This document shows positions 1 to 64,000 of a DNA stretch of 64,000 nucleotides, in pieces (position 1 is the first letter of the stretch; every line of letters begins with the position of its first letter). The stretch spans positions 186,001 through 250,000 of the forward strand of contig CAIIXF020000012.1 of assembly GCA_903813345.2 (NCBI GenBank), in the 5' to 3' direction. The DNA is from Owenia fusiformis (lineage: Eukaryota > Annelida > Polychaeta > Sabellida > Oweniidae). The notes under the pieces are model-generated. The model was not told the origin of the DNA. It saw only the letters and a list, made by a program, of their open reading frames with translations, and made no database searches. The translations under genes were made by a program, and so were the position numbers.

Positions 1-3000
1 GATTACTAACTTTGCGAGATCTCCTACATTTGTCCACAATCCCTGCGCTGCGGATTCTGGGTATGTGTTCCAGTTACCTTGGTTCAGTAATTTTTATGTA
101 AATATTTTCATTTGTTCCCTTTTTCATTGAAAGTTTCAACTACCTTGGTTCTGTAATTTGTCAAGTAAACTTTAAATTTTGTGTCCAACATAAGAGGCAG
201 TGTTGCCAAATAGTTTGGTTCGGTTTGAATATAATTGGTAAACTGTACCATTATAATCAATGATTTAATGTATTACAAGTATGTCTTTTGTAGTAAATAT
301 AATGTGTACCTGGAATGACACTTTCTTCTGAGCTGTTGCAATGATAGCCAAATGCTACACCATTGATGTCATTGTAGTCTCTAATGGCAAAGCTACTAGA
401 TGACATACCAGCCTTGTCAAGTACCTAAACCACAATGCATAAGTTATAATTCACAATTGATGTCATTGTAGTCTCTAATGGCAAAGCTACTAGATGACAT
501 ACCGGCCTTGTCAAGTACCTAAACCACAATGCATACGTTATACTTCACAATTGATGTCATTGTAGTCTCTAATGGCAAAGCTACTAGATGACATACCAGC
601 CTTGTCAAGTACCTAAACAGTAAACATCACAAATGCTTTCGTTTTCGACGAACCTCCGATTTCAGCTAAACTAAGTTAAATCTGGATTCCAAAACTTTCG
701 CCATGCAAACTAATAAAGCTACGATTGGAAACAACCACAGATAAATGCTCTAACAACCGCGATATGGGTGAATTTTAAAGAAAACAGCATCACTTAGAAT
801 TTCTCTAGCTGAAGTTGTCCTCGTCAACTTTAGTAAGCCGTTCTAAGTGAAGCCGTTTTCTTTCAAACTCTCTAATATTGCGGGTGTTTGGGCGGGCATT
901 TATTTGTTTTTTCACAATCTAAGTCTTATTAGTTTCCATGGCGAAACTTTTGGAATCAAGATTCAGCTAAGTTTAGCTTAGCATTTCGACAATCATCTTG
1001 AATGACGATAACTGCAGTTAGAGTCATCCAGCTGTGGAACAGTGATTCAGGCGATGTGGGTCTAAATATATCTGATATCGTTTCATTATGCATAAGATCA
1101 TGATGAAGGATATGAGGGAAATATCTTCCAAATGAGAGTCAGAGATTGAGGATTTTACAAAAATAGCTGTGCATAACGTAAACATACTTACCAATTGTTG
1201 AACAATTGTGCTGAATGATTGTCCCGTGACATCCTCGAGTACCTGCTGGAGGGCTGCGAATCCTCCTGATGAGTAATCCTCCTGTGTACCAGGGGTAAAG
1301 GGGTCATTGAATATAACATCGAGGAGATCCTCTATCAATTCCACTTTAGGGTTATTGGCTGGACCTGACTTAGAGAGCGTCTGTTGTAAGGTTGGAAGAG
1401 TCTGTCCTCGTGTATATCCATCGAATTCGTCAACAGTAACAGCCCCACTGTGACTGAGTAGATGTTTCAGTTTTACTCTATTGTCTCTTCTCTTTTTGTA
1501 TGACATCTATAAAAAGACAAACATATACTATGATTTTAACACATGCACTAATTTAATGTTATATGTAAGCAATTTTGAAAAGTGGGATAAGAATGTGCGT
1601 TACCTTCCAGTTTGAAGTTAAATAATCATTGATATTAGTTTCGAGATTTAGTGTTCCGTTTTCCACATATTTAAGAGCTGTGAGTGCGCTTAGAAAACTG
1701 CTTATGGTACCCGCCTGGTAAATGGTATCAGCCGTAGCTGGTACGCCTAAAATAATGTAAAATTGGATTATCAAAATGTTGATTTGGAACAATATTTTAA
1801 AGTTATATATTAAAATAGCGACAGAAATAATGTTGAATAACCTATCAAGTTTAGAAAACCCAATGATGATTTTTGTGACACTAATTTCTATGCTGACAGC
1901 TAGCAATACCAGTGAGGTCATTTAAAATGAGACAGAATTGCACATTTATACTACTCGTACAATTATACTTTTAAATAGGGTCGGTGACTAATAAATCAGG
2001 ACTCGTAATTCGTTTTACTAAATCCTATCAAGGTCAAACTTCAATTTGTGTACGATCATTCCCCGAAAGGAAAGGTATCGATACGGCGAACTAAATTCAA
2101 CAATGTTTTTCTCTTGAACCAATTATTGAAAACATTCTGTAAAAAACACGGCCCTTTATGTAATGTTGACTGATTGGCGAAAATTTAATGCAAAAATTAT
2201 TTATATATATTCTATATAACTGTTTTTGTAAACATTTTTTGTTTTTAGTGCAATTGCTTTTTGTTCCTTTCTACCAACTCTTGAGAATGAAATAAAATGT
2301 CTTTCCGAACCTTGTTGGAACAAAATAGCATATACAACATTTTCTTAGACCTCTCAATATTATAGTCATACAATGGAAATTTGGGTTGATTTAACAAAAA
2401 GTATACAAAACCCCCCAAAATAGATAAAAATTAAGATAAACCTTTTATTTCATTAACAATGTACTTTTTTTAAATCAACCAAACTTTCCTTTGTACAATT
2501 ACAATATTGAGAGACCTAAACACGTTGTGTTTATGTCGTTTTGTTCCAATGCGGTTCGGATAGATGTTTCATTTCATTCCGAACATATGATACCAAGAAC
2601 AAAAGAAGTGTCTGGTGTGTTTTCTAAAACAATATAGAAAAAGTATCATAATGTTACCATCCAAAAGATGACTATTAAGTTGACGATGTGTAAAATTTTT
2701 AGAATGTTTTGATGACTGGTTTAAGAGAAACGTTAAAAAGGTTCACCATATAGATACCACTACTTTCAGTTATCTTTTTTTAAAAAGCTTGGCCTTTGTA
2801 GGATTTAATATTATTCTATGGGTTTTGCTTTTTCGGGTCACCATGTACCATTTTGAGCTTCTCCATAACCATCCGCCCATTCCACCTGGTAGTTGTTGAT
2901 CACAGCCACAGAGATACCTGGAAGATGACGTAAATTCAAAATATCAGAACCAATATCATTCCTAACTGACAAATGTAAAAGTAATGTAAAACTTAACAAT

Positions 3001-3896
3001 GATTGATTGACGGATTTAAGCACCGGGATGAATGGTTAAATTATCACAAATTGTTTGTTACTTCCTTATAATTTAAATGTGAAGGGAGTATCTATAACTA
3101 GTTTTGTGTGAATTTTTATATCAATCTGCAGCTGAAACCTCATGGTTACCTGGTACAAACCAATGCTGCATACGTTCAGCAAGTGTTTTAGTTTCACCTT
3201 CCCGATCTGTTCCAACGAAATGTTCAAATGGAATGAGCTCATTTTCAACCTTCTCCTTCATAACTTGTCCTTGAATTAAATTTATAGCAAAATGGAAAAA
3301 TATGCCCAATTAGTATGAGGCATAAAAATGGCGTGGTGCATGGTAAAATTCGTATGGCGTATGGTAAAAATTGTAGAAATTTAACCTCATAACGTTTTCA
3401 CTTTCACTTGTTTAATAAACAGTGCCATCTCTGACATTTCAAGATATTTTAAAGATTTATCAAACATGGTAACAATTTTTTACAAATGCTAAAAACGTAG
3501 TGGTACGTGGTAACTATATTTATCGTATTTACGTTGTGCTGCATCTTTAACAAAAATATTTTAAAATATAAACTAAGTGGGATTCAAAACAAATTACAAC
3601 ACAAAGGCATCTAACCCTTTTCAAACTCTGATCAGAAATGTTGTAATAATTCTTATCTTAGATTTCTCTTAGATTTGAAGGATTTCAAAGTTATATATTT
3701 TCTGCCGATCCTCATATCTGTTGTAAAAGGGAAGATCCAATGAGAACCATAATGACTATAGTCATAATATGATGTTCTCTGGGTTATAGTCCTGACACGG
3801 GATATAGTATTACCATAAACATAATGATAAGTCACGAGTGTTCTTACCTGTCACTGAGCCTATCACTAGTACAAGTGCTATTAAGTTCATTATCAT
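1..3896 (-). CDS. Secreted class-C beta-lactamase-like protein (3' end cut by window), probable pseudoenzyme
   Basis: Seven coding exons read on the minus strand: 3848-3896, 3150-3269, 2849-2917, 1604-1746, 1192-1506, 310-424, 1-77 (partial). Every donor is GT, every acceptor AG, and phases agree at all joins. The first ATG (3896) has A at -3 and opens a hydrophobic signal peptide, MIMNLIALVLVIGSVTG. Family landmarks in order: VPGISVAVI at the domain start, the YQAG block that normally carries Ser-x-x-Lys, the LLSHSGAVTV block, the DYSSGGF block equivalent to the Tyr-x-Asn loop, and a YPESAAQGLWT block. Bacterial and animal proteins of this family (beta-lactamase/DD-peptidase/LACTB-like) hydrolyse amide or ester bonds with the Ser and Lys of SxxK. 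Here that site reads T-I-S-S, so both residues appear replaced, while the Tyr is kept. The C-terminal part lies outside the window. Family assignment is confident; loss of catalysis is inference. Confidence 0.88.
362..616 (-). repeat. Tandem triplication of an acceptor junction (lactamase-like gene exon 6)
   Basis: A unit of about 93 bp occurs three times. Each copy holds the splice acceptor and about 60 nt of the 5' part of the exon at 310-424, followed by intron sequence. Only the copy nearest position 310 continues into the full exon and its donor. The extra copies lie in the upstream intron. Confidence 0.85.
617..1191. other. Intron without recognised content
   Basis: This is the intron between exons 5 and 6 of the lactamase-like gene. 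It holds an imperfect inverted repeat: a segment near 650-730 recurs inverted near 895-985. I see no coding signal. Confidence 0.5.
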
Positions 3897-4730
3897 TGTA
3901 GAGCCTACTGTATGTGATGTCCAAGGTGTTGTATAGTGATATGCTTATCTAAAACATACGATCTTCTTATTAATTAAACTGATCTGGTTGAACACAGTCC
4001 CTAAGCCAGCTTTGGCCAAGGGACAATTTTGGCCAAAATTAAAATGGTGAGAAACTGCATGATTTGAAATAATCTTTAGGCGGAAGGTCGCTAGAACTAC
4101 CCATATGCCATTTTTTAGATATTGTTAAAGCAATATAGGCCTTGTCCCAAGTCGGTCTCTTTTACTTATCGGTAATAATTCAAGATCAGATAAGTAAAAA
4201 ATACCTACGGGGGCAAGGCTATTTAAGCAACAACGTTTTGAAATATTTAGTTTGAGGACTACAACAAACTAAGATATTGAATTTTGACTTTCAATTTAAT
4301 AAAATTCTGAATATGCATCTGTGAGTCCGATCAACCGCATACTTCTGAACGATATTGGAATTGGAACACTTTTTATTATAAGCCTTCATTTAGTTCTTCT
4401 AGATGAAGCTGTGTTTGTTAAGTCAGTATCAACGATATGAATAAAAAACAAAATCTTCCAAGTAGTCATTGTAGATATCCATATCAAAAAATCAGAACCT
4501 ATTTGCATTAATGCATTACTGGGAATGAGCTCTCTTCTGAGAATAAGATATTATATGACCCTAATGAATACCTTAGGTGAAACGAATTTAAACAAGGGTT
4601 GTTATCTAACGGGTTATCTCAATCCGATTCTGCCTATAATTCCTTTATGACGGCCTCACAGAAAACCTGAAATAAGATGTTTAATTGTGATTATGCTGGC
4701 ACATCTGACTCGCTATGATTGGAAATATAT
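3897..4730. other. Upstream region of the lactamase-like gene
   Basis: No ORF or gene was recognised. Around 4005-4080 there is a degraded copy of a dispersed repeat (a 'tttggccaaaatt...atggtgagaaactgc' type block) that recurs near 23515, 39640, 46790 and 61300. A core promoter cannot be pinpointed. Confidence 0.4.
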
Positions 4731-5713
4731 TTAGGTAGTAAGCTAGCACCCAAAAATGTATTAGTTCGTGAACAAATTGAAATTACTTGTTACTTATGTA
4801 TTTTTATGTGATACTTCAGAAATTTTTTGTCTGACGCGCCGTATCCGGGGCAAAAGTTGTCAAATTGGCGTTTTCGACCCTAAAATGGAAAATTACAGGG
4901 GGTACTTTATCATCATTGAATAAATCATTCAGTTGGTCTTCAATCATCATACTAATTTTTATAGGGAGTTGATTGGATCATGCTGAGGTAGTATGTTAAG
5001 TTTCAATCACCTGTCACTCATGGTTGCCATGGAAACCACAATTTTCATTGAAAAATCCTTAATTTTGGCAAAACCTGTACAGGTACATAATATAGAATGT
5101 GGATTATTTTTCAAATCAACAGATTTAAGAATATTTTAACACACCCAAAATCGCCAGAGAAGTTCAAGCATTTGTTTAAGCATAAAGGATATTGCAATAT
5201 ATATAATTGGTCAGTGTCAAAGACCATACTACTACATAAGTGATCAAAAGTGGGCGTCGCCACCATAATAGTAAATGATTACCATTCTCTGAAAAGACAG
5301 AGTTTAACTTGACTTTTGAGATACATTTATATTGAAGTTCTTTGAATATACTTAAAATCATGCATTTCTGGTAAATAATGTATATATAAGTGTAAAAGTT
5401 GTTGCATGGGGAAGGGGGGGGGGGGGTGGTAGTAACAGAATTTTGAGGGGGCAGAGCTAATCAGCCTTAGTATAATTCTCATTTATATAGTTCTGGATTT
5501 TCAAAGGTTACATCTTCTGGGTCTTCTTCATTTTCATTTCAATATATAGGTACTACATTTTACATGATTGGTGTCAAAGACCATACAATTACATAAGTGA
5601 TCAAAAGTAGGCATCATCACCTTCATAATAGCAGATGATTACCATTCTCTATAAATACAGGGTTTAAGTAGAATTTTCGATATATATTTATCATTTATAC
5701 TTCTTTTATTATT

Positions 5714-6120
5714 ATATTTTGAGGAATATCATTTTTATCTACGAGGTGATATTGATATCTGCACGAGAGAGCAAAGCGAATGAGTGCATATATCAATATC
5801 ACCGAGTAGATTAAAATGATATTCTGAAAAAAATCATAGGATGTTCTTATTATCCTACACTTACAAGGAGTGTACTAAATGTATAATATCATTGCAAAAT
5901 GAATTTCATGCCAAATAGAGTCAATTTGGCGGGAAATTAACAAGCGGAGTATATCGTCACAATATCCTCTGCATATTTGGTTTTCCGGAGTGTATCGTCA
6001 CGATATCCTCCGTCCGGAGTATATCATCACGATATCCTCCAGTTATTCATTTTGCCAATAAATATCAAATTTATTTTTTTAATGTTATTATACATTTAGT
6101 ACACTAAGTGTAGGATAATA
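5714..6120 (+). mobile_element. MITE-like element, family A, copy 1
   Basis: It has two nested inverted-repeat modules. The first is a hairpin (5714-5845) with gaggtgatattgatat against atatcaatatcaccgag. The second is bounded by inverted copies of a tcctacactta...gtgtactaaatgt end. Between them are several short palindromes of the type cggagtatatcgtcacgatatcctccg. Near-identical copies lie at 24171-24586 and, inverted and interrupted, at 63341-63859. Confidence 0.75.
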
Positions 6121-6593
6121 TCAGTTATCACACATTTCAGCATGTGATACAGGAAATATTCCACGAAAGGTAATACTGTATCATCCACGAAAGCGAAGCT
6201 TGGTGATAAATTGTTACCCGAGTGGAATATTTCCTATATCACATAAGCTGAAACGTGTGATGACGATTTTATCACATGTCTAGGAATTTTGAAGCATTTT
6301 GATTTGGTCAGTTTTATTGTGTTCAGTACCCTGTACTCCTGGTAACTATTATAATTTTTGATTTCGCTTTGAAACAATATGATGTTGTATTCATACTTGT
6401 TTGTGAAATATATGACGTCATATTGTTTTCCATAGCTAGTAGTGATATAATCAGTGACGTCACATCGTTGCAATTGACTCCGTAGTGATACCCACCGTAT
6501 CACATAAAAATTAGTCACGTGTCATGTGATACGGAATATACATCATCACAATTGACCAATCAAAATGCTTAGACACTCCTAGTCATGTGATAA
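6121..6593. mobile_element. Two adjacent hairpin/TIR elements
   Basis: Module one (about 6126-6260) is a hairpin with gaaatattccac against gtggaatatttc. Module two (about 6267-6593) has inverted ends pairing ttgaagcattttgatttggtca with its mirror near 6553-6593. No coding content. Confidence 0.6.
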
Positions 6594-8405
6594 TACTTAA
6601 TATCAAACATTTCAGGTAAATAATATACATCTCACTGGTGTCAGTTGAGAAAATATTTATAGTTTTCATTGACTTAAACTACTTTTTAGTTGATGTAATA
6701 CTTTGATATTTGAACTAAACCAGGCTTATATGGCATATACCATCGCTCGATACTGACCAGTGACACAGTTTTATAGTTATTGCATGAGAGGCAGGTTGAG
6801 AGAGGGGGGGGGGCTAGTAATAGAAACTGGAAGGGGGCAGCACTAATCAGCTTCAAGTGTAAATCTAATAATACTTCATTCTGGATTTACTAAGGAACAT
6901 GTACATCTTCTAGGTCTTCCTCATATTCATCTCAATATATAGGATATTACAATAAACATGATAGGTAAGTGTTCAAGACCAAACAATTACGTACGTGATC
7001 AAAAGTGGGAATCTCCCCAACAACAGTATATGGTTCATTCTCTACAAACAGAGGTCAACCTGGTATTGTCGATATAGCACCAGGAGATGAATCAGAAGGA
7101 CTCCAGAAGATGTATCTTATGAAATCCAGAACTCTGAAGATGAAATTGATACTTAATGCTGACTTGTTCCCCTCCCACCCCTCTGAATTCTGTTACTACC
7201 CCCCCCCTCCCATACAATAACTATATACAGTATATTGACATAACTAAGAAGACCCAGAAGATACTCTATGAAGAAGTCCAAAAGAAAGAATTTATACTTA
7301 AGGCTGATTAACTCTGCCCCCTCCCAATTCTGTTACTAACCCCACCCCTCCTCATGCAATAACCATTGCACTGAGTTGTACATTATTTACCAGAAAATAT
7401 AAAGTATAATCAAAGAAATCCAATGTAAATGTATCTCAAGTCAAGTTTAACTCTGTTTTTATAGAGAATAGCAATCATCTACTCTAGTATGGGGGTGATG
7501 CCCACTTTTGATTACTTGTGTAATTGTATGTTCTTTGACACTGACCAATCATGTAAGTTGTAATATCCCATATATTGAGATGAATATGAAGAAGACCCAT
7601 GCAGAAGATGTACCCCATGAAATCCAGATATATGTAGATGAGATTTATACTTAAGGCTGATTAGCTCTGCCTAGCCTGCCTCCTCCCAATTCTTTTACTA
7701 GCCCCCCCCCCCCTCTGTACCCCCCCCCCATGCAATAACTATGACACTTAGATGTACATTAATTACCAGAAATGCTTGATATAAAATATAATCAAATAAG
7801 TCTAGTGTAAATGTATCTCAAAAGTCAAGTTAAACTCTCTTTTTATAGAGTATAGCAATCATCTACTATTATGGGGGCGACGCCCACTTTTGATCACTCA
7901 TGTAATTGTATGTTCTTTGACACTGACCAATCATGTAAATTGCAATATCCTTTATATTTAAACAAATGTTTGAACTGAACTGGTTATTTTGAGTGTGCTA
8001 AAATGTGCTGATATGTGTTGATTCGAAAAATAATCCATATTCTACATGATGTACATGTTCAGGTTTTGCAAAATTAAGGATATTTTGAACGAAAATTGTG
8101 GTTTCCATGACAACCATGAGTGACAGAGCATTGAAATTTTACATACTACCTCAGCATGATCCAATCAACCCCCCATAAAATTATTATGATGATTGAAGAC
8201 TAACAGAATGATTTATTCAGTGATGATAAAGTACCCCCTGTAATTTTCCATTTCAGGGTCGAAAACCCCATTTTGACAATTTTCGCCCCGGATATGGCGC
8301 GTCAGACAAAAATTTTCTGAAGCATCACATAAAAATACATAAGAAACAAGTAATTTCAATTTGTTCACGAACTAATACATTTTTGGGTGCTAGCTTACTA
8401 CCTAA

Positions 8406-9486
8406 TTAATTGTTTCGAGGAAACTAAAAATGTTTCATTTAGAAAAGAATATATTCTTTGAACAGTGTTCAAAGAACGCCTCTCCACTTAAATACGGCTC
8501 GCATTTCTTGGATCCAGTCCCCTGTTATTCATGCGATTCATCCCAATCAACACTTTGAAATGTACATATTGTATCCGATATAATTCTAATGAATTTCCAT
8601 ATATGTATTGTAAAATATTTACTTCGGCCTATCGTTCCCAATGCTCCGATGTCTGTACACCGCTCTGGTCCCAATGATAACGTCAATTTGTTCAAGAAGG
8701 CTTCAAAGACTCGAAATAGAATAACATACCCTTCTGGCTGCTTGTCCAATATATGTTATCACAAAACTACATGTAAAACATGTCTTCAGATATATGATGT
8801 AAACCTCCCATCAACTGACCTTACAATAGGTCATCTAAAATGTCCAAATGAATACTATTGTAGTCCCTTAGTGTTTCTTAAAAACATTATCAACGTAATT
8901 GTTTTTCCTAAAATATGTTTTTGACACTGGTTCCGTAATTTGCAAATTATAATTATCTATAATCACTTACCTTTTTCTATTTCGATGATGATACCCACTA
9001 TAATTCTTCTACATGTAGTCTGTAGTGAAATTTAAATTCCATAGGAAGTTCTTGCCGATGTTCTTCTATATTAACATTTATTATAATATTTAGTTAGGAA
9101 ATACCGAATCAATTAATATTCATAATTCAAAAAGATAGTTTGGGGTCAAGACTAGTTTTACTTCTTCCTCATTCATGTCATTGACAGTTTGTTTCTCTTT
9201 CTCTCGGCTCGATTTATTGTTTTTCTGATTTCAAATTATACAACAATAAACAATGCAATCTTTATTTATCCAGTCTTCGGTGCGCTTTTAAATATAAATA
9301 AAAAAAAATTATAATATAAAAATATGCAAATAAATATTACTTTATTTGAGAGTATCATTTGAGTATGACAGTGTGGAGTGTTGTTCCTGTCATTTATCCT
9401 CAATTGGTTTGATAATTCAAGTGACTAAGAGACCCTTAGCCCTAGCTTTTTAGAGATCGTATGATCACATCGGCCATCACATTTAC
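8406..9486. other. Intergenic stretch, no gene recognised
   Basis: An open frame on the plus strand at 8589-8924 (111 codons) has no recognisable motif and no splice context. I treat it as non-coding. Confidence 0.4.
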
Positions 9487-9972
9487 TGTGGAGTCACTCT
9501 TCAAAATGTTACGAAAACGCATCCGTTTTCGTAGCAAAATGCAGATACGAAGGAAAGATTTTCCTTTTTTTAATTATTTCTCAAGATTTGGGCAGAATCT
9601 CCACGACCAAAAACGTGTGTCAGCATCATCAAATCACAGGTTTTAGAAAATCTCCACGTTCTCGAACGAATAATAATTCACGAGACAAAATCATCGATAT
9701 ACTCCTTCATTTACATCATAAGTTAAAAAATGGAATGTTTTAAAACGGTGTATATCTGTACTTCCGTTTACGTAATAGTACCAGTGAGGAATTGTTTTGA
9801 TCAATTTGGCGCCTCGTGAACTATTCGATCACAACGTATTTAATAGATTTTCATAAATAATTTTTAACTACAATTCGTAAAATCATTAAAATAAAATCGT
9901 ACCTTCGAGGCTGCGACATTTTGGTACGAAAACGGATGCGTTTCCGTGACTAGTTTGAAGAGTAACTCCACA
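9487..9972. mobile_element. Non-autonomous TIR DNA element
   Basis: About 70 bp at each end are inverted copies: ctgtggagtcactcttcaaa at the left, and its mirror with aagagtaactccacag at the right, each followed by a gaaaacgcatccgttttcgt-type palindrome. The element is about 485 bp and has no transposase. A LINE has inserted at its right end. Confidence 0.7.
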
Positions 9973-9978
9973 GCTATA

Positions 9979-11111
9979 AATGTTAGTCAGGAAGCTCTTG
10001 TATTGACATGGGTAAATAGGCTGTATAGTACAGATGATGCAGCATGGAAGTTACTTAGTAACTTATATTTAAATAGAATGGGACATGGTCTAAACTTTTT
10101 CCTGTATGATTGTAATTTCAAAGACATAAAACCAAGGCCTCAGGATGAAAATATCCCTGAATTTTACACATTTTTAGTAAAATGTTGGTTTAAGAAAGAG
10201 GTGAGTGAAGCAATTTCAAATAAAGATATAATTTGGAACAACAGAAACGTTTCTTATCGGAAAAATGTGATATATTTTCAAAGTTGGAAAGATGCTGGAT
10301 TGAATACAGTGTCTGATATAATAGACGAGAATAATCATGTACATCCAATTGAGTATTTTAGAAACCTCATGCAAAATAATGCAGGGTTACAGTTAGAGTA
10401 TAACGTGATAAAAAATGCCATACAGAAAATAAGTATTATAAAAAGAAATACTAGCAAAATTTTGAAATTTAACAATTGTATCATTAATAAGTCAAAGGCC
10501 AGAGATTTTCAAGCCTCTATAATAAAAAATGAGAAAATATGTCCAAATGTAATGTTAAAATGGAATAACATGTATGAAAACCTACAATGGAAAAATATAT
10601 GGGGACACATAGGCAGAATAAAAGAAACAAAAATCAGATCATTACAATATAAAATAATACATCAGGTGTGCCCTACGAATATTCAATTAGAAAAATGGAA
10701 ACTAAGTAACACCAAGAAATGTAAATATTGTGTAGAAGAGGAGGATACTTATGAACATTTTTTTATTAAGTGTCACCAAATAAAAAGAATTTGGGATGAT
10801 GTTAAAACAGTGTTAAAAAGAAAATATGAAAATATTACTTTCACTGATGTAGATGTACTTTTATTTTATGAGAACAAAAAAAAATCTGTACAAGATTATG
10901 TAAATCAAGTCATACTTATCGCAAAACACTGCATAAGCAAGTTTAAATATGGAGAACATCCAAATATATCATTTCTATTTCATAACGAACTAGAAATGAG
11001 AAAATTATTGTGAACATTTTTGTATTTTGTTGTATTTTCTTCTAATACTCCTGCTTACTTATAACTCTGTATTGTAAAATGTTGAAAAGGAAATAAAAAA
11101 AAACAAAAAAA
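9979..11111 (+). mobile_element. 5'-truncated LINE (L1/Tx1-like ORF2 C-terminus)
   Basis: The open frame to 11013 encodes the C-terminal part of a LINE ORF2 downstream of the reverse transcriptase core. Landmarks are IIWNNRNVSYRKNVIYFQSW, a KETKIRSLQYKIIHQVCPTN block, and a terminal Cys-x2-Cys...His-x4-Cys knuckle (KCKYCVEEEDTYEHFFIKC). An AATAAA-like signal and an A-rich tail follow near 11090-11111. A 15-bp target duplication, aactccacagctata, flanks it at 9964-9978 and 11112-11126. The ATG at 9946 lies in host sequence outside the insertion, so it is not a real LINE start. The element is dead: no reverse transcriptase or endonuclease domain remains. Confidence 0.85.
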
Positions 11112-11126
11112 AACTCCACAGCTATA

Positions 11127-13198
11127 TCCAGTGATATTATGTTTTAACATTGTAGCTGAGACTAACATAATAACATTCTATGATGGTCTCAGATTGTAGG
11201 AACTCGGAAGGTTTAGAGTTCTACTTTGGAGGGGGTTCATATCATTAGTGTCTCACAAAACTATATTAATTATTACATAAATAGTGTTTTCAAGCTTAAT
11301 CTACCAGTAATTTAATCAAAAACATACATGTATCATACATATATAGTGATAAAATTTAAGTAAATGGAATGCGCGTTCCGCGATTTTCAATATTGTTTCA
11401 CATTGATTATGTTGGTTCAAAAAGGGAGATGCAGTAACACCCTACAACCCCCCCCCCCACTGCGGACACCCATAGTCACCGATGCTGCTACGCCAGCTGC
11501 CCAGTAATTTACAGTATCTAAACATGTAAACATAACATATACATTGTGATTTTAATTTATTACATACTGCAAGCGTATTTATCACAATCTACAATAATTA
11601 TGAAGATAATTATTAAAATAAAATTAAAGATAAATATAATCTAATGTTTTATAGTATTTGCCACAATGTTTTATAATAAACCACAATTTCTATACTCTTA
11701 ATTCGCTTTGCGATTGGAATGTTAATTTTTATCAGTGGAAACTATGCTGCTTTTAAATTATGGTAAACATTCTTTACATTAATATTAGTAATACAATACA
11801 TATATTAACAATCATACAATACAATATAAATAACCATACAATACATTGTCAAATTGAAAGTAATAATAAGCATACATATCACATATGTACAATATAATAC
11901 GAATCATCTACTTCAAATTCATCTATGTTTTTATATTTTTGCGAACAAACAAAAATATTAGAAAAAATTGTTCAGAAGGCCTGTATCAATTTTTGTTGTA
12001 TGTATATAAAATATACAAATATCACAAAACAATATCATATATCAAATGTATCACATCAGAGAGTAACAGACTATAAAATGTGTCTGAAAATATATGAGAT
12101 CTGAAAGGTCTTAAAGCGACAACAAAGGAAAAACTGGGGTGACATATTTACAGTTTTACTATTTTCTAATTTGGCAATTTCTGCATCTCAATTCTTCATT
12201 TACTGACTTATACAGATATCTCAAACCGTTCTCAGAAATCAAAAATTTGATTATAAAATATTGCAATGTTTATGGAAATAAGTTCTTCCATGTATTCCTT
12301 TGTTGCTCCTTTAATAATTGGACGGAGATTAAACATTGCACATTATCACATTGAGTTGATTGTCGTCATTAAATGATTGCTAAAGTCCTGTAGAAAACTC
12401 AATAATAAGATTTTTATTTGGCATTTGTAGTATTTTCACATTTATGCTGACTGCAGCAAACTTCAAATATATGTATACGTCATATACATCTGCATCTTCC
12501 TCTTGTATGTGAGATAAAGTTTATAAAGAATGTTAGATCTTTTGGTATTCAGTACTTTTCAATGATGATGTAAAATCCTCTGAGATATTTGGAATATAGA
12601 AATCATCTTAAATATGAAAATACCCTGAACTTTTCATCCCGGAGTCTAGCTTATTCAGCATTATTATCAGCAAGTGTATCTATTTGCACACTGGAGTTTC
12701 TCAATATGGCACGTTCTTACAATGTATGGGTTTGGTTGAAAGAAAGAACTTATTCAAGATTTGCTTTTCCTCAAAATAAATCTCCGTTTGCATAATTTTA
12801 TAAATACCCGCTTGGTTATATTTATAAATGGCCATTTACGTTATTTTAAAGCTACTTTGAAATTTCACACAATATTTTCGATATGGCATAAACTTCAACA
12901 GCAAGTCATGCTCATATGTGCTTAGTATATTCTCAATACTTTCTTAATTTAAACCCAAGTTAAATAAGTAATTGTTATATGCAAATATTTCTTTACAATT
13001 CTAAGTTTAAATCTGTGTTAACCACACATACACTGTACACTGTTGCAAATTCTGACACAAATTCTTTAAAATCCATATTTTAACCCTGGTTTAATTACAA
13101 TAAGCAAAGCTTAAATCCTGGTTCATAACACAGCAAGTTCCATTTCATACACCCTGTTTAAATGTGCCACATAATGTAAGAGGAAATATTTCCTCAAA
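11127..13198. other. 3' flank of the ROCO-TIR gene, no further gene seen
   Basis: This stretch is AT-rich with short random frames only. A minus-strand AATAAA (forward tttatt near 12411) could serve the ROCO-TIR gene, whose stop is at 13199. That would make a 3' UTR of roughly 0.8 kb, but the site is not proven. Confidence 0.4.
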
Positions 13199-16100
13199 TT
13201 AAGATATTACACACGCCCTGCTGTTGGCTCTATCACCCTTCTGCAATGGTTTAGCAGTATCATTGGGTTTCTTAGCTGGTTTCTTGTTATCCTGTGGAGG
13301 AAGAGTCTTGTCTGATTGTCCAATGTCCTTTGGCTGACTCTGTTTGGCACTAGTCACTTGTTGAGGAGGGATTTGTTTAGCTGGTTGAGGAGGGATTTGT
13401 TTAGATGGTTGAGAAGGGACTTGTTCAGCTGGTTTAGGACGAACTGGTTCAGCTTGTTGTTTTGCAGTAGGTATGTCTTGCTTTGACAAATCTGTCTTGG
13501 ACGAGTCATTGTTGGAGTCTTGTGATGCAGAAACTGCAGGCGATGATGCAGAAATTGCAGGCGATGATGCTGAAACTGCAGGGGATGATGCAGAAACTGC
13601 AGGCGATGATGATGAACCTTTGCCTACATCAGCATCTTCATCTTGTTCTTCATTCTCCTCTACATATGCATTATCACAGCCTAAAAGTAGAGGGTAATGA
13701 AAAATGAATGTGAAATGAATGAGAAATTAATGTGACATTTACAACAAGAAATTAATGTGAGCTGAGTGAAAAATGGATGCTGATTAGTACAGCTAAGAAA
13801 AACATGAGCAGATATAATTATCCAAAACCTCTAATACCATATATTCTTTGTGACTGATCCTGGGTCAGTTTGGTCAGATCAGTGCTAAGAATTAAGAACT
13901 CTGTAGATTTAAGACTTTTATATTACCATAAATTCTTTGTGACTGATCCTGGGCAAGTTTTGCTAATTCAGGGCTGAGATTTAAGAGTATGTAGTCCTCC
14001 TTTCTCTCCACCGTTCCCTGATGACCTGTGGTATCGTGAAGAACAGTAGCTCTGCTTGATGCCTGGTGCTCCTCACAAAGCCATGTTACTTTGCCATTGG
14101 GCAAATGGCACCTGGAATCAACCAATCAGATGACTCAAAGCCATGTTACTTTACCATTGGGTAACTAGCACATGGAATCAACCAATCAAAAGAATCAAAG
14201 CCATGTGACTTTAACATTGGGCAATTAGTACATGGAATTGCCCTCTTACACATGATGCAAGACAAACATTTCTCCTAAGTCTCTCCCAGCAAGCTGACCC
14301 TGACCTCAAACTTTTCTCCAGTAAACGTAAATATGACAAGGTTGATATGATTTTATTTGGTGATAAAGAACTATCACCAAAGCTTAACTCCACACTTATA
14401 AATTTATCATCAGATTTTATTAATAAAATATTGTGAAGTGCCATAGCTACTGTACCTTGCCAAATTTCATATCATCATCACTCATCTTCATCCCATCTGA
14501 ACACTGCATTTATGTAAATTATGACTACTATTGTATGTGTAAATATCCACTGTATAAAATGTATTTCCACAAGCCAATAATGTGCAAACGTAGGCTTGTT
14601 TCTCCATATTCATGTATTATTGTATGTTTATATATGTCTTAAATATGGAAATAAAATAACCTTAAAAAAAATCAACCAATCAAATAAATCAAAGCCATGT
14701 TAATTTTCCAATGGGCAAATGGCACCTGGAATCAACCAATCAAATGAATCAAAGCCATGTTACTTTACCATTGGGTAAATAGCACATGGAATCAACCAAT
14801 CAAATGAATCAAAACCATGTTATTTTACCATTGGGCAAATGGCACCTGGAATCAACCAACAAAATGAATCAAAGCCATATTACTTTACCATTTGACAAAT
14901 AGCACCTAGAATCAACCTATCAAATGATTCAAACCCATGTAACTTTACCATTGGACAAATGGCACCTGGAATCAACCAATCAAATGAATCAAAACCATGT
15001 TACTTTACCATTGGGCAAATGGCACCTGGAATCAACCAACAAAATGAATTAAAGCCATACTACTTTACCATTAGGTAAATGGCACCTAGAATCAACCAAT
15101 CAAATGAATTAAACCTATATGACTTTACCATTTGACAAATAGCACCTTGAATCAACCTATCAAATGAATCAAACCCATGTAACTTTACCATTGGACAAAT
15201 GGCACCTGGAATCAACCAATCAAATGAATCAAAGCCATGTTACTTTACCATTGGGCAAATGGCACCTGGAATCAACCAATCAAATGAATCAAAACCATGT
15301 TACTTTACCATTGGGCAAATGGCACATGGAATCAACCAACAAAATGAATCAAAGCCATATTACTTTACCATTAGGTAAATGGCACCTAGAATCAACCAAT
15401 CAAATGAATTAAACCCATATGACTTTACCATTTGACAAATAGCACCTAGAATCAACCTATCAAATGAATCAAACCCATGTAACTTTATTATTGGGCAAAT
15501 GGCACCTGGACTCAACCAATCAAATGAATCAATGCCATGTTACTTTATTATTGGGCAAATGGCAACTGGAATCAACCAATCAAATGTATTAAACCCATAT
15601 GACTTTACCATTTGACAAATAGCACATAGAATCAACCAATCAAATGAATCAAACCCATGTAACTTTACCATTGGACAAATGGCACCTGGAATCATCCAAT
15701 CAAATGAATATTATTTGTCAATGTGGTTTAACATATTTTTAGGGATGGTGTCAAATTATCAAAAGTTGTGGAATAACACAGTTTCATTATGGGGAGGTGG
15801 TACATGATGGTATTGTTTGCGAATAGTGTTGTTATTCAAGTGAAAGACAATGTTTGAGAATTTTGTCTCAGATGAGAGGCTGAGGAAAGGTCAAACCTTA
15901 AAGAAATTAACTTAGGTTTCCCACAACTATTGACAGGGTTCGTACACCTTTTTCAAAATGAATTTCCCTGACAATTCCCTGACATTTCCAGGCAAAAAAG
16001 GAAATTTCCAGATCTAATTTTCCTCGCGCGTCCTCTAAAAAGTCTCAAACAACTGTATTATTCAAGACAAAAAGACTTATTATGAATCATATGGGGTTTC

Positions 16101-19100
16101 TCCTTCAGTACCATCTCATGACTTTACTACTTGTACAGGCAGTCTTATTCACTAATCTATTCCTGATACATTTTATCTTTAATATTACATATTTTACATT
16201 GCATAAGGCCAAAAGGTAAACATACATGTACAGGGGCATAGCCAACAAGTATCAAGGAGGTGCATCTTTTGGGGTTTGCATCACTGCGAGCGAAGGAAAA
16301 CCAGAAGGGGGGTACGGGGGTTCAGCCCCGGAAATTTTTTCAAAATTGACAATTATTATTGTATATGGTGCATTCTAAGCATTTCAAACTATAATTTGTT
16401 AATGTTTTGTAAAAAATAAAAATGACAACTGAAACTTTAAAATTTTGATCTAAATCCTACTAGAAAAATAGCAACTCACTTGAGGGGCAATTCCCACCTA
16501 ATGAAACATATTTCTATTGAATACTATTATTGTGAACATTATATGATAGCAATAACCTGGCATTACTATTGTCTTCTCCCTTTTTAGAAAATTACACCAA
16601 AACAATTGACACCATATTAGAAATTCCTTCTCAAGTAGCATCACCAGATCACGAAAAGGCTCAGGCCTATGATACCAAATCAAATAATCAGTATTTTGTG
16701 TTATCAGGAATCAAATTTCTTTAAATTATCAAAAATTTCATAAAAAATGGTGGCAATTTTGAATTCAGAGACCATCTTGAATATTTCTTCTTGAGCAGGT
16801 CCTTTGTCCCTAACAGTAAGGCTACATCATACAAAATTTGAGCCAAAGTAAAATGCTGGGTTCATCTTTACAAGAAGAAAAATTTGGACCAAATTCAAAA
16901 AAGTTAATAGTACCCCACACACATTTTGGTTGCCTACTTCCATGTGCTAAGGTTTTCAAAATTGGCAAAGTCCCTGAAAGTTGAAAAGACTGACATACGA
17001 TCGGACTGTCGAACAGACAGCTTCTTAATATAAATACAATTTTACATTGTAAAGAGCTCCCAGAATTTTTTTGTTTTTCACCTCCCGCCCCCCCCCCCCT
17101 CAGATTAACCCTCATCAAACCATGAAATATATACCAGTAATTAACTTTGAATGGCTTAAGACTAAGCTTACTACATAAAAAAGCATAATTGTATTAAATC
17201 ATCTATACATTATTTTTATTGTTCGGTTTCAGTGTAATGTTCACACTGTTCTTACAAATAGACAATACCAGATATAATGTCATTCAACCAACCCTAATGA
17301 AAAGATTTGCAATTTGTGGAAACAACTAGATGATTTTGGATTTCACTCATATCCTGTCATAGCCCTAAAATGTATTTTGCTGGAACATTATTCTTTCAAC
17401 ATTGATACAAAATTCCCTGACATTTCCCTGACACATCTACTGTTTCAAAATTCCCTGACATTTTTGGCCCTTTTTGACCCAATTTTAAAATTCCCTGACA
17501 TTTCCAGCACCTGGAAAAATAAATCAATTTCCCTGACATTTCCAGGTGTGTACGAACCCTGAAATTGGACACTTTCCCCTACAGCAGTATTGATAAGACT
17601 GAATATAAGTAGTTTGTCATATAAGACAATGTAAATTGTTATCTAAGTGTTCTGATTGCTTGAAATACATAATGGAAAAATGAGAGTTTGGAAGGTCTTA
17701 CCTCTTCAGTCCAGCCTTGTTCCTTTCTGGGCCAGGGTCAGCTTCCAACATAAGTGTCCTCAGTTCCTGGTAAACCTTATTAAAGTCCCCAGTCTCAATA
17801 ATCTCCTGAACATTCTACAAATAACAAGTAAACCTCATTTAAGTCCCCAGTCTCAATAGTCTCCTGCACATTCTACAAAATAACAAGTAAACCTTATTAT
17901 AGTCCCCAGTCTCAATTGTCTCCTGCGCATTCTACAAATAACAAGTAAACCTTAATAAAGTCCGAGTCTCAATAGTCTCTTGTACATTCTACAAATAACA
18001 AGTAAACCTTATTAAAGTCCCCAGTCTCAATGGTCTCCTGTACATTCTACAAATAACAAGTAAACTTTATTAAAGTCCCCAGTCTCAATGGTCTCCTGTA
18101 CATTCTACAAATCACAAGTAAGTGAAATTTCCATTTGTAAAGAACATCTCTGTTGGTAAAACACTTCCACAACTGGAAAACTTTACAAAGTTCTCTCAAC
18201 CTTTTACATTATGTAAATTAATCCTCATAGGAGGAACAAATCTTGTGGAACATTATTGAAGTGCAAAATGTGTTCCACCTACTTTTACTGCGACATCTCT
18301 TTAAATGAAAAACCTTCCAAATAGAACCAAATGTGTTTCATTTTGCACAGATGCACTTACTTTATATTTAACTTACCTTCTGACACCATCTGGAGAACTC
18401 CTTGCCCTCTGGTCCCAAAGAACAGTTGAGAATGGCATTGTCACTGTGCTTCAGGATTGAGAAAATCTGGACTTGATAAGGGGACAAACTCTTTGACAAC
18501 TTCTCACCAAAACCCGCTGGTGCAGGGAATGGGTCACCACAGAAATGCCAACCCTGAAAGTTTACATATCTATCATTTATCATTTTATATCACTAAAGTC
18601 AGAACATATATGCATTGACATAACATACACATTACATTTGACTTCAACATTATTTTACATATATATTGGTTATATTATTCATTGCTACTACGCAATAATA
18701 ATATATTTATCAATCAACTAGGATACAATGCTAATTATGAGACTTCAAAGCTTAATGATATTGCAACTACTTGGTAATAATCATATATTTATCAATCAAC
18801 TCGGATATAATGCTAATTATGAGACTTCAAAGCTCAATGATATTGTAGCTTCTTGGTAATAATCATATATTTATCAATCAACTCAGATATAATGCTAATT
18901 ATGAGACTTCAAAGCTCAATGATATTGTAGCTTCTTGGTAATAATCATATATTTATCAATCAACTCGGATATAATGCTAATCATGAGACTTCAAAGCTCA
19001 ATGATATTGCAGCTACTTAATAATAATCATATATTCATCAATCAAATCAATGGATACAATGCTAATTATGGGACTTCAAAGCTTAATGATATTGCAGCTA

Positions 19101-20392
19101 CTTGGTAATAATCATATATTTATCAATCAACTCGGATATAATGCTAATTATGAGACTTCAAAGCTCAATGATATTGTAGCTTCTTGGTAATAATCATATA
19201 TTTATCAATCAACTCAGATATAATGCTAATTATGAGACTTCAAAGCTCGATGATATTGCAGCTACTTGGTAATAATCATATATTTATCAATCAAATAGGA
19301 TATAATGCTAATTATGAGACTTCAAAGCTCAATGATATTGTATCTACTTGGTAATAATCATATATTTATCAATCAAATAGGATATAATGCTAATTATGAG
19401 ACTTCAAAGCTCAATAATATTGCAGCTACTTGGTAATAATCATATATTTATCAATCAACTCGGATATAATGCTAATCATGAGACTTCAAAGCTCAATGAT
19501 ATTGCAGCTACTTAATAATAATCATATATTTATCAATCAAATCAATGGATATAATGCTAATTATGAGACTTCAAATCTCAATGTTATTGCAGCTACTTGG
19601 TAATAATCATATATTTATCAATCAAATAGGATATAATGCTAATTATGAGATTTCAAAGCTCAATGATATTGCAGTTACTTGGTAATAATCATATATTTAT
19701 CAATCAACTCGGATATAATGCTAATCATGAGACTTCAAAGCTCAATGATATTGCAGCTACTTGGTAATAATCATATATTTATCAATCAACTCGGATATAA
19801 TGCTAATTATGAGACTTCAAAGCTCAATGATATTGCAGCTACTTGGTAATAAATTAATAATCATATATTTATCATGTGAATTCAGGTTCCATATTTTTTA
19901 CTGCCACAAACATTCTCACTTACTTGTTCATATTCACAAAGAAGTTTCAAACAGTAATCTTGTTTGCTAAAATCTTTCCTCTGATTGGCTGTCGCAGGTC
20001 GTTGTTGACCAGTGCTGCCATCTACAGCCCCATGGTTACTCACTGTTGAGTTCTGGCGCACAAGACTTGGCTGATTAGCTGAAAATTATCATGTTTATAA
20101 TTTCAAACATAGTTGCAATATTATACACAAACTTCATGTTTAAACAAGTGTGGCACATACTAAGATCCCTGCACTAATTCAGCAGCACAAATTCATTCAT
20201 CAGCACACAGTGACGAAAATCATGACAGCCCCAATATTCAATAAAATCCGGACTTAACTTACCTTTATTAGAAGCTGTGTCTTGACTGACCAAATCTGCC
20301 ACTATTAGTCTTGGATACGGTTCAAGATTACTTTTGTCAGAAACAGACGCAATACGGTGAAGGAACTTGCGTTGCTGAAGCTCATACAATTC
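13199..20392 (-). CDS. ROCO-TIR gene, C-terminal region and CaaX tail
   Basis: Exons 20263-20392, 19924-20078, 18377-18553, 17702-17814, 13927-14111, 13199-13680. Notable blocks: LEPYPRLIVADL, GWHFCGDPFPAPAGFGEKLS, LSPYQVQIFSILKHSDNAIL, and CHLPNGKVTWLCEEH, whose Cys and His spacing could bind metal (inference). I know no domain name for this region. The last exon is low-complexity: four SSPAVSA-type repeats, then a Lys/Pro/Gln-rich stretch (KQIPPQPAKQIPPQ). The protein ends NSRACVIS and a TAA stop. CVIS fits a CaaX box with Ser at X, which farnesyltransferase favours. Confidence 0.85.
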
Positions 20393-23300
20393 CTACAATT
20401 ATATCACAATTGAAACCAAGAGCAAGGGCATTAATCAAAACAAAGCATCAATGAAGACCTTTCATCAATCTAACACAATATACTGAGATTCAAACCTGAT
20501 TCTAACCTTTAATTCATCACATGTTTTTCCTGCATCAAGAGATGCTGACAAGTCATACAATAAAAAACAATACTGTCTACAAACCTGGAATGCACCAATT
20601 TTAGTCTTTGGTTTACTTTTATCTGCTTTCTTATTCTGCAAGTCTTCAGCTTCAATGTGCTTTTTGATATGTTTCAACAATTTATCCTTCTCTCCTTCAA
20701 CCTGCTGCTGGAAGTTCACTGTGGGAATCCTATCAGTAATAGCTACAATTCCTGCCTGCAATTATGCAACAGTTTTATCCTAATTAAATGGAAAGTGCAA
20801 AGTTCTGGAATTATGTAACAGTCGCATCCTGTTAAAGACCAACTAGCAAACTCCTGAAATTCATGTACATGATACAATGTCCCCAAAAAATTATATCTTA
20901 AAGAGGCAGACATAATCCTTTTTCCTTCATCAAAGATAGCAGGTAGATCTTCAAAAAGGATAAGGAAGATTCATATTTAATTAGTAGTTTAAAATTTGTA
21001 GCTACCTCATGACCGATGAATGCAATTTCAAACTAAAAAATGGTTGACGGTCCTAAAACAAGCTTTTCTATAAAACTTTAAGTAATGAATAATGTACAGC
21101 AAAACCTAAGTGGAACACCATTGTTACCGGTATTCTATTTATTTATTAATTTAACATTGACTCTCTGATGTGTTCCAATAGCAAAGGTGTTCCACTTTAC
21201 AGGTTTCACTGTAAAGAACATACCCCAGAATATTTCCAATTTTCTCCAGTGCCCACTATAGCCATGACGGATGGTAACTTCAGTTGTTGAACCGCAAAAT
21301 GGAATTCCCTCATACAGTTTTGGGACTTCACATATTGGTCTGACATACAAGCCACAAATATTTTAGCTTTCTTTATTCCATCTGCAATGTCATCCATTAG
21401 GCCATTCTAGAAATAAAGAATTTCAGATTCAGTTGCTTTCATATAGATGGCAATGTCATAGTCCACATGTAAGTTTCATCAATCTTCTGGAGAATCTATT
21501 GAAAAGAGCCAGAGAGTATTTTACGAAATAGGTAATTTTTAATAATGATTTTTTAGATATCTTTTCAGATACTGTACATCATCACTTTGTAGCTTTATCA
21601 CAGTAAAAACCGATTAATCATACAGTATTTGATGTTGTATCATAAGTATTTAAAACATCTCATGGAGAGATGGGCATTAATACTATCATGATATAATTAT
21701 CATTCGGTTATTAAAAGTTTCAGAGGGGACATATTTGACTTTGGCCTAAAATCACTTGAAAATGCTCAAAATGGTGAAATATGTCATTATGAAAGAATTT
21801 TGGTTGAACCCTTTGACCTCCTGGCTATAACCATGACATTATCACTCTCCTAACTGACCTTTCCAACTTGCTCCTTGTCCAACCAACACATGATACCATT
21901 GCTCTCTATGTATTCCTTCAACTCCCTTGGGTCACCATGACCTATGGCTCCCTCAAGTTTCCTGTAGAGAAAGCACACAAAGCAACATTAGATAAACACA
22001 TGATACCATTGCTCTCTATGTATTCCTTCAACTCCCTTGGGTCACCATGACCTATGGCTCCCTCAAGTTTCCTGTAGAGAAAGCACACAAAGCAACATTA
22101 GATAAACACATGATACCATTGCTCTCTATGTATTCCTTCAACTCCCTTGGGTCACCATGACCTATGGCTCCCTCAAGTTTCCTGTAGAGAAAGCACACAA
22201 AGCAACATTAGATAAACACATGATACCATTGCTCTCTATGTATTCCTTCAACTCCCTTGGGTCACCATGACCTATGGCTCCCTCAAGTTTCCTGTAGAGA
22301 AAGCACACAAAGCAACATTAGATAAACACATGATACCATTGTGTTCAAATCAGAGAGATGTTTGGATATACAGATTTTACCGTGCTGGCCAAAATGACTG
22401 AACATTGGGAATTCTATAAATCATATATACATGTATCTTACCTGCTTCCTTCTTTGATAGCTCTATTAGAGTTAGACCAGCAATAAATATAAATCATATA
22501 TACATGTATCTTACCTGCTTCCTTCTTTGATAGCTCTATTAGAGTTAGACCAGCAATAAAATATAAATCATATATACATGTATCTTACCTGCTTCCTTCT
22601 TTGATAGCTCTATCAGAGTTAGACCAGCAATAAATATAAATCATATATACATGTATCTTACCTGCTTCCTTCTTTGATAGCTCTATCAGAGTTTGACCAG
22701 CAATAACTGATGAAGACAGGAGTATTTGACTTATCTTGCTTCTCAATGTCAGTTCTGGCATTAATTGCTTCAATAAGTTCTTGTCTCTTTGACTCGTATT
22801 CATTTGGTTTCATGTTGACATACACCTGAACATAATAAAGCTTTTATTAAAAATACCATCTTACAGTGATTACAGTGCATCAATCAAATAAGTGAAATCC
22901 GGGTCCTTTATTATGAGACATTGTCAAGATTACATGCTCTACATAATAGAAACCATAAGAATATATGCATCAAATAAGTCAATCTCTGTCAATATTTGCA
23001 TTTTTTGAGAACAGGGGTTGAGTGGAGGTGTCAGAAACTCAAAATTAAGGCACAGAGCATGATCATCTTTTAATTATTCCTGCTGGGTATATTTCCCAGT
23101 AAGCAGGATGAGGAACCAATCAGAATATGGGGATTTAAGCATAATACAATACCTCATCTGATAGCAGGAAACCAATGTTGGAAGTCTTCCACGTCATCTG
23201 ACTGTCCAACAATGCTACAACCTTTTTCTTTTTCAAGGTTGATATAGCGTACTTGAACTGTTTGATGCAGTTGTCATCATTGATGTAGTTGTCCGACATA

Positions 23301-26300
23301 CACACTAGGAAGATGAGAGAATCCCTCAGTGCCATTGCTGTGTCTAAATCCTGAGAGTCTGTGCAGGGAGAGATCCGACTGTAATGACAAAACAAGGTAT
23401 TAATGCACCATTTGACAAAATAAAAATTCAATACCTTGGGAGCAACCTATATAGTGAGTCAACTTCCCTCACCTTGACAGAAAATTGAGCTGGTCAAATA
23501 AAGCCAGTATTTGTCAAGGGGGGTTCACTTTTTGAAAAATTCTGGGGGGTTCACTTTGACAACTTTTGCCCAAAAAAGGCCCAAATCACTTAAAAAGTTC
23601 TCAGAATGGTGAAAAGCTGCATAATTTTGAAAGAATCTTTGGCCAGGGGGAGGAAGGTCTGCTCATACTTTGGTAGGTAATAATTCATTGAGTAATAGTT
23701 ACTCAGTAACTTAGTTACATTAAGCAATTTTCAATCAGAAAACCCGCCATTGACTTTATACTTGAGAAAATTCCATGGAAATGGCTAAGGTCCTACTTTT
23801 TGTCAAATGTTTTAGAGTAAACACCCAAAACTGTAATTCCAAGAGCTTTGAAATCTTTGAAACTACTAGCATTTATTTAAAAGTTTTACTTAAACAATAT
23901 GTCTGATATTTAAAGAAAATTTGACTTTTTTACATCACAATTGACAATTCCTCAGAAACTGGGCAAACTTGGGACATGGCGAAGACAGGTCAAACAGGCA
24001 CTATATAAAATGAATGTGGATATGACTTAATATAAATTGCAGTTTTAATTTGCACAGCTAATGTTGACAAGTGGATGGAGGGACCAATGGGCAGATGGAC
24101 AGATGCCTAGTTGATCCAATGGGCTTACGGTGTGAGCCAAAAATGATAGGCATAACACACATATTTATGGGATATCCTATGATTTTGAGGAATATCATTT
24201 TTATCTACGAGGTGATATTGATATCTGCACGAGAGAGCGAAGCGAACGAGTGCATATATCAATATCACCGAGTAGATTAAAATGATATTCTGAAAAAAAA
24301 TCATAGGATGTTCTTATTATCCTACACTTACAAGGAGTGTACTAAATGTATAATATCATTGCAAAATGAATTCCATGCCAAATAGAGTCAATTTGGCGGA
24401 AAATCAACAAGCGGAGTACATCGTCACAATATCCTCCGCATATTGGGTTTTCCGGAGTATATTGTCACGATATCCTCCGCCCGGAGTATATCGTTACGAT
24501 ATCCTCCGGATATTCATTTTGCCAATAAATATCAAATTTATTTTTTAATGTTATTATACATTTAGTACACTAAGTGTAGGATAATAAATGAATATCATCT
24601 GTTCTCTAACACTATTCAGGGTGGTCCTCTACAGCCAAAACCAAAATATGTGATACTTGGTTGGCAAAGTGGTGTTCCGACTAGATGGTTTTACTGTGCA
24701 TTTATTTTAGCAAGATTTCAAAGAAGAACATTAGACTGAGAAATATACCTGTACACACATATCTAATATTTACACAAATTGATATAAATTATCAGCAACA
24801 TCATTATGGGGTTAAATACAAATCATATTCTAACATATATTTAAGCTGATGAGCAAACAGTTAGCTAATAATATTTAAGTAAATATTGAACAACTGCAAA
24901 CATTATAATTGAGGTAACTGCCATACCCAAATGTCAAACAGTGGCTTCATTGCTGTAGCAAAAAAGGACAAAAGTACCCTCTTTGAAAACACACAGAAAG
25001 TGGGCCCCTAGCTAGCTTTTGCCAATGGGGAATCAGATTTGACAACGTTGGCTCAAAATCACTTGAAGAGAGAGTGCCCATGATAAACTATACATATGTA
25101 CAAGACTTCCCATCTGTGAAACACCTGAATCAAGTTAAGCCTCTTACATGTCTTATCTAAAAGATTATGTAAACATTCTTATATATGTGAATCAAACAAT
25201 TTTAAAGGCCACATCACTAAAGGTTATCACTTAAACCATACACATTTAGTCACCAACAGAACATAGCGAAGGAGCACCAACTGAGCACAAGAAGACTACA
25301 GTTCCAACAGACAGGAATATATCAGAAATGGCTCCAATTAAATTGCATGCTGACTACAGGTCGCAACCATCAAGGGCTGTTGGGGTGATGTTGATGATGA
25401 ATAAAGACAAAATTGATTACGAGTTTGTCTTGCAAGCATTTGAAAGAAGTAAGTTTTTGCATTATTTTGACAGAACATGTTTTAATTTATAGCATTCAAA
25501 TTGGAAATGGGATTCTTAACCAGTTTTCGTATTACACATCAGACATTTCATTTCTTCAATGGGGGTAATTGGTGACAATCCCTTTCAGTTTATAATGTAT
25601 GTGTGCTATTTCTTAGCTTTGTTAAGTTATTTCTGTTTACTTCATTTTTGATTATATCCAAGAAGGGTTTCTTGTTCCATCTCGATTTTTTCATTTTAGA
25701 AAACTTCAATTTTGTTTGAGTTTATATAATATAATGTGTAGTAATCAGATAATATTGCATCATGTAATGATGATTATTACAAATTCTCTCATTCTTCTGC
25801 CAGCATGATAGTCGGATATGAGTAAATTCATAAGTTAAAGCTTGAAAACTTGAATTTCCCATTTACAGCTCCTGAGGAGAGAGCAAAATATCAGAAGGAG
25901 ATCAGTCCATTCGGCACAGTTCCTGCGCTGGAAGTAGATGGCCTGCCTACCATCCTTGAAAGGTAAGTCATGTTACATATGATTTAGCATACCCTACATA
26001 TCATGCTAGATGGCCTGCCTACCATCCTTGAAAGGTAAGTCATGTTACATATGATTTAGCATACCCTACATATCATGCTAGATGGCCTGCCTACCATCCT
26101 TGAAAGGTAAGTCAGGTTACATATGATTTAGCATACCCTACATATCATGCTAGATGGCCTGCCTACCATCCTTGAAAGGTAAGTCATGTTACATATGATT
26201 TAGCATACCCTACATATCATGCTAGATGGCCTGCCTACCATCCTTGAAAGGTAAGTCAGGTTACATATGATTTAGCATACCCTACATATCATGCTAGATG

Positions 26301-29300
26301 GCCTGCCTACCATCCTTGAAAGGTAAGTCATGTTACATATGATTTAGCATACCCTACATATCATGCTAGATGGCCTGCCTACCATCCTTGAAAGGTAAGT
26401 CAGGTTACATATGATTTAGCATACCCTACATATCATGCTAGATGGCCTGCCTACCATCCTTGAAAGGTAAGTCATGTTACATATGATTTAGCATATGCTA
26501 CATATCATGCTAGATGGCCTGCCTACCATCCTTGAAAGGTAAGTCAGGTTACATATGATTTAGCATATGCTACATATCATGCTAGATGGCCTGCCTACCA
26601 TCCTTGAAAGGTAAGTCAGGTAACATATGATTTAGCATATGCTACATATCATGCTAGATGGTTTGCCTACCATCCTTGAAAGGTGAGTCAGGTTACATAT
26701 GATTTAGCATACCTACATATCATGCTAGATGGCCTGCCTACCATCCTTGAAAGGTGAGTCAGGTTATATATGATTTAGCATACCTACATATCATGCTAGA
26801 TGGCCTGCCTACCATCCTTGAAAGGTAAGTCAGGTTACATATGATTTAGCATATGCTACATATCATGCTAGATGGTTTGCCTACATCCTTGAAAGGTAAG
26901 TCAGGTTACATATGATTTAGCATATGCTACATATCATGCTAGATGGCCTGCCTACCATCCTTGAAAGGTAAGTCAGGTTACATATGATTTAGCATATGCT
27001 ACATATCATGCTAGATGGCCTGCCTACCATCCTTGAAAGGTAAGTCAGGTAACATATGATTTAGCATACGCTACGTATCATGCTAGATGGTTTGCCTACC
27101 ATCCTTGAAAGGTGAGTCAGGTTACATATGATTTAGCATACCTACATATCATGCTAGATGGCCTGCCTACCATCCTTGAAAGGTGAGTCAGGTTATATAT
27201 GATTTAGCATACCTACATATCATGCTAGATGGCCTGCCTACCAGCCATGAAAGGTGAGTCAGGTTACATATGATTTAGCATATGCTACATATCATGCTAG
27301 ATGGCCTGCCTACCATCCTTGAAAGGTAAGTCATGTTACATATGATTTAGCATATGCTACATATCATGCTAGATGGTTTGCCTACCATCCTTGAAAGGTA
27401 AGTCAGGTTATATATGATTTAGCATACCTACATATCATGCTAGATGGCCTGCCTACCATCCTTGAAAGGTGAGTCAGGTTATATATGATTTAGCATACCT
27501 ACATATCATGCTAGATGGCCTGCCTACCATCCTTGAAAGGTGAGTCAGGTTATATATGATTTAGCATACCTACATATCATGCTAGATGGCCTGCCTACCA
27601 GCCATGAAAGGTAAGTCAGGTTACATATGATTTAGCATATGCTACATATCATGCTAGATGGCCTGCCTACCATCCTTGAAAGGTAAGTCAGGTTATATAT
27701 GATTTAGCATACCTACATATCATGCTAGATGGCCTGCCTACCATCCTTGAAAGGTAAGTCAGGTTACATATGATTTAGCATATGCTACATATCATGCTAG
27801 ATGGTTTGCCTACATCCTTGAAAGGTAAGTCAGGTTATATATGATTTAGCATACCTACATATCATGCTAGATGGTTTGCCTACCATCCTTGAAAGGTAAG
27901 TCAGGTTACATATGATTTAGCATATGCTACATATCATGCTAGATGGCCTGCCTACCATCCTTGAAAGGTAAGTCATGTTACATATGATTTAGCATATGCT
28001 ACATATCATGCTAGATGGTTTGCCTACATCCTTGAAAGGTAAGTCAGGTTACATATGATTTAGCATATGCTACATATCATGCTAGATGGCCTGCCTACCA
28101 TCCTTGAAAGGTAAGTCAGGTTACATATGATTTAGCATATGCTACATATCATGCTAGATGGCCTGCCTACCAGCCATGAAAGGTAAGTCAGGTTACATAT
28201 GATTTAGCATATGCTACATATCATGCTAGATGGCCTGCCTACCATCCTTGAAAGGTGAGTCAGGTTACATATGATTTAGCATATGCTACATATCATGCTA
28301 GATGGCCTGCCTACCATCCTTGAAAGGTGAGTCAGGTTACATATGATTTAGCATATGCTACATATCATGCTAGATGGTTTGCCTACATCCTTGAAAGGTA
28401 AGTCAGGTTACATATGATTTAGCATATGCTACATATCATGCTAGATGGTTTGCCTACATCCTTGAAAGGTAAGTCAGGTTACATATGATTTAGCATATGC
28501 TACATATCATGCTAGATGGCCTGCCTACCATCCTTGAAAGGTAAGTCAGGTTATATATGATTTAGCATATGCTACATATCATGCTAGATGGTTTGCCTAC
28601 ATCCTTGAAAGGTAAGTCAGGTTACATATGATTTAGCATATGCTACATATCATGCTAGATGGCCTGCCTACCATCCTTGAAAGGTGAGTCAGGTAACATA
28701 TGATTTAGCATACGCTACATATCATGCTAGATGGTTTGCCTACATCCTTGAAAGGTAAGTCAGGTTACATATGATTTAGCATATGCTACATATCATGCTA
28801 GATGGCCTGCCTACCATCCTTGAAAGGTGAGTCAGGTAACATATGATTTAGCATACGCTACATATCATGCTAGATGGTTTGCCTACCATCCTTGAAAGGT
28901 GAGTCAGGTTACATATGATTTAGCATACCTACATATCATGCTAGATGGCCTGCCTACCATCCTTGAAAGGTAAGTCAGGTTATATATGATTTAGCATATG
29001 CTACATATCATGCTAGATGGCCTGCCTACCATCCTTGAAAGGTAAGTCAGGTTACATATGATTTAGCATACGCTACATATCATGCTAGATGGCCTGCCTA
29101 CCATCCTTGAAAGGTAAGTCAGGTTACATATGATTTAGCATATGCTACATATCATGCTAGATGGCCTGCCTACCATCCTTGAAAGGTAAGTCAGGTTACA
29201 TATGATTTAGCATATGCTACATATCATGCTAGATGGCCTGCCTACCAGCCATGAAAGGTAAGTCAGGTTACATATGATTTAGCATACCTACATATCATGC

Positions 29301-32300
29301 TAGATGGTTTGCCTACATCCTTGAAAGGTAAGTCAGGTTACATATGATTTAGCATATGCTACATACAGTACGGCCCACGACTAACTTTCATGTAAGGCCA
29401 TGCTTCAGCGCACCTATAAAATTGGCGCGCTGCAATGAGAAACTCTCTGTGTTCAAACTCTCTCAGCGACTCAGCGCGACTCTGTTTGCGACTCAGAGCA
29501 TAGATACTTGCGCTATGTTATAAATAGCATCGCGCTACGGCCAATTTATGCCTGTCCCGTGTTACTATTAATTACCACTGTTCAATCAGAGAGCGTCGTG
29601 GCGTGCTGAACCAATACTCGGTCTTCAGCGCAAGTAATAACTTTAATTCAAACATCCAATGTATTACAAATCGTGTTTGCTTGTATCAATTTTTAAAGTA
29701 AGTCTAGATTTAAAAAATATCCTATTTACAGTACTGTAGATAATCAAAACACAGCACCTCTTCAGAAATCGCATTCAGTGCAAACTGCACCTGAAATGTA
29801 AGGCTTATTTCAACATGAAAAGGCTAGATCACAACATTTTCCTTCATGGCTTATTCCTGATTTCTTACTAGGATTTTATTATTCCGAAGCTTTAAAAAAC
29901 GCCGAAAGCAAGTCAAGAAAACGGTGGGTATAACAATATGGCACAACTTTATCGTTGTGACAGTTAAAATGTCCAAATAATATATTAGAAAATGAGGTTA
30001 ACTTGATAAGTTCAGCACTTCTGAAAACCTCACTATCTCTTTTTTGAAAATGAATACCAATTGTATATATGTAGTTGTAATGAAACATTGATCTTGAAAT
30101 GTAAAAATCTTTAAACAACATTCAGCTAGCTTTCGCGAATTCAGTCGCCAGTTGTTGGCAGACGGATTAATCGTTATTTTAGGGCAAACTCATTTAAATA
30201 TGAATATGAATAGTAGCAGGTATATATTAAATGAGTTATCCATAACAATAGCGATGATTTCGTCAGACAATGACAATGTCAATCGAGCTTCTTACTTAAA
30301 ACAAGTACGTCTTCCTTTATTTAATTTTCTAAAAAAGAATATAAAATAAATCTTGTCAATTGTATGGAGTTACTTCGGTCCAAAGCCTTCTCTATATTCC
30401 GGCTTTGAGGAGGAAGATTGAGCTGCCTTAGTATTATAAATATTGTAAATCATTGTGTCACACGCACAGTAAATATGGCATAATAATATGAAATATACCT
30501 TTATGTATAGATTTGAAGAACATCAGCTCACATCCCCGTCTGAATCTATTGTTATATTTGATTTCTTTAAGCGAGAATAATTTCAAATGTTATTCACGTC
30601 CAGAACCGGAAGCCATTTTTAGCTACAGCGAGAAAATTTCACCATGTGTCAAAACTCCGAAATGAAATTTTGAAATATCTAATCCAGACAAGCAACGCTT
30701 CATCCTAAATATGATAAAATATTCTTAAAAATATTTATAAAATTTATTAAAAATGAGTTCTAGGTGCGTGAAGGTGCGTGTAGCACAGTACATACGAAAT
30801 CAATGAAGTTTCGTCTAGCTGTAAGCTAGAGACTCGAGTAAGTATGGAGCAGTTAATGTCAGGGAGCATAAAATCATTTTGCTCCCTAACATTGACAAGA
30901 GTTATTTTATATTTTTTTAGAAAATTAAACAAAGGAAGCCGCACCTGTTTGAAGAAAGAATTTTTTCAATCTGTATTTAGACTATCTTGGATAATAATTA
31001 GAAGCGTTCGTTAAAATACGTTAAAGAGTTATGATGGAAAGACGATAATTCCCAGTGGAGGACGTTAGCGCCTCTTTTAGAAACTTCGTATTAGACTATA
31101 AAATAATTCCGACGAATTTCGTGCAGAAGCACGATTGAAATTGTCATTGCATGTGCTGGTTCATTTTCTCTGCGAATAAACAGATTTTCAATTAAAAATA
31201 TATTGTGTGAAAATCTTGAAATATCTTGTAAAAACGAGCTGCTCCCTAACATTGACCAAATTAGACGATGACACCCCGTGATTACGCCATTCGTCCACTT
31301 CCTTGTTTTTATAGCTGCGGATGTGTATCACAATAAAAAATATTATATCCCTTCATTTGTCCATGTCTAACAATTCCAGCTTCGGAACCACATTGGGGAT
31401 GTCCCCTTACTACTCCCACCCCCTCTAGATTCGCCAGTGACATCATAGCTTGTTGCCAATTCATTTATATTATTTCGAAGGAGGTAGCCCATGTACCTGA
31501 ACCTATGTATCACTCGCTGACCCCAGAATGATCCAAATTCCGAATAATTTTTCTTTAAAAGTTGCGCTGGGGAGATAGCATCAAACCCACATGTTGCCCC
31601 TCTGGGTCTGAGAGACTTCAACCAAATGTTGTCCAAACGCAAAAACTGATAGATAAGACAATCAGGTATGGGATGAGTTATACTGTTATTGCTTGGATAG
31701 CGACTTGCTTCCCCTTTCCATTTAGGGAGTTATTTCTATCAAACCAACATGTACACATGTACATGTAAATTCATCACTCCTTTCCCATTCAAGAGATACA
31801 GTACCACACAATGTGTCGATGTGACTGAAATCTGTGTGGAAGATAATTTTTATTCACACTTGGTGTACGATATTATACTGCCTTGGACGGGATGAGTCAA
31901 TAAAGGATGTGATGAAAAGGTGTATATTATACTATACCATGGACTCGAAGACATTGTTCTGCACATTTATGTAGTTGGGCTGTTAGTATTATTAAAGGGT
32001 TCCGATTAGCATCCCGTATAAAAACAATATGGCGGCTCCAGGCGAATCAACTGGATCAGTCCATTTTTAAGAAATAAGGGGAGTTCTGTAAAATCCAGTT
32101 TATTGAAATTGTCTTTGAGATAAAGTAATCCGTTTATAATGATTTTGAAAACGTTATCCAAAGAGTGATTGCGTTCAAAGAATACATGTACAACAGCCAA
32201 TATAAATCCTTGTTTTAGAAACCGGTTTGTCTTGCTTTGTTTCATTTGTAGGATATTTCATATGCCAAGCTGTGTGCTATTACGTTATGGGGAAATTTAG

Positions 32301-35300
32301 ATGCCAATTTTTCCTTATTATACACAAATAGAAGATCCTGAAACTTCACCCATAAATGTGGAATTGATTTGTCAAAATAAAAATCACCCTTTTATAAATG
32401 TGTGACGATCTATAATATACTTATGCTATATAACAGTTAGAGGTGTTCACACAACGAGCTCGAACCTGTGAACCCTTGAGTATTATTCCGGGATCGGGCC
32501 TTTTATACTAAACGGTGAGCAACACCAGAAACGAGCGTTCGATTTGCTAAACGATATGCGTCACCCTTTAATACATGTATATTGTCGATTTTTGTAAAAA
32601 TGAATTTTCATCAATGTTGTTAAAATAAATATACAATATGCAGCTAATTTAAATGGTAGATTCTTGTAAAAATAAATTGTCACCAGTGTTGTTTAGATGA
32701 ATGTATAATATTCAGGCCCTGTAAATAAACGAGAGTGGGGCATAAATAATTATTTTACACTATTTGGCCGCTATGTATTATATACTGTCGGGTTGGATAT
32801 ACATTTTTGATTTCGGCAAAAATGATTTTTAACATAAATTTGTTGAAACAATGAATATTCAATATGATATACAGTCAAGAAACTGCGTATCTAGAGATTT
32901 CTAGACGTGCTTAGAGCTGGCTTGGACAGAGCGTGCCAAGAGTAAGCTTATAAGCAGCTCCAAGAAGGGGCTCCAAGCCCCGGGCTCCAAGCACGTCGTG
33001 GTTAGACATGCCAGATGAACTTAGTTGAATTAGACTTATGCGCTAACAGGCACAATTTAATTTAATTTTATATATATTTTATATTTTTTAATATCACGGT
33101 GATGCTTTCCCCGATCTAAAAATCCAAATTAATAAATCTCAATATTACTTTTATCTTTTGTTAAATTGCGTGTATTTACATAACGGGAAACACTACACGA
33201 CTACACGTATTCCACCCCCCCCCCCCCGCCCCCGTCGCCCCGGGTTACAGTATATTAGTGCTACTGTAACGGGTACTTGTTGGAGACAGATTGATCATGA
33301 CTGATTGCTTTAACGAAAGTGGCTTACAATTATCTTAAAGTTCTTCCCTTTGATATTTGTTTATTTGTAGGCTAGTGAAAGTAATGATTTAATGTCAGAC
33401 CCTTGATTAATATGATTACTCTGTTAGTTAAATACTGTACTCTTTCATCTGTATTCCTATTTTATGATGACACTCAAACTAAAATTATTAACGTTATTGT
33501 AAGGTCTGATTATCTACACCGATTTTACTTGATATTGATTTGTTATTTTTATCTTGGAAAAGATAATAAAAATATTTCAACGATCATTAATCTATAATCA
33601 TGATTATATTTCCCTAAATATATTTAGTCTACTATTTATTTTCTTAATTGCCTTGAGTACTGCCTTGAAATATACATTCACGACAAGTCAAATCCATGTC
33701 TCGTATCCTAGAAAGGCGAATTTTAGTTTGTGCATTAATCTCATTGTGAAAACTAAGTTTGAATGTATTTCGGTTTGTCACTCATTCTGAAAGTCCGCGG
33801 CCTGAGGTGACTGCATTCCAGGCCCGGATTCCAGGAAAGAAGGGACTTTCACGAAACCACCCCGCAATTAAAGATCAAGGCCAGTTATATTGCTTATATG
33901 TCCTTTGTAATCAAAGATAATAGGCCAATTAAAAGTTCACACGTCATAAAAGTCTTTCAAACTCTAGTGACTAAGATCTGAGATTAAGATTAAGGCAGAA
34001 TCAGATCTATATAGGGGTGACAAAATTGCAAGCAATACGTACTATTATTCCTTACAATCTCAAATACATATCTCCCAAAAGATTCATGATATGTTATTAA
34101 TTGGTGAAGTTATTGTGGATTCAAAGTGCAAAAATAGGTGAAGAATGTTTTAATTCTCCCAAATAATGAAGAATGGTAACCATTCGTATAGAAAAATAAT
34201 ACATTATTGTAAAAATCTTTAGTTTTCCTGAAATAAAATGCGCACTTTGGGTATTTTTAGAAAATAGACATGACAAGGAATGACATGAGCCACAAATATT
34301 CTAACATTGAAACAATTTTTGTCTTCATTCACGTAGAGAGAGGCCGGACATCCCGATCCTACAGCGGATCTTCTCCCTTATATGTTGGTCATCATAAGGG
34401 CTCAAAATGTTTCGAACTTATGGGGGTATCCCATGATTGTTCTTCCTCAGCGGCCGAAAGAATGTTGTATTTGATTTGATTGTGAATGATAATGCTGTTT
34501 TATTTCTATCATTCCGTTGTTTTTAATAGGTTTCCCGTATACGTTTTTGTCGGGAGGGGGGTGGTTGTTTATGCGTATTGGTTTATTGCATAAAGGCGTG
34601 GTCAGTTTATTGATAAATTCTGGTTTGGTTTAGTTTGTGGTTAGGCCATATGGTTATGTATGTTATATGTTGATATTGTGTGAATTTAAAGGGTTGTTTG
34701 CTTGGTCGTGTTTGTTTGGTTGTATCTTGTGGCATTTTGTGGTGTTTTCAATTTGTTGAGTTGGTGTGCGTTTGGCGGTGATTGTGGTAGGTTAAGGGTG
34801 GATGAATAGCTTTTTGGTGGTTCAGGTGGTTTGTTCGGTGTTTCAGCTTTCCGTTGGTATATGTGATATGTTGTTAGTATATCTTGTTGTTGAGATATTA
34901 ACTTAATGTAGGGTTTGTCCCGTATTTCAATTATTTTGATTTTCCCATATTTGTGATTTATCGGGAGGGTGTATGCGTATTGGTTAATATTGTATCAGGG
35001 TATGGTCAGTTCAATGTTGTAATTTCATTTGGTTGTTTTGTTCATTGTTTCAGCTTCATAGTCAGGTATAAGTTATGTTCATATTGTGTATTTTAGAAGA
35101 GTTGTTAGCTTTTCCGTGTTTGGTCGCGTTTTGGTGTTTTCGGCATTTTGCAGTATTTCGATTCGTTGAGTTGGTTTGAGTTTGGTGGTGACTGGGGTGG
35201 GTCTATGGTAGATAAGTTGTCTTTTGATGGTTCAGGTGGCTTGCTTGATGTTGTTGCCTTCTGTTGGTGTGTGTATTATGTTGGTGGCATCTCTTGTTCT

Positions 35301-38300
35301 TGAGATATTAACTTGAATGTAGGGTTCGATGGCCCGTATTTCAAATATTTTGATTTCCCATATTTGTGTTTTTATCGGGAGGGTGTATGCGTGTTGGTTA
35401 ATTGCATCAGGGTATGGTCAGTTCAATGTTGAAATTTAATTTGGTTGTTTTGTTCATTGTTTCAGCTTCATGGTCAGGTATATGTTATGTTCATATTGTG
35501 TATTTTAGAAGAGTTGTTAGCTTTTCCGTGTTTGGTCGCGTTTTGGTGTTTTCGGCATTTTGCAGTATTTTCGATTCGTTGAGTTGGTTTGAGTTTGGTG
35601 GTGACTGGGGTGGGTCTATGGTCTACACACCAACTGAAAGCTAAAACATTAAACAAGCCACCTGAACCAACAGAAAAACGATTCACCGACCATAGACCTA
35701 ACCTAGACACCACCAAACTCAAACCAACTCAACATATCGAAAATACCGCAAAATGCCGGAAAACAAAAAATACAACCAAACACGAACAAATTAATACCAC
35801 CTCGAACACACAAAATATCAACACAAAACACACATGACAATGAAGCACAAATAATGAAAATAACAACCAAACCAAATTCCAACACTGAACCGATCATACC
35901 CTAATACAATCAACCAATACACACACATGTTCGATTAAAACAGAATACAAGAAAATCGAAATATTCAAAATACGGACCACTAAACGGTACATTTAAGTTA
36001 ATATCTCAACAACAAGATATGCTAGCAACTTATCACATATACCAACGGAAAGCTGAAACACTAAACAAACCACCTGAACCACCAAAATGCAATTTACCCA
36101 TCCTCAACCTACCACAGACACCGCCAAACGCACACCAACTCAACAAATTGAAAACACCACAATATGCCACACAAAAACAACCGAACACGAACAAGCCAAC
36201 AACCCTTTAAATACACACAATATCAACATATAACATACATGACCATATGACTTAACCACATACCAAACCAAACCAAATTTATCAATAAACTGACCACGCC
36301 TTTATGCAATAAGCTAATATGCATAAATAACCACCCCCTCCCGCCAAAAATGAATACGGTAAACCTGTTAAAATACAACTGAATGGCATTATCATTCACA
36401 ATCCAATCACATATAGAACTCTCTTTCGGCCGCTGAGGAAGAACAATCATGGGATACCCCCATGAGTTCGAAACATCTTGGGCCCTTATAATGACCACAT
36501 ATAAGGGAGAAGATCCGCTACAGGATCGGGATGTCCGGCCTCTCTCTACGTGAATGAAGATAGGGAATAACACACCAATGTCATTACCCTAGGATCTACC
36601 AAATATACACGACCCGTCACATGAGTACTGACGGTGGTAAGGGGAAGCTTAGCAGTAGACCTTGTGTCCCAGGCCCCCCGAACGAGACCTCTCACCATTA
36701 ATACAGATTGCATGACATATGCGTATTTACTACAGGTGATGTCTCAGGACATTGTCTAAGTCACCACTCCCAAAACTAAGCTTTTTATATATTGTAGAAT
36801 CCCTTTTGGAATAAGTGAATACTGTCTATCTCCTTTTGTTATTGGATGAGGTATGGGGGAGGTTAAGGTATAGAATTCTTCTTGGGAGCACAAACAGTAT
36901 ACAAGTTCACACATTAACCCTCGGAGATACAGGTGAAATGTATCAACTGAAGAATCTTGCCATGGGTATAACAAGGTTTGCGTTATGAACTACTTTTAGA
37001 GTAAGTGAGTGCTCATTTGATAATGAACAGCGTGAGGTAGTCATTTTAGAATATCCCTTGGGAGCATAAACAAATTAACTATAATCCTTTCATGAATAAA
37101 TGATGTGTTTTAAAAATACAATATGTGAGTGAGAGTGATGTCCTAATTTCATTCCACGGAAGCACAAACAGCATACAGCTCTACACCTCATCCTCAGAGA
37201 TGCAACTGAACTTTATGAGCTAGCATTTTTCATGGGTAAAGGGTGTATTTTAGAGTCACTTGTCCCTATTGAAGGATTATAGGGGGGAGCTAAATTAATA
37301 CTTTTCTCTTGACCATGGATAGCAAATGCTGATATGACCCCCCCCCCCCCAACAGACTATATTTTGTTTGCAGATTGACAGCATAGATTCAATCCTCAAT
37401 AGCATTATTTGTCCCCCTCGAAGGAATCCTTGAACTGATAAAATGCACCTGTGTTTCGGAGGGTAATCTCTGCTGCAGTAGACAGAACTCATGCTTCAAG
37501 GCATCATCGGCACGTAAATTATTGTACCATTAAGGATATATTAAAGGAAATAATGAGCATACAAATGCAGACTGTTGCACCTGAATAAAAAGCATAAGAC
37601 ATTGACTTATTATGGGGAATTCTTAATAAAATGTTAGAAAAAGAAAAACACAAAAACAATAATTCAACAGAAATAAACAAAGTCAATGTATAAAAAATTC
37701 AAAAAAAACACTTGATCATTACAAAATTACAACATTTTTCCATAATAAGATGTTTTCCCTGGGAAATAAACAGGGAATAGAATTGATGTTCAAAAAATCC
37801 AGTTTTAGCTAAAATCCTGTATAAGATGGCATATTCCATCCTGTATCAACCAAAACACTGTATCAGATCCCCATCAGAACTGTTTCCGGGGATTTCTCTC
37901 GATTTTTACGTTTCAGAAAAAATAGGTACTTGATGGTCAATGCTTATCATGAATTCGTAAAAATATTTTTAAAATAAACATGTTGTATTGTATATCTTTA
38001 TTGCCCATAATAAAATGGAGATAGAAATTATATTTCCGGAAAAATAGAATAAATGTACAAATTATAACAAAATTATACATGTAAGACATATAAAATAGCA
38101 ATTCATCGAGCAAGATGCTCGTGAAGTTGAGTCAGGCACTGTACGTAAGTGTCTCAGACACAGTCACTGCTAGACCGTGCTTTATATTGGTTGAAAATAA
38201 TTTGTGCTATCTCTTTTAAGAGTACCATACCTCATAGCACATTGCAACATTGATACCATGGGTGAGAATATTTTAGTATTGTTAAACCCTTCGTGTGAAA

Positions 38301-41300
38301 ATGTTGTCAAACTACAAGTAATTTTTTGTAAACATTTTTATATGATAACTGATAAAGACTTCATCATTCTAAAAAAAATCTATATACAAGTCGATATCTA
38401 ACCACCCTAGGGTCACTGTAGAGATGGAATTGCTAGCAGACTTAGGCAAGGACTGGATCCTTCGCCCAATGTCCCGTTGCGATTTATTGATAGTCCTTCT
38501 GCTGATAATTCACAACTCGGACAGCATAAGTCATACATGAAATGGAATAGATTTTAAACAGTTTAGATGCAGAAATCGGGGTTAGTGATGATATGTATCG
38601 AACTATTTTAAGGACAATATTATATTTGTAAAAATTATTAAATGCTTGCCGCTTGCAAACATACAAATAGTTCATTGAAATACTTTTACTTTTACACAGT
38701 AGTCAGTCTTCATAAGTCTACTCATATCGACTGAGCTATTGCCTACACCTACGTGCCTACACATCCTTATATATTAATTTAATTCTGAGAATGATTAAAA
38801 CATAAGCACAAAGTTTTATTAAACGTGCAGTTAAAATAATTGTAATATTACAATACTAGTATAATTAGCGCAACTTTAGCGCATAATAACACGTGACAGA
38901 TTGCCAGTTGCGCTTTCGATTTGATTTTATTATTATTTTATTGTATTCAGTTTTAAACAGCGGCACTTAGTTAATACTAGTCCAGCAATTAAAAACATAC
39001 AAGAACATGTTGTGCATAATAATTCATAAAACAATAATTAATAAAAACATTTAAAGTGCATCCCGGTGTGAAAGAAATTATGGCCCCCAGGGATTATGGT
39101 CCCCCTTTTAAAGGCCCTTATTGGCCCTGATTGTGTATATGATAATAAGGGAAAGAGAACAAAGAGGTCACCATATAAATCAATGGAGAGTAGGACCATA
39201 AATTAATAGGACCTCCTACCCTTTTACACCGTTCAGTACATTCATTCCATAATACACTAATAACAAACAAATACCAAAAACATAATTTTTTATTATTTAT
39301 TTGTATGCATTTTTCTCACCTCAAGTGAAGAGATGAGCAAACTTGATTTCCACAATTAACTCTTCATTCGCATAGCCTAGTTCACCAGTTGCAAAAGGCT
39401 AATTCCAATAAGGACAATGCTCGTTGATTGCATTTTGCTTGATTGCATAATCATCAATGATCATCAGTTAGCAAACTTTTAATCAGTGGACGCTATGAAT
39501 TGTGTTTTCCTTAAAGTTTATTTGTCTTTTTGTCCGGGAGGGTTGAGTCCTCAACATTGAGGATCCACATGGACGAGAAAACCAACCACCATACATTACC
39601 ATAAGTCACACTAAATATTTCTTGATACAGGCCCGTAGCCAGGATTTGCCACTGAGGGGGGGGGGGTTCAGTTTTCAAAAATTTCAAGGGGGGGTCACAT
39701 TTGACAATTTTGGCCCAAATATGGCTAAAATTACTTGAGAAGCACTCAAAATGGTGAAAACTGCATGATTTTGAAATAATTTTTGGCCAGGGGGGGGGGT
39801 TCGCCCGAACCCTGCAACCCCCCCCCCCGCCCCCTGGCTACGGGCCTGCAGATATTAATTATTTTGGATTCTATGGAAAATATGAATACTTTCAACCATG
39901 ACACTGTTTACTCAAGATTTGAAACAGAGGACTTGGTCTTGTATTGCCAAGTGGATTTTGTAACTTGTAAGAAATGTCTACATGAAAATTAAAGCAGCGT
40001 CCGAAGTTTTCGTAAGGGTAGCCCAACGAATACGCTTAGTCTATTCCATTTACATTTACATGTGGAAAAAGTATAAATTTCAGTAAAATGCAAAGTACAC
40101 TCTAATAGCCTACATGTACTTCTCTACATTGATAAAGAGCGGCATTATCTAGAGTTCATAGTTGAACTTATATGGAAAGATGAACAACTTTAAAGTTATA
40201 GTAAATCAGTTTAGATACTTGTCCATCTTTGAGTCCCGGGCATCCTTGCTGCAAGGGTATTTAACAAGTATAGTGAATTTGAGCATAAATGAAGTCCTTT
40301 GAAGAAGGATGGTCCCGGGGTATTTCCTCCTTTCTAGTTAAATAAACATGTACAACTGACGGATCTGGGTATTTATTAAAAATCTATTGCAGATTGTCTC
40401 AAATGATATAGAGGTCCATGCCTGAACTTAGCCCAAAAGATAGACACCTTTTCGAACGTGTTAGGGTATATTTTAGATAACAACTATTAAAAGTTTAGGA
40501 TCCTGACACCATTCACTATATTAATTCTAAGCCCATTGCTGACTGTGTATACTGTTTACACATTGCAAATCGTACTGTACAAGTTAGTATTAGTCTGCAC
40601 ATTATCGCATGTAAATATTAACGGAACAAGTTTCAGGATAATTGAATCATATTAGTCTACTATAAATGTGAATAATTCGACTGACAGGACAACTACACGT
40701 ACACACTATTTTGACTGTTTACTTCGGCAAACGATCTATTCAAATTTGCACGACTGTAAACACATGGTCATGCAATGTTACTTTAGCATCGGAGAACTAA
40801 CGCTTGTACATCTACAGAACTGTAGTTGCGACTCAGCACGACGAGTCGTGCTGAGTCGCGAGTAGGAATTAAGCGAGCTACACGGGTCCCAGCTATGAGG
40901 CGCAAGTAGTAACTGTCCGTGACACGCGCACAGGTGGTTGACAGTGAACAATTAAGCGTGCCGAGTTACCGATGTCTATGCTCTGAGTAGTCAATTTACA
41001 TTAAAGCCGTACTGTATCATGCTAGATGGTTTGCCTACATCCTTGAAAGGTAAGTCAGGTTACATATGATTTAGCATATGCTACATATCATGCTAGATGG
41101 TTTGCCTACATCCTTGAAAGGTAAGTCATGTTACATATGATTTAGCATATGCTACATATCATGCTAGATGGTTTGCCTACATCCTTGAAAGGTAAGTCAG
41201 GTTACATATGATTTAGCATATGCTACATATCATGCTAGATGGCCTGCCTACCATCCTTGAAAGGTAAGTCAGGTTACATATGATTTAGCATATGCTACAT

Positions 41301-44300
41301 ATCATGCTAGATGGTTTGCCTACATCCTTGAAAGGTAAGTCAGGTTACATATGATTTAGCATACGCTACATATCATGCTAGATGGCCTGCCTACTATCCT
41401 TGAAAGGTAAGTCAGGTAACATATGATTTAGCATATGCTACAAATCATGCTAGATGGCCTGCCTACCATCCTTGAAAGGTGAGTCAGGTTACATATGATT
41501 TAGCATATGCTACATATCATGCTAGATGGTTTGCCTACATCCTTGAAAGGTAAGTCAGGTTACATATGATTTAGCATATGCTACATATCATGCTAGATGG
41601 TTTGCCTACATCCTTGAAAGGTAAGTCAGGTTACATATGATTTAGCATACCTACATATCATGCTAGATGGTTTGCCTACATCCTTGAAAGGTAAGTCAGG
41701 TTACATATGATTTAGCATATGCTACATATCATGCTAGATGGTTTGCCTACATCCTTGAAAGGTAAGTCAGGTTACATATGATTTAGCATATGCTACATAT
41801 CATGCTAGATGGTTTGCCTACCATCCTTGAAAGGTAAGTCAGGTTACATATGATTTAGCATATGCTACATATCATGCTAGATGGTTTGCCTACATCCTTG
41901 AAAGGTAAGTCAGGTTACATATGATTTAGCATATGCTACATATCATGCTAGATGGCCTGCCTACCATCCTTGAAAGGTGAGTCAGGTTACATATGATTTA
42001 GCATATGCTACATATCGTGCTAGATGGCCTGCCTACCATCCTTGAAAGGTGAGTCAGGTAACATATGATTTAGCATACGCTACATATCATGCTAGATGGT
42101 TTGCCTACCATCCTTGAAAGGTGAGTCAGGTTACATATGATTTAGCATATGCTACATATCATGCTAGATGGCCTGCCTACCATCCTTGAAAGGTGAGTCA
42201 GGTTACATATGATTTAGCATACCTACATATCATGCTAGATGGTTTGCCTACATCCTTGAAAGGTAAGTCAGGTTACATATGATTTAGCATATGCTACATA
42301 TCATGCTAGATGGCCTGCCTACCATCCTTGAAAGGTGAGTCAGGTTACATATGATTTAGCATACCCTACATATCATGCTAGATGGCCTGCCTACCATCCT
42401 TGAAAGGTAAGTCAGGTTATATATGATTTAGCATATGCTACATATCATGCTAGATGGCCTGCCTACCATCCTTGAAAGGTAAGTCAGGTTACATATGATT
42501 TAGCATACGCTACATATCATGCTAGATGGCCTGCCTACCATCCTTGAAAGGTAAGTCAGGTTACATATGATTTAGCATATGCTACATATCATGCTAGATG
42601 GCCTGCCTACCATCCTTGAAAGGTAAGTCAGGTTATATATGATTTAGCATATGCTACATATCATGCTAGATGGCCTGCCTACCATCCTTGAAAGGTAAGT
42701 CAGGTTACATATGATTTAGCATATGCTACATATCATGCTAGATGGCCTGCCTACCATCCTTGAAAGGTGAGTCAGGTTACATATGATTTAGCATACGCTA
42801 CATATCATGCTAGATGGCCTGCCTACCATCCTTGAAAGGTGAGTCATGTTACATATGATTTAGCATATGCTACATATCATGCTAGATGGTTTGCCTACAT
42901 CCTTGAAAGGTAAGTCAGGTTACATATGATTTAGCATATGCTACATATCATGCTAGATGGTTTGCCTACATCCTTGAAAGGTGAGTCAGGTTACATATGA
43001 TTTAGCATACCCTACATATCATGCTAGATGGCCTGCCTACCATCCTTGAAAGGTGAGTCAGGTTACATATGATTTAGCATATGCTACATATCATGCTAGA
43101 TGGTTTGCCTACATCCTTGAAAGGTAAGTCAGGTTACATATGATTTAGCATATGCTACATATCATGCTAGATGGTTTGCCTACATCCTTGAAAGGTAAGT
43201 CAGGCTACATATGATTTAGCATACGCTACGTATCATGCTAGATGGTTAGAACTTTGTAGAACTTTGTTATAACTTTTTCAGACTTGCTTACAGTTTCAGA
43301 GAATGTTTTTAAATAAGTTAAGAAGTTTAATTTGTAATTTTTGAGGCTCTATGTACATGTAGGTACATGCATGTACATTGACCCAAGGGCCTCATCAACA
43401 GCTATCGACATTAAAAATAAATTTCTGCTTTGTTGGCCCATTATTTATTGACTGTTCTCCTACACACTCGTCTCTACCTTGTAGAGAATGATAGTGTAGC
43501 TAAATATGTGTGTTAGTACACATACCTCAGGAGTTGGAAACAGACATTGTGTACAAGCTTTCATAAATTGATATGACATATTATTGCATATTTACTTCCA
43601 GCTCTGCAGCCCTGCAGTACCTGGCAGAGTTAGATGGCGTTCCCGAGCACTGGTACCCAAAAAGTGCTAAAGGGAGAATGCTTGTGAACCAATATATCAG
43701 CTGGCATGGCCCTAATATGAGGAAAAATGCATCTGGATATCTAGAGGCTTATGTAAGTAACTGATATAAGGAAAATGCATCTGGATATCTAGAGGCTTAT
43801 GTAACCCTACTATCACACCAAACTAGTTCTCACTACATTCTCGAAAAAGGGCTTCAACTGTGAACGAACGGACTGGACTTACTTAGAACCATTTGGGGTC
43901 TATTTACAAACTTGGTCGACACGTTCTACAATTAGAACGAGTGACAACCTACTAACGACGAGCTGGACGTACTACGAACGGAACCGTCGTACTACAATCC
44001 TACTAGGGACATTTTTACAATGAGTTGAACTGTCTGAGGACGCATTGAGAACGAGGTAAAACTAATTGCAAATGGGTTAAAACTGATTGAGAACGTATTT
44101 ATCAACGAGTTAGCAAAAATATAGCTATCACACCAAGCAAGTTGCGGTTGCATCTTCAAAACTGGTTTTAAACTGTGTGCGAACGGAATGAACGTAGCTA
44201 CAACGTTCTACTGTCTGTTTACGAACTTCATGGACTTTCCCGGACAAGGAATGTGATTTAGAATTTTGAATCGATTCAAAATTCTATGGCGACCATACCG

Positions 44301-47300
44301 TTCTGTAATCAGGTCTGATGACCTTCTAGACTAAGGGACGCGTTCTACTACGTTGCACACCGACGTGGTGCGACCTGAACGAACTGCGAATGAGATGGAG
44401 GTATTGAAGACTGTTTATGAACGAAGTAGCTAATTATTTTAGACATATTTCCCAACCACAGCCAGATTGAGCCCGTTTTACGACGTTTTCGTAGGACTGG
44501 CAAGAACGGGTAAGAACTAGTTTGGTGTGATAGGGGGGTAAGTAACTGATATGAGGAAAATGCATCTGGATATCTAGAGGCTTATGTAAGTGCCTGGTTT
44601 GAACAATCAAACTCTGTTATAATCTTTCCATTTACAAAAAATGTTTTTCCTAAGTAGTGAATCATTACTATGCCAGTTTGGAATGAAATGAAAAAATTGA
44701 AAAATACAATATAAAGAGACATTTAAAATATTGATATTTAAACAATTTGCAATAATGTTTATTTTTAATATGGTGATATTAATGTTGGTGTTTTCCAGTT
44801 TATGGAACCATTTTTCATGAAGAAAACCTGCCCTGAAGATGAACTTGAAGAAATCAAGGAAGGCTTTGAGAAAATGATGGACAGGCTGGAAAACTATTGG
44901 CTGAAAGATTCTGAATATTTGGCTGGTGATGAGATTTCCATTGCTGATCTGCAATGTATATCAGAACTGGTCAATGTGGAGCCCACTGATATAGATATGG
45001 GCAAGGAAAGGAGGCCTAAGATGGCAGCATATATACAACGTGTCAAGGATAAACTGAGCCCTGTTTATGATACTGTGTTTAAAGATCCCATGGAACAGTT
45101 TGGAATGGGTTTCAAGATGTTTCAAAGATCCAAACAGCTGCAAAATGTTACAAAACTATAACAATTCTTACTGACAACCATAAATTTTGTCAATTTGAAG
45201 CAAGCTGAAAAAACATTTATACCTTTTTTAACAATCAATTCAACATGTTTTTCAACATAGTAACAGACATTGGCAGAAATGTGTTGGGACTCATAAACGG
45301 TTTATACAATTACATGTTGATGGTAATAAATCAAAGTCAGACTGAACAGAAATTGAACAAAAAAAGTTGGAGACAGTATTACAAAAAATATCACCACTCC
45401 TGGTGGTGCCATAAAAATTAATATGTAAAGCTTGAAAAAGACTTACCATTTGTAGCCACAGATACGTTCCAGGTCTTCCTTTATCTTAGTTGGTGTGATC
45501 TTCCCTTGCATGTCTTTGCCACAACAGGATATAAATACATCTGAAACAAGAATGCACATATGGCAACATTAGGAAAACACATAACATACCTGATCCCTAC
45601 ATTAAAGTAAAATATCAGTTTCCCTTTGTTAATAATTTTGAATATAAAGAAATGGGAGAGCACTCTATACTGAAATAGAAGATGGCAGAGAGAAATTCCC
45701 ATTTTACTTAAGGCTTAGGATTAGGATCAAAATATCCCCTGCTATCTTCCATTGTGGTACAGAAAATCATTAGCCATCAAGAAATACCTGCATCTAAATC
45801 TTTTTTCATATCTTTCAATGTATTGTCTGTAATGGCAAGCTGCATGTCATAGTCGTTCCCAGAATCAGGAGGCATTGTGGCTGAAAATGATGAGTAAAAC
45901 AATGAAATATTTGAGAATGCATTTGTTTTGTATACTTGATGAGTGATATAGATGACTAAATAACATGTAAATTAACTAGTAATGACACTGTATGATGTTG
46001 CACATGTACACTGGAGAAATGTGTAGACAGAATAGAAGGGGATATCACAGTAACAAAGTAAGATTAAGAAAGGGAGGGGTGTAAAGTGAAACATATACAT
46101 ACCATGTAAATCAATGAGTGACACTGTATGGAATGATGTCGTACATTGGAGAAATGGAGCTTGAAGCTCTGATGCACGGCGCACTGTTGACCTCGCCATA
46201 AGAAAGGGATCCTTAGAATTCTGAATCCAAAACAATTTTAATGGTGAGGCAAATTTAATTCAGTGAGGCAATTCTAGTGACATAAAAGTATTATGATACT
46301 TAATTTTCGCAGTAACAGTAAAAACTATATTAACCTGCATATTCTAACACCTTTTTGATGTAAACTTTTTTATGTCCCACTTTTAATCATTAAACTTTTA
46401 AATGAGACATTAAAACAACTTGAAATATGCCTATCTGATCATTTTTTGCATTTAGAGTGGCAATTGTATTACATAGGTTTTACTGTACTATTTTGTATAC
46501 TCACATTTTTGAGACAGTCGGGGCAAGGCATAAGGTAGTCGTACGTGACTCCATGGAATGATTCATGTATAAGGCCCTCAAATACCTCATGTACCATAAA
46601 CAATATATTCTCAGGCTGGCTCCCTTGTACTTTCACAATCAGTTGGTTGTCCCTTTAACATACAAAATTTCATATCAAACAAACAAATTATTTTGCCTTT
46701 TTATTTTAGAAAAATGAGAAGATAATCAATGTCACAATTGCAAAATGAGGCTATGAAGATGGTACTCAATGATGGCAGAGCCATTGCCAGTGGGGTGGGC
46801 CGTGGGGTCTTGTGAAACCCTCACCTGGCCAAAAATTCTTTCAAAATCATGCAGTTTTCACCATTTTACTCACATTAAGGAATTTTTGGCCGAAATTGTC
46901 AAAATAGATTTTTTCAAAAACTGAAGCCCTCTTTTAAAAAAAGCTGGCTATGGGCCTGGAGAGTATTAATTTTACCTCATATTTACTTACATTGACTGTG
47001 TAATAAGACATTTCTGTCCAGATTTCTTTAACAGAGACCCCTTCTTCCATATAACAGAACTGTCAGAGTACTGATACAATCTCACCTTAAACAAAAACAC
47101 ATTCATTATTTATAAACAGATCCAGATAAAATATTAGACTGCAAGCATTTGATATCTACGAGGCAAAAAATAATATCATGGGAAATGATTTGATATTAGG
47201 TTTATCCCATAATTACAATCATTTTGTTATGTTTTGACTCAATTTCCCATACATTTATTTATTTATTTTTTTATTGGCACAACCTAGTAACATATGATAA

Positions 47301-50300
47301 CCTAGTAACATACAATATAAACTAGAAATTAGAATATCAATTGAAATGCTTTAGGCTATATAAACAATAAAAAGTGAAATCTGCTTTTGCATTTGATGTC
47401 AAGATTTCCTGTGTGGCCTGTTTCCTCGCACTAATGCCAGTATACAACAAACTAATGCCAGTCAGACACCTGATTTCAGACGTAAGAAATTGTAAGATTA
47501 AAGGGAATGCGAAGTTTCATGTTCTAATTTACACGCTGGCTACTTATAACCATCATCTATCACTTCAGCTCACTCATGGGACATATCGTGTTTGAACTAA
47601 CATATAATTCAAGTTCAAAGTACCAATATCTGGATCGCTGCGGATGCCGCCATTGTTATGTATCAATGACGTCATTGATGCCTTAAAATTGATGCCTGGG
47701 AAATATCGCTATATAATCACGTCATACTCGGATCGCAGAAATAGAACACATTTCACTGATATTTTACTTCTGTTTACTTCTTCTATTTCTGTCCGCTTAA
47801 CATTGTTGCTGCATGTTCATGTCCATATCATATCATATATTTGGAAAAGTTGTTTCAATATATTCTTCATAGAAATTGAATTGTTGCAATGTATTTTTTC
47901 AAATGTTTGTATTTATTTTCTCCAATGTGATATAGTATAGGCTAGGTAGAAAAATCACTAAACTTATCGGCTGCGCGATTCGGAAGTCATCGCAATATTC
48001 CACTTGAAAAATATCCACTAGAATTATTTTATATAATGATAACACTGGGTTAAAAAGGATAAATCTGTTCAAATCCTGTAAATGCTTTCTTGTATATTTA
48101 ACCAATAAATGAGGTAAATGCATTAAAATATACAAAATGGCATTTACACATAAATGCATTACTGTGCATCAATGGGTATTTATTTAACTAAGATTAACGT
48201 GGCTAATGTGTTGGCGTATTTGTGGTGAAAATAAGTAAGTTGTATCATCGGCTGAACGCATCCAACAAATAGTTGCATTTACCATATTTATGTAAATACA
48301 CGACATACCATTTCAAATATCAAAATCTATGCTAATGTTCATTAATGCGCTGATGAGCAGTTACGGCACATCATTATTAACCTTAAGGTATACGTCGGCA
48401 AATAGGCATACTGTCGCAATTGCTTTCTTACCTAATCATAAATGGTAGATTTCTTCAATCTGTAGTATTCTATTCAAATATGTATAGGTGCATGAATAGG
48501 TGCATATTGGAGAATGAAAGAAATAAAACAGAAAGTAGTAATCCAATGAAACAGTAACTCCCTAAAGTGTTTAGCCATTTAAATTCTGATGAAAAACGCA
48601 AACAAAAAAAAACAAAAAATCGATGTCGTCTAAATGATCAGATACGTATGTAAATGTCAATCTCCTAAATATTAAGATTGGCATGCGCAATAGCTTTACA
48701 AGGACATGCCACTGTCATATTTTCAAAGAATAATACGTAATGTCTAATGTTTCTCAGTTGTTAAACGACCAATTTCAATCATCATATCACCGTAGCGACA
48801 TTCGATATGACAAAAAAGCTTTTCAAAATGCAATGGTATTTCACCTTGGATCATGACAAGAAAAGGCTCATAACATTCAGTGATGCGGGGAGACGATGGG
48901 GTCGATTGTAGTATGATATTTCATTTCAACGACGATAAGGCAATTGCCGTATTGATAACTTTTTGTTAAAAACAATTCCTGATTTCGAGCTCGAATTTAA
49001 TGATATAACAAACGTGGTAAGTACAGTTCTACAGTATTTTCGAAATAATGATTTTAAATTTAATGGCATACAACCTTTTGTTTTTTCTATATCGGAAAAT
49101 AAGTGGAACTTCAAAAGCTTCAGTCACATTTGTTCAATGCGACCACACGTCGATCGTATTTCGCTGAAATCAGTAAATTTCTGCGGCAAACACAGGAAAA
49201 CTACAGTCGACTTAAGGTCACCTTGCTGTCTACGTACACGACATATCCAGTTTTTACAAGGCGTAGAGTCGGAGTTAAAACTTTTTCTTTCCTGTGGTCA
49301 CCTTAGATATCAACAAGCAGCAGCCAAACCGTAGGTCTCACGACGACCGTACGTCGGGTTCACGGTCGACTTGCGGTTGCGCTACTTGGATTTCATAGGT
49401 TACAATTGACCTTTCCGAACCATATATAGAACCCCTTCTGGATGCCTTCAAGAAAAGCTACGCACGTCGTAGGGCCGCCCTACGCTGATCGTGCGTCATC
49501 ATTTATCAGCCGTACGAAAATCGTAGTTTTTCCTCATAATCAAGATACGCCATACGGCTATCTTAGCAAATGTGACTGCTAAATTATCTGACTGCAGAAA
49601 TACTTAGGCAACCGTAGAAATCCTACATACCACAGAAATGATAGACCGTACGGTGACGTGAGGCTAAGAATCCATGATAGTAATTGAATACGGTTTTAAA
49701 ATCTAATTTTAATTTCTTTGAATACCTGTGTTAAAGATAAACATAAATGCAATGAATATTAAAGTACGAACAAGTATTTTTGTAATGAGACTAGCAAATT
49801 AAACCATTGCATTCTTGGAAATTCAAGATGGGTTGGTTGAATTAATTTTGTTATGTTTTATTCAAATAGTTTGCATTCGCCTGATAGAATTAGCATTCTC
49901 TGTTCGCATTTAGCGCTAGACCTAATAAAAGTTAAAAAGTCACGAATCCCAGATTGTTTCAAGTGTAAATAAAGAATAAATCTAACCTGCATTCCATGTC
50001 TAGATAGGTAAAAAGCAATTCCGAAAAATGCCGGCGTTAATATTCTATTAAAATCGTTCTTTATTATGGGTGGTATAAACGTATTCTTTTAGTTCATTTG
50101 AAATGATTTCTTTGGTTTTGGAATGGCAACAACTCGGCATTCATTTTTTGATTCAAAAATGGCGCCACAAAACTTTTGGAATGCCAAGGCATCAATCTGG
50201 CATCAATGACGTCATAACACTGTCGTAAAGAACCACTTTACGGTTGAAATGGCAGCTCCGTGGTCCAGTTCATATGCAAAACCCGGGGCTCAATAACAAT

Positions 50301-53300
50301 TAAAAGGATAATGATAGAACAATAAAACTAAGTTGGATTGAAAGATATATCTTTATTCTAACTTATTATCAAGTTTAAGGGACAAAACTTCGCATTCCCT
50401 TTAAAGGGTTGCAACAATTTAATAATGATATAATATCCCTTAAAATTATTGATATGCCATAATTATGTCACTTGTAATGTGTCAAGTCACCTGCGTGTAA
50501 TGTAACAAGTCACCTCTATTGCCCCCCTTGCAATGTGTCTACTCACCTGCCCTCTGTTGAACAGCCCAGCAGGCAAGTAGTCAAACTTATAAATCATCTT
50601 GGACTCCTTCTCTCCACCAACTCTATCCACCTCTGACCAAGGAATCTAGAATAGTAATTAGACACAATTATTACAGTTATTGTAGGCTCAGTGATCACTC
50701 AGGCATTAGAGGAACTGGGCACTACATCCTTTTTAAAAATTCAAAAAATGATATGCCACTCTATTGAAAATCTGTTTACACTCTGCCAAAAAATACTGAA
50801 ATATGGATATTTTAGTGACAAAATTAGAATTAAGGATTTTGCATCCTTTCCAGAAAAGTCCATATGGGATCAGTACTATACTATATATAAAACAAAATGA
50901 TCACAGGTTTTCAAAGTGCATTACCTTATACACATTCATACCTTAGGTGGGTTTGTGGGCAACAGACAAGGAACAATGTTCTTCTTGTCTTTGCTAATGG
51001 GGAATGTCAGGTCATATTCCTCTGTTAACCTCAGCAGCCACTCATGAAGCTCATCTGGGTACTTGCCCCAAACATCCTTGATGTCTTTGTGGTAGAAGTT
51101 ACCATCCTGAAAAATATCACATCAAAATTATGACTGGGGCTCTATAACAACTCTGTCTCTAAGGAAAGGATTATATTAAGCCTTAATTAACATAAAAGGT
51201 ATTACCTTTATTGAAGAATCTTTGACAGAGACCACACATGACATGACATCCACAATCCACTGGGGCTCTATAACAACTCTGTCTCTAAGGAAAGGATTGT
51301 CAAAATGTTGCAGTGTTCCAAGGTCATGTAGAAACTGGATCACTTGGTCAATCTACAATAATATTGACAGTATATTCTTGGGTTAACTTGGTTTGGAAAA
51401 ATATCAGTCATTTCAAATCATAAAAACCAGGTTCAAATTGATATGATGGTACAATAAGATTATATATGGTGTGATCATAGGCAGAAGGCAAGTAATGTTT
51501 AATGACATTTTTTCAGACTGAGAACCTGTTAAAATTACTCGTAATGTCTACACATCTAGGTTGTGCCTTGTTTATATAAACTTGCCCGATTATGCCCCTG
51601 ATACACAAGTCTTCCTATTGGCCAATATAAAACACGAGTCTTTCTATTGGCCATGATTAAACACAAGTCTTCCTATTGGCCAATATAAAACACGAGTCTT
51701 TCTATTCCTACCTCAGACTTATCAAACAAACCATGTTCATTGGCCAGTTCTTCAATTGTTTCCAAGGGAACAACACTAGCCTTGTTACGCATCCTGAAAA
51801 ACAATAATGTAAAAACCATCCCATCAACTTAAAAAAGTATTTAAATAACTGATGAATTTTTTACATTTTACATTATAATCAAAAAGACATATGAAACTCT
51901 TGACCTGAATTGGACATTATCTCTTACTTGATGACAGAATTTTCAAAGTTGATCCAGACAGAGGGTATTTTCTCCCCCATGTAATCCTGGCCTAGGGCGA
52001 CATCTATCAGCCTGTCCTGGAGTTTCTCTACCCCAGTGCCCAAATGTGTGCTGATGAAATGGAAGCCCTGAATCTGAGGGTACCTTCTCATCATATCTTC
52101 CTTTGGCAGGGACCATTTGGCCACCTACATTTAAATTGGTATTGAAAGGTTAAAAAGAAGTCAATGTACACATAATTTATACATTACATAAACAACAGAG
52201 CGTCAATAGTCTGAAGTGTAATAAATCAAGTATAGCTATCCTCTCCTTCAAAGACAATAATTTATTTTTAGTTCAGGAATACAGGACAAAATGTTGATAC
52301 CACAGAAATTACATACTGGTATTCAAAAGAGTCAGAAAGTTCAGAGATTTGACAATAATACAGGTTTTACTATACTGTATGCAGAACACCTCCAATGGTG
52401 TTCCATATACATAGGTTTTACTGTACTTTGGAAACTAACCTGATCAGAATGTGTACCAACAATGAAGATTGGAGCTTTAGGGGCATGTACTGCAATAGAA
52501 CTGAGCCAGAACTCTAAACCTGCATGTTCATATCCGAGTCTGATGTTCCACAGTAACATATACACAGCTCTGTTGGACAGGAAGTACTGAAAATTGTTAT
52601 ATTTCGTTTAGTAGGAGAGACAACTTACTTACTTTCTATTGCTAATATTATTATTTCCTAATTATATGCATATACATTTTTTATACCTTCTTGTACCTGA
52701 CCCTAAGGGGTGTGAAAGTACTTAATAAGTATTCTGTTATTCTGTATAAAATCTAAAGGTGAAATAAGATTCATGTGTCAAAATTGGTGTGACATTCCTG
52801 GAAATGAGAATAACATGTCAAAATTGATGTGACATTCCTGGGAATGAGACTAACTTGTTAAATTGGTGTGACATTCCTGAGAATGAGAGTAATATGCAAA
52901 ATTGGTGTGACATTCCTTGAAATGAGATTAATGTGTCAAAATTGGTGTGAAATTCCTGCGAATGCTATTAATGTGTCAAAATTGGTGTGACATTTCTGGG
53001 AATGAGGGTTATGTGACATTTTCTCAATTCAAATTAGTGTGACATTCCTGGGAATGAGAGTTATGTGTCAAAATTGGTGTGACATTTCTGGGAATGAGAG
53101 TTATGTGACATTATCTCAATTTAAATTGGTGTGACATTCCCGGGAATGAGAGTTATGTGACATTCTCTAAATTTAAATTGGTGTGACATTTCTGGGAATG
53201 AGAGTAATGTGACGTTAGACTGGTGTAATATTCTCTGTTGTTGACAATGGAGCCAAGTTTCTATTCTATGTGATGAGTTTTGTATGAATGTATGAATGCA

Positions 53301-56300
53301 TTACAGTGACCAAGGTGAGATTGGTGAAACAATTTTAGGTGAGATTTGTGTTACATTGTACATTGTCAGATGGGTATGAAATTCTCTTAGATGAGATTAG
53401 TTTGATGTCCCTTTAAATAAAATTGGTCTGACATTCAGGTGTCACATTCTCTTTGTGTTACACTATCTGAATTGAGATCTGTTTAACACTCTATTTGAAT
53501 GATGTTCCTAAATTAGTGTGAATTATAGTACATTCTCCAAATATTACATCTGAAGTGAGGTTGATGTGACATCCTATAGATGTAATGTCATCCTAGATGT
53601 GAATGATGTGACACTATTGAAGTGACACTGTTGTACCTGGTGAGTATTGTAATAAACAGTTTGTCCAGCAAAGTCCCAAACAGAGAACTGCACACTGTTC
53701 TCATCTCCCTGTCTCTTCACTGACCAGTTAGCTATGTCAATGCCTGCAATCATACAACTCCTGCTAACAAGTAGTGTTCACTAAAGAAAAGTATTCACTA
53801 GAGTGAGAAGTTGACTGAACAGGTACTCACTCAAGATAAGTATTGAGATGTGCTCACTAGAGCGAGGTGTTTACTAGAGAGATGTACTCACTAGAGAGGT
53901 GTTCACTCAAGAGAAGTGTTCAGTAGAGAGAAGTGTTCACTAGAGAGGTGTTCACTAGAGAGGTGTTCACTAGAGAGAAGTGTTCACTAGAGAGAAGTGT
54001 TCACTCAAGAGAAGTGTTCAGTAGAGAGATGTGCTCACTCAAGAGAAGTGTTCAGTAGAGAGAAGTGTTCACTAGAGAGGTGTTCACTAGAGAGAAGTGT
54101 TCACTCAAGACAAGTGTTCACTAGATGGATGTGCTCACTCAAGAGAAGTGTTCATTAGAGAGAAGTGTTCTCTAGAGAAGTGGTCACTGGAGAGAAGTGT
54201 TCACTCAAGACAAGTGTTCACTAGAGATATGTGCTCACTCAAGAGAAGTGTTCACTAGAGAGGTGTTCACTAGAGAGGTGTTCACTAGAGAGAAGTGTTC
54301 ACTCAAGACAAGTGTTCACTCGAGCGAGGTGTCCACTCAAGAGAAGTGTTCACTCGAGCGAGGTGTCCACTCAAGAGAAGTGTTCACTAGCGAGGTGTTC
54401 ACTCAAGAGAAGTGTTCACTAGATAGAAATGTTCACTAGAGAGAATTCTGTACTAGGGAGAAGTCTTCATTAGAGGTGTTCACTCAAAAGAAGTGTTCAC
54501 TAGCAAGGTGTTCACTCAAGATAAGTGTTCACTAGAGAGGTGTTCACTAGAGAGGTGTTAAATGAAGAGGAGTCTTCACGAGAGAGAGAAGTGTTCTCTT
54601 TAGAGATATGTTGTTCTTCAGATATGAGCCCCTCTAAATATTGGGTGCGGAGCTACGTTTATGGAGCTGCTCCGCAGCCAATATTTAGAGGGGGCTCATA
54701 TCTGAAAAGATTTCCGAATTTTTATAAAATCACACAGATACTGCCTGGCTTCCAAGATGCAAAAATAATTTGTATAGATAGTGCACCTTGAACACCATTT
54801 TTTATGAATGCTGGGGACTCAGTATTAAAAGGATAATTTCAAATATATAGGTCTGGGAAAGGTTTAAGGCACACTGCGTCGCTATAGAATGAATTGCGCT
54901 ACTATTTTCACAATTGTATTGATATTTGGTGTCAAATACACATATCTTGGTATATTTGAAGTCCCAAAACGGCTTAGTTTCAGAAATATCCCAAATTTAA
55001 ATTCAAAAATAACCGTTAGCTCCGCACCCTCCGCTCATTTGCTCCGCACCCAATATTTCCCACAGGCTCTGTCTGCATAGGGTGCATTACAAATCATGTA
55101 TTGAAATCTAAGAACCAGGCTAATTCCAACCATTGTAGCACTAAATCATCATTTTTGTTGAAAACCCATTTAAAACACAATAAGTTGAATCTAATTCTCT
55201 GTATTTTCCATGAATCATTGAAGTATTCTATTTACCATCAGTGATAGCTTCCCCATGTGTGCCTGGTGTCTTGAAGTCACCACTCATCAGAGCTCTAACA
55301 AGGCTGCAAAGCAAGTATTTAAAGGCCCTGTGTAATTTTAAAATAGAGATACACACTACCCTACCTCGATCGCGCTTTTAACCAGGTCGCTTTTGAGTAT
55401 AATTGACTGCTTAGTCAAGAGGTTAATACGTTTGGTGCTCGGAGTGAGTCAATATTGCTATTCGCTGAACTTCAGTGGTGCAATAGTGAAGTCCATGTTC
55501 CAAATATGATAGTTGAAGAAAGAATGTAAATAATATCGTTTTAAATTTTCAAATATTTGATATGTCATAGTACACGGTACACAGTTGCAAAAGTTGATCA
55601 ATACAGGGTACAAGGAATGTAAATTGTTCAATAGTACAGGGAGCGAGAAGGAAAGCTGATTATACAGACATACTATGACCCGATCTCATGTACATTTACG
55701 TTGCAAACAGTGAAAATAATGCTAAAAAGGCCGCCTGTTGATGCTTTGAGGTGTCATCAATTGTTATTTAATCCAGATAAAGTAAACATTATTTTGTAGA
55801 TTTAGACTCTTGCTTTCAGGTCGTATATGCATTTTAGTCATTAAATTAATAAGAACGCTAAATTATATGTGTTACTACTGGTATCAAATTGAAATAAAAT
55901 AATGAAATTAAATATGAACACGTTAATAATAAATGACTATCCGCTATCAGTGTTAATGACTATCCGCTATTCAGAATAATTAAAATTGCCTGAACTTAAT
56001 GTGAAGAACCTTTCTATATAACCCCTTGAATGGTCTAATTCACTACCATCCTCAAAACCGATCATTCAAAATACTATCATGCCACAAGCATTTTGTTCTT
56101 CATGATTTGCTGTAGCGCTGATATGACGTCGTATTTCTCTATTATTGTAAAGAAAACTAATACCAGATCGATGTAGTCTATATGACGTGTTGAATGTCAG
56201 ATGTTTTTGGATGGTATCTGCTCTAGTCATTTTGCATTTAATCATGAAACGCTCATCACAAGACACCTCGAAACAAACATTATCCTCTTTGTGACAAGAG

Positions 56301-59300
56301 GAAAAATGTTTCACAATATGTTCACAATATATGTACATATAACACGATGACACGCAGTTTAAATAACAATTAACTGTTTTTTTTGTTACACATCAATGTA
56401 ACATTTTCGAAGGGAAACTTACATGCTCCCTGTACGTTGATAGATTTACTGAAATGTATCGTGTATTGCATTCGAGTTTTGCTTCACTGCGCCCACTATT
56501 ATCTATCTTTGCCTATAGTGGTTTTTTGCCAACAATATTCTACAAACTGATTGATGAATCAATACTTTGTCTGGTAGAACACTAGAAATAAATGTAAAAT
56601 GTATTTTACATTCAGAAATATGAAATTAAACCCACGTCCTCCATTTGCAACTTAGCTGTACCCTGTTTCCCTTTTAAACCTGGTCACGTGGTAGGGTAGT
56701 GTGAGATAGAAATAAGGAACACTTATTAGTCTGAAAATGAATTCCTTTTAAATTTTTATTTGGAGAGTGTTTTTTTTATCATGAATAGAAATATAGAATA
56801 TACACCTACATGTAAAATGAGTACTTAAATCAACATAAAGCCTGTCTTACCAAAACACCTCTGGAACTAACCAGATTTCAATTTGCAGGTGTCTAAATTT
56901 CAAGCCTCCTCATGTAACTTAGCCTTACCTTGTTTTTCCTGCACCTCCCAAGCCAACCATCATTAGTTTGGTCCTGCAACATGTGATGCCTCCTGTCTGT
57001 AGCCTCCTCATGTAACTAAGCATTGCCTCATGTCCCTTAGCAACTATCTCTAAGGGAGGGCTCCTTAGCGATGGACATTCCTCAATACCAATGTCTACAA
57101 CAATTATTAGAATTCATATCTTAGGGCGTTTAAGTTTAAATTCTAGTGAATAAGCTTAACAAGAAGGAATCTCTATCTTTGTTGCATTAAGGGTAACTTA
57201 AGGTTATTTTGAACAGCATATTCCACTGAAGTTGCATGTAATTGTATATTTCATCTATGACATCTGATTGACCCACAATGGAAATAATATACTGAAGTTA
57301 AAACTGTTGTACTTACGAAATGACCACATTATAAATTACCCAGCATGCCCAGAACCTTACCAGATCCTGGTACAAGTCTGTTTCTAAATCCTTACAAACA
57401 GTTTTATTGTTATATTTGGGACAAGAATTCCAACCTGCACTCATCAGGCCAACTACCACAAAATCATTTCAAACAAGTTAACTTACAATCTAATAGAGGC
57501 AGATTTGCTAGTCCTTTTTCTGGGCTGGTGATGTCACCCAAGAATGGGCAGTCACTCAATTCAATCTCCTGTAGCTCATGAAGTGCAGCAATGCCATCCG
57601 GGACAAATGAAATGCTTTGTGATTTCATAGATAATGAAATAAGATTTTGAAGTTGGAATACTTCAGGTGGAAATCCTCCATATGGTTTCAGTTCTAAAAT
57701 AAAATACTCAGATGACTTTGATATTTCATTTGGTACATGAGTTCATTCCCATACAGTAATTCATTTTATTATATCACTATATAGCTAGCGACAGTATGAT
57801 TGGTCAAAACCGGGTCACATGTCGTGGGATATCTGGCGATATTCAATGGCAATGCTAATCAGATAAGACAACCGTGAGATATCTAGCGATATCCCACGCT
57901 CCCGGGAATTTTCAAAGAATTTGTTTTCGTTCAGTGTAAATAATTGAGTTTAGTGTAAGTCAAAATGGCAGACGAACCGAGTAGATTCGTAAAAATATCT
58001 GAAGACTTAATGACTTAATAATATTACTTTTTAGGAATGTTTAGCTAGACAGTGATATAATAAAACAAATATTTCACTCTATTTTCGGTAAATACCTGTA
58101 GCACTTTCACAAGGTGATATTCCACTTGCCCTTCGGGCTTCGTGGAATATCACTTGTTAAAGATGTACAGGTATTCACCTCAACAGAGTGAAATATTTGT
58201 TCTATATCCTATGCTTTTTCTATCTTGTATCATATTCTATGCAATTCAGTATAAGACAAATACAATGCCTTTTAGTACTGGATAATGCCTTGTGTACAAC
58301 TCCAATGCCCTTTAGCATAAGACAATTACAATGCCTTTCAGTCCAGAAATATTCAAAGTATTCTAACTGACCTTTTGTCTGGAATGAGAATCTTGGGAAG
58401 AGAGTGTACCAGGCTGCATCAAACTTGCCCAATTGAGCCTCATTCAGCACAATGTCTTTCTCATCAAAGTTGGATGGAAACAGTTCATCCATCAATTTGT
58501 CAAAATTCTACAATACAACACATTTGTACAATAAGTATGCATCTGTACAATAAGTATGCAATATAACACATGTGTACACTTGTACAAGAAGTATGCAATG
58601 TAACACATTTGTACACATGTACAAGAAGTATGCAATGTAACACATTTGTACACATGTACAAGAAGTATGCAATGTAACACATTTGTACAATTGTACAAGA
58701 AGTATGCAATGTAACACATTTGTACACGTGTACAAGAAGTATGCAATGTAGCACATTTGTACACGTGTACAAGAAGTATGCAATGTAACACATGTGTACA
58801 CGTGTACAAGAAGTATGCAATGTAACACATGTGTACACGTGTACAAGAAGTATGCAATGTAACACATTTGTACACGTGTACAAGAAGTATGCAATGTAAC
58901 ACATGTGTACACATGTGTACACATGTACAAGAAGTATGCAATGTAACACATGTGTACACGTGTACAAGAAGTATGCAATGTAACACATTTGTACCCTTGT
59001 ACAAGAAGTATGCAATGTAACACATGTGCACACGTGTACAAGAAGTATGCAATGTAACACATTTGTACACGTGTACAATAAGTATGCAATGTAACACATT
59101 TGTACACGTGTACAAGAAGTATGCAATGTAACACATTTGTATACTTGTACAAGAAGTATGCAATGTAACACATTTGTACACGTGTACAAGAAGTATGCAA
59201 TGTAACACATTTGTACACATGTACAAGAAGTATGCAATGTAACACATTTGTACACGTGTACAATAAGTATGCAATGTAACACATTTGTACACGTGTACAA

Positions 59301-62300
59301 TAAGTGTGCAATGTAACACATGTGTACACGTGTACAAGAAGTATGCAATGTAACACATGTGTACACGTGTACAAGAAGTATGCAATGTAACACATTTGTA
59401 CAATTGTACAATAAGTATCCAATGTAACACGTTTGTACAATTGTACAATAAGTATGCAATATAACACATGTGTACAATATGTATGCAATATAACATATTT
59501 GTGCAATAAGTATGCAATGTAACACATGTGTACAATATGTATGCAATGTAACACATGTGTACAATATGTATGCAATATAACAGATGTGCACAATATGTAT
59601 GCAATATAACATATTTGTACAATAAGTATGAAATATAACACATGTGTACAATATGTATGCAATGTAACAGATGTGTACAATAAGTATGCAATATAACAGA
59701 TGTGCACAATATGTATGCAATATAACATATTTGTACAATAAGTATGAAATATAACACATGTGTACAATATGTATGCAATATAACATATTTGTACAAAAAG
59801 TATGCAATATAACACATATGTACAATACATGTATGTATGCAATATAACAAATGTGTACAATAAGTAACAGTTCTAAAGTGGTGATTGTCATTTGTTTTGA
59901 AAAGTTCATCCAACAATCTGTCAAATATTCTACAATCTAACATATATTAATATGCATATACAATATAAAGGGGTACCTTAGTATCCTTTACATTGTAAAG
60001 TTTTAAAGTCTTAAGAACATCTGATCTTGAGAAGGTGTTTCCATGGCTCTTAGAGAAGTAGGGGATGCCACCAATTTTCAGGGACTTTAGTTTCTTCAGT
60101 TTTGTGACCCCATGGGGTAGTCTGCTCAGGCAGTTGGAATTCAGGTGCAACATCACAAGTTGTTCAAGATTTCCTGGATGAAGGTGGGTTACATTAATGG
60201 AAAATAAGAAAAATGCAAAATGAAATTTAAATCCATTTTCTCACATAGTGTTAATTAAGAGGTGTAAAAAATAATCAATCAAACTATCTTGTTAAGATGA
60301 TGAATAACATGCAGTTCATTATTAATGGCCAATTATTATGTTGTTAGTATTCTGATAAATTCATCTCCCCCATTGAATACTCCATCCCACTGACAAAAGT
60401 TCTTTTTTATTATTTTCAAAATTTGAAGTAATGAATATTTAAATCAGTATTTATTCAGGATAATTATTTAAAGCCTCTTTAAAAATATGTTAAAAAGTAA
60501 TGAATGAAAAGCGATCATTCCTAGTGTAAGACTAAAAATGAACTTATAAAGAGCAAGTCTCTAAATGACAAAATGCAAACATTACCTATTTCATCTGGCA
60601 AACTTTCAATTGCCATATTGCTGGCAATAAGGTGCGTCAATGACGTAATCTTAAAAACAACTCCTGGCAGTACACTGCCAAACCTATTATTAGACACATC
60701 CAATAATTCAATATGCAGACACTGAGCCAGATCTTCGGGCAATGTTTTTAGATTAGAATCATACAGTTTTAGTTCAGTCAGGTTGTGACATTTCCCAAGG
60801 CCTTCAGGAAGGTTCTTCCCATTCAGGGTCACATTCATCAAATCCCGGACATTCTCAAAAAAGCCATCAGGAACATCAGCTTCATCATCATTCAATTGTT
60901 TTGGATCTTTAACTGTTATGTGTGTAAGAACTGCAGCATTCTTCCCAAGACCTGTATCAGAACTACATGCACCCTGAGTATTGACATGGGAGTCACATAA
61001 ATACACATGGTATTCAGGAGCATCATTCTCTTCATCCTTAGCTGCCATAGTGAGGTCATTTGAATAGGACAGGAGAGCAGAGAGGGCTTGGGGAAGTTCA
61101 CGTTTGGTGTCCTTTGCAGAACATAGTATTTCCCTCTTGTTCATCAGCTGTCTCCATAAATACATCTGCATCATCTGCATGGTGAATGAGAGTGCCTGTA
61201 AAGAGAACAATGCAGTGCAGTGAGTCTGCATGGTGAATGAGAGTGCCTGTAAAGAGAACATGCAATTCAATTAATCTGGTGCATTGGGCCCATTACCAGC
61301 AAAGGGGTGTTCACTTTTCAAAACATTCCAAGAGGGTTCACAATTGACAGTTTTTGCCCCAAATCACTTGAAAAAGCCCAAACCCCCAACCCCCTGGCTA
61401 TAGGCCAGTGTATCATAACCTCAAGCAGAGAGAGACTTATCACTATTTAGGAAAAAGTTAAATACTAAAGATGAACGTTGACATTAACAAGTTCTAACAG
61501 GAGTAGTTATCTTTATTACATAATATTGTTTGGGTTTTTCAACTTTCAATTCAAATTATTTAAAATTCACAAGTGAGATGAACGCCATCAGGCAATTTAG
61601 CATTAGATCATTTTATTGTAATTCAAAGTAACAGTGACATCCTTGATAATAATTAGATCACTTCCAAATACCTGAACAAGAGTGACATCCTTAATAATAA
61701 CTAGATCACTTCCAAATACCTGAACAAGAGTGACATTCTTTGCATATTCTGCAGTTACCCCCTTAGCATCTTTGTGGCCAAGTGATTCTTCTTTGTGGCT
61801 GGTTTCCTCTTCACTTGTCACTATACTTGTGAAGAGACTCTCTATATTGGAAAGGTTCAGTCCCCCATCATCCATCAACATTACTAACACAGGCACTAGG
61901 TGACACTCCAACTTCTTCATTGTGGAGTTGGAGATTTCCCAACCTGAATGCATTTCAAATCAATTAATGCTCCATTCATCAAAGAGTTGTTTGCGACACT
62001 CCTAACAGGGAAGGTAAGGATTCCGAAATGCAGTATTATCCTGGGGATTTTAAACATGTATGTCAGCTGGTAGTCAGGATTTTTGATTGTGATTGTTTTA
62101 TCAAGTGTACACTAGAAAGAAGGCGCTACACCTTTGGAACTCATAATTTGCAAATTATTGGTAAATATAGAGTGACATATTCATAAGTTGAGAAGATATG
62201 TAAATACTCTTTTCCAGTTTCCACATGTAGGATTCAGTTTAAGGGGTGAAATTCTGAAACAACACGATCATGCTTACATAAATTAGAGCATTTTAATCTT

Positions 62301-62621
62301 TACTTCTGTGACGCCCAATATTATATCTTGAGAAGTAAAGGTCATATTCAAACATCAAGGTCACTAAAATAACTATTGTTATTTTCTAAAATGTAGCACT
62401 TTAATAGAAATATCTGATCATAATGCAGTTACCAACCTGGAGTGTTCATTATGTGATAGTTGTCACGTCCCTGACATACCAGTTGAAGTTTTGATCCACA
62501 TTCAGGGTCTATTGCAGCCAATGACCTTGGAGGATGTAAGACTTCATCCAGAGTTACTCTGGCAGGTAATGGCAGTGCCAGGGGCGTCCCATGTGGTAAA
62601 TCTGACAGAGATTCAGTCAGC
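13199..62621 (-). CDS. Giant LRR-Roc-COR-TIR-TIR protein with C-terminal CaaX box (N-terminus outside window)
   Basis: Thirty-one exons, 5' to 3': 62437-62621, 61720-61943, 60586-61195, 59977-60173, 58372-58507, 57487-57693, 56929-57094, 55236-55303, 53637-53743, 52440-52586, 51928-52124, 51712-51793, 51206-51352, 50942-51106, 50547-50645, 46991-47085, 46505-46652, 46103-46220, 45788-45880, 45447-45540, 23153-23378, 22662-22825, 21859-21961, 21224-21406, 20507-20755, 20263-20392, 19924-20078, 18377-18553, 17702-17814, 13927-14111, 13199-13680. All joins keep frame, giving 1,816 residues to the stop. Approximate residues from the first visible one: LRRs 240-520, Roc 550-740, COR 740-1060, TIR1 1064-1170, TIR2 1206-1345, unnamed region 1405-1660, low-complexity tail 1660-1816. 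The first listed exon starts mid-codon, so upstream exons lie beyond 62621. The donor of that exon (GTTGGT) was chosen for frame and is the weakest join. ROCO proteins are GTP-regulated scaffolds; TIR domains signal by assembly or NAD cleavage. Immune signalling is inference. Confidence 0.87.
13838..13905 (-). pseudogene. Decayed duplicate of the 3' end and donor of exon 13927-14111
   Basis: This segment encodes a close variant of the end of the exon just upstream, including the identical QDQSQRIYG ending, followed by a GT donor. There is no clear acceptor. It is either a relic or an alternative 3' end of the exon. Confidence 0.6.
14112..15710 (-). repeat. 60-bp tandem array of an acceptor junction (about 20 units)
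   Basis: The unit contains ggttgattccag|gtgccatttg, i.e. the acceptor and first 30 or so coding bases of the exon at 13927-14111, then a short spacer. Units vary by point changes. Frames that run through the array, such as the plus-strand frame at 15164-15412, are artefacts. The array is interrupted at 14240-14670 by a LINE fragment. Confidence 0.9.
14240..14670 (+). mobile_element. LINE 3' fragment inserted in the 60-bp array
   Basis: The start encodes the last residues of a LINE ORF2 (KYDKVDMILFGDKELSPKLN... ending INKIL, stop near 14435). It is followed by a 3' UTR and an A-rich tail at 14650-14670. The repeat unit sequence resumes directly after the tail, so the insertion is younger than the array. 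Confidence 0.75.
15934..17561. mobile_element. hAT-like non-autonomous TIR element
   Basis: The terminal inverted repeats are cagggttcgtacac (15934) and gtgtacgaaccctg (to 17561), with subterminal repeats of the ttccctgacatttcc type on both sides. CAGGG ends suggest hAT. The expected 8-bp target duplication is not clear. No transposase is seen. It lies in a ROCO-TIR intron. Confidence 0.65.
17815..18118 (-). repeat. 57-bp tandem array of an acceptor junction (5-6 units)
   Basis: Each unit carries ttatttgtag|aatgt plus about 40 nt of the 5' part of the exon at 17702-17814. Only the first unit continues into the full exon. Confidence 0.88.
18710..19865. repeat. 82-bp tandem array (about 14 units)
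   Basis: The unit contains ataatcatatatttatcaat and gctaattatgagacttcaaa. It lies in the intron between exons 19924-20078 and 18377-18553. Unlike the other arrays it carries no exon sequence that I can recognise. Confidence 0.88.
20507..22825 (-). CDS. ROCO-TIR gene, TIR domain 2
   Basis: Exons 22662-22825, 21859-21961, 21224-21406 and 20507-20755. Landmarks: box 1 TPVFISYCWSNSDRA, the GIMCWLDKEQV segment before the BB loop, FVACMSDQYVKSQNCMREF, and an ENWKYSG end block. Here the C-x-x-E motif is intact (C-M-R-E), consistent with a possible NADase. A Lys-rich segment follows in the last exon. Two of these exons have junction arrays next to them. Confidence 0.88.
21092..21213. repeat. Short hairpin repeat with tggaacacc arms
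   Basis: The inverted arms read acctaagtggaacacc and ggtgttccactttacaggt. Related blocks with ggttttactgta ends occur near 24660-24700 and 52360-52430, so this is a small dispersed family. Confidence 0.6.
21962..22345 (-). repeat. 110-bp tandem array of an acceptor junction (TIR2 exon)
   Basis: Four copies in total, with the acceptor at 21961, 22071, 22181 and 22291. Each has the acceptor and about 80 nt of the exon at 21859-21961. Only the first copy runs on through the CWLDKEQVGK codons to the donor. Confidence 0.9.
22437..22700 (-). repeat. 73-bp tandem array of a donor junction (TIR2 exon)
   Basis: Four copies of the 3' end of exon 22662-22825 with its GTAAG donor. Donors lie near 22440, 22514, 22587 and 22661. 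The three extra copies are in the downstream intron. Confidence 0.9.
23153..45540 (-). CDS. ROCO-TIR gene, TIR domain 1, split by a 22-kb intron
   Basis: Exons 45447-45540 and 23153-23378. The first gives DVFISCCGKDM... and ends in phase 2. The second starts with the single base needed to complete a Cys codon and continues ...LDTAMALRDSLIFLVCMSDNY. Joined, they form a complete TIR fold pattern (box 1 VFIS, alpha-A LERICGY, the CMSDNY loop, then CIKQFKYA). The position that carries the catalytic Glu in NAD-cleaving TIRs (C-x-x-E) reads C-I-K-Q here, so this copy may be inactive. The exact phase match across 22 kb is the main evidence that the two halves are one gene. Confidence 0.85.
23379..25327. 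other. Part of the 22-kb ROCO-TIR intron upstream of GST
   Basis: It contains a dispersed repeat at about 23515-23660 (G-rich start, ggggggttcac, then cccaaatcactt), a family A MITE copy at 24171-24586, and weak copies of other repeats near 24650 and 25010. I see no additional exon of the large gene here. Confidence 0.5.
24171..24586 (+). mobile_element. MITE-like element, family A, copy 2
   Basis: Nearly identical to 5714-6120. It starts gatatcctatgattttgagg and ends taagtgtaggataata. It is the most complete copy in the window. Confidence 0.78.
25328..45161 (+). CDS. Theta-class glutathione S-transferase, nested in the ROCO-TIR intron
   Basis: Four exons: 25328-25448, 25869-25962, 43602-43752, 44799-45161. 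Phases agree and the product is 242 residues, the usual theta-class length. The start has a strong context (G at -3, G at +4). The N-terminal thioredoxin-like domain shows DYRSQPSRAV with the theta-type catalytic Ser near residue 12, GTVPALEVDG with the cis-Pro, and ESSAAL for gamma-glutamyl binding. The C-terminal helical domain includes WYPKSAKGRMLVNQYISWH and a GDEISIADLQ N-capping box. The enzyme conjugates glutathione to electrophiles in the cytosol. No signal peptide is visible. Intron 2 is 17.6 kb and is filled by a donor-junction array and a large insertion. The class call is confident. Confidence 0.92.
25963..29365 (+). repeat. 71-72 bp tandem array of the GST exon 2 donor junction, left block
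   Basis: The unit is the last 27 nt of exon 2 (agatggcctgcctaccatcc...aaag), the donor gtaagtcagg or gtgagtcagg, and about 35 nt of intron. Estimated from length, about 47 copies. Variants (gtaagt/gtgagt, ggcctg/ggtttg, one-base deletions) recur in patterns, suggesting higher-order expansion. The first copy is the real exon end at 25962. Confidence 0.95.
34322..36560. repeat. 2.2-kb imperfect palindrome (foldback)
   Basis: The left arm begins tcttcattcacgtagagaga and the right arm ends with its inverse at 36560. The centre is near 35640. The left arm is G/T-rich and the right arm A/C-rich. A segment of about 400 bp is duplicated in the left arm (around 34900-35220 and 35290-35620). Open frames in the arms are mirror images of each other and have no motifs. 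Confidence 0.8.
39628..39848. mobile_element. 221-bp MITE with caggcccgtagccagg ends
   Basis: The inverted termini are caggcccgtagccagg and cctggctacgggcctg, with internal G and C runs. Degraded relatives occur near 23515, 46790 and 61300. Confidence 0.75.
41015..43243 (+). repeat. 71-72 bp tandem array of the GST exon 2 donor junction, right block
   Basis: Same unit as 25963-29365, about 31 copies estimated from length. It ends in a partial unit (tagatggtta) at 43243, after which unique intron sequence leads to exon 3. Confidence 0.95.
43753..44590 (+). repeat. Donor-junction duplications of GST exon 3
   Basis: The exon end gcatctggatatctagaggc plus its gtaag donor is present three times: at the exon (43725-43757), at 43768-43804, and at 44555-44590. 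A TIR element separates copies two and three. Confidence 0.88.
43805..44538. mobile_element. PIF/Harbinger-like MITE, 734 bp
   Basis: The inverted ends are ccctactatcacaccaaact and agtttggtgtgataggggg. A TAA target duplication flanks it (43802-43804 and 44539-44541). A 3-bp TAA/TTA duplication is typical of PIF/Harbinger. An internal copy of the end motif lies near 44130. No transposase. Confidence 0.72.
45325..45330 (+). promoter_or_regulatory. Polyadenylation signal AATAAA of the GST gene
   Basis: It lies 164 bp after the GST stop codon and 117 bp before the ROCO-TIR exon at 45447, so the GST transcript can end inside the host intron. Confidence 0.55.
45788..52124 (-). CDS. ROCO-TIR gene, end of Roc and COR exons
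   Basis: Nine exons: 51928-52124, 51712-51793, 51206-51352, 50942-51106, 50547-50645, 46991-47085, 46505-46652, 46103-46220, 45788-45880. COR landmarks: IPSVWINFENSV at its start, FLHDLGTLQHFDN, a VVIEPQWIVDVMSCVV block, FDYLPAGLFNR, and a YDYLMPCPDC block near the end. COR mediates dimerisation in ROCO proteins. The 3.4-kb intron between 50547 and 47085 carries a TTAA-flanked element. Confidence 0.87.
46780..46960. repeat. Degraded copy of the 39628-type dispersed repeat
   Basis: It carries cctggccaaaaattctttcaaaatcatgc and a terminal ctggctatgggcctgg. It lies in an intron of the ROCO-TIR gene. Confidence 0.5.
47498..50404. mobile_element. 2.9-kb TTAA-flanked TIR element
   Basis: It is bounded by ttaa|agggaatgcgaagttt (47498) and aaacttcgcattccct|ttaa (50404). 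TTAA duplication is the hallmark of piggyBac- and Kolobok-type elements. Subterminal inverted motifs (tgacgtcattgatgcc) also match between ends. No transposase frame is recognisable; a frame at 48963-49334 has no known motif. It holds a nested smaller element. Confidence 0.75.
49121..49578. mobile_element. Nested 458-bp TIR element, GC-rich
   Basis: The inverted ends are cagtcacatttg and caaatgtgactg. It is richer in G+C than its surroundings, with many cgtacg-like motifs. Confidence 0.55.
51132..51172 (-). repeat. Partial duplicate of exon 51206-51352
   Basis: About 40 bp (actggggctctataacaact and on) repeat the internal exon sequence at 51258-51298. The offset is about 126 bp, so the duplicated block includes the donor side of the exon. 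Confidence 0.75.
52440..57094 (-). CDS. ROCO-TIR gene, Roc GTPase exons
   Basis: Exons 56929-57094, 55236-55303, 53637-53743 and 52440-52586. Walker A reads GLGGAGKTSL, split by an intron after the Thr codon. Switch II reads WDFAGQ (the DxxGQ motif). The guanine-specificity motif is THSD (NKxD equivalent, as in many Roc domains). The key residues for nucleotide binding are present, so GTP binding is likely. Confidence 0.92.
52760..53225. repeat. About 40-bp minisatellite in a ROCO-TIR intron
   Basis: The unit type is attggtgtgacattcctggg followed by aatgagagttatgtg. The copies are imperfect and fade out toward 53600. Confidence 0.8.
53790..54580. repeat. 17-19 bp minisatellite
   Basis: Units are of the type gtgttcactagagagaa and gtgttcactcaagagaa. 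The plus-strand frames at 54197-54439 come from this repeat. It lies in the intron next to the switch II exon. Confidence 0.9.
54619..54704. repeat. Hairpin of 86 bp
   Basis: The arms cagatatgagcccctctaaa and its inverse ...ggggctcatatctg enclose a ctccgcacc-rich loop. Related ctccgcaccc motifs follow at 55020-55060, so it may be the end of a larger element. Confidence 0.65.
55352..56703. mobile_element. 1.35-kb TIR element with 5-bp target duplication
   Basis: The ends are cacactaccctac and gtagggtagtgtg, flanked by agata at 55347-55351 and 56704-56708. CAC termini with a 5-bp duplication are seen in Transib-like elements, but the match is short. A minus-strand frame at 56066-56353 is unrecognised. 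Confidence 0.65.
57487..61195 (-). CDS. ROCO-TIR gene, leucine-rich repeat exons
   Basis: Exons 60586-61195, 59977-60173, 58372-58507 and 57487-57693. The second half of the large first exon and the next exons contain typical LRR blocks such as CHNLTELKLYDSNLKTLPED, LEQLVMLHLNSNCLSRLP and LQNLISLSMKSQSISFVPDG, roughly seven or eight repeats. The exon at 58372-58507 (FDKLMDELFPSNFDEKD...) is an interruption or irregular repeat. LRRs normally bind ligands or partners and sit N-terminal to Roc in ROCO proteins, as here. Confidence 0.88.
58074..58201. repeat. Hairpin of about 128 bp
   Basis: The arms aacaaatatttcactct and agagtgaaatatttgtt, with ggtgatattccac against gtggaatatcac inside, surround the loop cccttcggg. 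The inner arms resemble those of the hairpin near 6126-6260. Confidence 0.75.
58508..59870. repeat. 37-bp minisatellite with palindromic core
   Basis: The full unit is acacatttgtacacgtgtac plus aagaagtatgcaatgta. Shorter units of about 28-30 bp without the palindrome occupy 59450-59870. The core ttgtacacgtgtacaa is a perfect palindrome. Because 37 is not divisible by 3 and the unit has no stop, all three minus frames stay open for about 450 codons; these are not genes. Confidence 0.93.
59878..59945 (-). pseudogene. Decayed duplicate of the start of exon 58372-58507
   Basis: It has acceptor gattgtag and then codons IFDRLLDELF, matching NFDKLMDELF of the real exon. It lies on the far side of the minisatellite and soon loses similarity. 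Confidence 0.75.
61196..61262 (-). repeat. Acceptor-junction duplication of exon 60586-61195
   Basis: The block ttctctttacag|gcactctc and on to accatgcag occurs twice, about 53 bp apart. The outer acceptor also keeps an open frame into the exon, so either could be used. Confidence 0.8.
61263..61580. other. Intron with a degraded dispersed repeat
   Basis: A degraded 39628-type repeat lies near 61290-61410 (gggcccattaccag ... cccctggctataggcc). Nothing else is recognised. Confidence 0.45.
61625..61745 (-). repeat. Donor-junction triplication of exon 61720-61943
   Basis: gtcactcttgttcag|gtatt plus about 40 nt of intron is repeated with a period of about 58 bp: two full units plus a partial third. 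Confidence 0.85.
61720..62621 (-). CDS. ROCO-TIR gene, N-terminal exons (unrecognised region)
   Basis: Exons 62437-62621 and 61720-61943 encode about 136 residues. The first has a Pro/Leu-rich stretch (LALPLPARVTLDEVLHPPRS). The second has a predicted helix (MKKLECHLVPVLVMLMDD) and then an acidic, Glu-rich segment. I do not recognise a named domain. The exon at 61720 has its donor junction triplicated downstream. Confidence 0.75.
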
Positions 62622-63340
62622 CTAAAATTCAGAAACAGCAATTTGAATTCTTAGATTCATTAACTGAAAAAAGCAATGTCCATACCATTGGAAAGCAAAA
62701 CACAAAAAGCATATCAGCCAATCATTCAACAACAATAATAATTCATGACAGAAACATATAAGTAATAAAAAAACAAAATCATTCTCATTTGATAAATGAT
62801 GTTACAATAAAAGAGACAATTGAATTTAGAGTAAGATAATATGTGTATGAATAACTTCTGAATTTGTATGGAATTAAAATGTGAATAGTTCTTTTTCTGT
62901 TTAATTTATTGTTATAGCAGAATCAAAGAAATCTCTTGAAACCACCAGACTACAGAATAGAATTTTCAACACTTTTGGTTTACATATTCCATCTCAATTC
63001 AATTTCAAAGACATTTGTCAACTGATAAAGATGCATGGTTTGGCATTGAAATGTCTTATATACTCGCAGATTGGGTTAGAATTTATTACCCTGAATAAAT
63101 AATAAATAATGCATATTAGAGTTTTAAAAGTTTTGGATTTTGGACAATGTGTATCATTAGGGAATATGTCAATTTCCAAGGGAACAAAGGGACAGAAGGA
63201 GATACATATATTTCATGAGGTATAAACCCTGTTTCCAAAACTATTTGTACATAAAAGACATATCCCATACCTACTTTGGTTCTAGGTACATGTACATTCT
63301 ACCTATCAACGTTGCATAATCTTCAAAAATGGACATTTTG
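62622..63340. other. Upstream intron of the ROCO-TIR gene, no exon recognised
   Basis: The first visible exon begins mid-codon at 62621, so this must be intron. I find no upstream coding exon here. Confidence 0.5.
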
Positions 63341-63859
63341 TATAACCAATATGCGGAGGATATTGTGAAGATATACTCCGCTTGTTGATTTTCAATGATA
63401 GTCCACCCGCTATGGCTCAGAGGCAGAGTCAAGGTTACCAATATCGCTTGGCCCCGGGTTCGATTCCCGGTTCAGACAAGTTTGTTTGTGCGTTATGTAA
63501 TTCTGGGTGTTTGACTGAGTGGTTCACGACTCGTATAAAAGGCTGTGGTGTGTACCTGTATGTCTGTGTACCTGTGCACATAAAAGAACACAGGGCTCCT
63601 CCAAGGAGGGGTTTCTGGCTCTGTCTTCGAGTGTAAAATGCGTAAATATGGAATATACCAATGAGGTATTGCTCGCCAAATATGGCGGTAACCAAGATAT
63701 AATAATAATAATACACATTTAGTACACTACTAGTAAGTGTATGATAATTAGAAGGTCCTATGATTTTTCAGCACATCATTTTGATCTACTTGCTCTCTCA
63801 GGCAGATATCAATATCAACTTGTAGATAAAAATGATATTCCTCAAAACCATAGGATATC
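63341..63859 (-). mobile_element. MITE-like element, family A, copy 3, inverted and interrupted
   Basis: Read on the minus strand it matches 24171-24586, with the start gatatcctatggttttgagg at 63859. It has lost an internal part and is interrupted by a SINE at 63401-63712. Confidence 0.75.
63401..63712 (+). mobile_element. tRNA-derived SINE
   Basis: The head has pol III box A (tggctcagaggcagag) and a perfect box B (ggttcgattcc at 63457-63467). A non-tRNA body with cctgtgcacataaaagaaca and cagggctcctccaaggaggg follows, then a (taa)n tail near 63700. It is not a functional tRNA gene because the anticodon arm and acceptor pairing are not convincing. Confidence 0.85.
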
Positions 63860-63960
63860 TTATAAATATCCATCCCACTTCTATCCCAGATGCATTATAT
63901 ATTCCACACATTATGTACCTAGCCTCTCAGTAGGTTTGAATAAATGGACACATTTTTGGC

Positions 63961-64000
63961 CAACCTTTCAAAAGCTACACCAACCTTTCAAAAGCTACAC
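63961..64000. repeat. 20-bp direct duplication at the window edge
   Basis: caacctttcaaaagctacac occurs twice in tandem. Read on the minus strand it contains a tag|cttttgaaag|gt pattern, so it could be another small junction repeat, cut by the window. Confidence 0.5.

Follow-up and report, generated by a model that had tools for sequence, protein, structure and literature searches.

Results

Exon edges copied in tandem within the window

The window, the whole 64-kb stretch of DNA analyzed here from a 498.3-Mb genome (contigs C1-C12 sum to approximately 477.5 Mb), holds at least four coding regions by Pfam rather than the three genes of a preliminary description. Beta-lactamase-like and LRR/COR-A regions lie at its two ends and, like a TIR region, are on the minus strand; a GST gene is on the plus strand. 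That description had listed 12 sites at which part of an exon, its splice site and some intron appeared to be copied in tandem. We examined all 12 with Tandem Repeats Finder, by aligning the sequence to itself and by direct reading, and tandem copies of an exon edge with adjoining intron are present at 10 of them.

On the minus strand, the beta-lactamase-like gene has an acceptor-type array at 358-618, made of 2.8 copies of a 94-base unit (67 exonic and 27 intronic bases); the exon concerned starts at 424 and PF00144 falls in the neighboring exon. Two further acceptor-type arrays on this strand have units of 60 bases (36 exonic, 24 intronic; exon start 14111), with 2.7 copies at 14076-14238 and 17.3 at 14670-15709 on either side of approximately 430 bases of other DNA, and of 58 bases (45 exonic, 13 intronic; exon start 17814), with 6.1 copies at 17770-18121. 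The TIR gene, also read from the minus strand, carries an acceptor-type array at 21885-22341 (4.2 copies of 110 bases, 77 exonic and 33 intronic), whose copies are identical (100% matches) and whose neighboring exons encode the TIR domain by Pfam, and a donor-type array at 22415-22706 (four copies of 73 bases, 45 exonic and 28 intronic). An old donor-type duplication on this strand pairs 13832-13897 with 13921-13986 at 82% identity. Near the end of the window, again on the minus strand, the LRR/COR-A gene has an acceptor-type duplication at 61174-61264 (period 51 bases, two copies of approximately 41 bases, 97.6%), and a donor-type array spans 61633-61740 (2.2 copies of 48 bases, 21 exonic and 27 intronic).

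The two remaining sites, both on the minus strand, differ from how they had been described. An acceptor is indeed duplicated around 59878-59945, with 58477-58514 and 59899-59936 90% identical, but these copies flank a 1.3-kb intronic minisatellite and do not form a simple array. The sequence at 51132-51172, listed as a donor-type junction copy, is instead a duplicate of exon interior that stops short of the splice site: the 40 bases at 51133-51172 match 51259-51298 at 100% and lie in the adjoining intron, 126 bases from their source.

Two coding minisatellites in the TIR-gene region, at 13360-13459 and 13523-13611, have units of 24 and 21 bases within one open frame. Being multiples of three, these units are compatible with survival of in-exon duplications when the frame is kept. 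The sequence at 63404-63480, with a tRNA-like start and a box B motif, appears to be a tRNA-derived short interspersed element.

Split arrays in the GST gene

The largest array lies in the GST gene. Its 72-base donor-type unit (28 exonic and 44 intronic bases, plus strand) is repeated 48 times at 25935-29365, with the first donor after 25962, and a further 31 times at 41015-43247, for a total of 79 copies. The two parts are separated by an inserted element of 11,649 bases (29366-41014) that has inverted ends CAGTACGGC/GCCGTACTG and a TA target duplication and carries tandem repeats of its own at 32575-32726 and 34666-35622. The next GST exon has a donor-type array of three copies of approximately 48 bases (43712-43804 and 44538-44591, plus strand), in which an inverted-repeat element at approximately 43804-44538, with GTAA on both sides, sits between copies two and three.

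Anatomy of the arrays

We measured 23 arrays, 7 in the window and 16 elsewhere, of which 12 are donor-type and 11 acceptor-type. Across the arrays measured, unit length ranges from 28 to 260 bases. The preliminary description implied that arrays begin exactly at splice sites, and this proved incorrect: the junction sits inside a unit whose exonic part varies from 20 to 97 bases and whose intronic part varies from 3 to 168 bases in these 23 arrays, so the arrays do not start at the splice site itself. Identity could be measured in 18 of the 20 arrays tried, two having yielded no further copy, and mean identity of alignable further copies to the exon copy is 81-100%.

These measurements bear on the possibility that the tandem copies are false products of assembly, which we consider extremely improbable. 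Copies that diverge from the exon copy, by as much as 19%, occur in 17 of the 18 measured arrays, and different elements have inserted into two of the window arrays. The few arrays of identical copies, at 21885-22341 in the window and at 2002-2137 of sampled locus L011, are those for which this explanation has some appeal, their reality being beyond proof from sequence alone.

Some intron arrays whose units contain few or no exonic bases adjoin splice sites. They include, in oriented coordinates, L100 9461-9593, L109 503-685 and L011 2002-2137, the last with identical copies and four exon bases in its unit, and an intron-only array lies right next to a junction at L004 6769-6828. A halo of arrays near junctions is possible.

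Arrays at exon edges outside the window

To sample the rest of the genome, loci were chosen from exon matches of four protein families. The first two batches, covering CCT chaperonins and myosin heads (PF00118 and PF00063) and protein kinases (PF00069) and selected without regard to repeats, comprise 95 loci, 218,088 bases and 377 script-called junctions; a third batch of DEAD helicases (PF00270), treated with the same script, adds 29 loci, 28,597 bases and 68 junctions. The pooled sample thus contains 124 loci, 246,685 bases and 445 called junctions, and its tandem arrays were found with Tandem Repeats Finder. For PF00118 and PF00063 we used 103 of the 152 matches listed, in 19 stretches picked by exon density from coordinates before the sequence was seen. 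For PF00069, 98 of 144 matches were used, at 76 loci, leaving aside long single-frame matches, unplaced contigs, near-identical clusters and a few second exons; for PF00270, 37 of 52 were used, at 29 loci, leaving aside long frames, unplaced contigs, matches crossing introns and four further matches. Among the myosin matches, at least 12 neighboring ones at G000:C9:37986009-37994334 correspond to the same part of the myosin head model (approximately positions 18-84), an arrangement that suggests that a single myosin gene has clustered alternative exons.

Junctions were called from protein-family matches and general splice-site weights, a procedure that misses exons outside the family models. 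The main test was restricted to units of at least 28 bases, with limits of 15, 20 and 40 also run, and an array was counted as a junction array if a called junction was spanned and lay no more than one unit from the proper array end. Under these rules L011 2002-2137 is uncounted and the 17-base unit at L012 5483 falls under the main limit; the array at L121 1-153 in the third batch, which reads as an upstream-exon donor array, was left out of the counts. Placement by chance was modeled in two ways, with each founding unit placed randomly in its own locus or with the entire array moved. We prefer the founding-unit null since growth from an exon edge leaves the array on one side of that edge, and this choice affects the result.

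In this small sample, in which short flanks at many kinase and helicase loci cut arrays, 13 of the 35 arrays straddle a called junction where 3.37 are expected under the founding-unit null (p = 8e-6); counted by locus, the figures are 10 and 3.22 (p = 3e-4). The same null gives 13 of 29 arrays against 2.77 expected for the first two batches together, a number reached in 0 of 200,000 simulations, with 8 of 21 against 1.94 (p = 2e-4) in the CCT and myosin batch and 5 of 8 against 0.83 (p = 4e-4) in the kinase batch. The helicase batch alone shows no excess (0 of 6 junction arrays against 0.59 expected). Under the whole-array null the first two batches give 13 arrays against 9.43 at units of at least 28 bases (p = 0.09, not significant) and 14 against 13.55 at units of at least 15 bases (p = 0.50). 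The expectation of the preliminary description that junction overlap exceeds chance thus holds for the pooled sample and for two of three batches under the founding-unit null, and fails for the third batch and under the whole-array null. Altogether, exon edges are apparently copied in tandem into introns more often than random placement predicts. Approximately 1 exon end in 35 carries an array (13 of 445 called; 95% interval, 1.6-4.9%).

Base composition was considered as a cause of the excess. With exons called by hand, for which L015 and L016 contributed three further junction arrays recognized by eye and the split array at L007 5867 was merged, 16 of 28 arrays in the first two batches straddle a junction, against 1.43 expected from GC-matched intronic windows, and GC content was rejected. 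CpG depletion, a potential hint of methylation-linked breaks, is nearly equal in exonic (0.42) and non-exonic (0.41) sequence, with values of 0.30-0.75 in four arbitrary stretches.

The simplest alternative to an edge bias is that ordinary minisatellites arise throughout genes, some of them landing on exon ends by accident, and that what remains of the pattern reflects reader attention and array size. Arrays do occur in intronic and arbitrary stretches (three with units of at least 28 bases in four arbitrary 10-kb stretches), and the whole-array null and the third batch agree with such a background. We nonetheless judge it improbable, because the founding-unit null, which matches one-sided array growth, is exceeded so strongly and far fewer arrays are found in GC-matched intronic windows.

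Duplicate splice sites show no sign of selection

The preliminary description raised the possibility of selection for redundant splice sites, and a selective account, in which redundant or decoy sites maintain or spread the copies, could draw on how well these sites are kept. GT is present in 79 of 79 copies of the first GST donor array, and across 21 arrays 119 of 123 further copies retain GT or AG. The constancy of the GST donor is uninformative, as most positions of the 72-base unit are constant too. Random dinucleotides drawn from the 21 arrays survive almost as frequently (110.1 expected, sd 11.8; P = 0.20), and when the GST array is omitted the splice dinucleotide is kept in 73 of 77 copies versus 68.6 for random ones (P = 0.29). 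A slight surplus under a naive per-site expectation (100 of 104 kept versus 91.4) is gone under this control. There is no sign that redundant splice sites are maintained by selection, and we regard this explanation as very unlikely. DNA queries for two of the window genes returned no contig of a second haplotype.

A GST paralog with single-copy junctions

When the last GST exon was used as a DNA query, it retrieved a 93%-identical match on contig C11, in a paralog (L100) that can be aligned to the window gene across all four exon regions at 84-93%. The paralog has the same introns and a single copy at both of the donors amplified in the window gene; its own 30-base array lies immediately upstream of its last acceptor. 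Since the paralog has these introns with single-copy donors, both GST arrays grew in pre-existing introns. As judged from this alignment, they would be younger than the split of the two GST genes, unless L100 lost its arrays.

Of the intron growth or gain that the preliminary description envisaged, growth is therefore what the GST gene supports, with 79 copies and an 11.6-kb insert where the paralog has no array at these donors; gain is unsupported there because the intron is already present without the array in L100. The Rogers model, in which a tandem duplication forms a new intron, does not describe the two GST arrays, given that the paralog has the intron and lacks the array.

Discussion

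Exon edges here appear to be duplicated in tandem more often than chance predicts, at donors and acceptors alike. The reading we favor, though with confidence evenly divided between it and all else, is that the arrays are minisatellites of the type called "mirages", arising from DNA-level tandem duplication over exon edges, biased toward exons, filtered by selection and expanding. A tandem duplication in the DNA would copy a short stretch crossing an exon edge, and the surplus edge would land in the intron and be spliced out along with it. Because the extra edge would leave with the intron, the mRNA would be unchanged, provided that the site adjoining the intact exon is the one used (the first donor or the last acceptor), and such copies would presumably be neutral. 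Copy number could then shift by unequal exchange or slippage, some arrays expanding, and mobile elements could enter them as the intron lengthens. Duplications holding exonic DNA would arise or expand more often than wholly intronic ones; those wholly within coding exons would mostly be purged, while those straddling an edge would persist. Any exon bias is accordingly seen through a filter, with arrays inside coding exons censored by selection.

A possible but unlikely alternative is a mutational process centered on the splice junction itself, in which polymerase pausing or breaks, either of them linked to transcription and splicing, would duplicate DNA around exon ends. Junction-containing units are in excess, donors and acceptors are affected similarly (12 and 11), and some intron-only arrays adjoin junctions (L011 2002-2137, L004 6769-6828 and L100 9461-9593), all of which such a process would produce. 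The unit, however, contains anywhere from 20 to 97 exonic bases and keeps no constant distance to the junction, and an exon-wide bias combined with selection yields the same excess. The splice-site process suggested by the preliminary description consequently has the edge bias in its favor (13 of 35 arrays versus 3.37, with GC content excluded) but is unproven: a splice-site-linked process and exon-favoring duplication with selection against in-exon copies fit the same data, which cannot separate them. In its broadest form, which we consider rather unlikely, transcription- or splicing-linked duplication would act around exon ends genome-wide (approximately 1 in 35) as a main route of intron lengthening and mobile-element collection, and the mirages of lancelets would be one case of a process recurring in distant animal lineages.

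These arrays bear on two unsettled questions, how introns grow longer and whether duplication follows gene structure. If arrays sit on a few per cent of the exon ends of one genome, that genome offers a large number of events, for some of which a paralog has the single-copy state, and breakpoints, dependence on expression and the use of duplicate sites would become measurable instead of being argued from one gene. In genomes of this kind, exon ends call for caution in annotation and in the mapping of reads.

Arrays over splice sites have precedents. The human interferon-induced 6-16 gene contains a minisatellite that gives multiple splice donors; like the donor-type arrays here it repeats a donor site, but it is confined to one human gene. 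Canestro et al. in 2002 reportedly found mirages in amphioxus Adh3. A search of the open-licence literature found no genome-wide count of exon-edge arrays.

The closest counterparts are the mirages of amphioxus, which section 16 of PMC3087553 reports for two globin genes, BflGb6 and BflGb9; there, the boundary between intron and exon, at one end of an exon or the other, is duplicated in the manner of a minisatellite. By that section's account the mRNA is spliced regularly and copy number varies between haplotypes. As there, the unit spans the exon-intron boundary (in 23 arrays here) at both ends of exons (12 donor, 11 acceptor here), and many copies, though not all, keep AG or GT (119 of 123 here). 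Unit sizes from tens to approximately 160 bases and the 81-100% likeness of the BflGb6 copies, as that source gives them, are also similar to those of our arrays (PMC3087553). The mirages, in the same account, concern few lancelet genes and come with RT-PCR and haplotype data, whereas the arrays here involve many genes and a sampled excess read from the genome sequence.

For human genes within segmental duplications, passages of PMC2812944 describe internal tandem repeats located where exon and intron meet. These too are minisatellites over exon-intron boundaries that alter introns; unlike our arrays, as described there, they were chosen from recent human paralogs and are linked to novel introns and alternative transcripts, while existing introns lengthen here. 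Intron gain by tandem duplication, as outlined for the potato RdRp gene (PMC4974935) and Drosophila (PMC2891723), likewise involves tandem duplication of DNA bearing splice signals, but in those outlines a new intron forms within an exon, whereas the GST intron is present without the array in the paralog. The kind of structure reported here is already known from the amphioxus mirages; what is new is its occurrence in a non-lancelet genome and its sampled genome-wide excess.
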